Shown piece by piece: positions 1 through 64,000 of a DNA stretch of 64,000 bases. The notes under the pieces were generated by a model. That model was not told where the DNA came from and ran no database searches. It saw only the letters and a list, made by a program, of their open reading frames with translations. The stretch spans positions 1,364,001 through 1,428,000 of the forward strand of contig NZ_CP031933.2 of NCBI RefSeq assembly GCF_003606365.2, given 5' to 3'. The first letter of the stretch is position 1, and each line of letters begins with the position of its first letter. The translations under genes and the position numbers were made by a program. This stretch comes from Companilactobacillus zhachilii (GTDB lineage: Bacteria > Bacillota > Bacilli > Lactobacillales > Lactobacillaceae).

Positions 1-73
1 TAAAAATAAACTAATACTTTGCATAATTAAATTCATATGCTATTATATTAAAAAGAAATGAGGTGGAGGATTT

Positions 74-424
74 ATGACAGCACAATCAAATAAATATCGT
101 ATATTAGAAACTAACGTTCTCTTAGAAAGATTTGTAACTTATAACGAGGTTTTTACAGAATATTTTAAGACGATGAAAATTATCGAACGAGGGGAAGCGT
201 TGAGATATGAAACATATTCACGCTTAGCCGATAATTATATTTCAAATATCCATCGTTTTATGAAGTTGTGTATTTCTTACCTTGATAAATATCATCTTCA
301 AAACAGTGTGATGGCTGAAAAATTAAACAATTACTTTGTTGATTTAATTGACGCCCTTAACTGTATGGATACTGATAATAATCTAATCAATCACTTGAGT
401 TTAGAAGAAGCTCGTTCAAAATAA
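74..424 (+). CDS. Hypothetical protein, 116 aa
   Basis: I do not recognise this family. The ATG follows a strong ribosome binding site (GGTGGAGG, about 5 bases upstream), so the start is well supported. The product is soluble, rich in Tyr, Asn, Leu and Glu, and predicted mostly helical, with no signal peptide, membrane segment or familiar motif. It stands alone, followed directly by a dispersed element (about 437-810), so no operon context helps. A conserved Lactobacillaceae protein of unknown role is the likeliest reading. Confidence 0.7.
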   Translation: MTAQSNKYRILETNVLLERFVTYNEVFTEYFKTMKIIERGEALRYETYSRLADNYISNIHRFMKLCISYLDKYHLQNSVMAEKLNNYFVDLIDALNCMDTDNNLINHLSLEEARSK

Positions 425-436
425 AAGCAAGTCAAG

Positions 437-810
437 GCGAATTCCTCAATTCGATTAATTTTTTCATTAAATAAAAAGGGCTAGGTATTTCTTCTGGGAT
501 AAATCCAGAAAAATATCTAGCCTTTTGCTTATGTTCAATTTCGAATAAGATAGCACTTTTTTATCAAATTAGTTAGTTACATCGTATAAAGAATAACGAA
601 TATATTAGTCTCTGGGTGCAAGAAATGTTGGCAGCAGTGAAGGTGGCGTTATGGCTTTAGCCATTACACCACGGGACGAGTTTTGAAATTCGCGTACTTT
701 GCGAAGTTCAAAATCGAGATTGGAGACCGCACTCTGGCTCCAATCGGTCCCCACAGCACCAACATTTCTTGCACCCAGAGACGGTAGATAACCAAAGTTA
801 AGAAAGAACC
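437..810 (-). mobile_element. Compound MITE-like element, type A (copy 1)
   Basis: Seen: on the minus strand the element runs from a GGTTCTTTCTTAACTTTGG end (about 810) through the structured core at 608-782, an AT-rich spacer and a terminator-like hairpin (473-526) to a degenerate far end near 437. Near-identical architecture occurs at 6752-7123 and 19198-19566, where both ends are clearer inverted repeats. It has no coding capacity. Inference: a non-autonomous element moved by a transposase encoded elsewhere. Confidence 0.6.
608..782 (+). repeat. Dispersed multi-helix structured repeat, copy 1
   Basis: The outer arm is a perfect 24-bp inverted repeat (GTCTCTGGGTGC at the left, GCACCCAGAGAC at the right). 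Inside are an ATGGC-TTTA-GCCAT hairpin, a TTCGC/GCGAA hairpin and a GATTGGAG/CTCCAATC helix. It is intergenic, between a hypothetical gene and prmA. This is one of twelve copies; the shared conserved core reads GGTGGCGTT, then ACACCACGGGACGAG. Confidence 0.9.
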
Positions 811-964
811 TCTTTTTTTTATTGGCTTTTTCTAGTAATCTAATTAATAACTATAAGTTGTTGTCTTCAGTCGCAAACAGGGAAACTTGTGACTTGAGAC
901 TAATATAATGGTGGAAAGACAAAAGCCACGTTTTAAATCAGATACAACTGGAGGAACTACATAA

Positions 965-1882
965 ATGCTTTGGAAAAAAATAACGGTCGCCATTCCTAAT
1001 GATTTTGATCCTGAAATTATTTCGGATGTCTTTATGCGTGTTGGCGCTAATGGGACAGAAATGGTTGACGATGAAAATAATGAGGTTAAAACAAAAATTA
1101 ACTCTTATTTTGATGAGAACAGTTATGATGATAAAATTGTAAATAACTTACAAGCTGAAATCGATAAATTACCTGAATTTGGCTTTGATACTACTGGAGT
1201 TAAGATTTCTATCAGTGAACTAGATGATAGTAGCTGGGAAAATGAATGGAAACAGTATTATCATCCGGTAAAAATCAGTCGCTATTTGACGGTTGTACCT
1301 AATTGGGTCGATTACCAACCAAAGTACGCTGATGAACATACTATTGTTATGGATCCTGGTAAGTCATTTGGTACCGGAACCCATCCAACTACTTATTCAT
1401 GTATGCAAGCATTAGAGCTAATTCTAGGCGATGCTGACTCACTTTATGATGTCGGAACTGGTTCAGGCATTTTATCGATTCAAGCTCGTTTGTTGGGTGT
1501 GAAGGATATCAAGGCTTACGATCTTGACCCTGAAGCTGTCCGCGCTGCCAAGGAAAATATTCAACTGAATCCTGGCTGTGAAGATATTGAAGTATTTGAA
1601 AATTCTTTACTTGATGGTGTTGATGGCAAAGTTGATGTGATTGTCGCTAATATGTTAGCCGATGTCATTCAACAATTTATTCCTGACATCGATAATCATT
1701 TGAATGCTAATGGTTTTGTAGTATTATCGGGTATTATTAATGAAAAAGAGCAATTGATAACTGACCAAATGGCTGAACAAGGCTTTATCGTCTTGGAAGC
1801 TTTCCATTTAAAGGGATGGTCAACATTAATTTGTAGAAGAAAAGAAGAGTTCGAGGCGGAAGATGGAGCAATACTTCGTTAA
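965..1882 (+). CDS. prmA: Ribosomal protein L11 methyltransferase PrmA
   Basis: SAM-dependent methyltransferase expected to methylate ribosomal protein L11 in the cytosol. The 305-residue protein has the family's usual length: an N-terminal substrate-recognition domain (about 1-110), then a Rossmann methyltransferase domain with the SAM-binding VGTGSGILSIQA motif near residue 165 and the VANMLADV motif that follows in PrmA. GGAGG lies 9 bases before the ATG. The 3' end overlaps rsmE by 20 bases, so the two rRNA/ribosome methyltransferases are probably co-translated. Identification is by motif and by this characteristic neighbour pair. Confidence 0.95.
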   Translation: MLWKKITVAIPNDFDPEIISDVFMRVGANGTEMVDDENNEVKTKINSYFDENSYDDKIVNNLQAEIDKLPEFGFDTTGVKISISELDDSSWENEWKQYYHPVKISRYLTVVPNWVDYQPKYADEHTIVMDPGKSFGTGTHPTTYSCMQALELILGDADSLYDVGTGSGILSIQARLLGVKDIKAYDLDPEAVRAAKENIQLNPGCEDIEVFENSLLDGVDGKVDVIVANMLADVIQQFIPDIDNHLNANGFVVLSGIINEKEQLITDQMAEQGFIVLEAFHLKGWSTLICRRKEEFEAEDGAILR

Positions 1883-2612
1883 AGAAATTATTAATAGTGA
1901 TAAATTTACAATCGATGAAGCAGAGACTTTTAAGCATATTGCTAAAGTAATGCGTCATAAGACTGGTGATATTGTTTATTTGGTGGATCCAAGTGAGAAA
2001 CTATATGCAGCTACAATTGATGAAATTGATAGTGAGAATAACAATATTTTGACTTCGATTGAGTTGGTAAATCGCCCTAGTACAGAAATGCCGGTTGATG
2101 TGACGGTGGCCTGTTCCTTATCTAAAAAGGATAAGATTGAGTGGATTACCCAGAAGTCGACTGAATTAGGAGCTAAGACGATTATTTTCTTCGATTCTAA
2201 GTATTCGATAATGAAGTGGAAGACTAATGTCGTTGAAAAGAAACTAGCTCGTTTACAAGAAATCGCCAAAAATGCGGCTCAGCAGTCTAAACGCCGGATT
2301 ATTCCTGAAGTTATTTATGTTAACAAGTTGGCTGATTTATTGAAATATCAAGCAGAGGCCAATTTAGTTGCTTATGAAGAATCGGCCAAGCAGGGTGAAA
2401 TCAGTCGTCTCGGTCAAACTTTAAATCAGTCACCAAAATCGGTATTATGTGCTTTTGGACCGGAAGGTGGATTTGCTCCAGACGAGATCGACTTTTTGAA
2501 TCAAAATGATTTTGTATCAGTGGGCTTAGGTCCTCGAATCATGCGAGCTGAAACTGCTCCCATGTATTTCTTATCAGTGCTATCATATAAGTACGAACTA
2601 ACAGTAAAATGA
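1863..2612 (+). CDS. rsmE: 16S rRNA (uracil1498-N3)-methyltransferase RsmE
   Basis: Methylates U1498 of 16S rRNA; a SPOUT-class methyltransferase. The 249-residue protein starts with a PUA-like RNA-binding segment (about 1-70) and ends with the knotted SAM-binding region: GPEGGFAPDEI near residue 200 and LGPRIMRAETAP near residue 222 are RsmE signatures. The start lies inside the end of prmA, with purine-rich sequence upstream acting as the binding site. The gene is intact and forms an operon with prmA. Confidence 0.95.
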   Translation: MEQYFVKEIINSDKFTIDEAETFKHIAKVMRHKTGDIVYLVDPSEKLYAATIDEIDSENNNILTSIELVNRPSTEMPVDVTVACSLSKKDKIEWITQKSTELGAKTIIFFDSKYSIMKWKTNVVEKKLARLQEIAKNAAQQSKRRIIPEVIYVNKLADLLKYQAEANLVAYEESAKQGEISRLGQTLNQSPKSVLCAFGPEGGFAPDEIDFLNQNDFVSVGLGPRIMRAETAPMYFLSVLSYKYELTVK

Positions 2613-2633
2613 GGAACAAATCGTGAAAAATAT

Positions 2634-2960
2634 TTGGAAAAAGTTGAAAAATCAAAAACAACTTATATTGCATTAATCTCAATCGTATTGGTATTTATTA
2701 TGCCAATCTTGTTTAATCTCTTTCATTTAGGTAGAACGAACCGCATCATTTGGTTATTCTTTATTATCAATATTTTGTTTGCCAGTTTTATTGGTTGGTT
2801 TTCGAAGAAATATAACTTATCGTTTTATAATTTAGTTATTTTTCCAGTTATCTTCGTAATCAGTGTGTTCGTTAAATATGGTCGCTACGGCTATTTTTTA
2901 GCCGGAATTTACTTGGTTTTAAGTATTTTAATTTATTTCTTATTTGATAAAGAAAATTAA
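2634..2960 (+). CDS. Small membrane protein, possibly frameshifted at its start
   Basis: About 108 residues with three hydrophobic helices (roughly residues 12-30, 38-58 and 62-105); family not recognised. The only start in this frame is TTG at 2634, poorly spaced (about 18 bases) from the GAGG at 2611-2614. A GTG at 2623 is better placed behind that site but opens another frame, giving VKNIWKKLKNQK before a stop at 2676. Adding one A to the five-A run near 2656-2660 would join the two frames into one smooth protein. Start or integrity is therefore uncertain. It follows rsmE by 21 bases and precedes a terminator. Confidence 0.55.
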   Translation: MEKVEKSKTTYIALISIVLVFIMPILFNLFHLGRTNRIIWLFFIINILFASFIGWFSKKYNLSFYNLVIFPVIFVISVFVKYGRYGYFLAGIYLVLSILIYFLFDKEN

Positions 2961-3000
2961 TTGATATTTAGCATTAAAGCAATCATAATAATATGTAAAC

Positions 3001-3032
3001 TTAAAAGCACTCGCTGAGTGCTTTTTATTGTA
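3001..3032 (+). terminator. Rho-independent terminator before rel
   Basis: AAAAGCACTC and GAGTGCTTTT form a 10-bp stem with a short GCT loop, followed by T-rich sequence. It ends the prmA-rsmE transcription unit. Confidence 0.75.
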
Positions 3033-3049
3033 ACGGGGTGAATATTTCC

Positions 3050-5281
3050 ATGAAAAAAATTAAAGATTATACACCAGAAGAAGTTTTAGATATTTGTCGT
3101 AGCTATATGAACGAGGAGCACGTCGAATTTGTCAATAAGTCGTATCAGTTTGCGGCTTACGTTCACAAGGAGCAAAAGCGTGCTACTGGCGAGCCATATA
3201 TTATTCACCCAACTCAAGTAGCAGAAATTTTAGCTTCATTACATATGGACCCTTATACTGTGGCAGCAGGTTATTTACATGATGTCGTTGAAGATACCAA
3301 CGTGACCCTTGGTGATGTTAAAGAACTTTTTGGTGAACAAGTTGGCACGATTGTCGATGGCGTTACCAAAATCAGTAAATATAAATATCACTCTCATCAA
3401 GAACTTTTGGCCGAAAATCACCGGAAGATGTTATTGGCAACCGCCAAGGACTTACGTGTCATCATGGTGAAATTGGCAGACCGATTGCATAATATGAGAA
3501 CTTTAAAGGCTTTGCGTCCGGATAAACAACGTCGTATCGCCAATGAAACTTTGGAAATTTATGCACCTTTAGCTGATCGTTTAGGTATTAGTAAGATCAA
3601 ATGGGAATTGGAAGACTTATCTTTGCATTATATCAATCCCCAACAGTATTACCGGATTGTCCACTTGATGAATAGTAAACGTGATCAACGTGAAGCTTAT
3701 ATTGCTGAAGCCATTGATTATATTAAGAAAAATGTTGACGCCCTGGGTATTAAATATGATATTTATGGTCGTCCTAAGCATATTTATTCAATCTATAAGA
3801 AAATGCGTGATAAGCATAAGCAATTTTCTGAATTATATGATTTGCTAGCTATTCGTATCGTGGTTGATTCAGTTAAGGATTGTTACGCGGTTTTGGGTTC
3901 GATTCACTCTAAGTGGAAGCCAATTCCAGGTCGCTTCAAAGACTATATTGCTGTACCTAAGGCAAATGGGTATCAATCGCTACATACAACAATCATTGGC
4001 CCTGGTGGTCAACCACTCGAAGTTCAAATTAGAACATTTGAAATGCATCAAGTTGCTGAATATGGTGTTGCTGCTCACTGGGCTTATAAGGAAGGTAATT
4101 TTGAAGGTGCTAACATCGACGATAATGAACAAAAAATCGATGTTTTCCGTGAAATCTTGGAACTTCAAGAAAATTCTGATAATGCCGCTGATTTTATGAA
4201 GTCAGTGAAGGGTGAAATTTTCAATGACCGTGTTTATGTATTTACGCCTGAAGGTGAAGTTATCGAGCTACCTAAGGGCGCTGTAACGCTTGATTTCGCT
4301 TATCAAGTACATACGGAAGTTGGTAATCATTCGATTGGTGCTAAAATCAATGGCAGAATGGTTCCATTAAACTATCAATTGAAGAATGGCGACATTGTGG
4401 AAATGTTGACTAACTCTAACTCAGAGCCAAGTCGTGACTGGGTCAATGTTGTTTATACTTCACGAGCACGTAATAAAATCAAACGTTACTTTAGAACTAA
4501 AGATCGTGAAGAAAATATTGTCCTCGGTCGTGAGTCAATTGAAAATGAATTGAAGAATCGTTCTTTGTCAGGTAAAAAATATCTTGATAAGAAACATTTG
4601 GAAATTGCTATGAAAATTTTCAACTATACTGAGCCAGATGAATTGTTCAATGCAGTTGGTTATGGTGAACTTTCGCCAATTAACGTCGTTCATAAGTTAG
4701 TAAGTGAAGATCCAGACCGCAAAAAAGAAGCTGAGAAAAAAGAGCTTGAAGAACAAGTTATTACTAATACTGAAGAAAAGGTTACACAGCCACAATCTGA
4801 GAGTCCTAAACTTAAAAAGGAACGTAATAACGCTAATACTAGTATTTCCGTGCAAGGAATCGATAATTTGCTAATTCGTTTAGCTAAATGTTGTAATCCG
4901 ATTCCTGGGGATGAAATTGTTGGTTATATTACTAAGGGCCGCGGGTTGACGATTCATCGTGCCGATTGTCCTAATGTCCAAAGTGAAGAAGCAAAGCGTC
5001 GATTCATTGACGTTAGTTGGGATAATGTCACAAAAGAGAAGCGTTATACCGCCGAACTTGATGTCTATGCCTTTAATCGTAATGGCCTGATCAACGAAGT
5101 ACTACAAGTAATCAATTCGAATACTAATACGCTAAATAATGTAATTGGTCGCCTTGATAAAGAAAAGATGGCCATCATTCATGTAAGTATTGGTGTTAAT
5201 AATAAGGAACATTTGGATAACATTATTTCGAAGTTGAAGAATATACCAAATGTCTATGAAATCAAGAGGACGGTAGCTTAA
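3050..5281 (+). CDS. relA: Bifunctional (p)ppGpp synthetase/hydrolase, Rel family
   Basis: Makes and degrades the stringent-response alarmone (p)ppGpp. Domains in order: HD hydrolase (about 30-190, with the metal-site motif YLHDVVEDT intact), synthetase (about 230-350, with [13 protein letters not shown]), TGS (about 390-450, [11 protein letters not shown]), zinc-finger-like/helical region with [10 protein letters not shown] near 615, and a C-terminal ACT domain. Intact HD residues imply a bifunctional long RSH enzyme. I chose ATG 3050 over GTG 3038 because the GGGG-containing site is better spaced. The stop codon overlaps dtd's ATG by one base, so rel-dtd is an operon. Confidence 0.95.
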
Positions 5282-5718
5282 TGAAAGTTGTAGTACAACG
5301 AGTATCTCAAGCTAAAGTGACTGTTGACGACAAAATCCTTGGTCAAATTGATCAAGGATTTTGTTTGTTAGTTGCTTTTGCAAATGAAGATACAGATGAA
5401 ACACTCGAATATATGGCACGAAAAATTGCAAATATGCGTGTCTTTTCGGATACGGATGATAAAATGAATTTAGCAATAAATGATGTTGATGGAAAGATCT
5501 TGTCGATTTCCCAGTTTACACTCTATGCGGATACTAAGCATGGTAACCGACCAAGTTTTACTGGTGCAGGTGATTTTGCGACATCAAGCAAGAAATATGA
5601 TCAATTCAATGACTTATTGAGAGGGTATGGATTGACCGTTGAAACTGGTGAATTTGGGGCTGATATGCAAGTATCATTGACCAATGATGGACCAGTAACT
5701 ATTTTAATGGAGAGATAA
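5281..5718 (+). CDS. dtd: D-aminoacyl-tRNA deacylase
   Basis: Removes D-amino acids wrongly attached to tRNA (chirality proofreading). The 145-residue protein is full length, starts [15 protein letters not shown] and carries the SQFTLYAD motif near residue 78 and the cross-subunit Gly-Pro motif region NDGPVTI at the end, all typical of Dtd. It overlaps rel's stop by one base (TAATG), the usual Firmicutes arrangement. Confidence 0.95.
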
Positions 5719-5720
5719 AT

Positions 5721-6344
5721 ATGAAAAGTATTGTTTGGGACTTTGATGATACTATTGCTAATAGTTATCCAGGGATTGTCTCAGCGACTCAGAAATCTTT
5801 ACGCGAAAACTTTGGGATTAGTTTGTCAAAAGATACAATTTTTAAGGAAGCTAAGAAGACTTCTGTGCGGAAGTTTGTGACTGAATTATTAAAAGATCAA
5901 GATGATGTAGCACAAGCGGTGAAAGTATTTTATGCCAGTTATTTCAGATATGAAAAAGAGTATCATGACAAGATTACTTTGATTCCACATATTAAAAATG
6001 TTTTGCAATATTGTGATGAGCAACATTGCATGCAATTTATCGTTACACATCGTGACCAATCAATTTTTCCTTTGGCAAAGTCTTTAGGGATTGAACACTA
6101 CTTTAAAGAAGTTATCAGTGTTGCTGACGGTTTCAAGCGAAAGCCTGACCCCGATATGCTGAAGTACTTGATTAATAAATATGACCTGAAGAAAGAGGAT
6201 CTTTGGGTTGTTGGTGATCGTAAGATTGATATCGATTTCGGTCAGAGTGTTGGTGCTAATACAATATTATTGAATTCTGAATCAGTTGATTTTGGTGAAG
6301 ATTATCGTGTAAGTGACTTATTGGAAATTGAAAAAATAATTTAA
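5721..6344 (+). CDS. HAD-family hydrolase
   Basis: Cytosolic phosphatase of the haloacid dehalogenase superfamily, 207 residues. Motif I DFDDTIANS (nucleophile Asp near residue 8), motif II threonine in IVTHRD, motif III Lys in KRKPDPD and motif IV VVGDRKIDID are all present, with a helical cap between motifs I and II, as in phosphoglycolate-phosphatase-like subfamily members. Substrate cannot be inferred. It lies 2 bases after dtd and its stop overlaps the next gene's start by one base, so it belongs to the rel-dtd operon. Confidence 0.85.
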   Translation: MKSIVWDFDDTIANSYPGIVSATQKSLRENFGISLSKDTIFKEAKKTSVRKFVTELLKDQDDVAQAVKVFYASYFRYEKEYHDKITLIPHIKNVLQYCDEQHCMQFIVTHRDQSIFPLAKSLGIEHYFKEVISVADGFKRKPDPDMLKYLINKYDLKKEDLWVVGDRKIDIDFGQSVGANTILLNSESVDFGEDYRVSDLLEIEKII

Positions 6345-6751
6345 TGGATGTAAATATGGAAAACAAACTTGAAAAATTAACTTATGATCAAATTGTCGCA
6401 ATTCATTTAGCGATTGAAGATAACGAAGAAATCACGTTTAGTGAAAAGCGATTACAAAGTAATATTGAATTTTTAAATCAATTCGATAACTTGAATGTTT
6501 ATTTGACACATTTATTCTGTACAATCATTTGTGATGATATCTTTGAGAAATATAATACTCAAACAGCAATTGCAGCGATGGACTTCTTTTTACGTCGTAA
6601 TGGTTATTGCTTGAATTTGACTGACGAATCAGAGAAAGAAACAATTCTGGGATTAGTTAAAACAATTAAGGAAACACGTGAGTTGAAGAAGACTGAATTA
6701 AATTACATTCAGTCTCGTTTGGCAGATTGTGTACATCCATATAGTGAATAA
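6344..6751 (+). CDS. Doc/Fic-like protein without the catalytic motif
   Basis: A 135-residue protein starting at ATG 6344 (second Met at 6356 is an alternative). Around residues 60-95 it resembles the core helix of Doc-type Fic proteins: THLFCTIICDDIF, then TAIAAMDFFLRRNGY, matching the usual family pattern up to RTAL..ALLFLRRNG. The diagnostic HxFxD/E-(A/G)NKR active site is replaced by DDIFEKYNTQ, so AMPylation or phosphorylation activity is not expected. No antitoxin gene lies nearby; it is coupled to the HAD gene instead. The family assignment is inferred from pattern alone. Confidence 0.55.
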   Translation: MDVNMENKLEKLTYDQIVAIHLAIEDNEEITFSEKRLQSNIEFLNQFDNLNVYLTHLFCTIICDDIFEKYNTQTAIAAMDFFLRRNGYCLNLTDESEKETILGLVKTIKETRELKKTELNYIQSRLADCVHPYSE

Positions 6752-6775
6752 GGTTCTTTAATTTGGTTAGTTGTC

Positions 6776-6949
6776 GTCTCTGTGTGCAAGAAATGTTGGC
6801 GCTGTGGGGACCGATTGGAGCCAAAGAGCGGTCTCAAGTCTCGATTTTGAACTTCGCAAAGTACGCGAATTTCAAAACTTGTCCCGTGGTGTAATAGTAA
6901 AGTCCTAACGCCACCGTCACTGCTGCCAACATTTCTTGCACCCAGAGAC
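6776..6949 (-). repeat. Dispersed multi-helix structured repeat, copy 2
   Basis: Same core as copy 1 but inverted. The outer arm GTGCAAGAAATGTTGGC pairs with GCCAACATTTCTTGCAC. This is the most degenerate copy: the TTTA-loop hairpin arms (AGGAC, CTATT when read in the core's sense) no longer pair and the last helix is partly mismatched, so it may be decaying. Confidence 0.85.
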
Positions 6950-7030
6950 TAATATATTCGTTGTTTTTTATACGGTATAACCAATTGATTCGATAAAGGG
7001 ATTACGCATTATTTGAAATTTAATATAAGC

Positions 7031-7087
7031 AAAAAGGTTAGATATTTTTTCTGGATTTATACCAAGAGAAAAATATCTAACCTTTTT
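7031..7087. terminator. Terminator-like hairpin inside the type A element
   Basis: AAAAAGGTTAGATATTTTT pairs with AAAAATATCTAACCTTTTT across a short loop. Because the stem is flanked by A and T runs on both sides it could terminate transcription in either direction. Related hairpins occur at 473-526, 13683-13735 and 19477-19530. Confidence 0.7.
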
Positions 7088-7132
7088 TATGTTCGGTTCC
7101 GTAACCAGACTTGAGAAAGAACCAACGAATAG

Positions 7133-7457
7133 TTATGCCATAGCTTTTTGTTTTTTGTAAAGGGTGCGATAGTGTGACCACTCATCACGTTCCATCATAA
7201 ATGTTTCGCCGGTGTGCAAATTTCGTACTTTATAAACTGCTGAGAAAAAGTACAAGTCCATTAATGATGCGATTAAAAAGATAATACCAATCCCACGAAA
7301 GAAGAGGGTAACGAGGCCAATCAATAATTCGATGAATTGACGTCGATTGTATGTCCGAAATAGTCTGGGTAACCGGCCGGCTTTATCGTAAAGTTGACGT
7401 GTTTTCTTTGTAGGTAACGATTTTTCAAAATTTTTGATAATTGCTTCCCCCAGTCAT
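7133..7457 (-). pseudogene. Small membrane protein gene with a frameshift in a G5 run
   Basis: An ATG at 7457 overlaps the histidine-phosphatase stop (ATGA), a classic coupled start, but after MTGG its frame closes within about ten codons. Removing one G from the five-G run at 7447-7451 yields one continuous protein of about 107 residues: a basic N-terminal half, two hydrophobic segments, then VRNLHTGETFMMERDEW. The only long intact stretch is the last 63 residues (7133-7324), which would need a TTG start lacking a binding site. So this is a frameshifted gene, or a run-length variant. Family not recognised. Confidence 0.65.
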
Positions 7458-7984
7458 TTGTAATCTAGTTCATAAATACCACAATAAGGAATTTGTGTGT
7501 GCATATCAAGTCCCATCATTCTACGGATAACTTGTCCGTGAGTAACACAACCAATGCAGTCATAGTCATCCTTGTATTTATCGAGCACCGATTTTACTCG
7601 TGTAATTAATTGTTCAGCAGTTTCGTAATCCATATCTGAATGGTGAGTATTATGAAGGTAGTCGTTGAAAGCGGCTTTGACTTGCGGATAACCAGTTAAC
7701 TTACGGCCAGTTAGATCGGGACGCCATTCGTGAAGTAACAATTCCACTTGGGTAGGTAAATTAGGGTTCTTTTTAGCAAATTCCATGGCCGTTTGCATGG
7801 TCCGAGTATAAGGAGAGACTAGAAGTAGTTGCATTTCGTCAAAAATAGGATTTAAAGCAACTTTTTGGGCGACCCTAATACCGTATGGAGTTAAGCGGGT
7901 TAAGTCACGTCCATAGCCAACATAACCCGCTTGGTCAACTTGTTTGAAGTCTGGTTGAGAGTGGCGTATTAAATATACTTTCAT
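7454..7984 (-). CDS. Histidine phosphatase family protein
   Basis: A 176-residue cytosolic phosphatase of the phosphoglycerate-mutase-like superfamily. The N-terminal phospho-histidine motif reads YLIRHSQPD (family RHG, here RHS), a second arginine is in SPYTRTMQTA, and the second catalytic histidine is in CVTHGQVIRRM near residue 145. Substrate is unknown; family members range from phosphosugar to alpha-ribazole phosphatases. GGAGG precedes the ATG. It is translationally coupled to the broken membrane-protein gene downstream. Confidence 0.85.
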   Translation of the reverse strand: MKVYLIRHSQPDFKQVDQAGYVGYGRDLTRLTPYGIRVAQKVALNPIFDEMQLLLVSPYTRTMQTAMEFAKKNPNLPTQVELLLHEWRPDLTGRKLTGYPQVKAAFNDYLHNTHHSDMDYETAEQLITRVKSVLDKYKDDYDCIGCVTHGQVIRRMMGLDMHTQIPYCGIYELDYK

Positions 7985-8044
7985 AGGCTTTCCTCCATTA
8001 GTTGGTCTAACTATAACAAAAAAGACAACTCATTTGTTAAAAAT

Positions 8045-8170
8045 GTGGCGCAGGCGTGGAATAAAGCAATATTTTTCTGTTTAAAATAATAGCTCCAGCA
8101 ATCAAAAATATCAGATTGCTGGAGCTATTATTTAAATCCTAGAAAGCTGACCGTGTTTGGACATACTTTT
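8045..8170. repeat. Hairpin repeat, second family (copy 1)
   Basis: A perfect 20-bp stem (8084-8103 with 8114-8133, containing AGCTCCAGCAATC) with flanks that resemble 20655-20785: GCGTGGAATAAAGC on the left and GAAAGCTGACCGTGTTTGG on the right. It lies just past the amidase gene's stop and may double as its terminator. Confidence 0.7.
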
Positions 8171-8187
8171 TTGTCATTTATATAATT

Positions 8188-9492
8188 TTATTTAAAATAT
8201 TCTTTCAAACCATTAGCTACATCTTTAGCAACTTCAGCTTTGTAAGTATCGGAATTGATGTACTTATAATCTGTGTTCGAGTTGATATAACCTAGCTCGA
8301 TTAAGACTGATGGTTGACTGTTGTAATGGAGAACGTAGAGATCTTTTTGAGCTGTCCCACGATTACCTATGGAAAGATTCTTGAGTTGACTATTTAGGTC
8401 ATCAGCAAGGGAACCATCTTTGTCTTTATTATAATAGTAAGTTGTGACACCAGAACCAGCATTTTCTTGAGCACTGGAATCAAAATGCAAACTGATAAAT
8501 GCATCTGCTTGAATCTTGCTTGATAGACGAGCTCTTTCACCGAGTGATTTACTGTCATCACCTGAACGGGTTAGAACGACACGTGCACCAGTTTTTTCGA
8601 GTTCTTTCTTGATAGCTTTAGCATAAGCGAGAGTGAAGTTCTTTTCGTAAGTATTCTTTTTAGATTCAGCACCGGAATCATTGCCACCGTGTCCAGGATC
8701 AATGACGATCGTAGCCTCGGAAATATTTGTGGCTGCTGACTTAACAGCGCTCTTAGTACCAGAAATGGTAACGACCCAACTGGCAACATAACCGACAGAG
8801 CCGTCTGAGTCACGAACTTTATACCACTTGCCGTCTTTACCTAAGTAATCAAATTGTTTACCGACCTTAGCTGTTTTAACGACACGGCCGTTTTGGTCAG
8901 GCTCGATACGTAATTTGGTATTTGGTTGAGTAACGGTAACTTTCTTGATGTCATTATCAGAGGAAGTATTTGAAGAGACAGTTGAACCAGAAGTTTCCTG
9001 AGTACCTTGGATGAAACTGGATTTGACCCAGCCAGCAGTACCATTGTACAAAATTTGTGTCCAATCTTGTTCTTGATACATGATCGTAACTTTTTGTGAT
9101 TGTTCGATAGTACCTAAAACATTGCTTCCAGCATCAGCACTCTTGAAGACAGTTGTATTAGGGACCTTAACGATTCCAACTTTATTGGTTGCAGAACTAA
9201 CATCAGTGTTGTCAATCAACCAGCTGGCAACCCAGCCAATTTTATCTCCGGATAGTCTGACTTGATACCATTTATTTTTCTCATCCAAGATGGCAAGTTT
9301 GTCACCTTTTTTTACTTGGCCCATATTTGCGTAAGACAATCCCGGACCAATACGAACATTTACGGAGTCAGAGCGAACCACAACTGCATTAGCACTCGCT
9401 AACGCCACTGTGGACCAACTCGATAGGGCGAGTAATAATAAAATAGCAACAAGAATCCGGTTTTTAATAAAAAGTTGTATTATCTTTTTCAT
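8188..9492 (-). CDS. Secreted N-acetylmuramoyl-L-alanine amidase with three SH3b domains
   Basis: Peptidoglycan hydrolase that cuts the amide bond between MurNAc and L-Ala. A signal/anchor helix (about residues 9-33) is followed by three bacterial SH3 wall-binding domains (about 33-95, 105-165 and 185-243) and an Amidase_3 catalytic domain (260-434). Zinc ligands appear intact: His268 in IDPGHGG, Glu283 in TYEKN and His336 in SLHFDS, with the catalytic Glu399 in VLIELGYI. The gene is monocistronic. A role in cell separation or autolysis is likely; it resembles CwlC/LytC-type amidases. Confidence 0.92.
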   Translation of the reverse strand: MKKIIQLFIKNRILVAILLLLALSSWSTVALASANAVVVRSDSVNVRIGPGLSYANMGQVKKGDKLAILDEKNKWYQVRLSGDKIGWVASWLIDNTDVSSATNKVGIVKVPNTTVFKSADAGSNVLGTIEQSQKVTIMYQEQDWTQILYNGTAGWVKSSFIQGTQETSGSTVSSNTSSDNDIKKVTVTQPNTKLRIEPDQNGRVVKTAKVGKQFDYLGKDGKWYKVRDSDGSVGYVASWVVTISGTKSAVKSAATNISEATIVIDPGHGGNDSGAESKKNTYEKNFTLAYAKAIKKELEKTGARVVLTRSGDDSKSLGERARLSSKIQADAFISLHFDSSAQENAGSGVTTYYYNKDKDGSLADDLNSQLKNLSIGNRGTAQKDLYVLHYNSQPSVLIELGYINSNTDYKYINSDTYKAEVAKDVANGLKEYFK

Positions 9493-9904
9493 TTAACTGA
9501 TTCCTTTATTGTCAAAATACTGACAAAGTTTAATTATTTTTTTTATTACAAACACAATTTTTAAAATCTTTTCTGTTGTGATTAAAGTGTAATTTTATAG
9601 ATTGATAAATCTTAATGCGAAATCGTTGTTTTGGTTTAAAAATACGAAAGTTAATCTTACTTTAGCAACAATTAGGACGGTTTTGCAATTTTCAGAATTT
9701 AAATACACATTCTATATGTATATCTTACTTAATATAGTAACAAGTTAAAAGAATAGATTGTAAATTTCCTAATAAAATTTGACTTTTTAGAACTTTTGTT
9801 CGTGTAAAAATGGTGAATTTAGAATATTTTGTTGTTTTAATGATAGAAAAGGGATACAAATGGTTGAAATCAGGTGTTATAGCTTTTGGGAATAATTAAA
9901 TATT

Positions 9905-10085
9905 CCGCCTCCGGGAACAAGAATTTTAGGTCGCTGTGGGGACCGATTGGAGCCATAGAGCGGTCTCCAATTTCGATTTTGAACTTCGCAAAGAACGCGA
10001 ATTTCAAAAGTCGTCCCGTGGTGTAAGGGATAAATCCCTAACGCCACCTCCACGGCGACCTAAATTTCTTGTTCCCTCCGGCTAG
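9905..10085 (-). repeat. Dispersed multi-helix structured repeat, copy 3
   Basis: Subtype B, inverted: starts CCGCCTCCGGGAACAAG and ends CTTGTTCCCTCCGGCTAG. Read in the core's sense its hairpin is AGGGA-TTTA-TCCCT and its last helix is ATTGGAG/CTCCAAT. It occupies part of the 1-kb gap (9493-10504) between the amidase gene and hisS. The rest of that gap is AT-rich with no gene that I can support, apart from the hisS leader. Confidence 0.9.
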
Positions 10086-10287
10086 TTTATGTTTTGCTGG
10101 ATTGTTGAAGTTTGATTTTTGTATGTAATTTATGAGTATAAATTCTAAATCCTTAATGGTTAAGAAACCGAAAATGATTCAAACTGATAATTAAAAAAAT
10201 GGAATTATATGTGTTCAAGTATTTCTTTACTGTGTTACATTAAAGCACAAGAAAATCAATTGGAACCGGTAACATTACGTAACCGTC

Positions 10288-10316
10288 TTGACAACGTATT
10301 CTATTTTAGATAGTTT
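10288..10316 (+). promoter_or_regulatory. Candidate promoter for hisS-aspS
   Basis: A perfect TTGACA at 10288-10293 is followed 17 bases later by TAGTTT, a weak -10 box. Initiation near 10323 would start just before the T-box leader, which supports the call. Confidence 0.45.
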
Positions 10317-10324
10317 ATAAGTAT

Positions 10325-10500
10325 ATTCGTAATCAAATAAATCGTTTTACAGAGAATCTGGTGGCTGAGAGCAGATAACGATTGATTGTGTGACGTTTTA
10401 ATCGTTTGGCAGGCGTTAACTGCAGCAAAAAAACTAGGTGGTACCGTGCAGAATGCACCCTTGTCTTATTTGGACAAGGGTGTTTTTTATTTAAGGAGGA
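10325..10500 (+). promoter_or_regulatory. T-box riboswitch upstream of hisS-aspS
   Basis: A leader that senses uncharged tRNA and controls read-through. The T-box core AGGTGGTACCGTGCA is at 10436-10450, and a strong terminator follows (CACCCTTGTC at 10456-10465 pairing with GGACAAGGGTG at 10472-10482, then T6). The upstream part folds into a stem using AATCGTT/AACGATT and ATCTG/CAGAT. I could not place the specifier with certainty; a GAC (Asp) triplet lies at 10392-10394 and no obvious His codon stands in the same loop, so tRNA-Asp is a possible ligand. Confidence 0.88.
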
Positions 10501-10504
10501 TTTT

Positions 10505-11776
10505 ATGCGCTATCAAAAACCAAAGGGGACCATGGACATTTTGCCTGGGGAATCCCAAAAGTGGCAATATATTGAATCAATTGCCCAAGATACGTTTAAT
10601 AAATATCGTTTTTCAGAAATAAGAACGCCAATCTTTGAATCATATGAAGTCTTTGAAAGATCATCAGGTGATACATCTGATATTGTTTCAAAGGAAATGT
10701 ATGATTTTAAAGATAAGGGTGATAGACATTTAGCTCTTAGACCAGAAGGAACAGCTGGTGTTGTTCGTGCCTATGTTGAAAATAAACTTTATGGACCTGA
10801 ACACATCAAGCCTTACAAAGTTTGGTACAAGGGACCAATGTTTAGATATGAACGTCCTCAATCAGGTCGTCAACGTCAATTCCATCAAATCGGGGTTGAA
10901 GCCTTTGGCTCTGATTCTCCTGAATTAGATGCTGAAATCATTTCAGTTGGTTTGGAATTTTTGAATCGTTTAGGTATCAAGAATTTGAAGGTAGCCTTGA
11001 ATACATTGGGTGACCCTGAATCACGTGCCGCTTATCATAAAGCTTTGGTTGATTACTTTACACCATTTAAGGACCAATTGAGTGATGATTCGAAGATTCG
11101 TCTAGAAAAGAATCCATTACGTATTCTTGATAGTAAAGATGCTAATGACAAGAAAATCGTTGCTAATGCTCCATCAATTTTGGATTACTTGAATGAAGCT
11201 TCAGCACAACGTTTTGAATATCTTAAAGGTTTGTTGGATGACTTAGATATTAATTATGAAGTTGATTCAACAATGGTTCGTGGTCTTGACTACTATAACC
11301 ATACAATCTTTGAATTTATGGTAACTGACCCAGCTTTTGACAATAAAGAAATTACTGTCTTAGCCGGTGGTCGTTACAATGGCTTAGTTGAAGAACTTGG
11401 TGGACCAGAAACACCTGGTATTGGCTTTGGACTTGGTGTTGAACGTTTGATGTTGTTACTAAAAGATGAAGATTTGCCAAGTGCTAATGATCTTGATGTT
11501 TACTTGGTAACAATTGGTGAAAAAGCTGAACGTGCTTCAGTGAAAATTCTTTCTAGCTTGCGTAGAGCTGGATTCTGTGCGGATAAAGATTATCTACAAA
11601 GAAAAATTAAAGCTCAATTCAAGACCGCTAATAACTTACAAGCAAAGTACACTGTAACTATTGGTGACACTGAATTGGAAAATGATACAGCCAATGTCAA
11701 GAACATGGCTACTGGTGAACAAGTCAGTGTATCATTGGAGAATTTAGCAACAGAATTGAAAAAAATCGAGGGATAA
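10505..11776 (+). CDS. hisS: Histidyl-tRNA synthetase
   Basis: Class II synthetase charging tRNA-His. ATG 10505 follows AAGGAGG and gives [17 protein letters not shown], the standard HisRS N-terminus; the longer open frame upstream is T-box leader. The 423-residue protein carries motif 2 ([18 protein letters not shown]), the HisRS-specific LAGGRYNGL region and motif 3 ([11 protein letters not shown]), then the anticodon-binding domain (about 325-420). aspS starts 2 bases after the stop, so both are controlled by the T-box. Confidence 0.96.
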
Positions 11777-11778
11777 AC

Positions 11779-13548
11779 ATGGAAGAAAGAACAGATTATT
11801 GTGGCAACATTACTGAAGAGTATGTTGGTAAAAAAGTTTCTTTAGATGGTTGGGTTCAACGACGTCGTGACTTAGGTGGTTTGATTTTCGTTGATCTTAG
11901 AGATTATAAAGGTATCGTACAATTAGTATTTAATACTGATAATCAAGCCGCACTTGATATTGCGGAAGACCTTAGATCAGAATATGTAATTAACGTTATC
12001 GGTACTGTTAGACTTCGTGGTGAGGGTGCTACTAACGATGACATGAAGACTGGTAAAGTTGAAGTTGTCGTTGAAAAAGTTGAGATTCTTAACAAATCTT
12101 TGACACCACCATTTGAAATTAAAGATGGTATTGATTCATCAGAAGAAACTAAATTAAAGTATCGTTACCTTGATTTACGTAGACCTGAAATGCAAAAAGC
12201 TATCAGAACTCGTGCTCAAATCAAGCATTCAGTTAACGAATATCTTTATGATAACGGCTTTATTGATATTGAAACCCCTAATTTGACACCATCAACACCA
12301 GAAGGTGCTCGTGATTACCTTGTTCCTTCACGTGTCTATCCAGGACGTTTCTTTGCTCTTCCACAATCACCACAATTGTTCAAGCAATTGTTGATGGTTG
12401 GTGGATTCGACCGTTATTTCCAACTAGCACACTGTTTCCGTGATGAAGACCTTCGTGGAGACCGTCAACCTGAATTTACACAAATTGATATTGAAACAAG
12501 TTTCATGAGCAAAGAAGAAATTCAAACCGTTACTGAAGGTCTTATTGCTCGTGTTATGAAGGACGAAAAGGGTATTGAAGTTAAAACACCATTCCCAAGA
12601 ATCGACTGGGATGACGCTATGGATCGTTATGGTTCAGATAAGCCTGATGTTCGTTTCGGTATGGAATTACAAAACTTAAACGACGTCTTCCAAGATAGTG
12701 AATTCAAAGTTTTCAAGGGAACAATTGATAACGGCGGTCAAGTTAAAGCTATCGTTGTTAAAGGTGGCGCTGACAAGTATTCACGTAAGAACATTGAAGC
12801 TTACCAAGAATATATCAAACGTTTTGGCGCTAAAGGCTTGGCATGGACTAAGTTCAATGACAATGAATTAGCTGGTGGTGTTGCTAAATTTATCAAGCCC
12901 CAAGAAGCTGCTTTGGTTGAACGTCTTGGCCTTGAAAATGATGACCTATTATTATTTGTCGCTGATAACAAGAAAGTTGTTGCTGACTCATTAGGGTACT
13001 TGAGAAAAGCTATTGCTAAAGAACAACATCTTTATGATCCTAATGAATTTGCCTTCATCTGGGTTGTTAACTGGCCATTGTTTGAGTACGATGAGGGTAT
13101 CCAACGTTGGACTGCTGCTCACCATCCATTCACAATGCCAAATGAAGAAGATGTTTACTATCTAAATGAAGGTGAAGATCCTCATAAAGCTTATGCTCAA
13201 AGTTATGATATCGTTCTTAACGGTTATGAACTTGGTGGTGGCTCGATTCGTATCCATGATTACAAGATTCAAGAAAAAATGTTGCGTGCGCTAGACTTTA
13301 CTAAAGAAAAAGCCTACGAACAATTTGGTTTCCTATTGGATGCCTTACAATATGGTTGTCCTCCACATGGTGGCTTGGCTATTGGTTTGGATCGTTTTGC
13401 AATGCTTCTTTCTGGAAAAGATAACATTCGTGACGTTATTGCTTTCCCTAAGAACTCAAACGCTACAGAACCAATGACACATGCTCCACTTGAGGTTGCT
13501 AAACAACAACTTGATGATTTGGGAATTGAGATTAGTAAGAAAGATTAA
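11779..13548 (+). CDS. aspS: Aspartyl-tRNA synthetase
   Basis: Class II synthetase charging tRNA-Asp, 589 residues and full length. The OB-fold anticodon-binding domain is at about 1-110, then the catalytic core with motif 2 ([19 protein letters not shown]), the bacterial GAD insertion (about 290-420) and motif 3 ([14 protein letters not shown] near 545). Only 2 bases separate it from hisS; the pair shares the T-box leader. No Asn/Asp discrimination can be deduced from the sequence alone. Confidence 0.96.
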
Positions 13549-13585
13549 TTTAATTAAAGTTTGAACAGAATGTGCTCAATAGTTA

Positions 13586-13792
13586 GGTTCTTTCTTGAGC
13601 TTAGTTATTTGTTATTTTTAACACGATACAACTAACTAATTCGATAAAAAAAGCGCTGAATTATTTGAAATTTAACATAATCAAAGGCTAGATATTTTTC
13701 TGGATTTATATCAAGAAAAATATCTAGCTTTTTTTTATATTCACTTATACGACCAAAGTTGAAAAAAATATACGACCAAAGTTGAAAAAAAG
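13586..13792 (+). mobile_element. Type A element remnant without the structured core
   Basis: Left end GGTTCTTTCTTGAGC, the same AT-rich spacer (including TTCGATAAA) and terminator-like hairpin (13683-13735) as in the compound elements, but the roughly 175-bp structured core is absent. The right end TACGACCAAAGTTGAAAAAAA is present twice in tandem. A half copy of the second hairpin family follows (13800-13875). Confidence 0.6.
13683..13735 (+). terminator. Terminator-like hairpin after aspS
   Basis: AAAGGCTAGATATTTTTC pairs with GAAAAATATCTAGCTTTTT. It probably terminates hisS-aspS while being part of the dispersed element. Confidence 0.65.
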
Positions 13793-13799
13793 ATTTTTA

Positions 13800-13875
13800 G
13801 ATTACTGGAGTCATATTTTTAGGGATGGGAAAATCGGTGCTTTATTCTACGTTTATACTGCATATTTTGTCATAA
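13800..13875 (-). repeat. Half copy of the second hairpin repeat family
   Basis: GATTACTGGAGTCAT followed by GCTTTATTCTACGTTTATAC matches, inverted, one arm plus the tail of the repeats at 8045-8170 and 20655-20785; the other arm is missing. A similar half copy lies at 19567-19650. Between here and the XRE gene at 14093 I see only AT-rich sequence. Confidence 0.45.
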
Positions 13876-14092
13876 TTTTTTTGTTATTTCTGCAGAATCA
13901 ATTTATTGTTAGTTTTTTATTAGTGTTCAAACAATAAAATGTCCTTTGTGGTTTTAAAATTTCATTTATAGCTGGATACTGGCCTAATTAAAGCGTTCAT
14001 GTTTCGTTATAACGGTGAAAATCAAAAAAATTGTTAGATTTTTTCTAGTTTAAGTGTCTTACTAGAGTTATCAAGAGAAGGGGACCGGGAAT

Positions 14093-14653
14093 ATGTCGGA
14101 AACAATAGGTCAACGTATTCAAATGAAACGGATTGAGAAGAATATGACTCAAGCTCAGGTTGCGGAAAAATTATATGTTACACAGCAAACCGTTGCACGC
14201 TGGGAAAGTGATAAGCATAATCCTCCCATTAAGGCGATTCAAGATTTGAGCAATTTGTTTGATGTCAATACTTCGTATTTTTTTGCGGAAGATGAAGTTA
14301 TCGTACGTAAGTTTAATTTCTTTGCCTTTTTAGGTAGTTTGATAGTGAACTTTTTGTTTTTTGAGTTTGTAGCTATTGCTTTAATTACGATACAAATTGC
14401 TTTTTGGGGAACAGTAGGTGCTTGCTTAATATCTCCAGGAGTTGTTGTTTGGCAAACAATCACCAAAGTAAGGGCACTCACAATATTACGGATGGCTAGC
14501 AGTCTCATTCTTTGCTTAATTTCGGTGGTAGTAATCCCTATTTTTTGGAAATTAACTAAATATATCTGGAAAATATTACAAGCATATTATCGATATAATA
14601 TTAATTCGATTGTATATGAAGTAATACCTAAAAAAGAAAATAGCGAAAAATGA
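14093..14653 (+). CDS. XRE-family regulator with a C-terminal membrane domain
   Basis: A 186-residue protein: an HTH_3 DNA-binding domain (about 5-62, with QAQVAEKLYVTQQTVARWES) joined to three or so hydrophobic helices (about 75-90, 92-118 and 132-152). This layout is like BcrR, the membrane one-component sensor that switches on a bacitracin-resistance ABC transporter in enterococci; here too an ABC transporter follows 33 bases downstream. GGGGACC-type purines precede the ATG. Sensing an antimicrobial at the membrane is inferred, not shown. Confidence 0.75.
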   Translation: MSETIGQRIQMKRIEKNMTQAQVAEKLYVTQQTVARWESDKHNPPIKAIQDLSNLFDVNTSYFFAEDEVIVRKFNFFAFLGSLIVNFLFFEFVAIALITIQIAFWGTVGACLISPGVVVWQTITKVRALTILRMASSLILCLISVVVIPIFWKLTKYIWKILQAYYRYNINSIVYEVIPKKENSEK

Positions 14654-14689
14654 CCTAGAATAAAATCTTTAAGACGGAGGATTAGTTTG

Positions 14690-15412
14690 ATGGACGATGC
14701 GATTATAGAAGCTGATAGTGTTTCAAAAAGTTTTAGTTTAGGTAAAAATAAATCCATTGATATTTTAAAAGATATATCTTTTACCGCCTATTCAAACGAA
14801 TTTTTGAGTATTATTGGTCCTTCAGGTAGTGGTAAGTCAACTCTCTTGAAATGTGTATCGGGCCTTTTGGAACCAACAACCGGTTTGGTAAAAGTAAATG
14901 CATTAAATCCTTATCTTTTGTCACCAGCTAAGATTGCTAAAATGAGACGGACGGAAATTGGCTTTATTTTCCAGTCTTATAATTTAGTGCCAGCATTACC
15001 TGTTTTAGAGAATATTGTCTTGCCACTTCGCTTATCAGGTAAGAAGATCAGTAATTCTAAAGTTGAAGTGCTATTAAATAGTATGAATTTTTCGGCAGAT
15101 TTGGGTAGCTTCGTCAATACATTGTCTGGAGGTGAGCAACAGAAAGTGGCTATCGCTAGGGTATTGGTGACAAATGCCAAAATTATTTTTGCGGATGAAC
15201 CTACAGGAGCGGTTGATGAAAGTTCAAAAGAATTGATTTTTAACATTTTGAGGAAACTTGCTGACAATGGGGCCTGCGTCGTTATGGTTACTCATGATAT
15301 TGATTTGGCATCAAAAACTGATAGAGCTCTTATTTTAAAAGACGGAAAATTGGTCAAAGTTTTAAATAAACCAGATACAACAGGACTTTTGGAAATGATA
15401 GAGAAAGGGTGA
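14690..15412 (+). CDS. ABC transporter ATP-binding protein
   Basis: A 240-residue nucleotide-binding subunit with Walker A GPSGSGKST (43-51), Q-loop FIFQSYN (about 93-99), signature LSGGEQQ (145-151), Walker B IIFADEP (165-171) and H-loop His202. This is the MacB/LolD/BceA-type class that pairs with FtsX-like permeases. I chose ATG 14690 over TTG 14687 because GGAGG sits 9 bases upstream. The stop overlaps the next reading frame, so it forms a transporter operon with the XRE regulator. Substrate is unknown; peptide export or resistance is plausible. Confidence 0.9.
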   Translation: MDDAIIEADSVSKSFSLGKNKSIDILKDISFTAYSNEFLSIIGPSGSGKSTLLKCVSGLLEPTTGLVKVNALNPYLLSPAKIAKMRRTEIGFIFQSYNLVPALPVLENIVLPLRLSGKKISNSKVEVLLNSMNFSADLGSFVNTLSGGEQQKVAIARVLVTNAKIIFADEPTGAVDESSKELIFNILRKLADNGACVVMVTHDIDLASKTDRALILKDGKLVKVLNKPDTTGLLEMIEKG

Positions 15413-15417
15413 GATTC

Positions 15418-16104
15418 ATGTTGAGGTTAGCAATATGGCAATTTCGATATTCGTGGAAGTCTTGGATTGGTTCGTTGATATTATTTGGGGCTGCAGGATT
15501 TGTGATTGGTTTTACCATGATTGGAGTGGGTTCTTCAATTAGTGCCAAAGTTAATTATGGAAATTACAATCCGGTAGTTCTTTTTACCACACCGGTAATT
15601 TTTGGATTAATAACGCTAATCTTAATAATTAGTGGAATTACTAGGCTGTTGATAAATAAGTTCAAAAGCAACTATAAGTTGTGGTCGATACTAGGAGCTG
15701 ACTCAACGCAACTTGCTATGTTGATTGGTGTTCAAATGGGATTAATGGGAATGATTGGAGGGCCCTTTGGTTATTTTTTAGCATACCCGGTTGTTAAGAA
15801 ATTTTATTATTGGGTGCGAACAAATCCCGGAATGACTAAATTCCCAATGATTGATATGAAAATGCAGTTGAGTTCTTTGATAATAACGATGGTTGTTTTG
15901 GGTCTCACGGTTGGTATTTTAGGATTAATCAGTGCAAGAAAGATCTTCTCTAATATTAGACACGGACATGTATTAATAAAAAGAGTCTTGTTAGTTTTAA
16001 CTTGGATTTGGATAACCGCTGTTTATAGCGGAACGATTTATGTATACAGTCTTTTTTTAAGGAACCTAGAAGTCTCATGGAATTATTTAGAAGTCCTACA
16101 TTAG
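15418..16104 (+). CDS. ABC transporter permease, N-terminal part (split gene?)
   Basis: About 228 residues with four hydrophobic helices and an FtsX-like layout (helix, extracellular stretch, cluster of helices). FtsX-type permeases working with such ATPases are commonly about 400-650 residues with helices at both ends; this frame and the next (16077-16787) together make about 463. They overlap by 28 bases in different frames, so either one permease was split by a frameshift or two half-size subunits are translated. ATG 15418 has AGAAAGG 9 bases upstream. Confidence 0.7.
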   Translation: MLRLAIWQFRYSWKSWIGSLILFGAAGFVIGFTMIGVGSSISAKVNYGNYNPVVLFTTPVIFGLITLILIISGITRLLINKFKSNYKLWSILGADSTQLAMLIGVQMGLMGMIGGPFGYFLAYPVVKKFYYWVRTNPGMTKFPMIDMKMQLSSLIITMVVLGLTVGILGLISARKIFSNIRHGHVLIKRVLLVLTWIWITAVYSGTIYVYSLFLRNLEVSWNYLEVLH

Positions 16105-16787
16105 AAAATACCTATTTACAGTTATTGTTGGTTCTAATTATTTTAATGATTATGACAATAAATAATTCTGAACGAATAATTTTACCAATTTTAGTAAAAA
16201 GTCTTTCATCTTGGTATCCAGTGAAGATGATAAAAACGTTTCAAACTGCGTATTGGAATGTTCTTGAGAAAAGAGAATTTCTACGCAACGTGACCTTTCC
16301 AATTTTTATTTTTTTACTTATTTCCTCATTTTTTATGTATCTTGCATTTGATTTGGCCAACATTTCCACCAAAAGAAGTTTATCAGAGATTTTTGGTACA
16401 TTAACGCTATTTTTAGGAGCACCATTTTTGATAATTTTAGCTAATGTGATTTCATTAACAATGATTTCTAGTGCTGAAAGATCTTCCAATACAAACTTGT
16501 TAAATATTCTTGGTTTTACGGTAAAAGATCTTTTATTTGAAAAGGGTATTGAGGCAAGTATTTACAGCGTTATTGTTTTTATTCAAGGAACTATTGGCAA
16601 TGCAATATTGTATATTCCAATTTTACAAGCGTCATATTATACACATACTCAAATGAAAGATGGTTGGTTCTCGATTACTTGGATTCCGATGAGTGCAGGT
16701 ATTATAGTTTTTGTGTTTATTTGGTTCGTAGATGGCTTTTATATTTTTAAGAAAATTGGTATGAATAATAGAAAGTTTACGACATAA
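16077..16787 (+). CDS. ABC transporter permease, C-terminal part (split gene?)
   Basis: A 236-residue hydrophobic protein with about five helices and a middle section (SAERSSNTNLLNILGFTVKD) that looks like the cytoplasmic-loop segment of FtsX-like permeases. The start overlaps the preceding permease frame by 28 bases, and the nearest purine run (AAGGA) is about 13 bases upstream, which is a weak site. These facts favour a single permease broken near 16060-16100, but translation as a separate subunit is not excluded. Confidence 0.65.
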   Translation: MELFRSPTLENTYLQLLLVLIILMIMTINNSERIILPILVKSLSSWYPVKMIKTFQTAYWNVLEKREFLRNVTFPIFIFLLISSFFMYLAFDLANISTKRSLSEIFGTLTLFLGAPFLIILANVISLTMISSAERSSNTNLLNILGFTVKDLLFEKGIEASIYSVIVFIQGTIGNAILYIPILQASYYTHTQMKDGWFSITWIPMSAGIIVFVFIWFVDGFYIFKKIGMNNRKFTT

Positions 16788-16835
16788 CATTATGTTCTAA
16801 TTGAGTTGGTACTTTCAAAAGGTCTTATTCTTTTA

Positions 16836-16880
16836 ACGTTCTTCTGTTTTTGATTAATGGTTGAACGTTTTTTAGTGGTA
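16836..16880 (+). terminator. Possible terminator after the ABC operon
   Basis: AACGTTC and GAACGTT form a 7-bp stem with a loop of about 22 bases, followed by TTTTTA. The loop is long, so confidence is modest. Confidence 0.35.
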
Positions 16881-16946
16881 TTACATTATTTACGATGATA
16901 TTAATCACCATATATTTAAAGCTCATAATCATTCTGTAAATGGAAT

Positions 16947-17128
16947 TAGCTGGAGGGAGCAACGAAATTAGGTCGCTGTGAAGGTGGCGTTAGCACTTTA
17001 GTGCTTACACCACGGGACGAGCTTTGAAACTCGCGGTTTTTGCGAGGTTCAAAGTCGAGATTCGAGACCGTTCTTTGGCTCGAATTGGTCCCCACAGCGA
17101 CCTAATTTCGTTGCTCCTGGAGGCGGCA
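16947..17128 (+). repeat. Dispersed multi-helix structured repeat, copy 4
   Basis: Subtype B, forward. The outer arm is a perfect 25-bp inverted repeat (GGAGCAACGAAATTAGG with CCTAATTTCGTTGCTCC plus the adjacent TCGCTGTG/CACAGCGA). Internal hairpin AGCAC-TTTA-GTGCT, CTTTGAA/TTCAAAG helix and ATTCGAG/CTCGAAT helix. It is the cleanest example of the fold in this window. Confidence 0.92.
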
Positions 17129-17279
17129 CATCACAATATTTTATTTACAAATTGTAAATACTTTTTCAACTGTTATTCCGATTTGCTTTCTAGTAGAAAA
17201 AACCGCCATACAATAAGCAAATAGTTAGAATTAATTGCGTGAAAGCATATACTATTTTGTATATAGAGAGGGTGGTTTG

Positions 17280-17723
17280 ATGTCAGAAGAGTATAAAAAG
17301 GATTTGAGTAAATTAACTGATGAAGAATATCAGGTAACTCAAAATGCTGCCACGGAACGTCCTTTTAGTGGAAAATATGATGACTTTTACAAAAAGGGTA
17401 TCTACGTTGACATTGCCAGTGGTGAACCGTTGTTTTCATCGGCCAAGAAATACGATGCTGGCTGTGGTTGGCCTTCTTTTACAGAACCAATTGCCAAGCT
17501 AAAAGAACATCGTGACAGTTCGTTTGGTATGGAACGGACTGAAGTTACTAGCAAAGCTGCTGGCTCTCATTTGGGTCATGTTTTTACTGATGGTCCGCTA
17601 GATCAAGGCGGCTTGCGTTATTGCATTAATTCGGCATCTTTGAAATTTATCCCATATGAAGAAATGGATAAAAAGGGGTATGCTGACTATAAGAAATATG
17701 TTGAAGATGGAGATGCTGAATAA
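17280..17723 (+). CDS. msrB: Peptide-methionine (R)-S-oxide reductase
   Basis: Reduces methionine-R-sulfoxide in proteins, repairing oxidative damage. The 147-residue protein has the MsrB core: CGWPSF near residue 61, SHLGHVF near 100 and the catalytic-cysteine motif RYCINSASL near 120. The paired CxxC zinc motifs of many MsrBs are absent, as in the zinc-free subgroup. ATG 17280 follows GAGGGTGG and gives the standard short N-terminus. msrA begins directly after its stop, giving an oxidative-repair operon. Confidence 0.95.
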
Positions 17724-18242
17724 ATGAAAAAAGAGACTGCGATTTTTGCTGGAGGTTGTTTCTGGTGTATGGTTCAACCTTTTGACGAACAACCAGGGAT
17801 CATTTCGGTTGTATCTGGTTACTGTGGAGGACATGTTGCTAATCCCACGTATGAACAAGTTTGTACGGAAACTACGGGACATGCTGAATCAGTTGAGATA
17901 ACTTATGATGCTGACATTGTTTCGTACAAAGATTTAGTTGAATTGTATTGGCAAATAGCTGATCCGACCGATGCCATGGGTCAATTTCAAGATCGTGGTG
18001 ACAGCTATCGTCCAGTGATTTTTTATCAGAATGAATCTCAAAAAGAAATTGCTGAGACTTCTAAAAAAGCTTTAGTTGAGTCGGGAGAATTTTCTGATCC
18101 AATCGTCACACAAATTCAACCTGCAACAACTTTTTATCCAGCTGAGGATTATCATCAAGACTTTTATAAAAAGAATCCGGAACGTTTTGAACTCGAAGAG
18201 AGTGGCGGACGGGCAGAATTCATGAAAAAACATCGGAAATAG
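17724..18242 (+). CDS. msrA: Peptide-methionine (S)-S-oxide reductase
   Basis: Reduces methionine-S-sulfoxide, complementing MsrB. The 172-residue protein starts [16 protein letters not shown], with the catalytic Cys in GCFWC at residues 11-15, and retains [17 protein letters not shown] and DYHQDF segments typical of MsrA. Its ATG abuts the msrB stop (TAAATG). Confidence 0.95.
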
Positions 18243-18309
18243 GCTGAAAATACTGCTATTTGTGCTAATATGTTTAGGTAACTTATGACGACTAGGAGAA
18301 TTTTTTAGT

Positions 18310-19188
18310 ATGGGTGAATTAGATAAGCTGATTGAAAGACATCAGAACTTATCCAAAATTTCAATAGCATTTTTATATTCAATTGCTGTTTCGATTGCGG
18401 TTAATATGTTCTGGACACCGGGTGGTATTTATGGTTCTGGTGTAACAGGTGCGGCGCAATTGATTTCAACGATTTCGCATCGCTGGATGCCATTTAATTT
18501 ATCGACTGCGGTGATGTACTTTGCATTAAACGCGCCATTGTTCGTCTTGGCTTGGCGTAAGATCGATCACAAATTCACGATTTTTACGATAATTGCGGTT
18601 GCTTTAGCCAGTACAATGATGCATTTATTGCCACCAGTTAAAATTACGGCCGATCCATTAGTCTGTGCTATCTTTGGTGCGGTTGCCAATGGATTTGGTA
18701 CGGGGATGGCTTTGAGAAACGGAATATCTACTGGTGGTATTGATATTTTAGGAATCATTTTGCGTAAGAAGACTGGTAAAAGTGTCGGAACAATTAATAT
18801 TATGTTCAACATTTTTATCGTTGCATGTGCTGGTTTCCTATTTGGTTGGGTCCACGCGCTTTATAGTGCGGTCAGTATCTTCATCAATGGTCAAGTTATT
18901 GATATGATTTATAACAAGGATCAAAAACTTCAAGTTATGATTGTTACATCTAAACCTAAAAATGTTATTACACAAATTCAAAATGAAATGCGCCGTGGTA
19001 TTACGATTGTTCATGATGCTGAAGGTGCTTATAAACATGAAGAAAAGACAATTTTGTTCACTGTTATTTCCCGTTCAGAATTACATGATTTGGAAAATGC
19101 GATGGCCCTGTCTGATCAACATGCTTTCGTAAGTGTTACTGATACTGTACGAGTCATGGGACGATTTTATCAGGCACATATTTATTAA
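18310..19188 (+). CDS. YitT family membrane protein (DUF2179 domain)
   Basis: A 292-residue integral membrane protein. Five to six helices occupy residues about 17-200 and include the family's GRGST-type motif region (LRNGISTGGIDILGIILRKKTG). A C-terminal soluble DUF2179 domain (about 210-290, with RGITIVHDAEGAYKHEEKTIL) follows. Function of the family is unknown; transport is often assumed. AGGAG precedes the ATG by about 12 bases. A type A element begins right after its stop. Confidence 0.85.
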   Translation: MGELDKLIERHQNLSKISIAFLYSIAVSIAVNMFWTPGGIYGSGVTGAAQLISTISHRWMPFNLSTAVMYFALNAPLFVLAWRKIDHKFTIFTIIAVALASTMMHLLPPVKITADPLVCAIFGAVANGFGTGMALRNGISTGGIDILGIILRKKTGKSVGTINIMFNIFIVACAGFLFGWVHALYSAVSIFINGQVIDMIYNKDQKLQVMIVTSKPKNVITQIQNEMRRGITIVHDAEGAYKHEEKTILFTVISRSELHDLENAMALSDQHAFVSVTDTVRVMGRFYQAHIY

Positions 19189-19220
19189 TTCAGAGAGTGG
19201 GACAAAGTTGGTTAGTTGCC

Positions 19221-19395
19221 GTCTCTGGGCGCAAGAAATGTTGGCGCTGTGGGGACCGGTTCGAGCCGAAAGGCGGTCTCGAACCTCGATTTTGAACTTC
19301 GCAAAGTACGCGAATTTCAAAACTCGTCCCGTGGTGTAATGGCTAAAGCCATAACACCACCCTCACTGCTGTCAACATTTCTTGCACCCAGAGAC
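19221..19395 (-). repeat. Dispersed multi-helix structured repeat, copy 5
   Basis: Subtype A, inverted. The outer arm GCAAGAAATGTTG pairs with CAACATTTCTTGC. In the core's sense the hairpin is ATGGC-TTTA-GCCAT and the last helix is GTTCGAG/CTCGAAC, a compensatory variant of the ATTCGAG/CTCGAAT seen in copy 4. Confidence 0.9.
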
Positions 19396-19476
19396 TAATA
19401 TATTCGTTGTTTTTTTATATGGTATAACTAATTGATTCGATAAAGGGATTATGTGTTATTTGAAATTGAATATGAG

Positions 19477-19530
19477 TAAAAGGCTAGATGCTTTTCCAGA
19501 TATAAATTCAGAAAAAGCATCTAGCCTTTT
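19477..19530 (+). terminator. Terminator-like hairpin inside the type A element
   Basis: AAAAGGCTAGATGCTTTT pairs with AAAAGCATCTAGCCTTTT. Compared with 7031-7087 the stem carries matched changes (GATGC/GCATC against GATAT/ATATC), so pairing is kept. It lies downstream of the YitT gene. Confidence 0.7.
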
Positions 19531-19566
19531 TATATTCAATTCTATAACCAAAATTGAGAAAGAACC

Positions 19567-19650
19567 CGATTTTGGATTGCGGTCTTGTTTGGTTTAAGCG
19601 GAAAAAGCTATGTTTTGTCTCACGTTTATGCTGCATGTTTAAGGCAAAAA
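19567..19650 (-). repeat. Half copy of the second hairpin repeat family
   Basis: GGATTGCGGTCTTG, then TTTAAGCGGAAAAAGCTATG and CTCACGTTTATGCTGCAT, match inverted one arm and the tail of 20655-20785. The other arm is missing. It abuts the end of a type A element, as does the half copy at 13800-13875. Confidence 0.45.
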
Positions 19651-19729
19651 TAGTTATGTCACAGTCCATTTTCGTTGGCCGATATTCCTATGCTATAATT
19701 TTGTTAGTTAAAGTCAGGGAGGTTTTTTG

Positions 19730-20632
19730 ATGATAATAGGTTCGCACGTTGCAATGAAGGCACCTAAAATGTTGGTCGGCTCAGCTGAAGAGGCACACAG
19801 CTATGGAGCAAACGCAATGATGATTTTTACGGGTGCACCACAGAATACTCGCCGTAAAGATGTTTCCGATATGAAGATTCCCGAAGGTCAAAAACTTTTG
19901 AAGGAATATGGGATTGATCATATTATCGGTCATGCTCCCTACATCGTTAATTTAGGAAATACTATTAAACCAGATAAATTACCGTTTGGGATTTCATTTA
20001 TGCATGATGAATTTCTTCGAGCTGATGCTTTAGGAATTGAAGCAATTAGTTTTCATCCTGGAGCTCATTTAAAGGCTGGTGCAGATGTGGCCTTGAAACA
20101 GATTGGTCAAGCTTTGAATGAAGCAATTATGCCAGATCAAAAAGTTAGTGTTGCGATTGAAACGATGGCCGGTAAGGGAACTGAAGTAGGGATTACTTTT
20201 GAACAAATTGCTGAAATCTTTGATAATTGCGCACAGAATGATAAATTATCAGTCACAATGGATACGTGTCATATGAACGATGCTGGTTATGATGTAAAAA
20301 ATGATTTTGATGGTGTATTGAATCAATTTGATCATATTATCGGTTTAGACAAGTTGTCGGTCATCCATTTGAATGATTCTAAGAATGAAATGGGTTCACA
20401 TAAAGATCGCCACACAGATATCGGTTTTGGAACGATTGGTTTTGATGCTTTGAGTTATGTGGCTCATCATCCACAATTGGAGAATGTACCCAAGATTATG
20501 GAAACACCTTATGTTAAGAAAGATGAAAATGATAAAAAGGGTGTCGCACCATATAAAGCTGAAATTGAAATGTTACGTAGTAATGTCTTTGATCCGCAGA
20601 TGAAGGAAAACTTGTTAGCTGGAAAGTATTAG
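19730..20632 (+). CDS. nfo: Endonuclease IV (deoxyribonuclease IV)
   Basis: AP endonuclease of base-excision repair; cuts DNA at abasic sites. A TIM-barrel protein of 300 residues with metal-site motifs typical of the family: HAPYIVNL near 66, SFHPGAH near 107, IETMAGKG near 144, TMDTCHMNDAGYD near 182, IHLNDSKNEMGSHKDRH near 214 and MKETP-like IMETPY near 258. I chose ATG 19730 over TTG 19727 because AGGGAGG is 7 bases upstream. It appears monocistronic. Confidence 0.95.
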   Translation: MIIGSHVAMKAPKMLVGSAEEAHSYGANAMMIFTGAPQNTRRKDVSDMKIPEGQKLLKEYGIDHIIGHAPYIVNLGNTIKPDKLPFGISFMHDEFLRADALGIEAISFHPGAHLKAGADVALKQIGQALNEAIMPDQKVSVAIETMAGKGTEVGITFEQIAEIFDNCAQNDKLSVTMDTCHMNDAGYDVKNDFDGVLNQFDHIIGLDKLSVIHLNDSKNEMGSHKDRHTDIGFGTIGFDALSYVAHHPQLENVPKIMETPYVKKDENDKKGVAPYKAEIEMLRSNVFDPQMKENLLAGKY

Positions 20633-20654
20633 GCAATTTAGTCAGCTTTATATA

Positions 20655-20785
20655 TTCAGCACGTGAAACAGGACATAGATTTTTTTGCTTAAAACAGTAA
20701 ATGGCTCCAATAATCCAAATCGGATTACTGGAGCCATTTGTCTTAGTGCTCGAAAGCTGAACTCGCTTTGTTTCATTATTAACCA
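20655..20785. repeat. Hairpin repeat, second family (copy 2)
   Basis: Stem 20699-20716 with 20722-20739 (AAATGGCTCCA and TGGAGCCATTT), flanked by GCACGTGAAACAGGA on the left and GAAAGCTGAACTCG on the right, matching 8045-8170. It lies between the convergent nfo and PPDK-regulator genes and could terminate both. Confidence 0.7.
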
Positions 20786-20822
20786 AAGATGGTAATGTCG
20801 AATCTAAGCTGTACTCATACTG

Positions 20823-21644
20823 TTAACTATTTTGGTAACCGTTGAAGTGAAGTTTTTCCATAATGATAGCGGCTGTCTCTTCAATTGAACGGTCGGCAAC
20901 GTTGATTACGGGACAACCAAGTTCTTTGTAAATTTCGTTTGAGTAGTCTAATTCTTTCTTGATTTCGTCGCTGTCTGAGTATGTTGTGTCAGGATCAAGA
21001 CCGTATGCAATCATTCTTTGACGACGAATTTTGAGTAAAACGTTCATATCATTAGTTAAGCCAATGATTTTCTTCTTGTCAACGCTCCATAATTGCTCTG
21101 GGAGGTTAGTTGTTGGTCCTAGCGGTAAGTTAGCAACCTTGATATTCTTGTTGGCTAGATAGAGCGATAGAGGGGTTTTCGAAGTTCTGGAGATTCCTAG
21201 CAAAACTAAATCAGCTTCGAGCAATCCTTTAGGGTTTTGACCATCGTCGTTTGTTATCGTAAATTCCATCGCCGAAATCATATCGAAGTAGTTCTTATCT
21301 AGTTCATGAAGCAATCCTTTTTTGCGTAGAGGTTCTTGATGAGTCATTTGTGAGAAGGTACCAATAATAGGGTTAAGGATATCGTAATAAACAATTCCGT
21401 TATCTTGGCAAAATTGGTTGATTCTATTGCAAATTTCTTTTGAAACAATCGTGTGTAAAACGACTGCTTTCTTGTCTTTTGCCATAGATAAGATATTTTC
21501 TAGCTGCATGTCCATTTTTATGAATGGATATTTTGTAAATGTGGTATCCATCTCTGGAAATTGGATAAATGCTGCTCTAGCAACTCTTAAAGCGGTTTCT
21601 CCGACACCATCGGAGAGAACAAAAACGTCTAATTTCTGATTCAT
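20823..21644 (-). CDS. Pyruvate phosphate dikinase regulatory protein (kinase/pyrophosphorylase)
   Basis: DUF299-family bifunctional enzyme that phosphorylates and dephosphorylates PPDK or PEP synthase with ADP/Pi. The 273-residue protein starts MNQKLDVFVLSDGVGETA and contains the P-loop-like LLGISRTSKTPLSLYLANK near residue 150 and GLTNDMNVLLKIRRQRM near 205, both family signatures. ATG 21644 lies 8 bases after GGAGG, so it is preferred over an in-frame TTG further upstream. It diverges from rpsU; in Bacillus the homologue (yqfL) also lies in the dnaG neighbourhood. Confidence 0.9.
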   Translation of the reverse strand: MNQKLDVFVLSDGVGETALRVARAAFIQFPEMDTTFTKYPFIKMDMQLENILSMAKDKKAVVLHTIVSKEICNRINQFCQDNGIVYYDILNPIIGTFSQMTHQEPLRKKGLLHELDKNYFDMISAMEFTITNDDGQNPKGLLEADLVLLGISRTSKTPLSLYLANKNIKVANLPLGPTTNLPEQLWSVDKKKIIGLTNDMNVLLKIRRQRMIAYGLDPDTTYSDSDEIKKELDYSNEIYKELGCPVINVADRSIEETAAIIMEKLHFNGYQNS

Positions 21645-21767
21645 AATAAATTCCTCCAAAAAAATGTAAAAAAATATTTGAACATTAGCTTCTTTTTGTT
21701 ATAATAACATATGAACTGCTAGAGCAATAGTACAGTTACGTTAAAAATCGGAAGGAGGGATTATCAT

Positions 21768-21950
21768 ATGGCAAAAACCGTCGTTCGTGAAAACGAGTCG
21801 CTTGATGATGCTCTTCGTCGATTCAAACGTTCCGTTTCAAAGAGTGGTACTCTTCAAGAATATAGAAAACGTGAGTTTTACGAAAAGCCAAGTGTTAAGA
21901 GAAAGCTTAAGTCAGAGGCTGCTCGTAAGCGCAATAAGAAACGTCGTTAA
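21768..21950 (+). CDS. rpsU: 30S ribosomal protein S21
   Basis: Small basic ribosomal protein, 60 residues, helping initiation on the 30S subunit. [21 protein letters not shown] and the Arg/Lys-rich tail are typical of the family. A strong GGAAGGAGG site precedes the ATG and a terminator follows closely. Confidence 0.97.
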
Positions 21951-21962
21951 TCGATAGTTTAT

Positions 21963-22003
21963 TAAGAAAGTCCATACAGGCATTTGCTTGTGCGGGCTTT
22001 TTT
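21963..22003 (+). terminator. Rho-independent terminator after rpsU
   Basis: AAAGTCC and GGGCTTT close a hairpin with an inner CAGGC/GCTTG-type stem, followed by T8. Confidence 0.7.
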
Positions 22004-22364
22004 TTGACGTCTAATGAAGTTCAAAATAGCAGATTATGGTAGTTTTTAATTGTAGGATAAAATGTTTAAAAAAATGATGTTTAGTAACCTATAAAACAGA
22101 CTGCTAAAAACATTGCAATTGTCAAAGTAAGAAGGGCTAAATTAGCATCAGCCGGGTTGGTGCATTTAACTGTTACAATGCGTATTATTAGTATAATCAG
22201 AGTGGTAAAATAAAATTAAGTAATGCGTAGCGCTAGTTGATTTTTTGACCATGAATTTAAAATGGTTTTTAAAATCGAAATGTACTTCATATCTTATCGT
22301 TTCAGTCGTTAATGGTAGATAGTGCTTAAAGTTATTTACTATTAATTCAAAGGTAAGTAATGAA

Positions 22365-22542
22365 CTAGCCGGAAAGAACAAGAATTTAGATCGCTGTGCG
22401 GCTGGCGTTGGCACTTGAGTGCCTACATCACGGAACGAATTTTGAAACTCGCGATTTGTGCGAGGTTCAAAATCGAGCCGAAAGACACAAGGCTGTCGGC
22501 GGTCCCCATAGCGACCTAAATTTCTTGTTCTTGGAGGCGGCA
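22365..22542 (+). repeat. Dispersed multi-helix structured repeat, copy 6
   Basis: Subtype B, forward: CTAGCCGGAAAGAACAAG to TTCTTGGAGGCGGCA. The hairpin is GGCAC-TTGA-GTGCC (the loop differs by one base from TTTA). The last helix is GCCGA/TCGGC instead of ATTCGAG/CTCGAAT. It fills part of the 22004-22652 gap; the remainder is AT-rich with no supported gene. Confidence 0.9.
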
Positions 22543-22652
22543 TATTTAATTAGCCAAGCGTTATATTTAACTGATATTATAGCGTTATATAAGTGATTAG
22601 TATTACTTGGTGTGCTATCATTCAAAGTAATACACGGGAGGATCGAACTTTA

Positions 22653-23630
22653 TTGACAGAAAACGTTGAACAAATTAAAAAGAGCATTCAAATCAAGAAT
22701 CCTCAAAATGCGGTTAACCTTTTTGGCGTTAATGATAGTAACTTGCATTTGATTGAAGAAGGTTTGGATGTTCAAATTCATGCATTTGGTGATCAATTAG
22801 ATGTGTCAGGTGTTGAAAATAATGTGAATAATGCAACATCGTTGTTGCGTAAATTGATGGAATTAGTCCAGTCGGGTGTTAGTCTTGGTGCGGCTGATGT
22901 TGTCAGTGGCCTTAAGATGGTTGAGCGTGGAACTTTAGATTATTTCGGTGACTTGTACAAAGATGAATTAATTAAAGATTTCAGTGGCAAACCTGTTCGT
23001 GTACGAAACTTTGGTCAGAGACAATATGTTAATGCCATTAATCACAATGACATTACTTTCGGAATTGGACCTGCTGGTACTGGTAAAACATATTTAGCTG
23101 TTGTTATGGCGGTTGCTGCTTTGAAACAAGGTACTGTGCAAAGAATTATTTTGACACGTCCGGCAGTTGAAGCTGGTGAAAGTCTAGGTTTCTTGCCAGG
23201 TGATTTGAAAGAAAAAGTTGACCCATATATGCGGCCTATCTATGATGCCTTGTATGCTATTATGGGTTCAGATCATACTGGTCGTTTGTTGGAACGTGGA
23301 GTGATCGAAGTTGCGCCATTAGCTTATATGCGTGGTCGAACTTTGGATGAGGCTTTTGTAATCTTAGATGAGGCTCAAAATACGACACGTGAACAAATGA
23401 AGATGTTTTTGACACGTTTAGGTTTTGGTTCAAAGATGATTGTAAATGGAGATATTTCGCAAATCGATTTACCAGGACATACACGGAGTGGATTAGTTCA
23501 AGCACAACATATTTTAACTAATTTGCCACACGTTGAATTCGTTAACTTTAGTTCAGCCGATGTTGTCAGACATCCAGTTGTAGCTGAAATCATTGATGCT
23601 TATGAAGATTCAGATAAAATAGAAAAATAA
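22653..23630 (+). CDS. phoH: PhoH family ATPase
   Basis: Cytosolic P-loop ATPase of the PhoH/YbeZ family, linked to RNA metabolism and usually adjacent to ybeY, as here. About 325 residues: N-terminal domain, then Walker A GPAGTGKT (139-146), followed by FVILDEAQNTT (Walker B) and NGDISQIDLP. The start is TTG 22653, 11 bases after GGGAGG; the longer frame upstream lacks a binding site and runs out of the intergenic region. ybeY follows 15 bases later. Confidence 0.93.
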   Translation: MTENVEQIKKSIQIKNPQNAVNLFGVNDSNLHLIEEGLDVQIHAFGDQLDVSGVENNVNNATSLLRKLMELVQSGVSLGAADVVSGLKMVERGTLDYFGDLYKDELIKDFSGKPVRVRNFGQRQYVNAINHNDITFGIGPAGTGKTYLAVVMAVAALKQGTVQRIILTRPAVEAGESLGFLPGDLKEKVDPYMRPIYDALYAIMGSDHTGRLLERGVIEVAPLAYMRGRTLDEAFVILDEAQNTTREQMKMFLTRLGFGSKMIVNGDISQIDLPGHTRSGLVQAQHILTNLPHVEFVNFSSADVVRHPVVAEIIDAYEDSDKIEK

Positions 23631-23645
23631 TTACTGGGGATTATT

Positions 23646-24116
23646 ATGGACTTAGAAATTTATAATGATGATAATTTAATTGATCAAAAACGTGAAAATT
23701 GGGTTAAAGATATTGTCCAATTCACCTTCAACAAATTGGATTTAAAAGATAGTACACAACTATCGATCCACTTTGTTACTAAAGATAAAATTCATGAAAT
23801 CAACAAAGAATATCGTGATACCGACCGAGCAACTGACGTAATCAGCTTTGCTATCAACGATGGTGAAGATTCACTTGATTATCTAGAAGCTCAAATTCCG
23901 GATTTACCAGTTGATTTAGGTGACTTATTTATCAGTGTCGAAATTGTTGATGAACATGCTAAGGATTATGAACACTCCTTTGATCGTGAACTAGGTTACA
24001 CAATCGTTCATGGAATCTTGCACTTGAATGGATATGACCATATCAAGCCTGAAGAAGAAAAAGTTATGATTGGTTTGCAAGAAAAAATTCTAAGCGCTTA
24101 TGGTTTAGAGAAATAA
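23646..24116 (+). CDS. ybeY: rRNA maturation endoribonuclease YbeY
   Basis: Metal-dependent RNase involved in 16S rRNA 3' end maturation and ribosome quality control. The 156-residue protein carries the zinc motif HGILHLNGYDH at 122-132 and RATDVISFA near 61. It is in an operon with phoH and followed by a terminator. The diacylglycerol kinase gene that often comes next in lactobacilli is not here. Confidence 0.95.
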   Translation: MDLEIYNDDNLIDQKRENWVKDIVQFTFNKLDLKDSTQLSIHFVTKDKIHEINKEYRDTDRATDVISFAINDGEDSLDYLEAQIPDLPVDLGDLFISVEIVDEHAKDYEHSFDRELGYTIVHGILHLNGYDHIKPEEEKVMIGLQEKILSAYGLEK

Positions 24117-24132
24117 ATCGAATAGAGTGGAA

Positions 24133-24172
24133 CAAAAAAAGAAATCCATAAAATTGGGTTTCTTTTTTTGGC
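24133..24172 (+). terminator. Rho-independent terminator after ybeY
   Basis: AAAGAAATCC and GGGTTTCTTT form a 9-10 bp stem around an AT-rich loop, then T-rich sequence. Confidence 0.8.
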
Positions 24173-24368
24173 CTCAATTAAGTAGAGTTTATAAATATCG
24201 GTATAATCATTCACCATCGAACAAAACATCACCATTTTCAAACACGTATTCTGTGTGTGGTGATAGATTTCTTTTGCGACACTAGGTATGATAGGAGAAG
24301 TTGTTTTTTACTAAAATAGAATTTCAATACTAGCAGTTGTAACTGGTAGTTAATAGAGAGGAAAACGA

Positions 24369-25357
24369 ATGCGAATTCTAAACATAATTGACCATATCTT
24401 GGATAAGGATTCTGGCAACGCAGTGTTGTCGCAAAAGGAGATTCCCAGGGACAATCTTGAAGTTTCTAAGTATGTTGAAAAAGTGATTGATAAATTTGAA
24501 AATAGTGAGTATGTGGAGCTAGATTTATCACGAATTCCGATGCTTGAGCAATTTTGGAATGGTCGTGGAGAGTTCCAACAGCTAACGGAAAAATTTGCCT
24601 TAGATTATTTTGAAGCTATCAAGGCGAATGAAAAATTCCTGGTGGCGACTTGTTATTCTTTAATGTTGAACTTGACGATTTGGGCCCAGTGATTGGGATT
24701 GCCAAGCTGGACTATACTAAGCGTTATATTCATAACGTTGAATATGACGAGGATGCGTTAGTGAACAACATCATTCAAAACAACAGCATTTTGCCCTCGC
24801 CGGGACAAGGTGTCAAAAATATGATTTTGATTGACGCAAAAAAAGTGAAAATTCGTGAACAACAATATACTGGCGAAAGCGGTAAATGGCTGATGTCCAG
24901 GGATTTTCTTGATGTTAAGGCGGTACCAAATAAAGTGTCAACCAATGTTAAGCAGATCAAGAAGTCGATTCAAAAAATTTCGGAAAAATATGATGATGCG
25001 GATGACTTTACGATTACCTCTAAAACACAACAGGCAATCCATGATAGCCTTGAAACCGATGGCGTGATTGACAATGATTACGTTGCTGATGTGGTCTTTG
25101 AGCAGAAAGAAGATGCTAAAGCAGAGTTCAAGGAGCAACTGTCCAAGAAAGCCATTGAGCCAGTTGTGACAGTGCCAAATATCAATTATTTTGAAAAGAA
25201 ATATGAGCGACAAAAGATTAAGTTAGACAATGGCATCGAAATCAATGTACCGATAAGTTTATTGAAGGATAGGGATGCAATTGAGTTTGAAACGAATCCA
25301 GACGGCAGTACTTCAGTCGTAATTAAGAATGTGGGAAGTTTGAAGAGTAACTTTTAG
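24369..25357 (+). pseudogene. Nucleoid-associated protein (NdpA-like), frameshifted
   Basis: The two parts (24369-24692 and the frame open to 25357) together make about 329 residues that look like the 37-kDa nucleoid-associated family: N-terminal VLSQKEIPRDN, LEVSKYVEKVIDKF, then in the other frame GGDLLFFNVELDD, GIAKLDYTKRY, the SKTQQAIHDSL helix and a C-terminal ISLLKDRDAIEFETNPDGS. At 24638-24641 the sequence is CTGGTGG; one more G would give FLGGDLLFF and restore a single frame. The second part has no binding site of its own, so the gene is probably inactive unless the indel is an assembly error. Confidence 0.75.
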
Positions 25358-25546
25358 GGCTTGTACTGGGAAAGGTGCTAGGTAGTAAAGCCAAAGCATA
25401 TTTTAGGAATATGTGGTGATAGTTGACATTTTTGACTCTGAATTTGAAAGTAATTTAAATCAAAAGATTCGAATATGTTCTATACCCTATTATCTTAGTT
25501 ATCAACGACATGGTGAGACACTGTTTCTTCAAAAATAAAGAGCACA

Positions 25547-25728
25547 CTAGCCGGAAAAAGCAAGAAATTTAGGTCGCTGTGAAGGTGATGTTAGGGATTT
25601 ATCCCTTACATCACGGGACGACTTTTGAAACTCGCGGTTCTTGCGAGGTTCAAAAGCGAGATTCGAGACCGCCCTTTGGCTCGAATCGGTCCCATAGCTA
25701 TCTAAATTTCTTGCTCTTGGAGGCGGAA
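25547..25728 (+). repeat. Dispersed multi-helix structured repeat, copy 7
   Basis: Subtype B, forward: CTAGCCGGAAAAAGCAAG to CTTGCTCTTGGAGGCGGAA. Hairpin AGGGA-TTTA-TCCCT, last helix ATTCGAG/CTCGAAT. It lies between the broken nucleoid-protein gene and cdd. The preceding 190 bases (25358-25546) hold nothing I can identify. Confidence 0.9.
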
Positions 25729-25838
25729 TATTTAACCACCCCACACGTATTTCGTGACTTTTATTTCAAATCCTTTTTTTAAACATTCATCTGTATTATA
25801 ATTATTAACTGAGATACACAAAAAAGGAGACTGAACTA

Positions 25839-26240
25839 GTGGAAATTACTGAAAAGCAATTATTTGATGTTGCAAGTAAGGCGATGGAAAACGCCTATGC
25901 ACCTTACTCACATTACACGGTTGGAGCAGCAATTTTATGTGATGATGGAAAAATCTATTCTGGGGTCAACGTAGAAAATGCCTCATACGGACTTACGAAT
26001 TGTGCTGAAAGGACGGCGATTTTTAAAGCTGTTTCTGAAGGTGCTAAGCACGTTTCAAAGATTGTCATAATTAATGGAACACAAGAGTTATCAAAGCCTT
26101 GTGGTGCCTGTCGTCAAGTTATGAGCGAGTTTATGGACTCAGAAGACATTGTTTATTTAGCTAATAAAACGAATGATTTTAAAGAATATACTTTCAAAGA
26201 AATTTTGCCACTAGCATTCAGTGATAAGGACATGGATTAA
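25839..26240 (+). CDS. cdd: Cytidine deaminase
   Basis: Deaminates cytidine and deoxycytidine to uridine and deoxyuridine (pyrimidine salvage). The 133-residue protein has the catalytic CAE motif at 55-57 (NCAERTA) and zinc ligands Cys88 and Cys91 in PCGACRQV. The start is GTG, well placed behind AAAGGAG. It heads the cdd-era-recO operon, with a 2-base gap to era. Confidence 0.95.
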
Positions 26241-26242
26241 TT

Positions 26243-27157
26243 ATGGATAATAAGAATTATAAATCAGGTTTCGTTGCCATTATTGGACGCCCCAATGTTG
26301 GTAAATCAACATTTATGAACCGGATTATTAAAGAACAAATTGCTATCACTTCACCAAAAGCACAAACGACTAGAAATAAAATCCAAGGTATTTATACTGA
26401 CAATGAACGTCAAATCATTTTCTTGGATACACCTGGTATTCACAAGCCTCACAATGACTTGGATCAATATATGGATAAAGCAGCTATCTCAGCTTTAAAA
26501 GAAGTTGATGCTGTTCTGTTTATGACTGAAGCTGGCGAACAAGCTGGACCTGGTGACAAGTTTATTATTGAAGAATTAAAGAAAGTTAAAGCTCCGGTTT
26601 TCTTAGTGCTTAATAAGATTGATTTAATCAATCCCGATGAAATGGCTCCTCAAATTGATGAATACAAAGATTTGATGGATTTTGCCGAAATCATTCCAAT
26701 TTCAGCTACGAACGGTAATAATATCGATGATTTAATTGATACTTTGACGAAACATCTACCAGTTGGACCACAATATTATGCAGATGACCAAATTACTGAT
26801 CACCCAGAGTACTTTATTGTCGGTGAATTGATTCGTGAAAAGATTTTGGAAGACACACGAGATGAAATTCCTCATTCGATTGCGGTCGTGGTTGAATCAA
26901 TGAATCAACGTAGTGAAGCTGGTAAACTTCAAATTGAAGCTAATATTTACGTTGAACGTGAAAGCCAAAAACCAATTGTTATTGGTCGCGGTGGTGCTAT
27001 GTTGAAGAACATTGGTATTGGTTCAAGAATTAAGATTGAACATTTGCTTGGTGAAAAAGTTAATTTGAAACTTTGGGTTCGTGTAAAGAAGAACTGGCGT
27101 GACGATAAAGCCTTTCTAGCAAGTGCTGGTTACTCATTGAAGGACTTTAAAGATTAA
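26243..27157 (+). CDS. era: GTPase Era
   Basis: Essential GTPase that binds 16S rRNA and helps 30S assembly. Of its 304 residues, the N-terminal half holds G1 GRPNVGKST (15-23), G3 DTPG (about 62) and G4 NKID (about 124), and the C-terminal KH domain contains [13 protein letters not shown]. The stop codon overlaps recO's ATG by one base. Confidence 0.97.
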
Positions 27158-27915
27158 TGGCAAACACGCCAACTAACTTTTTTGGTATTGTTGTTCGTCG
27201 TCAGCGTTATAAGGAAAGAGATGCTCTGGTTACCATTTTAACTAGAGAGTATGGTTTTAAAACTTTTCTAGTACGTGGAACACAAACGGCTAAGTCGAAA
27301 ATATCTGGTTCAGTGATAACCTTTTCTTATGGTGAATATGCTGGTATTGTCAAAAATGATGGCTTGTCATATTTGAACTCAGCCGGCAATATTAAGCAAT
27401 TTAATGAAATTATGCAGGATATCGAATTAAATGCTTATGCGACGTTTTTGTTTGACTTGTATCATGAAGCGTTTGTTGATGATCCAGTGCCCGACAGTTG
27501 GTATCGGCTATTATTTAAAGCCTTACTTTATATTGAAAATGGTTATGATGCGCAAATTATCGTTAATATCATGCAAATGAAATTACTAGAGGCTTTTGGT
27601 GTTGCGCCTAATATGGATTCCTGCGTTGTTGGGGGCGAGACCGAAGGAAATTTCGATGTTTCGGTCCTTTTAGGTGGACTGTTATGTTCGAAACATTTTG
27701 ACAGCGATATTCATCGTTTGCATATTCCAAAGCGAATCGTTTATTTTTTGCGACTATTTAGTAAAATTGATTTAGGCCAAGTAGGTAAGATTGAAATTAA
27801 AGAAAATAATAAAGATTTAATTCAACATGCGATTGATGCAATTTATTTGGGGACGGTCGGCTATTATCCTAAGAGCAAAACCTTTATTGATAAAATGAAG
27901 CGTTGGCGCTTTTAG
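27157..27915 (+). CDS. recO: DNA repair protein RecO
   Basis: RecF-pathway recombination mediator loading RecA on SSB-coated DNA. The 252-residue protein has an OB-fold (about 1-80, GIVVRRQRYKERDALVTILT) and a helical C-terminal domain. The zinc-type Cys residues common in other RecOs are only partly present (single Cys in MDSCVVGG and LLCSKHF). It overlaps era by one base; the glyQS T-box follows. Confidence 0.92.
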   Translation: MANTPTNFFGIVVRRQRYKERDALVTILTREYGFKTFLVRGTQTAKSKISGSVITFSYGEYAGIVKNDGLSYLNSAGNIKQFNEIMQDIELNAYATFLFDLYHEAFVDDPVPDSWYRLLFKALLYIENGYDAQIIVNIMQMKLLEAFGVAPNMDSCVVGGETEGNFDVSVLLGGLLCSKHFDSDIHRLHIPKRIVYFLRLFSKIDLGQVGKIEIKENNKDLIQHAIDAIYLGTVGYYPKSKTFIDKMKRWRF

Positions 27916-27929
27916 TTACTGACTAAGCC

Positions 27930-28130
27930 TGTGATTGACAATAAAGTCAAAAATGGTTATATTGATGTATGTTGAAACAGCGACGAAGGATAGTGAAAGC
28001 TTCGATTAGATTTATGGCGTACAATTAAATCGAATATAAAAGTGCAGGACTTCGGTCCTGAATTAGGGTGGAACCGCGAATACTCGTCCCTTGCAGAAAG
28101 TGCCTAAGTGTACACTGCAAGGGATTTTTT
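27930..28130 (+). promoter_or_regulatory. Glycine T-box riboswitch upstream of glyQS
   Basis: The T-box core AGGGTGGAACCGCGA lies at 28065-28079. The terminator is TCCCTTGCAG (28087-28096) pairing with CTGCAAGGGA (28115-28124), then T6. A GGC glycine triplet in TTTATGGCGTAC at 28016-28018 is the probable specifier. A GCAGGAC/GTCCTG hairpin (about 28044-28060) precedes the core. It senses uncharged tRNA-Gly and controls both synthetase subunits. Confidence 0.92.
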
Positions 28131-28154
28131 GTGTTCTGCCTGAAGGGAGAAAAA

Positions 28155-29063
28155 ATGGTAAAGAAGTTAAATGTTCAAAATATGATTCTCACACTTCAAA
28201 AATTTTGGGGTGATAAAGGTTGTATGTTGATGCAAGCATACGATACAGAAAAAGGTGCCGGAACAATGAGTCCATACACATTCCTACGTGCAATTGGACC
28301 AGAACCATGGAATGCTGCTTACGTTGAGCCATCAAGACGTCCAGCCGATGGTCGTTATGGTGAAAATCCTAACCGTTTATATCAACACCACCAATTCCAA
28401 GTTGTTATGAAACCAGCTCCAGAAAATATCCAAGAATACTACCTAGATTCATTACGTGCTTTAGGGATTGAACCTTTGGAACATGATATTCGTTTCGTTG
28501 AAGATAACTGGGAGAACCCCTCAATGGGCTGTGCCGGTGTTGGTTGGGAAGTTTGGTTAGACGGTATGGAAGTTTCTCAATTTACATACTTCCAACAGGT
28601 TGGTGGACTACAATGTCACCCAACAACTAGTGAAATTACTTATGGTGTTGAACGTTTGGCTTCATACATCCAAGACGTTAACTCAGTTTACGATTTGGAA
28701 TGGGGCGACGGTGTTCTTTATGGTGATATCTTTAAAGAACCTGAATATGAACATTCAAAGTATTCATTTGAAGAAAGTAACCAAGATATGTTGTTCAAAT
28801 TCTTTGATGAATATGAAAAAGAAGCCAACCGCTTGATGGATTTAGGTTTAGTTCACCCAGCTTATGATTATATTTTGAAATGTTCACATACATTTAACTT
28901 GTTAGATGCTCGTGGTGCTGTTTCAGTTACTGAACGTGCTGCATTCTTATCACGTATTAGAAAGATGGCCCACAAGGTAGCTAAAGCCTTCGTTGAAGAA
29001 AGAAAGAAACGTGGTTTCCCATTGTTGGCAAACAGTGAAGTAAAGGAGAACGAAAATGACTAA
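28155..29063 (+). CDS. glyQ: Glycyl-tRNA synthetase alpha subunit
   Basis: Catalytic subunit of the heterotetrameric bacterial GlyRS. The 302-residue protein starts [18 protein letters not shown] at ATG 28155, 8 bases after GAAGGGAGA; the upstream open frame is T-box leader. Typical segments are [36 protein letters not shown] and FTYFQQVGG. glyS overlaps by 8 bases, giving coupled translation. Confidence 0.97.
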
Positions 29064-31116
29064 AAATTACTTACTAGAAATCGGTTTGGAAGAAATGCCA
29101 GCCCATGTTGTAACTAAGAGTGTTAATCAATTTGCTCAAAGAGCTGAAAAATTCCTTAAAGAAAATCGTATTTCTTTTGATTCAATTGAAAAGTTTTCTA
29201 CTCCTAGACGCCTAACAATTTTTGTTAAAGGCATTGCTGAAAAACAAACTGATATTGACGTTAAAGCTAAAGGTCCTTCAAAGAAAATTGCTCAAGACGC
29301 TGATGGCAACTGGACAAAAGCCGCTCAAGGTTTTGCTCGTGGACAAGGGATGACACCAGATGATATCTTCTTTGAAGAGTTAAAAGGTGTTGAATATGCT
29401 TATATTCAAAAACACGAAGATGGTCAAAAAGTTGAAACAGTTTTGAGCCATATGGATGAAGTTATTAAGGCCATCACTTTCCCAACAAGAATGCGCTGGG
29501 GTTCATATGATTTTGAATATATCCGTCCAATCCACTGGTTAGTGTCACTACTTGATACTGAAGAAGTTCCCGTGAAGATTCTTGATATCACATCTGGTCG
29601 TATGACACGTGGTCACAGATTCCTTGGTGAAGACGTTGAAATTGACGATGCTAACAATTACGTTGAAAAACTTAAGTCACAATTTGTTATTGTTGACGCT
29701 AAAGAACGTAAACAAATTATTTCTGATCAAATTAGTAAAATTGCTACAGATAACAACTGGGATATCGATGTAGATCCTGACTTATTGGAAGAAGTTAACA
29801 ACTTAGTTGAATTCCCAACAACTTTCTACGGCTCATTTGACAAGAAATATTTGGAAATTCCTGAAGAAGTTTTGATTACTTCAATGAAAGATAACCAAAG
29901 ATATTTCTATGTTCGTGATCAAGCTGGAAAACTTGCTCCATACTTTATTGGTGTAAGAAATGGTAATTCAGAACATATCGAAAATGTCATTCGTGGTAAT
30001 GAAAAAGTGCTAGTTGCTCGTCTAGAAGATGCTGATTTCTTCTTCAAAGAAGATCAAAAGAAGAGCATTGCTGACTACGTTGAAAAACTTAAGACAGTTA
30101 ATTTCCACGTTAAGATTGGTACTATGTATGAAAAAATGGCTCGTGTCCACCAAATTGCAGAACATCTAGCCAAATTATTTAAACTAGATGCTACTGAAAC
30201 AAAAGATTTGCTCCGTGCCAGCGACATTTATAAATTTGATCTTGTAACAAGTATGGTCGACGAATTCCCAGAACTACAAGGTGTCATGGGTGAGAAGTAT
30301 GCTGAAATCATGGGTGAAACTAAAGCTGTTGCTCAAGCCATTCGTGAACATTACATGCCAATTTCAGCTGAAGGTGCTTTGCCAGCAAGTAAAGTTGGTG
30401 CAGCTCTAGCCATTGCTGATAAAATCGACTCATTAGTAACATTCTATGCAGTTGACTTAATCCCTAGTGGTTCAAATGACCCATATGCCTTGCGTCGTCA
30501 AGCTTATGGTATCGTTAGAATTCTTGATCACTATCAATGGTCAATGAACTTAGAAGACCTACAAGATTACTTAAAGGCCAACTTGACAGTACCTGCTAAA
30601 TTAGACTTAGGTAAGAATGAAAAAGCTATCAATGAATTCATGATTGACCGTGTCCGCCAATTGTTGAATCAAAAAGGTATTAGAAATGATATCGTAGATG
30701 CCGTTGCCTCAGGTTCAAACGTTGACCCAATTGCAATGATCGATGTTGCAGAAGTTCTTCAAAAACATGTTGCTGATGACGACTTCAAGGTTGTTATGGA
30801 AGCACTTGGAAGAATTGTTAACTTATCTAAGAAAGCTAAATTTGGTTACTCAGATGACTTATCAGTTGATGATAACTTGTTCGAAAATCCTTCAGAATCA
30901 CAATTGAAGGAACAAGTAGCCAAAGTTAACGATGACAACGCTGAAGATTTATTCAAACAATTAGCAGCATTACGTCCAGTCATTGATTCATACTTCGATG
31001 AAAATATGATTATGGCTAAAGACGAAAAGGTTAAGAATAACCGTTTAACTCAATTGGTTATTGCTAACCATCTGATTGCTAACCTTGGTGATTTGTCTAA
31101 GATTGTTACTAAATAA
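29056..31116 (+). CDS. glyS: Glycyl-tRNA synthetase beta subunit
   Basis: The 686-residue tRNA-binding subunit of GlyRS. It begins [15 protein letters not shown], contains FPTRMRWGS and [21 protein letters not shown] in the N-terminal half, the HD-like region with [21 protein letters not shown], and ends with an anticodon-binding domain. It shares the T-box-controlled operon with glyQ and is followed by a terminator. Confidence 0.97.
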
Positions 31117-31136
31117 TGATTGATAAAATTTAATGG

Positions 31137-31182
31137 TTTTTAATAGCTATGTCTCTTTTATATGAGATATGGCTATTTTTTT
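31137..31182 (+). terminator. Rho-independent terminator after glyS
   Basis: AATAGCTATGTCTC pairs with GAGATATGGCTATT across an AT-rich loop (one or two non-Watson-Crick pairs), then T7. Confidence 0.75.
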
Positions 31183-31333
31183 GTTGTGGAATTTAGAGAT
31201 TGGTAAGTATTTTGATTAAATCCATAAAATATGAAATTTGTGCTGAACTAGCATTCTACAGCTTTTTTTAATTTTTAATCTTAATATATATGATTGGAAA
31301 TGCCTTCGATAATATTCTCTGTCTAAAGTTAAC

Positions 31334-31512
31334 CTAGTCGGAAGAACTGAGGGATGCTGATTGGCAGTGAAAGTGGCGTTAGCGATTTATCGCTTACACC
31401 ACCGGGCGTGTTTGGAGACTCGCTGATTTTGCGAGGCTTCAAACCGAGACTTGAGACCTTGGCTCAAGTCGTTCCGCACTGCCAATCAGTATCCCTCAGT
31501 TCTGGAGACGGA
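31334..31512 (+). repeat. Dispersed multi-helix structured repeat, copy 8
   Basis: Subtype C, forward: the outer arm GAACTGAGGGATGCTGATTG pairs with CAATCAGTATCCCTCAGTTC, a sequence unrelated to the arms of subtypes A and B. Hairpin AGCGA-TTTA-TCGCT, third helix GTTTGGAG/CTTCAAAC, last helix ACTTGAG/CTCAAGT. It fills the gap between glyS and the dnaG promoter. Confidence 0.9.
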
Positions 31513-31539
31513 ATTGTAAATATAAAGTAAACTTAAAGC

Positions 31540-31567
31540 TAGACTTTTACATACAACCGTGTATAAT
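31540..31567 (+). promoter_or_regulatory. Candidate promoter of dnaG-rpoD
   Basis: TATAAT at 31562-31567, with TAGACT 16 bases upstream as a weak -35 box. Transcripts would start near 31574 and include the hairpin at 31588-31619. Confidence 0.5.
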
Positions 31568-31587
31568 TAATATTTGACAAGCGGCTA

Positions 31588-31628
31588 GTGGTCCCAGTTT
31601 GCACTTTTTGTGGGAGCACTTTTTTATT
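31588..31628 (+). terminator. Hairpin plus T-run in the dnaG leader (attenuator-like)
   Basis: GTGGTCCCA at 31588-31596 pairs (one mismatch) with TGGGAGCAC at 31611-31619, followed by a run of T. It lies between the promoter and dnaG's start, so it could limit dnaG-rpoD transcription or end a short leader RNA. Confidence 0.6.
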
Positions 31629-31729
31629 TTTACGTCGCTGGTGTAATGATTCAACATGTTTGTTTTCCTAAAATGAATGTGTTAGATTATGTTTCTCTGT
31701 ATTGATAAACATATGAGGAGGTGACGGCC

Positions 31730-33556
31730 ATGGCAACGAGAATTCCCCAGGAATTCATTGATGAAGTTACCTCGAAGACAAATATTGTTGATGTTATTAG
31801 TAAGTATGTACAGCTAAAGAAGTCAGGTAAGAATTTGTTTGGACTTTGCCCGTTTCATGAAGAACGAACTCCATCGTTTTCAGTTGCAGAGGACAAACAA
31901 ATTTTTCATTGTTTTAGTTGTGGCCGTGGTGGCAATGTTTATAAGTTCATCATGGAGATGGAAAACAAAACTTTCCCTGAGGCGGTAATAGAAGTCGCTC
32001 AAATGGGAAATATTTCAGTTCCTGATCAATACGAAGCTAGAAACACACAATATCAGAATTCTGACAGTCAGACATTGTTAAAGATGTACGCCGATGCGGC
32101 TAAGCTTTACAGTCACATTTTGACGAAGACTGAAAATGGTACTCCAGCAATGAAGTATCTGCAGAATCGTGAGCTTTCGGATGATTTGATTCAAACCTTT
32201 GGTATTGGCTATGCACCGAATAACAACAATTTACTTCTACAGTTTTTTAAGGACCGGGATATTAGTGAAGATATTTTGAGAAAATCAGGACTCTTTGCTG
32301 AAAATCAGGAAGGTGAATTATTTGACCGTTTTCGTGATCGAGTAATGATACCGATAACTGATGAATCCGGCAATATCATTGCTTTCTCCGGACGTATTTT
32401 GGATAAAGGAGCTTCTACAGCTAAATATTTGAACAGTCCAGAGACTGAGATCTTTAATAAGGGAAAAACGTTGTTTAATTTAAACAATGCCAAAAAAGAG
32501 ATTCGTGAAAAAGGCAATGTAATTTTGTTTGAAGGATTTATGGATGTTATTAGTGCCTACAAGGCCGGAGTAACCAATGGTGTTGCGTCAATGGGTACTA
32601 GTTTGACGGATCAGCAGCTTTACGTGTTGAGCCGTTTAACGGATAAGATCAATGTTTGTTACGATGGTGATGATCCCGGTGTTGAAGCTACTTATCGGGC
32701 TTTGACCCAGTTGACGGATGAGCGTTTCACTTATGGTGTCATTAGTATTCCAGATAAAAAGGATCCTGATGAATACATCCGCAGTGAGGGCTTTGAGAAA
32801 TTTCAGAATTTAGCTAATAATGGTGTGCAGACACCGATTGCCTTTATCCTGAATTATTTCAAACGTAACTATAACCTGAACAATGAACATGATCAGTTAG
32901 AGTTTCTGAATCAATCGTTACAAGAAATTGTGAAATTGCAATCACCAGTTGAAGTCGATATGTATGTTGGCAAAGTTGCTGATGAGATGCATGTATCTAA
33001 GGAAGCTATCAACAAGGAATTAGATGCATTGCGCCGTCAGCAGGCAATTCAAAAACCGGCTAACAATTATAAAGATGTTCAACAAAAAGCCTTAGAGACG
33101 GTTACTTCAAGTGTTAAGCCTAAATATAATCGCTTGGAGAAATCGGAACGTTACTTATTATATTGGGCAATCAACTTTCCAGAAGTCAGAATTAACTTAA
33201 AAGGTGAAGGTTTCAAGTTTGTTCATCAAAATTACCAACGAATTTTTGACACGTTATTGTCGTATGTGGAACAAGATGAGGTCGATGATGACGAAATCAA
33301 CATTTCCGACTTTATGAATGTTTTGGACAATGATGATAAAAATCTTTTGGCAGAATTAGAAATGATGAATATGCCTGATGAATATAATGATCAAGAAATT
33401 GATGATTATATCAACAACATCAAGAATTCTGATTTGGAAACACAGTTGAATGACATTAATGAGCAATTAAAAAAGGCGGCGATGGTTGGTGACAACAAAT
33501 TGCAGATAGAGTTAGTTAAGCGATTAGTTGAAGTAAGAAGAATCCTAAGTAATTAA
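31730..33556 (+). CDS. dnaG: DNA primase
   Basis: Synthesises RNA primers for replication. The 608-residue protein has the N-terminal CHC2-type zinc-finger domain (CPFHEERTPSFSV, then FHCFSCGRGG), the TOPRIM catalytic core (about 255-340: VILFEGFMDVISAY, CYDGDDPGVEAT) and a C-terminal helicase-binding domain. ATG 31730 is chosen because GAGGAGG lies 8 bases upstream; GTG 31721 overlaps that site. It is an operon with rpoD 23 bases downstream, the classic macromolecular-synthesis operon. Confidence 0.96.
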   Translation: MATRIPQEFIDEVTSKTNIVDVISKYVQLKKSGKNLFGLCPFHEERTPSFSVAEDKQIFHCFSCGRGGNVYKFIMEMENKTFPEAVIEVAQMGNISVPDQYEARNTQYQNSDSQTLLKMYADAAKLYSHILTKTENGTPAMKYLQNRELSDDLIQTFGIGYAPNNNNLLLQFFKDRDISEDILRKSGLFAENQEGELFDRFRDRVMIPITDESGNIIAFSGRILDKGASTAKYLNSPETEIFNKGKTLFNLNNAKKEIREKGNVILFEGFMDVISAYKAGVTNGVASMGTSLTDQQLYVLSRLTDKINVCYDGDDPGVEATYRALTQLTDERFTYGVISIPDKKDPDEYIRSEGFEKFQNLANNGVQTPIAFILNYFKRNYNLNNEHDQLEFLNQSLQEIVKLQSPVEVDMYVGKVADEMHVSKEAINKELDALRRQQAIQKPANNYKDVQQKALETVTSSVKPKYNRLEKSERYLLYWAINFPEVRINLKGEGFKFVHQNYQRIFDTLLSYVEQDEVDDDEINISDFMNVLDNDDKNLLAELEMMNMPDEYNDQEIDDYINNIKNSDLETQLNDINEQLKKAAMVGDNKLQIELVKRLVEVRRILSN

Positions 33557-33579
33557 GCATACTGGAGGAATGAATATAT

Positions 33580-34698
33580 ATGGCTACTACTAAAAAACCA
33601 GCAGTATCAAAAGAATTAAAAGCAGCAACAAAGAAACTTATCAAAGACCTTAAGAAAACTGGTAAGATCACGGAAGATGACCTTCAAGAAAAGATTATCA
33701 AGCCTTACAAGCTTAAGGGTGATGCTTTAACAAACTTTGTTAGTGAACTTGAAGATGTCGGTATCGGTGTTGTCGATGAAAAAGGTAACCCAAGTAAACT
33801 TGCACTTCTAAAGGAAAAGAAAGAAGAAAGCAAGAGTAAGAAAAACGATACAACTGCTCCAACAGATATCAAAGTTAATGATCCTGTTCGTATGTATTTG
33901 AAGGAAATTGGTCGTGTACCATTGCTTAATGCTCAACAAGAAGTTGATTTAGCTTTGAAGATTGAACAAGGTGATGAAGAAGCTAAACAAAAATTAGCCG
34001 AAGCTAACCTTCGTTTGGTTGTTTCAATTGCTAAGCGTTATGTTGGACGTGGTATGCAGTTCTTGGATTTGATTCAAGAAGGTAACATGGGTCTAATGAA
34101 GGCCGTTGAAAAATTTGATTACCGTCTAGGTTTCAAGTTCTCAACCTATGCAACCTGGTGGATCAGACAGGCGATTACTCGTGCCATTGCTGACCAAGCT
34201 AGAACAATCCGTATTCCTGTTCACATGGTTGAAACAATCAACAAATTGATCAGAATTCAACGTCAATTACTTCAAGATCTAGGCCGTGAACCACTTCCTG
34301 AAGAAATCGGTGCTGAAATGGATATGCCTACTGGTAAAGTTCGTGATATCTTGAAGATTGCTCAAGAACCAGTTTCATTGGAAACACCTATTGGTGAAGA
34401 GGACGATTCACACTTAGGTGACTTCATCGAAGATTCTGATGCCACAAGTCCTGAAGACCATGCTTCATACGAATTGTTGAAAGAACAACTAGAAAACGTT
34501 CTTGATACATTGACAGACCGTGAAGAAAACGTTCTACGTCTTCGTTTCGGTTTGGATGATGGACGTACAAGAACACTTGAAGAAGTAGGTAAAGTCTTCG
34601 GTGTTACTCGTGAAAGAATTCGTCAAATTGAAGCAAAAGCTTTAAGAAAATTACGTCACCCTTCAAGATCAAAACAATTGAAGGATTTCCTAGAATAG
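33580..34698 (+). CDS. rpoD: Primary RNA polymerase sigma factor (RpoD/SigA)
   Basis: Housekeeping sigma-70 factor, 372 residues. Region 1.1 is at about 1-75, region 1.2 ([16 protein letters not shown]) near 105, region 2 ([33 protein letters not shown]) near 170-205, region 3 near 225-300, and region 4 HTH ([20 protein letters not shown]) near 330-350. A short Lys-rich spacer separates regions 1.1 and 1.2. It follows dnaG and is ended by a strong terminator. Confidence 0.97.
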
Positions 34699-34708
34699 TA
34701 ATAATATA

Positions 34709-34738
34709 AAAGACTGCCGAAAGGCGGTCTTTTTTTAT
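34709..34738 (+). terminator. Rho-independent terminator after rpoD
   Basis: AAAGACTGCC and GGCGGTCTTT form a 10-bp stem (one G-T pair) around a GAAA tetraloop, followed by T-rich sequence. Confidence 0.9.
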
Positions 34739-34920
34739 GCCACCTCTAGGAACAAGAAATTTAGGTCGCTATGGGGACCGACTTGAGCCAGAGTGAGGTC
34801 TCAAGTCTCGATTTTGAACTTCGCCAAGTACGCGAATTTCAAAAGTCGTCCCGTGGTGTAAGAGCTAAAGCTCTAACGCCACCTTCACAGCGACCTAAAT
34901 TTCTTGTTCCTTCCGGTTAG
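34738..34920 (-). repeat. Dispersed multi-helix structured repeat, copy 9
   Basis: Subtype B, inverted, starting at the end of the rpoD terminator: TGCCACCTCTAGGAACAAG to CTTGTTCCTTCCGGTTAG. In the core's sense: hairpin AGAGC-TTTA-GCTCT, last helix ACTTGAG/CTCAAGT. Together with copy 10 it fills most of the 700-base gap between rpoD and cfa; the rest is AT-rich. Confidence 0.9.
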
Positions 34921-35105
34921 TTTATTTGTTATTTTTGATGATTATTCTAGATGTTGCAGTTACCAATCTTCCTACTTGTACGTCATTGATTGATTAGAGT
35001 GGTAGGATTTGAACTTGTAGTCAGAATAAAGTTAGCATTCTGTAATATTCAAATAAACTTGGAACAATACTGTTTAATTCATAATAATTTCTTTATAAAG
35101 ATAAA

Positions 35106-35285
35106 CTAGTCGGAAGTATCGAGAAATAGCTAATGGCAGTGAAAGTGGCGTTAGAGCTTTAGCTCTTACACCACCGGGCGTGTTTGGAGACTCGCTGATT
35201 TTGCGAGGCTTCAAACCGAGATTCGAGACCTTGGCTCGAATCGGTCCGCACTGTCATTAGCTATTTCTCGATGCTGGAGACGGCA
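35106..35285 (+). repeat. Dispersed multi-helix structured repeat, copy 10
   Basis: Subtype C, forward: the outer arm ATCGAGAAATAGCTAATG pairs with CATTAGCTATTTCTCGAT. The hairpin AGAGC-TTTA-GCTCT equals that of copy 9, but the outer arm and third helix match copy 8. Confidence 0.9.
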
Positions 35286-35423
35286 TATATATAAATAACA
35301 TGATAGACAAAAACACCATAAAAAGGACATTTTAAGAAATATGTTTCTGAAAAATAGACTTTTTGTTTATATTTTTTCATAATTTGATTTACAATTAATG
35401 TATCTATTTTTTTGGAGGATGTT

Positions 35424-36620
35424 ATGTTAGATAAAAAGATTTATGATGAAATATTTTCACGTTCATTTACTATTCCTATTAAAGTTGTATTTTGGGATGG
35501 TAAAGAGAAACTTTATGGACCAGAGGGAAAATCTGATATAACTATCAAGTTTAATGAAAAAGTTCCAATTTCGGAAGTTGTTAAACACGCTACTTTGACA
35601 TTAGGTGAAGCCTACATGGATAAGAAGATTGAGATTGACGGTTCAATTCAAAAATTGATTACCTCCGCCTATACGCAATCAGATAGTTTCATGTCCAGTT
35701 TGAAATTAAAGAAATATATTCCTAAGTTCAGTCATACTGAAGAGGGTAATAAGAAAGAAATTCAAGAACACTACGATATCGGTAATGATTTTTACAAGTT
35801 GTGGCTTGATAAGACAATGACTTATTCATGTGCCTATTTCAGAACACCAGAGGATACTTTGGAACAAGCTCAAATGAATAAAGTACGTCATATTTTAAAC
35901 AAATTAAATACTAAGCCAGGCGAAACAATTCTTGATATTGGTTGTGGTTGGGGAACAATGATGTTCACTGCAGCAAAAGAATATGGTTTGAAGGCCAAGG
36001 GTGTTACGCTTAGTCAAGAACAATACGATTTTGTTAACCAAAAGATTCAAGATGAAAACCTTGGTGACCAAATGGAAGTTATGTTGGAAGATTATCGTGA
36101 AGTAAACGAAAAATTCGATCACGTTGTTTCTGTTGGTATGTTCGAACATGTTGGTAAGGAAAACTTGCCTGGTTATTTTGACATGGTTAAGAAGCTTTTG
36201 AAACAAGGCGGAAATGCTTTGATCCATGGTATTACTGGTCAACATTATGGTGTTGGTGTCGATGCTTGGTTAGTTAAATATATCTTCCCAGGTGGATATA
36301 TTCCTGATGTTAAGGAAAACGTTGGTCATATTTTGGATGCTGGTCTTCAAATTGATGATTTGGAACCATTACGTCGTCATTATCAAAAGACTGTTGAAAT
36401 CTGGGACCGTAATTTTGACAAGGTAAAAGATCAAGTTAATGAAATGTACGGTGAGAGATTCGTAAGAATGTGGGACTTGTATCTTCAAGCCTGTGCTGCT
36501 TCATTTGAAAGTGGTAATATTGATGTTATCCAATTCTTATTAACGAATGGACCTAGTGGAACTGCTATGCCAATGACACGTGAATACATGACAGACTTAG
36601 ATAAGAAGACTGCAGAATAG
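35424..36620 (+). CDS. cfa: Cyclopropane-fatty-acyl-phospholipid synthase
   Basis: Adds a methylene bridge from SAM to unsaturated acyl chains of membrane phospholipids; helps acid and stress tolerance. The 398-residue protein has an N-terminal lipid-binding domain (about 1-105), then the methyltransferase domain with [22 protein letters not shown], the SAM motif [12 protein letters not shown] and [15 protein letters not shown] 35424 is preferred over TTG 35412, with GGAGG 5 bases upstream. Confidence 0.95.
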
Positions 36621-36628
36621 AGGTTAAA

Positions 36629-37318
36629 GTGACTTTACTTTCGAAGAGATTACAAGCCGTTTATCAAATGGTTGATGCAAATACAAAAGTGGCTGATATT
36701 GGATCAGATCACGCCTATTTACCAGTAGAATTAATTGAGGAAAAAGTGGCTAATTATGCCATTGCTGGTGAAGTTGCCAAGGGACCAATGTCACGTTCTA
36801 AAGAGGACGTGGAGAAGTTTGGTCTTAGTGACAAAATCGACGTACGTTTGGGTGACGGATTAGCCGTTATCAAAGCGGATGATTTAATTGATACAGTAGT
36901 AATTGCGGGTATGGGTGGCATTTTGATTCAAAGTATTTTGACAAATGCGACCGAAGAACAATTATCACATGTGAAAACTTTAGTATTACAGCCTAATATT
37001 GGTGAACCCCTTGTTCGTCGTTGGTTAGTTGAGAATAATTTCAAAATTATTGATGAAGATATTGTTGAAGAAGATCATCATGTATATGAAATTATTAAGG
37101 CTGAAAAAGTTACTGAACCTGTAACACTGACAGATGCTGAGTTTTTAATGGGACCTGTTTTGATACAGAAAAAAACACCAACTTTCGTTGCTAAATGGGA
37201 ACACAAATTGAACGGTTATCATAAAGCTGTTGCCAATATGGGTCATGCTAAGAAGATTGACCAAGCAAAAATTGATGTAATGAACCAAAATATTAAATAT
37301 ATTGAGGGGATACTCTAA
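36629..37318 (+). CDS. trmK: tRNA (adenine(22)-N(1))-methyltransferase TrmK
   Basis: SAM-dependent enzyme methylating A22 of some tRNAs. The 229-residue protein has VADIGSDHAYLPVELI (SAM motif I), VVIAGMGGILIQSIL and LVLQPNIGEPLVRRWL, the typical TrmK sequence blocks, then a coiled C-terminal region. The GTG start follows AGAGG. It overlaps nif3 by one base (the usual trmK-nif3 pair), 8 bases after cfa. Confidence 0.93.
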   Translation: MTLLSKRLQAVYQMVDANTKVADIGSDHAYLPVELIEEKVANYAIAGEVAKGPMSRSKEDVEKFGLSDKIDVRLGDGLAVIKADDLIDTVVIAGMGGILIQSILTNATEEQLSHVKTLVLQPNIGEPLVRRWLVENNFKIIDEDIVEEDHHVYEIIKAEKVTEPVTLTDAEFLMGPVLIQKKTPTFVAKWEHKLNGYHKAVANMGHAKKIDQAKIDVMNQNIKYIEGIL

Positions 37319-38109
37319 TGGTTAAAGTTCAAGATATTATTAATCGAATCGAAGAATTTGCTCCATTGTCAATTAAAATGGACGGTGATCCAACTGGCTT
37401 TCAATTAGGTGATCGTCAGCAAGTTGTAAAACGTGTAATGACGACACTTGATGTCCGTCCAAATGTTGTTGCTGAAGCAATTGATAAGAAAGTTGATTTA
37501 ATCGTGGCACACCACCCAGTGATGTTTCACGCTGCTCATAATTTAGATCTAGCATCGCCACAAAATAAAATGTATCGTGATTTGTTATCACATAATATTT
37601 CGGTATACGCTAGTCATACTAATTTAGACAAGGCGCATAACGGAATGAATGATTGGTTGATGGAACAACTTGGTTTGGAAAATGTTCGTTTCTTAGATGA
37701 AAATGACGACTATTCAATTGGACGAATGGGTGAAACTAAAGAGCCAATGGATTTAGTTGATTTTGCCAAAATGGTTCGTGATGCCTATCACTTGTCAAAT
37801 TTGCGTTATGTAAAGTCCGATTTAGGTCAAAAAGTTCATAAGGTAGCAATTATCGGTGGTGACGCTGGTAAGTTTTATCCTGAAGTATTAAAGGCTGGTG
37901 CAGATACGTTTATTACTGGTGATGTATATTACCACACAGCTCACGATATGATGGCTAGTGGGTTAAATGTTGTTGACCCTGGGCACCATGTTGAAGCTGT
38001 CTTTATAAAAGAAATGGCAAATATCTTAAATGATTGGAAAAGGTCTAATAAATTAGAATTAGATATAGTACAATCAGAGGTAGATACAGAACCATATAAT
38101 TTTTTATAG
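37318..38109 (+). CDS. Nif3-like dinuclear metal centre protein
   Basis: Nif3/YbgI family, 263 residues; often annotated as GTP cyclohydrolase I type 2 homologue, though its function is uncertain. Metal-site histidines are visible in IVAHHPVMFH (about 62-71), ASHTNLDKAHNG and the C-terminal GHHVEAVFIKE. The inserted PII-like domain of longer Nif3 homologues is absent. It is translationally coupled to trmK and sits 13 bases before pepT. Confidence 0.9.
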   Translation: MVKVQDIINRIEEFAPLSIKMDGDPTGFQLGDRQQVVKRVMTTLDVRPNVVAEAIDKKVDLIVAHHPVMFHAAHNLDLASPQNKMYRDLLSHNISVYASHTNLDKAHNGMNDWLMEQLGLENVRFLDENDDYSIGRMGETKEPMDLVDFAKMVRDAYHLSNLRYVKSDLGQKVHKVAIIGGDAGKFYPEVLKAGADTFITGDVYYHTAHDMMASGLNVVDPGHHVEAVFIKEMANILNDWKRSNKLELDIVQSEVDTEPYNFL

Positions 38110-38122
38110 GGAGCGTATAAAA

Positions 38123-39367
38123 ATGGCAATAAAATATGAAAAATTGATTCCACGTTTTTTGGAATATGCAAAGCAGAATACTCGTTCAGATGAGAGTTCT
38201 ACAACAATTCCTTCAACTGAGAGACAAACAGAGTTTCTTAAGAAGTTAGCTGAAGAATTGATGGAAATTGGTTTGAGCGATATTAAGATTCGCAAAGTAG
38301 ATTCATATTTGACCGCTGAATTGCCTTCAAATCTTGACTATGATGTTCCAGTCTTGGGATTACTTTCTCACGTTGATACTGCTGATTTTAACTCAGAGGA
38401 TATTAAGCCAAAAATCGTTGAAAATTACGATGGTAAGAGTGTTATCAAGCTTGATGAGGCAGGTAAGTATACACTCGACCCAGCAGTCTTTAGTTCATTG
38501 AAGAACTATGCTGGTCAAACACTTATCACAACTAGTGGTGATACATTATTGGGCTCAGATGATAAATCAGGTGTATCTGAAATAATTACAGCAATGGAAT
38601 ATTTGATTAATCATCCAGAAATCAAACACGGTAAGATTAAGATTGGTTTTGGACCAGATGAGGAAATTGGTACTGGCGCTGATCATTTTGATGTCAAAGA
38701 TTTTGGAGCTGACTTTGCCTATACTGTTGATGGAGGACCAGTTGGCCAACTTGAATTTGAAACATTTAGTGCTGCTAGTTTGAAAGTTCACATTACTGGT
38801 AAAGATGTTCACCCATCAGGTGCAAAGGGAATTATGGTCAATTCAATGTTGATTGCTAATGAATTCCAAAGCATGTTGCCAGCTGATGAAGTTCCTGAAA
38901 AGACGGAAGGCCGTGAGGGATTCTTCTTGTTGACGGATGAAACTGGTACAATCGATCATACTGATATGGCTTATATTATTCGTGACTTTGAACGTGATGG
39001 CCTTGAAGCTCGTAAGAACAAGATTACGGAAATTGTTAAGGCTTTGAATGATAAGTATGGTGCTGATACAGTTAAAATCGATATGAAAGATCAATACTAC
39101 AACATGTACGAAATCATGAAGGACCATATGGACGTTGTGAAGATTGCTGAAGAGGCAATAAAGAACTTAAATATTGAACCAGATGAAGCACCAGTTCGTG
39201 GTGGTACTGACGGTTCAACAATTTCCTTCATGGGCTTGCCAACACCTAACTTGTTTGCTGGTGGCGAGAACATGCATGGACGTTTTGAATATGTTTCTGA
39301 AGAGGCAATGGAAAAAGCCGTTGATGTTGTACTTGAAATTATTAGATTAAATAGTCAAAAGAAATAA
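38123..39367 (+). CDS. pepT: Peptidase T (tripeptide aminopeptidase)
   Basis: Zinc M20-family aminopeptidase releasing N-terminal residues from tripeptides in the cytosol, part of peptide nutrition. The 414-residue protein has LLSHVDTADFNSED near 77-90, SDDKSGVSEIITAMEYL near 142, GFGPDEEIGTGA near 176, a dimerisation domain (about 205-320) and RGGTDGSTISFMGLP near 362. A terminator-like hairpin follows. Confidence 0.95.
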   Translation: MAIKYEKLIPRFLEYAKQNTRSDESSTTIPSTERQTEFLKKLAEELMEIGLSDIKIRKVDSYLTAELPSNLDYDVPVLGLLSHVDTADFNSEDIKPKIVENYDGKSVIKLDEAGKYTLDPAVFSSLKNYAGQTLITTSGDTLLGSDDKSGVSEIITAMEYLINHPEIKHGKIKIGFGPDEEIGTGADHFDVKDFGADFAYTVDGGPVGQLEFETFSAASLKVHITGKDVHPSGAKGIMVNSMLIANEFQSMLPADEVPEKTEGREGFFLLTDETGTIDHTDMAYIIRDFERDGLEARKNKITEIVKALNDKYGADTVKIDMKDQYYNMYEIMKDHMDVVKIAEEAIKNLNIEPDEAPVRGGTDGSTISFMGLPTPNLFAGGENMHGRFEYVSEEAMEKAVDVVLEIIRLNSQKK

Positions 39368-39382
39368 TAAATTGTGAAATAA

Positions 39383-39421
39383 GGGTTGATAATCGTTTGA
39401 TTATCGGCTCTTATTTTTTTA
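39383..39421 (+). terminator. Terminator after pepT
   Basis: GGGTTGATAATC and GATTATCGGCTC pair over about 9-11 bp with a short loop, followed by a T7 run. Downstream, 39422-39832 is AT-rich (with a near-palindrome ATATGTTTTACGAAAACATAT) and has no gene that I can support. Confidence 0.7.
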
Positions 39422-39832
39422 TGAAGTTTCACTGCATTAAAAAAAACTTATGTAACCTTGCAGGATGAATGTAAAGTTTAAATTAAAATATATGTTTTAC
39501 GAAAACATATATCCAAAACAAAAAAACAAAATACATTATCCGACATTTATTCAGAAGGAATCAACAAATTTAAAAGTAAATCTGAATAAAATGATTCAAT
39601 TTAGCAGGGGGTATATCAAAGATAGGAATTTATCCCGTTTTTTTTGCTAATGGCTATTCTTTTTTGAAATATTCTGATGATATACTTACTGTATTAGAAT
39701 ATTGATAGAAATATATCAAATAAACTAATATTTATCTTGTTATTATTATTATTCAATCAATGCAATGCGAGATATGCCTAGATATGTATATATGTTTCAA
39801 CACACAGTCAAATATAAAGGGGAAAAGGCTTT

Positions 39833-41056
39833 ATGGATTTAAAAAGAAAACTACTTTATGCAACATTGTTTGCGTCTAGCTGTCTGCTTTCAACAAATAT
39901 TGTCAAAGCCGATACTGTTAACAACAATCTTGATACCACTGTAAACCAAAGTGTCGCTATACCTGACACTGCAGTTACTACTGAACGGGCAAAAACTAGT
40001 GATGTTTCTGTTTCTACTGCAACAAATGAGACAGATAATACCACTAGTGATAAACAAGTTCAGACACAGGCACAAGATACGCAACAAACAAATGCTACAA
40101 GCTCAGCACCGACACAAGTTCAAACGCAGGTTCAATCTAAACCGGTTGATGGGGTTTACACGGTTGGTAATCAAATAACATATTTACATCATGCAAACGG
40201 AACCCAAATCACTAACCGTGCCTTAGGTCCTAACTCCGTATGGTATACGGATACGTTGAACACAATGAGTGACGGTACTAACTATTACCGTGTGGCCACT
40301 GATGAATTTGCCGATGGTAACAATGGTACATTTACTTCATACGTTCAACCATATCAAGGAAATGCAACAATTGTTTACCAAAAAGGTTCAAGTGCACATA
40401 CTTTCCAACATTATGGTAATAAGGCTACTTATGTGGGGAATAATTTACCTACCGGTAGTACTTGGAAAGTCAGCAATCATGCTAAGATCAATGGCAAAGA
40501 ATGGTATGAAATTGGCAATGACACTTGGGTACCACAAGATTATGTTGTTATCAATGGTGGTCAATATAGGCAAGCCGACTGGATTTCCGGTGTTCCATTG
40601 ATTGCCCAACGTCCAGAGTTGCCAAATGGTTGTGAGATCACAGCTGTGACAATGATGTTGCAATATGCGGGTGCTAAAGTTGATAAAATGCAAATGGCTC
40701 GTGAAATGCCACGTAGTAGTAATCCAAATTATGGATATATCGGTCAACCTTGGGATCAAACAGGAATCACTATTTTTCCATCTGCATTGATGAATTTAGT
40801 TGGAAAATATGCTGGAACAGCTAAGGATTTGACAGGACAAAATTTTGATGCAATTAAATATCAAATCAATATCGGTCACCCAGTCGTTACATGGCACACA
40901 TTGTATGGCTTCCCATATCATGCACTTGTTGTCACAGGTTACGATTCAAGCAATGTTTACTATAATGATTGTTGGACTGACCAAACACTTCAAATGGGAA
41001 TTAACCAATTTATTAATAATTGGAACACGCAAAATAGACGTGCAATAAGTTATTAG
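39833..41056 (+). CDS. Secreted SLAP-domain protein with C39-like peptidase domain (paralogue 1)
   Basis: A 407-residue exported protein: signal peptide (about 1-26, LLYATLFASSCLL, cleavage near VKAD), a Thr/Gln-rich linker to about 103, two SLAP-like wall-binding repeats (about 104-235, with WYTD..YYRVATDEF and WKVSNHAKINGKEWYEI), then a Peptidase_C39_2 domain. Its catalytic Cys267 (PNGCEITA) and His363 (PYHALVV) are present. Such papain-like domains cut peptides or isopeptides at the surface. The wall anchor is non-covalent; there is no LPXTG. It is about 80% or more similar to the protein at 42103-43314 across a recombinase gene. Confidence 0.85.
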   Translation: MDLKRKLLYATLFASSCLLSTNIVKADTVNNNLDTTVNQSVAIPDTAVTTERAKTSDVSVSTATNETDNTTSDKQVQTQAQDTQQTNATSSAPTQVQTQVQSKPVDGVYTVGNQITYLHHANGTQITNRALGPNSVWYTDTLNTMSDGTNYYRVATDEFADGNNGTFTSYVQPYQGNATIVYQKGSSAHTFQHYGNKATYVGNNLPTGSTWKVSNHAKINGKEWYEIGNDTWVPQDYVVINGGQYRQADWISGVPLIAQRPELPNGCEITAVTMMLQYAGAKVDKMQMAREMPRSSNPNYGYIGQPWDQTGITIFPSALMNLVGKYAGTAKDLTGQNFDAIKYQINIGHPVVTWHTLYGFPYHALVVTGYDSSNVYYNDCWTDQTLQMGINQFINNWNTQNRRAISY

Positions 41057-41152
41057 GTTACATTCAAATGAGCTTCAATGGGCGGGTATTCTGTTAATTT
41101 TATTAAATAATTAGGAAAAAACTTAATTTTTAGCAATCAAATAGCATTCTTA

Positions 41153-41192
41153 TTGATAATTATTTATTGGAACCATGTTAAATAATTATCAA
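41153..41192 (+). promoter_or_regulatory. Perfect 14-bp inverted repeat before the recombinase gene
   Basis: TTGATAATTATTTA (41153-41166) and TAAATAATTATCAA (41179-41192) flank a 12-base spacer and reach into the ribosome binding site of the recombinase gene. It may be an operator or a recombinase-binding subsite in DNA, or an RNA hairpin limiting translation. Confidence 0.6.
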
Positions 41193-41210
41193 AAGGAGTG
41201 TTATTTTTGT

Positions 41211-41858
41211 ATGATAAATTCTGATACAAAGAATGAGGTAATGATTGGATATGTTAGGGTATCTACGATTGAAGATAGACAAAAACTGGGTTTTGAAGCT
41301 CAAAAAAGAATTCTCATAGAAAATCATGTTTCAAAAATTTATAGTGAAAAAATTAGTGGTCGCAAAGATGACCGTCCTCAATTTAAAAGAGCCATAAACA
41401 AGTGTAAAAAATTAAGAAAAGAAGGTTATAAAGTAACTTTTGTCGTAGTCAAGTTAGACAGAGTTTCTCGAAAGATGTCATCATTGCTCAATATTTTGGA
41501 AGATTTAAAATCTAATAATATTTCATTTAAGTCAATTAATGAAAATGTAGATACAAATTCACCAACAGGAATACTCATGATGCAATTATTGGCAATGTTT
41601 AGTGAATTTGAAGTGAACACTTTAAGAACTCGAACAAAAGAAGCCTTACATCAGGCTAAGTTGGATGGAAAAGTTTTAGGGAGGCCTTCCTTCGATATAA
41701 ATAAAAGAAGAGAGATTGCTTTACTGTATCGGAATCCAGATTTGTCGGTTAAAGAGGTTGCGGATCGATGTAATGTCTCACAAAGAACAGTATTTAGAAT
41801 AGCTAAAGAAAATAATTTATCACGAACTTTTTCTAAAGGGTCTTCATTTATTGATTAG
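41211..41858 (+). CDS. Serine recombinase (resolvase/invertase family)
   Basis: Site-specific DNA recombinase of about 215 residues. N-terminal catalytic domain: IGYVRVST with the nucleophile Ser18, YSEKISGRKDDRPQFKRA, VVKLDRVSRKMSSL, and LLAMFSEFEVNTLRTRTKEAL of the long E helix. The C-terminal HTH (about 170-205, LSVKEVADRCNVSQRTVFRIA) is typical of small resolvases/invertases. ATG 41211 has AAAGGAG 12 bases upstream; an upstream ATG at 41175 lies inside an inverted repeat. It sits between two same-orientation SLAP-C39 paralogues, suggesting a former transposon or plasmid resolvase, or local DNA rearrangement. Confidence 0.88.
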   Translation: MINSDTKNEVMIGYVRVSTIEDRQKLGFEAQKRILIENHVSKIYSEKISGRKDDRPQFKRAINKCKKLRKEGYKVTFVVVKLDRVSRKMSSLLNILEDLKSNNISFKSINENVDTNSPTGILMMQLLAMFSEFEVNTLRTRTKEALHQAKLDGKVLGRPSFDINKRREIALLYRNPDLSVKEVADRCNVSQRTVFRIAKENNLSRTFSKGSSFID

Positions 41859-41905
41859 CTTGATTTATACTGTATACGTGAAATACATAAAATAATTAGT
41901 ATAAG

Positions 41906-41931
41906 CTGCCGTTTACGAACGTTTATGGCAG
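41906..41931. repeat. Short palindrome downstream of the recombinase gene
   Basis: CTGCC and GGCAG enclose ACGAACGT. A related block, ACGTTCGTATATGGCA, lies at 42011-42026. These may be recombinase-binding (res-like) subsites; that is inference only. Confidence 0.35.
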
Positions 41932-41950
41932 TTAAATAAATAACTCGCGA

Positions 41951-41998
41951 AAAGCGTTGATATTACTGAATTTTGTTCAGTGACATCAACGCTTTTTT
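41951..41998 (+). terminator. Strong terminator after the recombinase gene
   Basis: AAAGCGTTGAT pairs with ATCAACGCTTT, with an inner ACTGAA/TTCAGT stem, and a T6 run follows. Confidence 0.9.
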
Positions 41999-42102
41999 GT
42001 TGTGTCAATGACGTTCGTATATGGCATTTGTACTTTTTTTCATTCAGGGAGGAATTTATTAATATACATCTTTTGTTTTATTTAAATATTTAAGGGGGAA
42101 TC

Positions 42103-43314
42103 ATGAAGTTCAATAGGAAACTACTTTACGCTACCTTATTTGCTTCAAGTTGTTTATTATCCACAAATATCGTTAAGGCTGACACTACTGACTTTAACAG
42201 AGTAAATGATGCCATTAGTCAAAATGAATCAAATCAACCTTCGCAAAATGTTCAATCATCAAATGATAATACAACATCTAGCATAGATTCTGATTCAAGC
42301 ATAACAGATACACGACAGCCAACTAATGATGAAACTATAGACCAAACTCAAATTCAGGGTACGCAGAACAATACCACACAACAAGTTCAACGCCAGGAAA
42401 ACCTGGATGGAGTTTACAACACAGGTAACCAGATTGTGTACCTTTATACAGCTGATGGAACGCCTATTACTAATCGTGCTTTAGGCGGAAATACTGCTTG
42501 GTATACAAACCTTCGTCAAACAATGAATAATGGCACGGTTTATTATCAATTGGCAACAAATGAATTTGCTAACGCTAAAGATGGAACTTTTACATCTTAT
42601 GTTCAACCATATTCTGGAAATGCAACTATAGTCTATAAATCGGGTTCAAGTATTCATGATTTTGAAGGATATGGTAACAAAGCAACATACTTGGGTAATA
42701 ATTTACCGACCGGAAGCAGTTGGAAAATAAATAATCATGCCAAGATAAATGGTAAAGAATGGTATCAGATTGGCGGAAATACTTGGGTACCTCAAGATTA
42801 CGTTGTAGTTAATGGTGGACAGTACAAAGAAGCAGACTGGTTGTCAGGTGTACCTTTAATTGCTCAACGACCAGAATTACCAAACGGCTGTGAAATTACT
42901 GCTGTAACAATGATGTTGCAATACGCAGGAGCAAATGTTAATAAAATGCAACTAGCCCGTGAAATGCCAAGAAGTGGAGATCCAAACTATGGTTACATAG
43001 GACAACCATGGGATGGAACGGGAATCACAATTTTTCCAAATGCTTTGATGAGCTTAGTTGAAAAATATGCAGGTACTGCTAAGGACTTAACTGGTCAAGG
43101 ATTCGACGCCATCAAGTATCAAATCAATCTTGGACATCCAGTTGTGACATGGAATACATTACATGGTTTTCCATATCATGCTCTAACTGTTACTGGTTAT
43201 GATGCCAATTACGTTTATTACAACGATTGTTGGACTAATCAAACAACGCAAATGGGAATTAACCAATTTATCAATAATTGGAATACTCAAAAAAGACGTG
43301 CATTAAGTTATTAG
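42103..43314 (+). CDS. Secreted SLAP-domain protein with C39-like peptidase domain (paralogue 2)
   Basis: A 403-residue paralogue of the protein at 39833-41056 with the same order: signal peptide (LLYATLFASSCLL, VKAD), Ser/Asn/Gln-rich linker, two SLAP-like repeats (about 100-230) and a Peptidase_C39_2 domain with Cys263 and His359. The signal peptide and C39 domain are nearly identical in protein sequence, whereas codons differ widely and the linker has diverged. GGGGGAA precedes the ATG. It probably heads a transcription unit with the NlpC/P60 gene 14 bases downstream. Confidence 0.85.
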   Translation: MKFNRKLLYATLFASSCLLSTNIVKADTTDFNRVNDAISQNESNQPSQNVQSSNDNTTSSIDSDSSITDTRQPTNDETIDQTQIQGTQNNTTQQVQRQENLDGVYNTGNQIVYLYTADGTPITNRALGGNTAWYTNLRQTMNNGTVYYQLATNEFANAKDGTFTSYVQPYSGNATIVYKSGSSIHDFEGYGNKATYLGNNLPTGSSWKINNHAKINGKEWYQIGGNTWVPQDYVVVNGGQYKEADWLSGVPLIAQRPELPNGCEITAVTMMLQYAGANVNKMQLAREMPRSGDPNYGYIGQPWDGTGITIFPNALMSLVEKYAGTAKDLTGQGFDAIKYQINLGHPVVTWNTLHGFPYHALTVTGYDANYVYYNDCWTNQTTQMGINQFINNWNTQKRRALSY

Positions 43315-43328
43315 AGGGGAATTTACAA

Positions 43329-44777
43329 ATGAATAATAAAACTAAATTAGTCATGGTTTGTGGTTTTGCATTAACAACGTTTTTGGCAACACAACAGACT
43401 GTCAAAGCAGATACAGCAACTGATTCACAACAAGTAGAAAATGTTGCCACTGTTTCTTCAAGTAATCAACAAGCTGTATCTCAAGCCACATCAACAGAAA
43501 CACCACAAGTCACCGATGCTAGTGGTTCAGAATCAACTTCATCATTGATGGATTATGCAAAAGATAATCAACAAACAGCTACTGATAATCAGGCAGCAAC
43601 TACACAAGCCGATGCAAGTGCAGCAAATATTACACAAATAAAGGGTGTCGTACAAACTAAGCACAATACATTTTTATATACACAAGATGGTAAACAAGTA
43701 AGTAACCGCATGTTAGCTGCTAATACACCTTGGGTCACTGATCAAAAGATGGATTTGAATGGTGCAAGTTACTATCGTGTCGCTACTAATGAGTACACGA
43801 ATACTAATGATGTAACTATGCAATATGGTAATGCAGCAAGCGGTGTTGTACGTGTTAAGCAAGACGGTGCTGTTAACTATCAACGAAATGACCAAGGATT
43901 TGTAAGAAATGGTCAAGCAAATCAAGCGGCAAATTCTGTTTGGAAATACAACAAGACTGACAGCTTGGGTGGCTTAACTTATTATCAGATTGCTAATAAT
44001 GTTTGGCTAAATAGCGATGACGCAACGATTGCACCAGCTTATCAAAATCCTAATGGTTGGCTACAAATTCATAATACTCAAATTCAACCTTCTGGTGGTG
44101 CCATTGGTTATGACCTATATAACGGCGTTGAAGGTATCAAGACATATCTTGTGCGTAAATATTTTGGATATTCAAATGCCCATACAATTTATGACGGTGC
44201 CGTCGCATCTTCAGTAAGAAGTTTCCAATCGCGTAATGGATTACCTGTTACCGGAATAGTTAACTTAGCAACTTGGAAGACTATGGGTTACTCAGAAGCA
44301 GATTGGTATGGTATTGACTCATACGTTGCACCATTACAAACCAATATTACAAGTACACGTTCAGACCATATCGAAGCAATGATTAATCAAGCTTACAAAT
44401 ATATCGGTAAACCATGGATTTCTGGTGCCGCTTCAATGCCTGCATATGGTGTTGATTGTTCAGGATTGGTAACTCAAGCCCTTTATGCGTCAGGTATTGA
44501 TTCAGCTCCAATTTCAAATATTCAACATGCACAACCTGGTCATGAATGGAATAGCCGTGATTATTGGGCTGATGATAGATTGCCACGCGTGAACTTTAAT
44601 AATCGTCAACGTGGTGATTTGATTTTCTTTGCTGACCCATCAACTGGTGTTGTATGGCATGTAGGTATTTTATTGAACCCAGATACAATGATTGAATCAT
44701 GGCCATTTGCTGTTCAAGTGCACTCAATTTATTCATCACGTGGAACAATTGTAGGGGTTAAACGTGTCTTTAATTAG
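43329..44777 (+). CDS. Secreted NlpC/P60 hydrolase with peptidoglycan-binding and SLAP-like domains
   Basis: A 482-residue cell-wall protein: signal peptide (about 1-28, cleavage near VKAD), a Gln/Ser/Thr-rich linker to about 100, SLAP-like repeats (about 105-240: NRMLAANTPWVTD, YYRVATNEY), a PG_binding_1 domain (about 255-320: SSVRSFQSRNGLPVTGIVN) and an NlpC/P60 endopeptidase domain (about 350-482) with Cys377 in VDCSGLV and His444 in VWHVGI. It likely cleaves stem peptides of peptidoglycan. ATG 43329 follows GAGGGGAA; the longer frame overlaps the previous gene and lacks a site. Confidence 0.88.
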   Translation: MNNKTKLVMVCGFALTTFLATQQTVKADTATDSQQVENVATVSSSNQQAVSQATSTETPQVTDASGSESTSSLMDYAKDNQQTATDNQAATTQADASAANITQIKGVVQTKHNTFLYTQDGKQVSNRMLAANTPWVTDQKMDLNGASYYRVATNEYTNTNDVTMQYGNAASGVVRVKQDGAVNYQRNDQGFVRNGQANQAANSVWKYNKTDSLGGLTYYQIANNVWLNSDDATIAPAYQNPNGWLQIHNTQIQPSGGAIGYDLYNGVEGIKTYLVRKYFGYSNAHTIYDGAVASSVRSFQSRNGLPVTGIVNLATWKTMGYSEADWYGIDSYVAPLQTNITSTRSDHIEAMINQAYKYIGKPWISGAASMPAYGVDCSGLVTQALYASGIDSAPISNIQHAQPGHEWNSRDYWADDRLPRVNFNNRQRGDLIFFADPSTGVVWHVGILLNPDTMIESWPFAVQVHSIYSSRGTIVGVKRVFN

Positions 44778-44810
44778 GCAGAGTAATTTTATTTCAAGAG
44801 ACATTGTTTT

Positions 44811-45185
44811 ATGAAGAGTAACAATCGAATTATGAAGACTTTTGTCAGTTTGATGCGTGGTGAAAGGCTTAAATTGAGTATGTTGACACGTGAAAGCAAT
44901 GTTTCAGAACGGACTATAAAAAGAGATATGTCGGCGATTAATCAGGCTTTAGAAAATACCCCTTATGTTTTGCATCATGATACTGCGGCAGAAGAATATT
45001 TTTTAAGCAGAGTGAACACGATTCCATTTAATAAGGTCGTTATTGTTAGGAATTTATTATTAGAATCAAATTATTTTAATGATAATGAAACGAAAGAGAT
45101 TATCGGTGAATTAACCAACTCAATCGATATTTCTGAAAGAAAAAAATTGATTGAGTTATTAAAAGATAATAAATCAATGCATTAG
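44811..45185 (+). CDS. Small HTH regulator (DeoR/WYL-type N-terminal domain)
   Basis: 124 residues. The N-terminal half is a winged HTH: RLKLSMLTRESNVSERTIKRDMSAIN, as in DeoR-type and WYL-domain regulators, followed by LLLESNYFNDNETKEIIGELTN. The usual C-terminal WYL or sugar-binding domain is missing, so it is either a naturally short regulator or a truncated one. It lies inside the surface-protein island and is a candidate local regulator. No good AGGAGG is seen; AAGAGAC lies about 10 bases upstream of the ATG. Confidence 0.7.
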   Translation: MKSNNRIMKTFVSLMRGERLKLSMLTRESNVSERTIKRDMSAINQALENTPYVLHHDTAAEEYFLSRVNTIPFNKVVIVRNLLLESNYFNDNETKEIIGELTNSIDISERKKLIELLKDNKSMH

Positions 45186-45220
45186 TTTTGTATAAATAAG
45201 AAAATTTTGAGGGATTAAAT

Positions 45221-46270
45221 ATGAATCAAATTAAAAAAGGATTTTTAACAGCTGGTATCGCATCGGCCGCATTAATAAGTACAAGTATTTTATTACATCA
45301 AACACCCGTAGATGCTGCATCTGCTATGGCCAACTCTGGTTATGGACATGTTGAATTATGGCATAACGTTACTGGTAATAAGACTCGGGATGATAATACT
45401 TTATCTAGTGGGTCTTCATGGGGAATTGGCAACAGAATTAACGGGTCAGATGGTCAACAGTATTATCAAGTTGGAAATAATGAATATGCCAATGTTAATC
45501 AAATGGACACAACAACCGAGAATTCAAAGCAACAATTGATTGGTGTTGTTAAAACAGGTTCAGGTAATGGTAATTACATTGCTTTGTACACAAATCCATC
45601 CAATGGTGCTCGTGTTGTCAATAACCGTGGACTAGCTAAATATACAGAATGGTATACCGACCAACGTGTAATAATTAATGGTCAAGTTTACTATCGAGTT
45701 GCCACAAATGAGTGGGTTAAAGGTTCAGATAGCCATTTGATTTCCGAAAAAACACGTGGTAATAAGACATTTTTGAGCAGTAGTAATTCTAATAATATTG
45801 ATACTTCCGATGTCGAGAAGCCTTATCTTGATATTCCTTATTCAAAAACAGTTTTAGGAGATACAACTACATTATTACTGAAGAGTAATAATGAATACAT
45901 TTACAATGAATCAGACACATATAGTGCCTTGCCTCATGTTAATTTCCAAAAGGGTACATATACGGTTTCACCAAATGGATTACTCCAATTTAATATGACT
46001 TCATCGTTCTTTGGCGATTGGGGAAGTCCTGAAGCCATGTTGAATATTGCTCCTGGACATGCTTATTTCTCAGGTCAAGGATCTGATTACAGAATTAGTG
46101 GAACAAACTTAGCACAAAGATTTACTTATAAAATTGTAAAGAATGGTGCTGAAATTAAAGAGTTAAACGGTGAAATTACGAGCTTGACCCCAAACAAGGG
46201 ATTGGATGTCAAGGATCCAGAGCAAATAGGTCCAGTATTGTACGCCCAATACGAAGCAAGAACTCGTTAG
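45221..46270 (+). CDS. Secreted SLAP-domain surface protein
   Basis: 349 residues: signal peptide (about 1-33, LISTSILLHQTPVDAAS), then two SLAP-like repeats (about 40-190: SWGIGNRINGSDGQQYYQVGN; YYRVATNEWVK), then a region of about 150 residues (YLDIPYSKTVLGDTTTLLL onward) that I do not recognise and that looks beta-rich. No LPXTG motif. GAGGGA precedes the ATG. It is probably a wall-associated structural protein or adhesin. Confidence 0.8.
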   Translation: MNQIKKGFLTAGIASAALISTSILLHQTPVDAASAMANSGYGHVELWHNVTGNKTRDDNTLSSGSSWGIGNRINGSDGQQYYQVGNNEYANVNQMDTTTENSKQQLIGVVKTGSGNGNYIALYTNPSNGARVVNNRGLAKYTEWYTDQRVIINGQVYYRVATNEWVKGSDSHLISEKTRGNKTFLSSSNSNNIDTSDVEKPYLDIPYSKTVLGDTTTLLLKSNNEYIYNESDTYSALPHVNFQKGTYTVSPNGLLQFNMTSSFFGDWGSPEAMLNIAPGHAYFSGQGSDYRISGTNLAQRFTYKIVKNGAEIKELNGEITSLTPNKGLDVKDPEQIGPVLYAQYEARTR

Positions 46271-46336
46271 AATCGAAAAATAAAATTAAATAGAAACTTT
46301 GAAATCAGTACTGAGTTAAAAGAGGAGTTTTGTTTC

Positions 46337-46546
46337 GTGGGACATTGGGAACCAGGTAGAGTTTTTCAAGAAATGAATTGGGTAGAAGATGACGGTGATG
46401 GTTGCGGATGTGGTTGTATAACTGCTATTGCAGTAATTGTTATTTTGTTTTTAGGACTGAATTTTATATTAAGTCATATAAATATCGTTTTGATACTCTT
46501 ATTTGTTGCTCTACTTATGTATATCGTTATAAAAGCTATGAATTGA
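46337..46546 (+). CDS. Cys-rich mini membrane protein, 69 aa
   Basis: Starts at GTG, 11 bases after AGAGGAG. A short acidic N-terminus is followed by DGDGCGCGCITA (three Cys spaced by single Gly, residues about 23-27), then two hydrophobic helices (about 28-45 and 48-66). No family recognised. The alternating Cys-Gly cluster just before the membrane could be lipidated, bind metal or form disulfides. It sits tightly between two SLAP genes. Confidence 0.6.
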   Translation: MGHWEPGRVFQEMNWVEDDGDGCGCGCITAIAVIVILFLGLNFILSHINIVLILLFVALLMYIVIKAMN

Positions 46547-46565
46547 AAAATAGGGGAGGATTTTA

Positions 46566-47375
46566 ATGAATTTCAAGAAAAGGCGTTTAAACAAAGCACT
46601 TGAGGAGAAAACATATCGTGTAAAACTTGTGCATAGTAACAAAGGTTGGCTGACTATTGGAGCAACTTTTATCACATTATTGGGTGCTATGACGATGAGT
46701 CAATTAACAACGGATGCTTCAGCAGTTAACAACGTAGCCACAGCCAATGCAACTAAAAAGGGATTTGTGCAGCTTTACAATAGTGTTACTGAAAAGAGTA
46801 TTCACAAGGCTAATCGTGGCCTTCAAAATGGTAGTGCTTGGAAAACTGCCAAAGCGGTTAAGGGTGTCGATGGAGAAACATATCTATTAGTTGGCGGTAA
46901 TGAGTACGCTAATGCTAAAGAAATGGATTTAGCAGATGAAACATCATCACAAGATTTGAGTGGTATCGTCCATATTGGGGATGTTCAATATGCAAGACTA
47001 TATAGCAATCCACTAAATGGTGCCAAATTGATTTCCAATAGAGCACTTTCTGGCAATTCTGACTGGAAAACAAATGCTAAAGTCACTGTTGACGGGGTGA
47101 TTTATTATCGTGTTGCTACCGACGAATGGGTCAAAGCTAATAATGCAAACTTAACATCAGAAAATAGCCGTTCAGAAAAAACGTACATTAAAAATGCACC
47201 GGATGCTGAAACTAATACAACTACACCAAATACCAATAATAATGGTGGAGGTTCATCATCAAGTAGTCACAATGGTGGAGGTTCAACTACTACACCAACA
47301 GACCCAACTAAGGATGAAGCAACAATTATTATTCATTTTGTAGATAAAGATGTAAGACATTATCTCCAGATGTAA
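46566..47375 (+). pseudogene. SLAP-MucBP-CAP surface protein, N-terminal part before a frameshift
   Basis: 270 codons before a premature stop. An N-terminal export/anchor signal (RRLNKALEEKTYRVKLVHSNKGW, hydrophobic to about 58), two SLAP-like repeats (about 68-215: SAWKTAKAVKGVDGETYLLVG; YYRVATDEWVKA), a Gly/Ser/Thr linker (about 222-252), then the beginning of a MucBP repeat (IIIHFVDKD). At 47349-47352 GATGTAAG would read GATGGTAAG with one more G, giving the usual MucBP text DKDGKTLSPDV and continuing into the next frame. The wild-type gene would span 46566-49951. Confidence 0.8.
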
Positions 47376-47410
47376 CTGCTCACGCTAAAGTTGGTTCAAC
47401 GTACACTGCT

Positions 47411-49951
47411 ATGTCAGAAGATGGTATCGTTAATTATCAGGTAAATAATGGTGATAACGGTGGATCAAATAAGAATATTACTGTTAAGGCTGGTACAAAT
47501 GAAGTAACTTTCACGTATGATCATATTGTCAACGTTACTGTTCAATATCTTGATAAGTCAACTGGAGAACCGGTTCATGAATCATATACACATCCACAAG
47601 TTGTGGGTTCAGATTATACTGCAACTGCTGAAAATATTGACGGATATACAGCAGATGAACCTACCAAGTCAATGAATGTTAAAGATGATAATAGTAACAT
47701 CATTTTCTATTACTCAAAAAATACTGAAACAACTCCAACTGATCCAGACGATGGTGGTTCCACAACAGACCCTGATTCTAATAAAGCAGATTTAACCGTT
47801 AAATATGTTGATGAAAATAACAAGGAAATTGCGGGTGCCACTACTTTATCAGCACAAGAAGTAGGTAAAGATGTTACTGTAACTGCTAAAGATATTACTG
47901 GTTACGATTTAACTTCTGATGCAACTAAATCAGTAACCGTTGATAAAGACAGTAATAATAATGTAGTTGTATTTACTTATAAAGCAAAAGAAACACCCGT
48001 TGACCCTGCAACAAATAATGCCGATGTCATTGTTCATTACATTGATGAATCTGGGAAAACTTTGTCAGAGGATACCAAGACTAATCTAAAAATTGGCTCA
48101 AACACAACAGTCAATGCGAAAGATATCAATGGCTATACAGTTAATGGTGATAAAACTCAAAATGTGACTGTATCAAAGAATGGTAACGAAATAACATTTA
48201 CCTATACGAAAGATTCTGTCCCTGTCCAACAATCAACTATCACTACTAAGTTTTTAGACGAAAATGGCAATGAAATTGCTGATTCAATAACCGATAAAGT
48301 TGACAATGGTAAGTCATACACAGCAAATGCAAAGACCATTGATGGTTATACACTTAGTGGAGATACAAGCCAATCAATTGATAGCGTGACTGGAGATAAA
48401 ACTCTAACGTTTGTCTATACAAAGAATGTTGTACCAGCACAAAAGTCAACAATTACGACTAAGTTTGTAGATGAAGCAGGTAAAGAATTATCAGCTTCTA
48501 AGACAGAAAGTGTTGATAATGGCACATCGTTTAAAGTCAATGCTCCAGAAATTGTGGGCTACACAGTAAAGGGAGAAACGACTCAATCAATCGATTCTGT
48601 AAATGGTGACAAAACATTAACTTTTACATATTCAAAAGATGCAATTCCAGCAGGTGAACTGCAATATAAGATTTCTTACATTGGTCTGAATGGTAACTTA
48701 GCTGGTGGTGAAAGTGAAGATGATTATTATCAAATACACGCACCGGTTGAAGGAACTGCTAGTAAAACAAATCGTTTTGTTAATTTAACAGGTGATATTT
48801 TAGATATACCTGGTTACGAATTAGATAGTAATTTTGACTCGAAGGACGACTTAATAACAAACTTATCGAATTATATTGTTAGTGATGATCCAAGCAGTAA
48901 TATTATTGACATTCACTATGTTTCTACTAAACAGCCTATAACGGTTCACTATGTTGATGAGGACGGTAATAAAATAGCTCCTGACGTTACAGATCACTGG
49001 TATACAGACGATAAACGTCAGGTTCCATATAGTAAAATAACCGGTTATTACGTCAAAGATGTAGCAAAAGAAACATATTTGACTGTCAAACCGGGACAAA
49101 ATGAAATTTCTGTTCACTATACTAAGAACCCTGTTGTTACAGCTGAAGAATTAGAAAATAAAATGCTTCTCTTAGTTAATGATTATCGTAAAGAGAATAA
49201 TGTCAGTTCACCAATGGCATTTAATGATTTGTTAGTAGCTGGTTCAAAGACACGTTCAGATGAAGAAGCTGAACAAATTGCTAAATCTGGCGATATATAT
49301 GATTTTGATCACGAAAGACCAGATGGCAGCATGTGGAATACTGAGCCAAATCTTAATCAATACCGTATCGGTGATTATAGTATGGCTGAAAATATCGCAG
49401 TTGGCCAAGGATTAACAGCTGACGAAATAGCTCAAGATGCATTTGATGCGTTAATCAGTGACAAGGAACATCGTGATAATATTATTAACGATCACAGTTT
49501 TGATATTGGTATGGGAGCAAAACAAGTCGGCGAATATGAATGGGTTATTGTCCAAGACTTTGGTGGTAAATTCCCTGATTCAGTCTGGGATGCTAACGAC
49601 TATAATACTGCCTCAGCAACTGACTTAGGATACACTCAATTAGATGTAAGTAATTCAGCAAAATACTTTAATGATGATTTATTTAATACAAATACTACTA
49701 AAAATTCTTATGTTTCCGATCATATCTTTAAATCAAGAGATGACGCTGAGAAATGGGAAAGTGTAGTAGATGCTGGAGGAACAAAGGTTTCAAATTCTAT
49801 CTGGAGTAAAGGTGGAACAGATGCAAAATTAACTGTTCTCGAGGTACTAAATTATCATACTGGAGCTTTGATTGGCTATGTTCCAGTAATTACCAATATG
49901 GATAAACCATCCCAAGACTATCTTGATGATGGAGCTACAACCTGGTTTTAG
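47411..49951 (+). pseudogene. SLAP-MucBP-CAP surface protein, C-terminal part after the frameshift
   Basis: An open frame of 846 codons continuing the gene begun at 46566; the frame is open from about 47353, so the first ATG here is not a natural start and has no binding site. It encodes the rest of a first MucBP-like repeat and about seven more (segments such as VQYLDKSTGEPV, VKYVDENNKEI, VHYIDESGKTL, TKFLDENGNEI, VHYVDEDGNKI), then a CAP/SCP domain (about 577-720: MLLLVNDYRKENNV, MAENIAVGQGL, HRDNIINDH). No LPXTG motif. It would act as a mucus-binding surface protein if the frame were restored. Confidence 0.8.
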
Positions 49952-49967
49952 AAACCGTTAAATATAA

Positions 49968-50003
49968 GAGAGCTCTAATTTTTAGGGCTCTTTTGTTTTT
50001 GAA
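49968..50003 (+). terminator. Terminator after the SLAP-MucBP-CAP gene
   Basis: AGAGCTCTAA pairs with TTAGGGCTCT across a short T-rich loop, followed by TTTTGTTTTT. Confidence 0.8.
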
Positions 50004-50029
50004 AAATTATTTTTTTGAGGGGAAAAAGC

Positions 50030-51442
50030 GTGAAAAAAATAAGCAGGTTTTTGGTAGTAATTTTTGCATCATTATTTATTTTGAGTGGATGCAATCAGAG
50101 GACAAAATCTACAACACAAGGTCCAAATATTGTAGGAAAGACCTTTTCAGCAAATACTCCAGTCGAGAATGCTACCAATGGGAAGATGACGATTCATTTC
50201 GTCAATGCAAAAAAAGCAATTATTATCGAATCAGGGAAATATGCGACAGACAATAATCAATGGGGGCAATTAGTTTTCGATGCTAACTATAAGGTTTTAA
50301 AAAATAAAACTGTAAGGTTCAGAAGCACTAGAGGTATTACCGAAACTTACAAAAATAAAAAAGCTTTGGACAGTCATGAAACCCCTATCTTTTTACTATC
50401 TGAAAAAATAGAGAAAGACCGAGATATTGGAGGTACTCTTCATATTGGTAAAGATTATCTTGGTGATTCCAAAGATAAAAAGTCTCGTTTGACGTTAGTT
50501 AAAGGAGAAAATATTTCCAGCTATGATTCTTATTTGAGAGCTGTCAATAAGAAATATTATGAGAAAGATACCAAATTATCCAATCGTGGTTTTATGAGTC
50601 CCGCCACTGAATTACTCGCTAACGGAATTGCCTTTAAGGGGAGTCGCTTTATTTGGAAGTATGGTGGTCCCGATAAAACATTTGCGACTGACAAAGAAGA
50701 GGGCGCACGTTTCGCAGTATTTATGGGGAAGTATAAATTGAATGGAAATAAATTAACACTTTTCCTTCAATATCATACAAGTATTTATCAAGGTACGGTC
50801 AGTCAACTATCAAATAAACAATATCAGGATAAATTGCTTGGAAATGATATTCCAAAGAAACTAGTTTTTAAGTTTACTAAGAACAATAAACTACACTTGA
50901 TTACTAAATTTAATGATTTTAAATCAGATGACATGTTCGATTACGGAACTGTTTCTGGAACACCAAATTATGGAAAGTGGTCGGTCAGTGAACAACCTGA
51001 CGTTTATAACGTTGCCATGGAAAAAGCTGAGAAAGTAACTCAATTTAACGAATCCACGGAACCAATTGAAGATGAATCAGCTGATACAGATAGTACTGAA
51101 GAATCAGTTGAAAAAACCTTTCCAACTAAAGAGGATTTTGCTAATTGGGTAACAGATTATTACTATAACCAAGGTGATTATGCGACAGAGGATGAGCCTG
51201 GATTTCATGTGACTGCTTCATCAGCTGGTGGAACCGAAAATCTTCGTGATACGATTGATGGTCAACAAAGTGAGACACCACTCGTATATTCAGTAGCCTA
51301 CTCAATAACCACATTAGCTGATAGTGACATGGATATAGCTCGCACAATTTCCATAACATCCGATGGGAAAATCTATTCAGGTCACTTTAATACTTTAGAC
51401 AATAATTTGACGCAAGCTTACGCCGATTATGTTCAAAATTAA
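50030..51442 (+). CDS. Lipoprotein of unknown family (paralogue 1)
   Basis: 470 residues from GTG 50030, 8 bases after GAGGGGAA. Signal peptide with lipobox LSGC (Cys21), so it is predicted to be anchored on the outer membrane face. The body has two halves that each read like small beta-barrel modules (GKMTIHFVNAKKAIIIESGKY; GKYKLNGNKLTLFLQYHTS), a signature LSNRGFMSPATELLANGIAFKG, an acidic Glu/Asp/Ser/Thr linker (about 345-365) and a C-terminal domain. No known family recognised. A frameshifted paralogue follows 12 bases downstream. Confidence 0.8.
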   Translation: MKKISRFLVVIFASLFILSGCNQRTKSTTQGPNIVGKTFSANTPVENATNGKMTIHFVNAKKAIIIESGKYATDNNQWGQLVFDANYKVLKNKTVRFRSTRGITETYKNKKALDSHETPIFLLSEKIEKDRDIGGTLHIGKDYLGDSKDKKSRLTLVKGENISSYDSYLRAVNKKYYEKDTKLSNRGFMSPATELLANGIAFKGSRFIWKYGGPDKTFATDKEEGARFAVFMGKYKLNGNKLTLFLQYHTSIYQGTVSQLSNKQYQDKLLGNDIPKKLVFKFTKNNKLHLITKFNDFKSDDMFDYGTVSGTPNYGKWSVSEQPDVYNVAMEKAEKVTQFNESTEPIEDESADTDSTEESVEKTFPTKEDFANWVTDYYYNQGDYATEDEPGFHVTASSAGGTENLRDTIDGQQSETPLVYSVAYSITTLADSDMDIARTISITSDGKIYSGHFNTLDNNLTQAYADYVQN

Positions 51443-51454
51443 CTAGGGGGAAAT

Positions 51455-52812
51455 ATGAAAAAAATCATAAGTATATTCGGCATCATTTCTTCAATTATTA
51501 TATTTTTAACAGGATGTACTAGTAGTCAGCCAAAAGCAGGTAACACTAGTCAACCTAAAACCAAAAGCAATAATAGCATTGTTATTAAGGGAAACACATT
51601 CTCTGGAAAAGTTATGACGGATAATAATGGTAAACAAGAGATGACTGTTCACTTTGATAAAAACAACCATGCAATTGTTACCTATAACGGAATTTCAAAA
51701 AGTGACAGTACTTGGACCCGAAAGATTATTAGTGGTAGGTATGCTATCAGTGGAAAAACATTGGGTGTTATAGATGAGGATGGCATGATACTTGGTTATA
51801 ATAGTGAGAAATCACTTGCTAATCAAAAATTACCAACAAAAATGGTCAAAAAACACGATAGAGGGTCCACAACTGAATTAAAAATACATAAGAGGTATTT
51901 GGCATTTAATGAGAAGTACAAACTCTATCCTACCAAAACAACTATAATTTCAAATTACAATGATTATATTGATAAAATGCAAAAACAATATAATAAAAAT
52001 ACGCAAAGCTATCGAATCGAAGTTTCATGAGTCCTGCCACTGACATGATGGCTAACGGTATTGCCTTTAAAGGCGATAACTTTATTTGGAAGTATGGTGG
52101 ACAGTCAGAATATCGAAATGGTCTTGACATCGGAGGTAGTATTGCCATTATTACTGGTCAATACAAACTTAATGGACAAAAACTAATTCTTTTTGTTAGT
52201 GAAAGCACACCGCTGTATAGGGGAACGATTAGTAATTTAGGTAAAAATTATTATCAAGATATGGTTGGTTTTAATTCGTTACCAAAAGAATATGTATTTA
52301 GTTTCACTAAAAATAATAGGCTTAAATTGATAACTACAAATCAATATATGGTCTCTGAAGATATGTTGGATTACGGTACACTGGAAGGTGCACCTAACTA
52401 TGATGCTTGGTCAAAGACTTATGCGGTTGATCAATTTTCAGCAAAAATGCAACAAAGAGATCTTCAAGATGACAGTGAAGAGCAGGCAGACACTTCATCA
52501 GACGATAGTTCCACAACTAATGGGGATTCAAAGATTACATCTGCAGACGATTTTCAACAATTCTTGATAGACAATGGTTTTCTTGATGATGATCCAGACA
52601 ACGACTACAAGGCTAATGAAGGCAATGGATATGAATTTCCAATTTCACAATCCGATAAAAAGGTCGCTGCTAAGTATATGGTTTACTGGGATCTGCCAGA
52701 TGGATCACTAACTCATATTGTTATGCTGGGTGTTGATGGAAATGTTTATGGTGGAAACAGTGGCAGTAATATGTTTCCAATGGATGATGCTACAGCAGCT
52801 TTGTCAAGATAA
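51455..52812 (+). pseudogene. Lipoprotein of unknown family (paralogue 2), frameshifted
   Basis: Parallels the gene at 50030 throughout: lipobox FLTGC (Cys21), GKQEMTVHFDKNNHAIV, then in a second frame from about 52010 the segment SNRSFMSPATDMMANGIAF and FIWKYGG, an acidic linker and a C-terminal domain. The first frame ends at 52030 (YRIEVS, stop); comparison with LSNRGFMSPATE of the paralogue places a one-base loss near 52005-52012. The second piece (52027-52812) could start at ATG 52027 but has no proper binding site. About 450 residues if repaired. Confidence 0.75.
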
Positions 52813-52875
52813 TTAGTACCTTCAAAATATGTTTTGGTATAATAGAAATATCTTAAATTACTGAGGAGAAAAATT

Positions 52876-53061
52876 ATGCCATTAGTACATATTGATTTAA
52901 TTGCTGGCCGTTCTGAAGAACAACTAAGAGGTATGGTCAAAGACGTTACTGCAGCCATTGTTAAAAACACTGGTGCACCTGCAGAACACGTTCATGTTGT
53001 TTTAAATGAAATGGAAAAAGAACATTACGCTGTTGGCGGTGTTTTAAAGAGTGACGAATAG
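52876..53061 (+). CDS. 4-oxalocrotonate tautomerase family protein
   Basis: A 61-residue tautomerase-superfamily protein. The catalytic N-terminal proline (Pro1 after Met removal) is present in MPLVHIDLIAGRSEEQ; the strand-helix pattern with VHVVLNEMEKEHYAVGG fits 4-OT/YwhB/DmpI-type hexamers. Physiological substrate in lactobacilli is unknown. GAGGAGA precedes the ATG and a terminator follows. Confidence 0.9.
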   Translation: MPLVHIDLIAGRSEEQLRGMVKDVTAAIVKNTGAPAEHVHVVLNEMEKEHYAVGGVLKSDE

Positions 53062-53069
53062 TTAATTTT

Positions 53070-53098
53070 GGCACACCTTAGGGTGTGCTGTTTTTGTT
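53070..53098 (+). terminator. Terminator after the tautomerase gene
   Basis: GGCACACC and GGGTGTGC pair around a short TTA loop, followed by TGTTTTTG. It overlaps the leader of the next gene. Confidence 0.75.
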
Positions 53099-53110
53099 AG
53101 GAGAGATTTT

Positions 53111-54313
53111 ATGTTAGATTCAGTTTTACCCGACAAACATCTGACTGAGGAGCAGCAAAATATTTTTAATGAAATATTAGATTTTTGCCACAAAAATTTA
53201 GAAACAAATACGAAAGGTTTATTTCAGTTAAATGGTGATGCTGGTACTGGAAAAAGTGTTATTTTAACGCAATTATTTTTACAGCTAGAAAAATCAGCAA
53301 AGGGTAATGGTACAGATAATTATTTTCTCGTTAATCATCCCGAACTATTAAAAGTTTATCAAGAAAATGCCGGTGGTTATAAGGATTTACGCAAGAATCG
53401 TTTTTTAAGACCTACCACTTTTATTAATCGAATGAATAAAGAACATAAGAGTTCCGATGTTGTTGTCATTGATGAAGCGCATTTACTACTCAGTGAGGCT
53501 GATCGTTACAATAATTTCGAGCAAAATAATCAATTGGAAGAAATTATTAAATTAAGTAAAGTCGTGATAATTGTTTATGATGAACGACAGGTACTCAAAC
53601 TCAAGAGTTTTTGGTCACAAAAAGTAATTGATAACCTAGTTAAGAGATTTCAATTGAACTATAAGCTGGCAACTTTACACGTACAGATGCGTATGCAAGC
53701 TCCCAGAAGTGTATTAAAGTGGATTGATACATTGACTAATAATTTGCAATTAACACCACTGACACATGAAAATACCCGTTTCTTAGGTGGTGCTTATCAA
53801 GGTTATGATTTCAGGGTTTATCCAGACGCTGAAAAAATGTATCAACAATTAAGACTAGACAATGAAACTTATCAAAAATCACGTATCGTGGCCACGGCGG
53901 ATTATCCATCAACTTTGGATGGTAAGAAACATTTTGTGAACGAAGGGGAGTTTCATTTGCCTTGGGATCAATACAATTATTCCAATGTCACCTGGGCACA
54001 GAAAGAATCAACGATTGATGAAATTGGGTCGATTTATACTGTTCAAGGTTTTGATTTGAATTATGTAGCAGTTATTATTGGACCATCTGTTGAATATGCC
54101 GGAGATGGGAAGATAAAAATTGATATTAATAAATATGAGGATCAGGAGGCATTCAAGAAGCGCCATCAAAGTGATTTACGAGATGTGAATGATGCAAAAA
54201 AAGAAATCATTCTTAATTCGATGAATGTGTTATTAAAACGTGGCGTTAAGGGTGTTTATGTTTATTTCCATGACAGCCAAATTTACGATTATTTAATGGG
54301 AGATTCTAAATAA
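53111..54313 (+). CDS. DUF2075 family P-loop ATPase
   Basis: A 400-residue cytosolic NTPase. Walker A NGDAGTGKS (41-49), Walker B VVVIDEAHLLL (about 118-128), a superfamily-1 helicase-like arrangement further on (VQMRMQAP, then IGSIYTVQGFDLNYVAVIIG, resembling helicase motifs IV-VI). This matches DUF2075, related to the Schlafen group 3 C-terminal ATPase. Role unknown; family members occur in defence or nucleic-acid contexts, but nothing nearby supports a defence system. GGAGAG precedes the ATG. Confidence 0.85.
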   Translation: MLDSVLPDKHLTEEQQNIFNEILDFCHKNLETNTKGLFQLNGDAGTGKSVILTQLFLQLEKSAKGNGTDNYFLVNHPELLKVYQENAGGYKDLRKNRFLRPTTFINRMNKEHKSSDVVVIDEAHLLLSEADRYNNFEQNNQLEEIIKLSKVVIIVYDERQVLKLKSFWSQKVIDNLVKRFQLNYKLATLHVQMRMQAPRSVLKWIDTLTNNLQLTPLTHENTRFLGGAYQGYDFRVYPDAEKMYQQLRLDNETYQKSRIVATADYPSTLDGKKHFVNEGEFHLPWDQYNYSNVTWAQKESTIDEIGSIYTVQGFDLNYVAVIIGPSVEYAGDGKIKIDINKYEDQEAFKKRHQSDLRDVNDAKKEIILNSMNVLLKRGVKGVYVYFHDSQIYDYLMGDSK

Positions 54314-54314
54314 A

Positions 54315-54366
54315 TAAAATACCACCTACTAATAAACAGACGACTTGTTAGTAGGTGGTATTTTAT
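54315..54366. terminator. Long perfect hairpin after the DUF2075 gene
   Basis: AAATACCACCTACTAA pairs with TTAGTAGGTGGTATTT, flanked by A and T runs. It is a strong, potentially bidirectional terminator. Confidence 0.85.
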
Positions 54367-54465
54367 TAATCAACTAATTGCAGTTATAGATTTTTTATCT
54401 GAAATATATATTTAAAATTAGTAGTATTAATTACACTGTATCCACCAAAAAATCAACTAATAAAT

Positions 54466-54644
54466 CAGTCGAAAGGAGTAAGAAAATTAGGTCGCAGTGA
54501 AGGTGGCGTTGGCGATTCAGCGCCTACACCACGGGACGAGCTTTGAACCTCGCGTACTTTGCAAGGTTCAAAGTCGAGGTTCGAGACCGTTTTTTGGCTC
54601 GAACCGGTCCCCAGCGGCCTAATTTTTTACTCCTGGAGACGGCA
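54466..54644 (+). repeat. Dispersed multi-helix structured repeat, copy 11
   Basis: Subtype B, forward: AGTCGAAAGGAGTAAG to TTTTACTCCTGGAGACGGCA. Hairpin GGCG-ATTCAG-CGCC (one closing pair lost), third helix CTTTGAA/TTCAAAG, last helix GTTCGAG/CTCGAAC. It lies between convergent genes. Confidence 0.88.
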
Positions 54645-54659
54645 AGTTTAAACCACAAA

Positions 54660-54690
54660 AAAACGATAACCTATTGGCTATCGTTATCAG
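54660..54690 (-). terminator. Terminator of the small HTH gene (minus strand)
   Basis: AACGATAACC and GGCTATCGTT form the stem; on the minus strand it is followed by a T7 run. Confidence 0.75.
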
Positions 54691-54709
54691 GGTAAACTAC
54701 AAATACCGC

Positions 54710-54895
54710 TTATTGATGTAGCTTGATATATTCTAAGATTGTCTTTTCTTCATCTGCTGTTGGTTCGTAATCGCCCGATTTCAAATTGTGAACACGTTCA
54801 ACTGAGATGTGACTTTCGAAAGCAAATTGTGTATCTGTCATATCTTTATCTTTTTCGTACTGAATGATCATTTCAGCAATACTTGGTTTATCCAT
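54710..54895 (-). CDS. Small HTH-like protein, 61 aa
   Basis: A tiny protein with an HTH-like centre: MTDTQFAFESHISVERVHNLKSGDYEPTADEE. It resembles the small lactobacillar family annotated as LBP_cg2779-like in databases (from memory). A GGAGG site lies 6 bases before the ATG. It sits downstream of lepB on the same strand, 34 bases away, so the two may share a transcript. Its function is unknown; it could be a small DNA-binding regulator. Confidence 0.7.
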   Translation of the reverse strand: MDKPSIAEMIIQYEKDKDMTDTQFAFESHISVERVHNLKSGDYEPTADEEKTILEYIKLHQ

Positions 54896-54929
54896 GAAAA
54901 TACCTCCAATAAGTTATCTATAACTTGAT

Positions 54930-55595
54930 TTAAAAGATTGTCCATTTATTCAATGGCCAGTAACGCCACTTGACTTCACCGATGACACTCTTCTTATCAA
55001 TGAAACCAATGATTCGACTATCTTTGGAAACAGTTCTGTGATCTCCCATTACAAAATAGGTACCAGCAGGGACCTTATTAGTCTGTTCAACTTTCTTTAG
55101 ATAAGAACTGCTGTAACGTTGTTGCCATTCAGGGGAATTCTTAGCTAAAGTACTCAAAGTGAAATTATACGTATAGCTGTAAGGCTTGCCCGCATAGAGA
55201 CTAGTGTCAGGTTCCTTTACTTTATTACCTGCTTTGAGGAAGTCTTCCTTATATAGTTTACCATTAACATAGATTTTGTTGTTCTTAGAAACAACTGTAT
55301 CACCAGGTAAACCGATAACTCTCTTAATATAAAATGATCCTGGTTCATCGGGAGCCTTTAAAACGATAACATCACCACGACTAATACTTGAATGTCTTGT
55401 CGCAATTACTTTGTCACCGTTTTCAAAAGTTGGCTGCATAGAAGGTCCAGAAACTTTATCGTTTGAGAGAATAAACTTAAACCCAAGGAAGAAAACTGCA
55501 TAAATTGCAATGGTCAACGCAATGGTTTGTAACCAAAATTGCCAACCACTTTCTTCTTCCTTTTGAGGCCGTCGTCTTCTATTATTTTCTGCCAT
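54930..55595 (-). CDS. lepB: Signal peptidase I
   Basis: Membrane-bound serine/lysine protease that removes signal peptides from exported proteins, including the many surface proteins in this window. 221 residues: a charged N-terminus, one transmembrane helix (about 20-43), nucleophile Ser52 in SGPSMQPT, general-base Lys91 in YIKRVIGLPGD, and the GDHRTVSKDSR box near 187. The ATG follows GAGGTG. Confidence 0.95.
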   Translation of the reverse strand: MAENNRRRRPQKEEESGWQFWLQTIALTIAIYAVFFLGFKFILSNDKVSGPSMQPTFENGDKVIATRHSSISRGDVIVLKAPDEPGSFYIKRVIGLPGDTVVSKNNKIYVNGKLYKEDFLKAGNKVKEPDTSLYAGKPYSYTYNFTLSTLAKNSPEWQQRYSSSYLKKVEQTNKVPAGTYFVMGDHRTVSKDSRIIGFIDKKSVIGEVKWRYWPLNKWTIF

Positions 55596-55809
55596 ATTTC
55601 ACCTCGTACATGTACTAACTAAGATATTACACTTTTTCGCTATTATTGGAAATAATTGTGACATTTTCATCATTAAAATTTAATTGAATGTTAATAAAGT
55701 TCGATTCCTAGAGCTTGTAGGGATTAATAACTTTAAGTCTATTCCAAATTCTAGTAATATAATTCTCGAATATATTAAGAATTATCGGTAGTTATTCTGG
55801 GAGGCAAGT

Positions 55810-56571
55810 ATGAATTATATTGATGGATTAAGAGCAGATACCGCAGTATTACCAAATGGGATGGTTTTCAATGCCCGAATCAAGTTTATGGAGCGAATTT
55901 GTCAAGCGTTGGCGAACAACCAGTTGCCTAAATATCATTTTCCACAATTTCAATTAACGGAAAAAGAGATTACTTCATATATGGAAAGCAATGTGAACTT
56001 AGATGAGGTTGAATTTCAAGCTATGTCAGCTCATTTAGAGAAATTCGATCATGATTTAGGAGAATTCAGAACATATCTTCAAACACGCTTTGGTTACTGG
56101 GCCACAATTACGCAAGATTTTACAGCAGCCATTAAAGCTAACTTTCCCAACCAAAGTTTCTTGGAGTTGATGGCAGGTAATGGCTATCTATCTAAAGGAC
56201 TTCGAGATATCGGCGTTGAGACATACTGCACTGATGATTTGAGTTGGGCTAAATACAATCAAACAGGCAATTTAGCATTGACTGAAATTGAATCCCTAGA
56301 TGCTCTTTCAGCACTGGAGAAGTATGGTAACCAAGTTGATAACGTTATCGTCGCTTGGAGTCCGGATCGCGAAGATATTGATTATAAAGTTCTGCAGAAA
56401 ATCCGCCAGTTAAATGTGAATTTCTTACTGATTGGTGAAAAGAATGGTGCCACAGATAGCAAAGAATTTTGGGAAGACGCTAAATTAGTTGAAGACCCCA
56501 GAATAGACAAAATCAATCAATCATATTCACATTATGATTTAGTTCAAGATCAGCTTTATCTAGTCAAATAA
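55810..56571 (+). CDS. SAM-dependent methyltransferase-like protein
   Basis: 253 residues. A helical N-terminal region (about 1-110) precedes a Rossmann-like domain with FLELMAGNGYLSKGLRDIGV near 120, resembling SAM motif I, then CTDDLSW and VDNVIVAWSPDREDIDY, where the motif IV position is VAWSP. Target unknown. The ATG has GGGAGG 7 bases upstream. It diverges from lepB and converges with the next gene. Confidence 0.65.
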   Translation: MNYIDGLRADTAVLPNGMVFNARIKFMERICQALANNQLPKYHFPQFQLTEKEITSYMESNVNLDEVEFQAMSAHLEKFDHDLGEFRTYLQTRFGYWATITQDFTAAIKANFPNQSFLELMAGNGYLSKGLRDIGVETYCTDDLSWAKYNQTGNLALTEIESLDALSALEKYGNQVDNVIVAWSPDREDIDYKVLQKIRQLNVNFLLIGEKNGATDSKEFWEDAKLVEDPRIDKINQSYSHYDLVQDQLYLVK

Positions 56572-56576
56572 TTAGG

Positions 56577-57071
56577 TCATTTTTGAAAGGTAAATAAATT
56601 CGTACGGTCCCAAACAAATTCATTATCACAAATATAACCACGGAGCCAAAGTTTATGGTTAACATTGCGCAAGTAAAAGCCTTTAGGACAGTCAACATCT
56701 TCAGAAATAATTGGTGAAGCAATTGTAACTGAAGAATCTGGGGCTTTTTGCCGATGCATGGCGCTGTCGTTACTGACTGGCTGGTCTTTCCAAAAAAGAC
56801 GACAATAAATGGCTGCTTCTAGTGAACAAAGCCTGAAACCTTGTTCCTGGGCAGCCGTAAATATGTGGGGCAAAGTAGCTGGAATTGTTAAATGCAAGGC
56901 CGCAACTGGTAAAACTTGCAGAGTTATTAATTGTTTTTGAGGAGAAAGAGTTAGTCTCGAATCAGTCAGTAGCTTTTTTGCACTAGGATTAAGTACGATA
57001 TGGTTTTGTTTGAGTTGCATTTTTAATTGGTTTAAAGAGAACCCTCCAAGATTGAAAGTTAAAGAGAACAT
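56577..57071 (-). CDS. Hypothetical protein, 164 aa
   Basis: Not recognised. Begins MFSLTFNLGGFSLNQLKMQLKQ and contains three Cys in the middle and C-terminal region (LCSLEAAIYC, EDVDCPKGFYLRNV). No signal peptide or membrane helix. An AAAAAGGAG site lies about 7 bases before the ATG. Its 3' end is 5 bases from the convergent methyltransferase-like gene. Upstream, 57072-57309 is AT-rich with no supported feature. Confidence 0.65.
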   Translation of the reverse strand: MFSLTFNLGGFSLNQLKMQLKQNHIVLNPSAKKLLTDSRLTLSPQKQLITLQVLPVAALHLTIPATLPHIFTAAQEQGFRLCSLEAAIYCRLFWKDQPVSNDSAMHRQKAPDSSVTIASPIISEDVDCPKGFYLRNVNHKLWLRGYICDNEFVWDRTNLFTFQK

Positions 57072-57309
57072 TATTTTTACTCCTTTTTGTCTTAGACTAA
57101 GTAAACATTTGAGTTAAATGATGGTAAGTCTATTTAATGAGTGGGCTAGTTGATTTTTTTACAGTTTTTGTATGTTTAATTAAAAACTAAAGGTCGAAAG
57201 TATCAAAATAGATTTTAAGTTATGAAACTTTAATTTTCTAGAGTATAAGGATAATGATTGTTAATGCATTTCAAGTTCAATATCATTTTGTATAAGAATA
57301 ATGAGTGAA

Positions 57310-57487
57310 TTAGCCGGAAAGAGTAAGAAATTTTGGTCGCTGTGCAGGTGGTGTTGGCGCTTTAGCGCCTACACCACGGGACGAGTTTTGAAACTCGCGA
57401 TTTGTGCGAGGTTCAAAATCGAGCCGAAAGACCTTGGCTTTCGGCGGTCCCCATAGCGACCAAAATTTCTTACTCTTGCAGGCGGCA
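57310..57487 (+). repeat. Dispersed multi-helix structured repeat, copy 12
   Basis: Subtype B, forward: TTAGCCGGAAAGAGTAAG to CTTACTCTTGCAGGCGGCA. Hairpin GGCGC-TTTA-GCGCC, last helix GCCGAAAG/CTTTCGGC, fully paired. Short open frames crossing it are artefacts of its GC-rich helices. Confidence 0.9.
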
Positions 57488-57589
57488 TATTTAACCAGCA
57501 CCGCACGTTTTTAACTAGTTTTATCCCAGATACTTGTTGTTTAGTGTAAAATGAAATATCAGTAAGACAAATTGATAGGTGAATTTTTT

Positions 57590-58564
57590 ATGAAAAAAAT
57601 AATTTCTAGTATTGCTATCTTTTTGGTAATCCTCTTAACTGGCGTTGCCATCTCGAAGAGTGATTCTATCAAGTACAACAATACAATGAATCGTTTGGGT
57701 ATGAGTGAAGAAGCAGTCGTGTTGCACAGTACGTCCAAGAAAAATTTGGTTACAGCTGTGCAAGAATTAAATCAGAAAAAACGACTAGCAAGTTATCAGC
57801 TGATATTCTTTGAAAAAAGTAATAGTAATATCGGTTACATTTACGGCCACAGTAAGGTTAACAAGTTACCGATTACATCAGGACGTTACTTTTCAATAGA
57901 TGACTTTACTTCACAAATTCCTTTTGCAGTTCAAGGAAAGACTTCTGAAATTGAGGCCTATAAGCCCCAAAGTCAGTCCTATATTAAAATTGATAATCGT
58001 TATATTTCAGTGATTGGTAATATTGGGTTTGATGGAGCGGATATTTTGAATTCACAAACCTTGATTTCATTATCTCCTAATCAACCAAAGTCAAAGTATC
58101 ATCTGAATGAAGTGACAACTGTTTTGGACGGACAAGCCCTTTCCAATAAAGAAAGTCTTAATAAAATAAAAAAAGTTTTACATGTTAAATCAATGCACAA
58201 GTACGTTCCACAAACAGATGACTTCACTAATGCGGAAACGACCAACAATGGTGAACTCTATCTTGTAGGAATCGTATTGTTACTATTTTTAATTGTTGCA
58301 ATTGATTTTTACATTTTAGTACCACTGAAATTTGATTTATCTAGATCTAATTTGACCGGTGATTTAAAGAACAACTATCGTAACGGATTGCTGATTCGCT
58401 ATTTAATTTATACGTTAGTTCCATTTATAGTCGGATTTGCGGTCGTTAATTGGAAGATTGTTATCATCAGTCATGGGACTTTCAATTTATTTATGATTGT
58501 CTCGAGTATTATCACGATCCTAGTTGGATTGTCACAAATTATTTTTGTTAAACGGAGTGAGTAA
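57590..58564 (+). CDS. Membrane protein with extracytoplasmic domain (FtsX/MacB-like layout)
   Basis: 324 residues: an N-terminal helix (about 5-25), a large extracytoplasmic region (about 26-220) and three helices at the C-terminus (about 222-245, 272-292, 298-320). This matches the topology of half an FtsX/MacB permease, though no ATPase gene is adjacent and no family motif is certain. ATG 57590 is chosen over TTG 57572, with AGGTGA upstream. The 3' end is 4 bases from the next gene's ATG, so the two are probably co-transcribed. Confidence 0.65.
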   Translation: MKKIISSIAIFLVILLTGVAISKSDSIKYNNTMNRLGMSEEAVVLHSTSKKNLVTAVQELNQKKRLASYQLIFFEKSNSNIGYIYGHSKVNKLPITSGRYFSIDDFTSQIPFAVQGKTSEIEAYKPQSQSYIKIDNRYISVIGNIGFDGADILNSQTLISLSPNQPKSKYHLNEVTTVLDGQALSNKESLNKIKKVLHVKSMHKYVPQTDDFTNAETTNNGELYLVGIVLLLFLIVAIDFYILVPLKFDLSRSNLTGDLKNNYRNGLLIRYLIYTLVPFIVGFAVVNWKIVIISHGTFNLFMIVSSIITILVGLSQIIFVKRSE

Positions 58565-58568
58565 GTTA

Positions 58569-59921
58569 ATGAAGGTCGATTTAAGTAATGACTTTAAAGA
58601 AAAATATCGTCAATTAATGGGAGAGCGGGCCGAAAAGTTGTTTTCAGCTATCGAAGAGGATAGTCAGGAAGCTTTTCGTTTGAATCCTTTGAAAGCAAAT
58701 TATCAAAATGTAGAATACTCACTCGCCAAACCAATTGAATACAGCAACATCGGTTATTATGGTGATATCGATGGCAACTCAATCGATCATTTATCAGGTT
58801 ACGTATATAGCCAAGAACCAAGTGCCATGTATGTGACGGAGATCGTTGATCCACAAGCTGATGAGAAAATTTTAGACTTATGTGCTGCTCCAGGTAGTAA
58901 AACGACGTATATTGCTTCAAAAATGGCTTCACAGGGACTTTTAGTTAGTAATGAGATAAATGCTAAGCGGGCTAAAGTTTTGTCCTCTAACATTGAAAGA
59001 ATGGGAATTACTAATACCGTCGTCACAAATAATTCGCCCAAGGACTTTGAAAAGAAGTTTGACAACTTTTTCGATAAAATTTTAGTTGATGCGCCTTGTT
59101 CAGGTGAGGGCATGTTCCGTAAAGATCCTGAGTCAGTTAAATATTGGTCATTAGACTATGTTGAACAATGTGCTAACCGCCAACAACATATTTTAGACTC
59201 AGCTTATAAATTATTGAATCAAGGTGGAACGCTTGTTTACTCAACATGTACGTTTTCACCAGAAGAAAATGAGCAAAATATTAGTTGGTTCTTAGATAAA
59301 TATCCCGATATGCATTTAGCTGATGTTAAAAAATACCCTGGTATGGAAGATGGTCGACCTGAATGGGGCAATAACAATCCTGAACTAACCAAGGCTTTAC
59401 GAATGTTTCCAGATCAATTTAATGGTGAAGGACACTTTATGTGTAAGTTGGTCAAAGATGGTGAAAGAATCGAACCTAAAGAGCGTAAGATCAATGATGG
59501 TCTAAAAAAGGATGATTTCAAACTAGTCCAAAAATTTGCCAAAGTAAATCTAACAGCTTTAACTGAAAATAATTGGTTGAAAATCAGTGATTTCTTATAT
59601 CAAGCAGCTAGTCTCGACAATCGTTTTAAGGGCTTGCATATCTTGAGAAATGGTCTCAAACTTGGTGAATTCAAAAAAAATAGGTTTGAGCCTGATATCG
59701 CGTGGATATTAGCACTCAAACCTGATCAATTAACAACTATTTATAAATTATCACAAGAACAATATGAAAAATATTTACATGGTGAATCAGTAATCTTAGC
59801 AACTAAGCCTGATTTTGACAACAAATGGATTGGTCTATCTTATCAAGATAAGTTATTCAGTTGGGGTCGTTACAGTAATCAACAAATAAAAAACGTCTAT
59901 CCCAAAGGGTTAAGACGTTAG
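58569..59921 (+). CDS. 16S rRNA m5C methyltransferase (RsmF/NOL1-NOP2-sun family)
   Basis: 450 residues. RNA-recognition N-terminus, then the SAM-dependent core with ILDLCAAPGSKTTYIAS (motif I, about 98-114), LVDAPCSGEGMFRKD (motif IV Cys) and VYSTCTFSPEENE (motif VI catalytic Cys), and a C-terminal RNA-binding domain (about 300-450) as in RsmF/YebU. ATG 58569 with the GGAGTGAG site is preferred; the longer frame overlaps the previous gene. Its stop codon overlaps fni's on the opposite strand. Confidence 0.9.
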   Translation: MKVDLSNDFKEKYRQLMGERAEKLFSAIEEDSQEAFRLNPLKANYQNVEYSLAKPIEYSNIGYYGDIDGNSIDHLSGYVYSQEPSAMYVTEIVDPQADEKILDLCAAPGSKTTYIASKMASQGLLVSNEINAKRAKVLSSNIERMGITNTVVTNNSPKDFEKKFDNFFDKILVDAPCSGEGMFRKDPESVKYWSLDYVEQCANRQQHILDSAYKLLNQGGTLVYSTCTFSPEENEQNISWFLDKYPDMHLADVKKYPGMEDGRPEWGNNNPELTKALRMFPDQFNGEGHFMCKLVKDGERIEPKERKINDGLKKDDFKLVQKFAKVNLTALTENNWLKISDFLYQAASLDNRFKGLHILRNGLKLGEFKKNRFEPDIAWILALKPDQLTTIYKLSQEQYEKYLHGESVILATKPDFDNKWIGLSYQDKLFSWGRYSNQQIKNVYPKGLRR

Positions 59922-60964
59922 AAGTTAATATTTCGTTGCTTCATGTAATTGATTAAGCGCTCATCGAAAACGATGGGGGCTTTTTTGATATCTTTGATTG
60001 ATCTAGCTCCAATAGCAGCCATAATCAGTTTCAATTGTTTAACAAATTCGTCAAAGAAAATTTCTGCCTCACTGAGCGAATACTTTTGTAAGTGATGGAG
60101 CACTAGACCTGACATCCCGACAGCACTAGCACCTAAACGAATGGCTTTTATGACATCCATCGGTGTTCTAATACCTCCAGAGGCCAAAATCGTCATCTTA
60201 TTTTGATAGGGGGCCGATTCCAGTAGCGATTCCACTGTCGAGAGTGAGAAACGGTCTAAGTAAGTTAAATCAAGTTCATGATTACGTGCGCTCTCAATCT
60301 GGGCAAAATCAGTTCCACCAAATCCGGAAATATCAATATTACGTACGCCAATTCGATATAGTTGAGCAATATTTTGTTGTGAGATACCAAAGCCCACTTC
60401 CTTGACGATAACAGGAACGGAGACGTTAGCCACAATATCTTTAATATTGTCGAGCCAAAAGAATTCTTGATCTCCTTCAGGCATAGCAAGTTCTTGAAGA
60501 GCATTAATATGAATTTGCAAAGCATCAGCTTTTAACAGATCAATAGCTACTTGGGCTTGCTTAGCATTAGCTTTGGCGGAAACGTTAGCAATTACGAAAC
60601 CATCAGGATTATTTTCTCTTAAAGTAGTAAATGATTCTCTAGTTTCTTCTGGGAGACGCAAATAGACTCCCATTGAGCCACTAGAAACAGGAATTCCTAG
60701 ATGGTGCGCAAGTTGAGCTAATTCTGAGTTAAATTTAGCTGATGGTTTGGAGCCACCAGTAATGGCATTGAAATAAAAGGGTAAAGCCACTTTGTTACCA
60801 AGAAAGTCAGTAGATAGATCAATGTCTTTCATTCTAAGTTCTGGTAATGCATCATGTAGCAAACGAACGCTATCAAAATCAGCAAATGATTCGTCAGTGA
60901 AAAATTTTTCGGCTAAGAAAAGATGTTCAACTTTACGTTGCATTTGTGCATCTTGTTTAGGCAT
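59918..60964 (-). CDS. fni: Isopentenyl-diphosphate delta-isomerase, type II
   Basis: FMN- and NADPH-dependent enzyme interconverting IPP and DMAPP, the end of the mevalonate pathway. About 348 residues; TIM-barrel motifs include RKVEHLFLAEKFF near the start, NAITGGSK (about 69-76), SSGSMGVYLR, INALQELAMPEGDQEF, VIVKEVGFGIS and ILASGGIRTPMDVIKAI. ATG 60964 overlaps the mvaK2 stop; a TTG at 60970 is a possible alternative with better spacing from GGAG. Last gene of the mevalonate operon in the window. Confidence 0.95.
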   Translation of the reverse strand: MPKQDAQMQRKVEHLFLAEKFFTDESFADFDSVRLLHDALPELRMKDIDLSTDFLGNKVALPFYFNAITGGSKPSAKFNSELAQLAHHLGIPVSSGSMGVYLRLPEETRESFTTLRENNPDGFVIANVSAKANAKQAQVAIDLLKADALQIHINALQELAMPEGDQEFFWLDNIKDIVANVSVPVIVKEVGFGISQQNIAQLYRIGVRNIDISGFGGTDFAQIESARNHELDLTYLDRFSLSTVESLLESAPYQNKMTILASGGIRTPMDVIKAIRLGASAVGMSGLVLHHLQKYSLSEAEIFFDEFVKQLKLIMAAIGARSIKDIKKAPIVFDERLINYMKQRNINF

Positions 60965-62045
60965 GAGCAATTATGTCTCCGATTTTTAAAGTAAGTGGGG
61001 TAATTCCGACTTGGCGCCATTCTTTTTTTAGCTCGGCAATGTCAAGTTGTTTGTCACTTAAGACGATCCCACAATCGCCACCACCGGCACCAGAAGTCTT
61101 AGCGGAACCACCGAGTTTTTCAGCAATATCGCACAATTTAGTTAAGAGTTCTGTTTCAATGTGCACATCACTAAATTCAGCTAGGTCGTCTAAGAGATCA
61201 CGATACTTACTAAACATTTCTTTAATAAGTTCTGAATTATTGGTTTTAAAACCGTCAATCAATCTCTCAACATTTTGGCGACTAGCATGTAAAAAGTTTT
61301 GATATTTTTCGACTTTTTGAGCTTTGGTTAAAGCAATTCGATCAACCAAAATGGAAGTTGAAGCAGGTGAGCCCGTCCAACCAACGGTTAACTCTAAATT
61401 ATCTGGTAACTCCAGACTCTCTATTTGAAGCTTAGGCCAGTCAAGTGACAAGATCTCAGTAATACTGTGATTGCGAATCATATTGAAAATCCAGTTACGG
61501 TCGGGTGAATAATAGGCCACGATACCGCCAAAAGCACTGGCAGCAATATCACCTAAACTACCGTTACCTTGAACCGACAAATGTGAGATAGCCGAGATTT
61601 TATAAATATCCATGGCTGACAAACCTAAATGATAAAAATCTCCTAAGGTCTTAACGACAGCAACTGTGACAGCCGCCGAAGAGCCTAAACCATATTTTTT
61701 CCCATCTTCTGAGTCAAGTTCACTTGTCACCAGTAAATCGTAATAGCATAGTTTGACATTTCTTTCGAGTGCATATTTCTCAACGAAACTAATTGCTGCC
61801 AAAATGTATTGCAACTGACTTTCTGAATCATCAAAGACTAATTCTGTTCCTTGACGATTCCAGTGGATCAACTCTTTATTTAAATTTTTTGATTGGATCG
61901 TACCGCCATTTTGTGACTTATTGATCGTCACGGTGACGTACTTATTTACTGAAGTTAGGACAGCAGGGAAGCCCGTTTCAACAACAGCATACTCTCCAGC
62001 CAAATATAATTTTCCAGGTGCTTTTCCTGTAGACAAAAATATCAT
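60957..62045 (-). CDS. mvaK2: Phosphomevalonate kinase
   Basis: GHMP-family kinase converting mevalonate 5-phosphate to the diphosphate. About 362 residues: APGKLYLAGEYAVVETGFP (N-terminal substrate motif), KKYGLGSSAAVTVAVVK (ATP-binding P-loop, about 108-124) and KTSGAGGGDCGIVL near the C-terminus. ATG 62045 gives the expected MIFLSTGKAPGK start, though its binding site is poorly spaced; TTG at 62054 or 62036 are alternatives. It lies 15 bases after mvaD and overlaps fni. Confidence 0.93.
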   Translation of the reverse strand: MIFLSTGKAPGKLYLAGEYAVVETGFPAVLTSVNKYVTVTINKSQNGGTIQSKNLNKELIHWNRQGTELVFDDSESQLQYILAAISFVEKYALERNVKLCYYDLLVTSELDSEDGKKYGLGSSAAVTVAVVKTLGDFYHLGLSAMDIYKISAISHLSVQGNGSLGDIAASAFGGIVAYYSPDRNWIFNMIRNHSITEILSLDWPKLQIESLELPDNLELTVGWTGSPASTSILVDRIALTKAQKVEKYQNFLHASRQNVERLIDGFKTNNSELIKEMFSKYRDLLDDLAEFSDVHIETELLTKLCDIAEKLGGSAKTSGAGGGDCGIVLSDKQLDIAELKKEWRQVGITPLTLKIGDIIAHA

Positions 62046-62060
62046 ACCTTTCAATTTGTA

Positions 62061-63026
62061 TCAGATGTATTGTATACCCGGGCCAATATTGGCGACGACA
62101 CAAGTTACGTCTGATAATTGTTGTTCGATGTATTCCTGAACCTTTGTGATGGATTCTTTCGTACATATAATTTTAACATTTGGACCGGCATCAATTGTAG
62201 CATACGCGAAGATGCCTTTTTGCCGTAATTCCTGAATTAATTGCATAATCTTAATTGTTTGTGGCGCAAAATATGTAAACGAAGGATTGGCTGAAAGCGT
62301 TAAAGCATGCATACTCATCGCATTGTGCTCGGAAATCTCACCGATTTTTTGAAGATCTTTTTTAGCAATTGCTTGCTTAATTTCTTTTATCTCTGAAGAC
62401 ACCAGTGTAACCCAATTTGGATAAAAAGGGGAGGTTTTTACGCTATTTTCCATTCCGACTGTTGAAGAAACCTTTTTACTGTGCTTGTTTATCACCACCG
62501 ACAGTAATGATAAATCAATTTGGGGGTTTTCATCTATCGGAACGGCAAAAGAAGACGCATTGTCAAAACCAGCTTGCCATTCCACGAAACCACCATAAAT
62601 CGAACGACTAGCAGATCCAGAACCATTGCGGGCTAAAATGGATAACTCCTGACGAGTTAAACCTAGTTGTTTAGTCTCGTTAATAGCTGCAGCTAAGGCA
62701 GCAAAACCAGAAGCCGATGAAGCAAAGCCAGCCGAAGTTGGAACGTGATTGATTGAATCAATCTGGAAATGATCACTGAAACCATAGAAATCACGAATCG
62801 TTTGTAAATAATTAATGATGCGTTTGTTTTTAGTTTCATCAAGTAATTGTTTATTTAAATAAACGATATCTTTGTCTGCATCAATAATAGTTGCCTTAGT
62901 ATCGGTATAAAATCGATCTAAGGTTAATGAAAGACTATTTGTGTAAGGAAGTTTTAATTGTTTATCCTTTTTTCCCCAATATTTGATCAAAGCAATATTT
63001 GTATAGGCACGTGCCGTTCTAGTCAA
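62061..63026 (-). CDS. mvaD: Diphosphomevalonate decarboxylase
   Basis: ATP-dependent decarboxylation of mevalonate diphosphate to IPP. About 321 residues with TARAYTNIALIKYWGKKD at the start, FASSASGFAALAAAIN and ARNGSGSASRSIYGGFVEW in the middle (GHMP ATP-binding loop), and ATIDAGPNVKIIC near the end. I chose TTG 63026: CGGAGG lies exactly 9 bases upstream and the resulting MTRTARAYTN matches the family N-terminus, whereas an ATG at 63044 overlaps that site. The start overlaps the end of mvaK1. Confidence 0.93.
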   Translation of the reverse strand: MTRTARAYTNIALIKYWGKKDKQLKLPYTNSLSLTLDRFYTDTKATIIDADKDIVYLNKQLLDETKNKRIINYLQTIRDFYGFSDHFQIDSINHVPTSAGFASSASGFAALAAAINETKQLGLTRQELSILARNGSGSASRSIYGGFVEWQAGFDNASSFAVPIDENPQIDLSLLSVVINKHSKKVSSTVGMENSVKTSPFYPNWVTLVSSEIKEIKQAIAKKDLQKIGEISEHNAMSMHALTLSANPSFTYFAPQTIKIMQLIQELRQKGIFAYATIDAGPNVKIICTKESITKVQEYIEQQLSDVTCVVANIGPGIQYI

Positions 63027-63969
63027 TGTCTGAGTCCTCCGCATAAATTGATAATGGCTGAATCCAAGTTTGCTCGGCACCAGCTTTGATCAGAGCTTTT
63101 TGAATCATTTGGGCATTATTTAAATTTCTAGCTAAACAGATGATACAACCGCCACGGCCACCACCAGTAATTTTGCTACCGAGGGCACCAGAATTATTAG
63201 CGGCCTCGATTAGTTGATCTGTTTTGGGAATTGACAAATTAAGTTTAGTCAAAATTTCATTGGCCAAAGTAAAGACTAGTCCTAATTGCTTAAGATTACC
63301 TTTAGTCAAATATTCACTCGCTTTTGTAGCGTAATCACCCAACTGCTCTAAATAAGCTCCAATTTTGGCTTGGTCCTGATCATACATTTGACGAACATCA
63401 GCAACTGTTTCCTTAGTCTTGCCTTTAACACCTGAGTCAGCAATGACAATAAAGCCATCGGAGTTGAAATGGAAACGTTCTGGAGCAACGCCTTTACCAA
63501 ATTTAATCGGATCTTCAGAACTAACTGTCAGCGCATCTAAGCCACTAGCTTTACCGTGAGTAACAGTTTCCGATTTATTGACGTAATCTAATAATGTCTG
63601 ATGATCAAGCTCTTTATCAAAACAATCAAAGAAAGCTCTTGTAATAGCACAGGCAATCGCAGCTGAAGAACCCATACCACGTTCGATAGGCAGACCACTG
63701 TCGATACTAATACTGTATTTGACGTGGTCATGATTCAATTCTTGATCTAACAGATTAATTAAAAATTTAACGCCTGACAGCGAATCAGGAATCTGATCGA
63801 TTTTTCCAGCATAATACTTTGAAATTAAATTATTGTCGTGACTCTGTTTAATTTTAACAATCACGGGCGTACTTAAAAGGGGAATCGCAAATGCAGGGTA
63901 GCCGTATACTACCGCATGTTCTCCCATAATAATTGTTTTCCCATGACTTTTACCTATTCCTTTAAGCAC
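63019..63969 (-). CDS. mvaK1: Mevalonate kinase
   Basis: First kinase of the lower mevalonate pathway, phosphorylating mevalonate. A 316-residue GHMP kinase: SHGKTIIMGEHAVVYGYPA (about 8-26), IERGMGSSAAIACAITRAF (ATP loop, about 94-112) and GSKITGGGRGGCIICLA near 277. The start is GTG 63969, 5 bases after GAGGTGAG. It is the first operon gene seen here; its promoter lies at or beyond the window end. Confidence 0.94.
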   Translation of the reverse strand: MLKGIGKSHGKTIIMGEHAVVYGYPAFAIPLLSTPVIVKIKQSHDNNLISKYYAGKIDQIPDSLSGVKFLINLLDQELNHDHVKYSISIDSGLPIERGMGSSAAIACAITRAFFDCFDKELDHQTLLDYVNKSETVTHGKASGLDALTVSSEDPIKFGKGVAPERFHFNSDGFIVIADSGVKGKTKETVADVRQMYDQDQAKIGAYLEQLGDYATKASEYLTKGNLKQLGLVFTLANEILTKLNLSIPKTDQLIEAANNSGALGSKITGGGRGGCIICLARNLNNAQMIQKALIKAGAEQTWIQPLSIYAEDSDID

Positions 63970-64000
63970 ATGCTCACCTCATATTCTCTAAGTCTTTATT

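Follow-up and report, generated by a model that had tools for sequence, protein, structure and literature searches.

Here, we describe twelve copies of a branched structured core in the window (the whole 64,000-nt stretch of the Companilactobacillus zhachilii chromosome that was analysed) and propose, with a probability of roughly 0.7, that they belong to a new repeat family of the Lactobacillaceae, intergenic, mobile and non-autonomous, which is defined by its fold and set apart from BOX, RUP and SPRITE by description. The unit would be either one core of ~180 nt or two sequence-distinct, inverted cores, with the 3′ ends pointing outward and a spacer of ~30-400 nt, each core combining a long closing arm, free in sequence, with a conserved branched centre that carries hairpins P3, P5 and P6. 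The feet are fairly constant in Companilactobacillus, namely, YTAG before the core and CGGCA after it. By analogy, the organisation appears REPIN- or BOX-like, with a core that is far larger and branched. All twelve copies listed in a preliminary description of this DNA are present, and their covariance-model limits (Table 1) fall within a few bases of those given there. For food bacteria, this is a repeat family that permits the effects of selection on structure to be separated from those of mutation, because both orthologous and paralogous copies are abundant. Genome annotation would be affected, given that the family is without an Rfam model, and the question arises of what mobilises a unit with free ends.

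Table 1. Structured cores and associated segments in the 64-kb window
Feature	Positions	Strand	Basis
Upstream part of the 605 unit, simple hairpin 476-526	475..604	+	common to other copies of TAGTCTCTG type
Structured core, TAGTCTCTG type	605..784	+	covariance model, 195.9 bits
Structured core, TAGTCTCTG type, mosaic last helix	6774..6952	-	covariance model, 160.3 bits
Upstream part of the 6774 unit	6953..7123	-	71-nt and 57-nt repeats common to copy 19219
Structured core	9905..10085	-	covariance model, 207.3 bits
Structured core	16946..17126	+	covariance model, 208 bits
Structured core, TAGTCTCTG type	19219..19398	-	covariance model, 187 bits
Upstream part of the 19219 unit, simple hairpin 19479-19529	19399..19566	-	repeat comparison
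Structured core	22365..22540	+	covariance model, 161.9 bits
Core 25547-25726 (192.9 bits) with surrounding segment, missing at the C. nantensis orthologous site	25378..25749	+	limits set by where the alignments of the flanks with C. nantensis stop
Structured core, R-like type (GTGGCGTT..CACCACCGGGCG)	31334..31511	+	covariance model, 171.8 bits
Left core of the window's inverted doublet, adjoining the rpoD terminator (3′ of it)	34740..34920	-	207.7 bits
Doublet spacer, without ORF of at least 80 aa	34921..35105	.	ORF list
Right core of the window's doublet	35106..35283	+	covariance model, 173.1 bits
Structured core	54465..54642	+	covariance model, 177.1 bits
Structured core	57310..57485	+	covariance model, 201.7 bits

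The branched fold proposed in the preliminary description was recovered by RNAalifold, with 66 pairs, 36 of which show double changes among the twelve copies, and copy 605 folds with z = -11 against 200 shuffles. The stems named there were found in the copies, but the hairpin loop is not uniformly TTTA (TTCA in 54465, TTGA in 22365), and in copy 6774 this hairpin is broken and the last helix combines an arm of one type (ACTTGAG) with an arm of another (CTCCAAT). The twelve copies are related mobile repeats and thus do not amount to twelve independent tests, so that the decisive comparisons are those across genera and between orthologous copies. When 36 copies drawn from six or more genera were aligned blind to structure, 52 of the 59 predicted pairs displayed compensatory change, a level that none of 500 shuffles matched; the covariation score is 0.634, compared to 0.206 for shuffled and at most 0.133 for slid controls. 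Helix P2 covaries in this alignment (GC/AU), and P4 covaries as well, with one pair being GC in 47, CG in 10 and AU in 3 of 67 copies. Five unpaired columns (41, 52, 106, 128 and 139) are constant in 94-100% of the 36 sequences. At six orthologous cores of two species, covering 322 pairs, 19 double changes were kept in place and 5 were broken, with 5.3 double changes expected if the helix sides changed independently; those kept are located in P1 (11), P5 (5), P6 (2) and P3 (1), with none in P2 or P4. One further orthologous pair (L151/L175) was excluded from this count because it is 47% diverged; with it included, the seven pairs yield 38 kept and 7 broken doubles. Thus, both the cross-genus alignment and the orthologous copies show that the outward-reading strand has kept its fold, in support of the earlier proposal of selection on structure, whether as RNA or as single-stranded DNA.

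Part of the in-place compensations may, nevertheless, stem from correction of hairpin arms by template switching. An alternative for the whole family is a plain palindromic MITE with an unselected fold, in which template switching, or gene conversion among arms and copies, keeps the arms matched. The confinement of the kept doubles to the closing arm and local hairpins fits such an element, as do the mosaic last helix of copy 6774, the C. nantensis copies that lost their interiors and retained the arms, and the mismatches in the arms, which are strand-symmetric in the C. zhachilii genome (G-U 31, A-C 25). By contrast, the inner helices, read on the outward strand, hold 74 G-U against 10 A-C combinations in the same genome (30:10 once three recurrent positions, which hold 44 of the 74 G-U cells, are removed) and 59:9 in the cross-genus set, an excess that DNA repair would not yield and that argues against such an origin. 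The covariation of P2 and P4 and the five constant unpaired columns are likewise at odds with an unselected palindrome, and we consider this alternative unlikely. The same excess indicates that the outward-read strand is probably the folded one, most likely as RNA, even if in P4 the ratio is reversed (9:16) in three other Companilactobacillus species, perhaps owing to misalignment. Under the mobile-repeat scenario, the fold would act as a single-stranded nucleic acid, most likely as RNA in transcripts that cross the element, and a single-stranded DNA form could act during mobility.

Copies lie dispersed, with differences even between closely related species. The syntenic 80-kb stretch of C. 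nantensis holds 4 full cores and one remnant versus 12 cores in the window; homology breaks at the copies, sites 6774 and 19219 carry different subtypes in the two species, and both cores of the window's doublet are reduced to arm remnants in C. nantensis. Among 16 neighbour pairs less than 700 nt apart, 15 are arranged as (-)(+) and one as (+)(+). Such doublets are also found in C. tucceti, C. jidongensis, C. insicii, L. herbarum and other genera, with spacers as short as 31 nt and, in C. tucceti, a gap of 708 nt that contains no ORF of at least 60 aa. In L. herbarum, 12 other doublets align with one of them (L260) over 461-506 columns only, and two (L270 and L272) also share DNA to the left of the doublet, so that what moves is at times more than the doublet. 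The doublet is probably the ancestral unit, and in the C. zhachilii genome singles that carry ~150 nt of upstream sequence have apparently spread as well. Likeness within classes is 0.759 for L-L, 0.687 for R-R and 0.741 for S-S, singles being as alike as doublet members. The preliminary description did not see the mobility, the frequency of inverted doublets, the spread over ten genera, the divergence at the C. nantensis orthologous sites or the intron insertions considered below.

Like MITEs, the elements are short and gene-free and occur in many dispersed intergenic copies, but a constant terminal inverted repeat is lacking: an outer inverted repeat reaches z of at least 3 in only 5 of 79 copies, so that the terminal repeats seen by eye in some subtypes (GGTTCTTTCTYAAYTTTGGTTAT ends) were rejected as a general boundary. 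Arm sequence varies by subtype. In sets of 13, 18 and 15 doublets, no target-site duplication rose above shuffles, the copies being possibly too old to retain one. The mobilising machinery would, in our proposal, read shape and feet rather than terminal sequence, with the enzyme supplied in trans. An autonomous copy was sought between (-) and (+) cores, and six such stretches of 3-4.5 kb in the C. zhachilii genome carry ordinary-looking host genes, as judged by eye from the translations. Three candidate mobilisers were rejected because their models have no match in this genome: the Y1 transposase (PF01797), which likewise has no match in the C. nantensis genome and is matched in 18 of 36 genomes of the genus, the reverse transcriptase (RVT_1, PF00078; 12 of 36) and IS110 (PF02371; 7 of 36). 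TnpB was set aside because cores are not consistently near it and none is overlapped. One could envision a more radical variant, in which the folded RNA or single-stranded DNA is itself recognised and copied by shape, through a pathway that involves neither Y1 transposases nor reverse transcriptase nor IS110 recombinases, each inserted copy staying selected as a working RNA; we regard this RNA-defined mobile element as a tentative and rather improbable scenario.

The omega RNA of TnpB and the bridge RNA of IS110 are structured elements similar in size to the cores, and the omega RNA overlaps the 3′ end of tnpB. This similarity, along with the two TnpB over the cut-off in the C. zhachilii genome, one of which sits between a (-) and a (+) core, would suit a transposon-derived guide or bridge RNA that has been scattered without its protein. 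Yet, no core lies within 4 kb of the second TnpB (the only core of its 20-kb stretch lies at 5075-5254), both TnpB elements share flanks of their own, no core is overlapped by TnpB, and the IS110 model has no match in this genome, all of which renders this possibility very remote.

The high density noted in the window holds genome-wide. In evenly spaced stretches totalling 400 kb, we counted 67 full-length copies (118 rows minus 51 antisense images or shortened remnants), one per 6 kb compared with the ~5 kb originally suggested, which extrapolates to ~455 copies in the genome, such that core length alone accounts for ~3% of the chromosome. To our knowledge, this is among the denser loads of folded repeats in bacterial chromosomes. 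Placement is intergenic, with 77 of 79 copies overlapping a called ORF by at most 60 nt, and 73 copies lie within the 221 gaps scored (tandem, 45 copies in 140 gaps; divergent, 17 in 41; convergent, 11 in 40), so that gene expression is possibly concerned. An orientation bias relative to the replichores was seen in the best-scoring 150 copies (95:55) but not in evenly spaced singles (25:22).

These data bear on a domesticated insulator, whereby transcripts running past gene ends would be processed or terminated by the folded outward strand, a role for which each copy would be retained. In-place conservation of the structure at orthologous loci is in line with this role, and a terminator-like hairpin that reads toward the 3′ end of the core lies 8-53 nt from 13 of 78 copies, compared to 1-4 of 78 for random AT-rich stretches and 0-1 of 78 for shuffles. 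However, the remaining 65 copies have no such terminator, core orientation in tandem gaps follows no rule (25 same, 20 opposite), gaps of every kind are used, and the sites differ between species; domestication of this type thus appears improbable.

The covariance-model search of the Lactobacillaceae suggested at the outset identified relatives in 60 of 251 genomes, spanning 10 of 40 genera, under strict filters and with ten candidates scored per genome; under these filters, the other 191 genomes gave no match. L. plantarum EGD-AQ4 gave none either. This distribution is relevant to another alternative, in which the copies are the many genes of a small-RNA family, each transcribed from a promoter of its own and acting in trans. 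The conserved unpaired centre combined with a free closing arm does resemble a functional RNA, and the one-strand G-U excess points in the same direction. Conversely, copies number in the hundreds at variable sites, two promoters would hardly fit in an inverted doublet whose spacer can be as short as 31 nt, and most genomes of the family have no match under the filters used, making such genes a decidedly doubtful explanation.

In agreement with the preliminary description, which knew of no described element with this core, Rfam (release 15, gathering threshold) has no match in the whole window, nor at up to E = 5 in positions 56900-57600, nor in stretches L145, L147, L170 and L060; a T-box, riboswitch or other known RNA was rejected on these grounds. 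A plasmid or phage origin was likewise rejected, as one core had no match in either collection by distant blastn. No described Lactobacillaceae repeat of such kind was found in searches of the open-licence PMC literature, the 231-nt Lac-1 repeat of L. johnsonii (PMC2267715) standing outside the sequence comparison. The closest parallel in organisation is offered by REPINs, REP doublets mobilised by RAYT transposases, which, in two reports (PMC3116915, PMC3733652), share with our elements the inverted doublet with a spacer (as a mobile unit, probable here), the accompanying singles, the extragenic location, the compensatory changes and a constant tetranucleotide foot. In the same reports, however, the REPIN core is a palindrome of 20-40 bp with a GTAG or CGTC foot, compared with ~180 nt, multibranched, and YTAG here; furthermore, a RAYT (Y1) would be expected, and doublet members should be more alike than singles, neither of which is observed. 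BOX, RUP and SPRITE, described in a study of S. pneumoniae (PMC3049150) as high-copy, extensively folded, intergenic parasitic repeats, with SPRITE enriched near gene 3′ ends and BOX being modular, resemble the cores, by description, in copy number, intergenic location and folding, whereas RUP and BOX are tied to IS elements via terminal repeats, which the cores generally lack. As portrayed in PMC10969869 and PMC2267715, MITEs, bcr1 and Efa-1 are similarly short, non-coding, intergenic and dispersed; the cores differ in their free-sequence arms and cross-genus covariation, and neither a constant terminal repeat nor a duplicated target site was seen in the copies examined.

Finally, the family concerns group II intron biology because introns used the cores as insertion sites: at 7 of 12 junctions examined, a group II intron is inserted inside a core. 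Terminators are targets of group IIC introns, as are attC sites, and the introns occupy cores as they do the positions after terminator hairpins.

The twelve copies of the core, the branched intergenic repeat of ~180 nt, are real and have the fold assigned to them in the preliminary description. A covariance model, R1, built from 40 copies of the Companilactobacillus zhachilii genome (hereafter, own genome) recovers all 12 in the window, at 160-208 bits. In 20 evenly spaced 20-kb stretches of the chromosome (2,714,973 bases, of which the window is 1,364,001-1,428,000), we counted 67 full-length copies, 35 on the plus and 32 on the minus strand, once 51 of 118 search rows had been dropped as antisense images or remnants; scaled up, this amounts to about 455 copies in the genome. 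Each of the best 150 own-genome candidates scores at least 162 bits with R1. Some remnants of ~64 nt (Table) retain the closing arms but have the interior deleted, and are probably palindrome deletions.

Judging from sequence comparison, the core fold is under selection. The cross-genus set comprised 36 cores from Companilactobacillus, Lapidilactobacillus (stretch L244), Lactiplantibacillus (L068) and further Lactobacillaceae genera, aligned with MAFFT, which is blind to structure. RNAalifold predicted 59 pairs, 52 of them with double changes; 93.7% of paired cells could pair vs 71.3% after shuffling, and covariation reached 0.634 vs 0.206 in shuffled and 0.08-0.13 in slid versions. None of 500 shuffles equalled the real alignment on any measure. 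The inner helix P4 (GGGAC/GTCCC) is present in the own-genome consensus and missing from the cross-genus one, probably because of alignment gaps; columns 92, 93 and 177-181, which are P4 strands, are among the 25 that are unpaired in the latter and at least 80% constant.

Pairing is also kept in place. Six orthologous cores of C. jidongensis and C. insicii, in aligned stretches 79-88% identical, were compared pair by pair: among 322 pairs, 19 double changes kept pairing and 5 broke it, against 5.3 double changes of any kind expected if the two sides were independent. Single changes preserve pairing in 15 cases and in 19 disrupt it or leave it disrupted; single departures from Watson-Crick pairing were G-U in 15 cases, A-C in 7 and other in 10. 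Such conservation implies that the fold also matters, or is repaired, once a copy has been inserted. Alternatively, template switching may correct hairpin arms and thereby produce double changes in place; there is room for this process, given that the kept doubles fall in the closing arm P1 (11), P5 (5), P6 (2) and P3 (1), with none in P2 or P4.

Were double-stranded DNA all that mattered, G-T mismatches should be as common as A-C ones. Among the 67 copies counted in the own genome, G-U and A-C number 31 and 25 in the closing arm and 74 and 10 in the inner helices, where 44 of the 74 G-U lie at three positions, without which the ratio is 30:10. Across genera (36-core alignment), the ratio is 36:18 outside and 59:9 inside, and for C. 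tucceti, C. jidongensis and C. insicii 77 cores together give 163:75, P4 being reversed (9:16). Given this excess of G-U, the folded strand is probably the one that reads outward, from YTAG to CGGCA, in the form of RNA or ssDNA.

R1 matches occur in 32 of 36 Companilactobacillus genomes (E <= 1e-6) and, under strict filters with the best ten candidates scored per genome, in 60 of 251 Lactobacillaceae genomes and 10 of 40 genera (1e-8); 149 of 150 among the matches listed span the whole model. An order-wide draw gave 11 matching genomes of 295, including one that lies beyond the family and matches weakly (E = 9.6e-9). Among the best 150 candidates scored, at least 125 match in C. nantensis (the nearest relative by DnaG, 96%, in a dnaG scan), C. 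huachuanensis, C. hulinensis, Lapidilactobacillus achengensis, Lapidilactobacillus wuchangensis and Lactiplantibacillus fabifermentans; of 96 scored, 53 match in L. herbarum, 92 in L. xiangfangensis and 53 in Lapidilactobacillus mulanensis. In the scan that included L. herbarum and L. xiangfangensis, 24 of 28 genomes, L. plantarum EGD-AQ4 among them, had no match.

The search for a known element, called for in the preliminary description, yielded no Rfam match at gathering scores in the whole window or in stretches L145, L147, L170 and L060, nor up to E = 5 in window 56900-57600. The closest kinds are REPINs (PMC3116915), GTAG/CGTC palindromes (PMC3733652), pneumococcal BOX, RUP and SPRITE (PMC3049150) and MITEs (PMC10969869); the passages of these accounts that were covered do not describe the core. 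In its way of working, the family resembles both REPINs and BOX, but it fails some of the REPIN-defining features that were tested. Of 16 own-genome neighbour pairs <700 nt apart, 15 are (-)(+), i.e., inverted doublets with 3′ ends outward, and one is (+)(+); the window has one doublet. Similarity between the two partners of a doublet does not exceed that between cores taken from separate doublets (0.693 vs 0.712 in the own genome), and singles resemble each other as much as doublet members do, which counts against REPIN logic. Doublets also occur in other genera: those of Lapidilactobacillus achengensis have spacers of 368 and 401 nt, and 12 other doublets examined in L. herbarum align to that of L260 across 461-506 columns, with L270 and L272 having additional common DNA on the left side. 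Among 18 listed, doublets of C. tucceti, C. jidongensis and C. insicii measure 354-498 nt, with spacers from 31 nt. One C. tucceti doublet has a 708-nt spacer, rich in hairpins, in which neither an ORF of 60 aa nor an Rfam match was found. Single units seem to have spread too, given that in 104 own-genome copies (28 picked as best blastn matches) several subtypes share sequence directly upstream, up to ~140-170 nt, whereas downstream sharing was found in only 2 copies (23 nt). A second repeat, a simple hairpin of ~50 nt (AAGGGCTAG...CTAGCCTTTT), makes up the left portion of certain single units; the one near 13683 stands without a core within 3 kb.

The closing arms are free, the feet are fairly constant, and neither a general terminal repeat nor a target duplication above shuffles was found; these features would argue against a classical DDE-transposase MITE, the protein search having covered Y1, reverse transcriptase and IS110. 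Since these three models had no match in the own genome either, the most likely step is recognition by a putative enzyme, which we infer would read the shape of the core plus its feet. Two own-genome TnpB elements have the same flanks, and one sits between a (-) and a (+) core.

Coordinates of cores and associated features (L numbers, genome stretches examined)
Feature	Genome	Location
Doublet	C. zhachilii	window 34740-35283
Spacer, 708 nt	C. tucceti	L145 890-1597
Simple hairpin, ~50 nt	C. zhachilii	window 476-526, 13683-13733, 19479-19529
Arm remnants, ~64 nt		L045 9019-9082; L127 14896-14960; L127 7929-7992
TnpB elements	C. zhachilii	L282 1272-2441; L120 around 9100-10450
Group II intron in core		L212 616-3018
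Group II introns in cores	G011 (one Companilactobacillus genome)	L213, L284, L286, L289, L291, L293

With ORFs of at least 90 aa called by a simple script, 77 of 79 copies overlap an ORF by at most 60 nt. Of the 73 copies placeable in a scored gap, the 140 tandem gaps hold 45, the 41 divergent gaps 17 and the 40 convergent gaps 11; within tandem gaps, orientation follows no rule (25 same, 20 opposite). Terminator-like hairpins near the core 3′ end read toward it in 13 and away from it in 8 of 78 cases, vs 1-4 of 78 in random AT-rich stretches and 0-1 of 78 in shuffles; on the 5′ side there were 1 and 2 of 79. Among the 150 best own-genome copies, 95 run against the leading-strand direction; the evenly spaced sample of singles has no such lean. 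The syntenic stretch of C. nantensis holds 4 full cores and one remnant vs 12 cores in the window: segment 25378-25749 is absent, the doublet is common to both but collapsed to arm remnants, and site 605 has an opposite-orientation core and a short remnant. Sites 6774 and 19219 carry a different subtype there, best read as independent insertions. The sites listed for C. huachuanensis and C. musae either lack the window copy or carry a different remnant. In L144, the C. musae orthologue of window site 6776 holds a doublet whose feet and branch plan are similar but whose sequence differs greatly; R1 scores its left core weakly (46.6 bits) and misses its right core, which suggests that the family extends beyond what R1 detects.

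Group II introns of the genus (Rfam RF02001, RF01998 and RF00029 in L212-L215; reverse transcriptase ORFs of 465 aa in L212 and 463 aa in L213) have 7 of 12 5′ junctions read within a core, the other five coming after terminator hairpins. This location suggests that cores present DNA hairpins acceptable to such introns. Six of the core junctions are in G011, at an identical position in R-type cores; two of these six carry the same 110-nt 5′ flank and so may not count as independent. The seventh comes from C. nantensis and lies on the opposite strand. For 4 of the 6 G011 core introns, the 3′ junction was read as well. A seventh G011 intron is among the five after terminators, and its 3′ flank resembles a core arm by eye.
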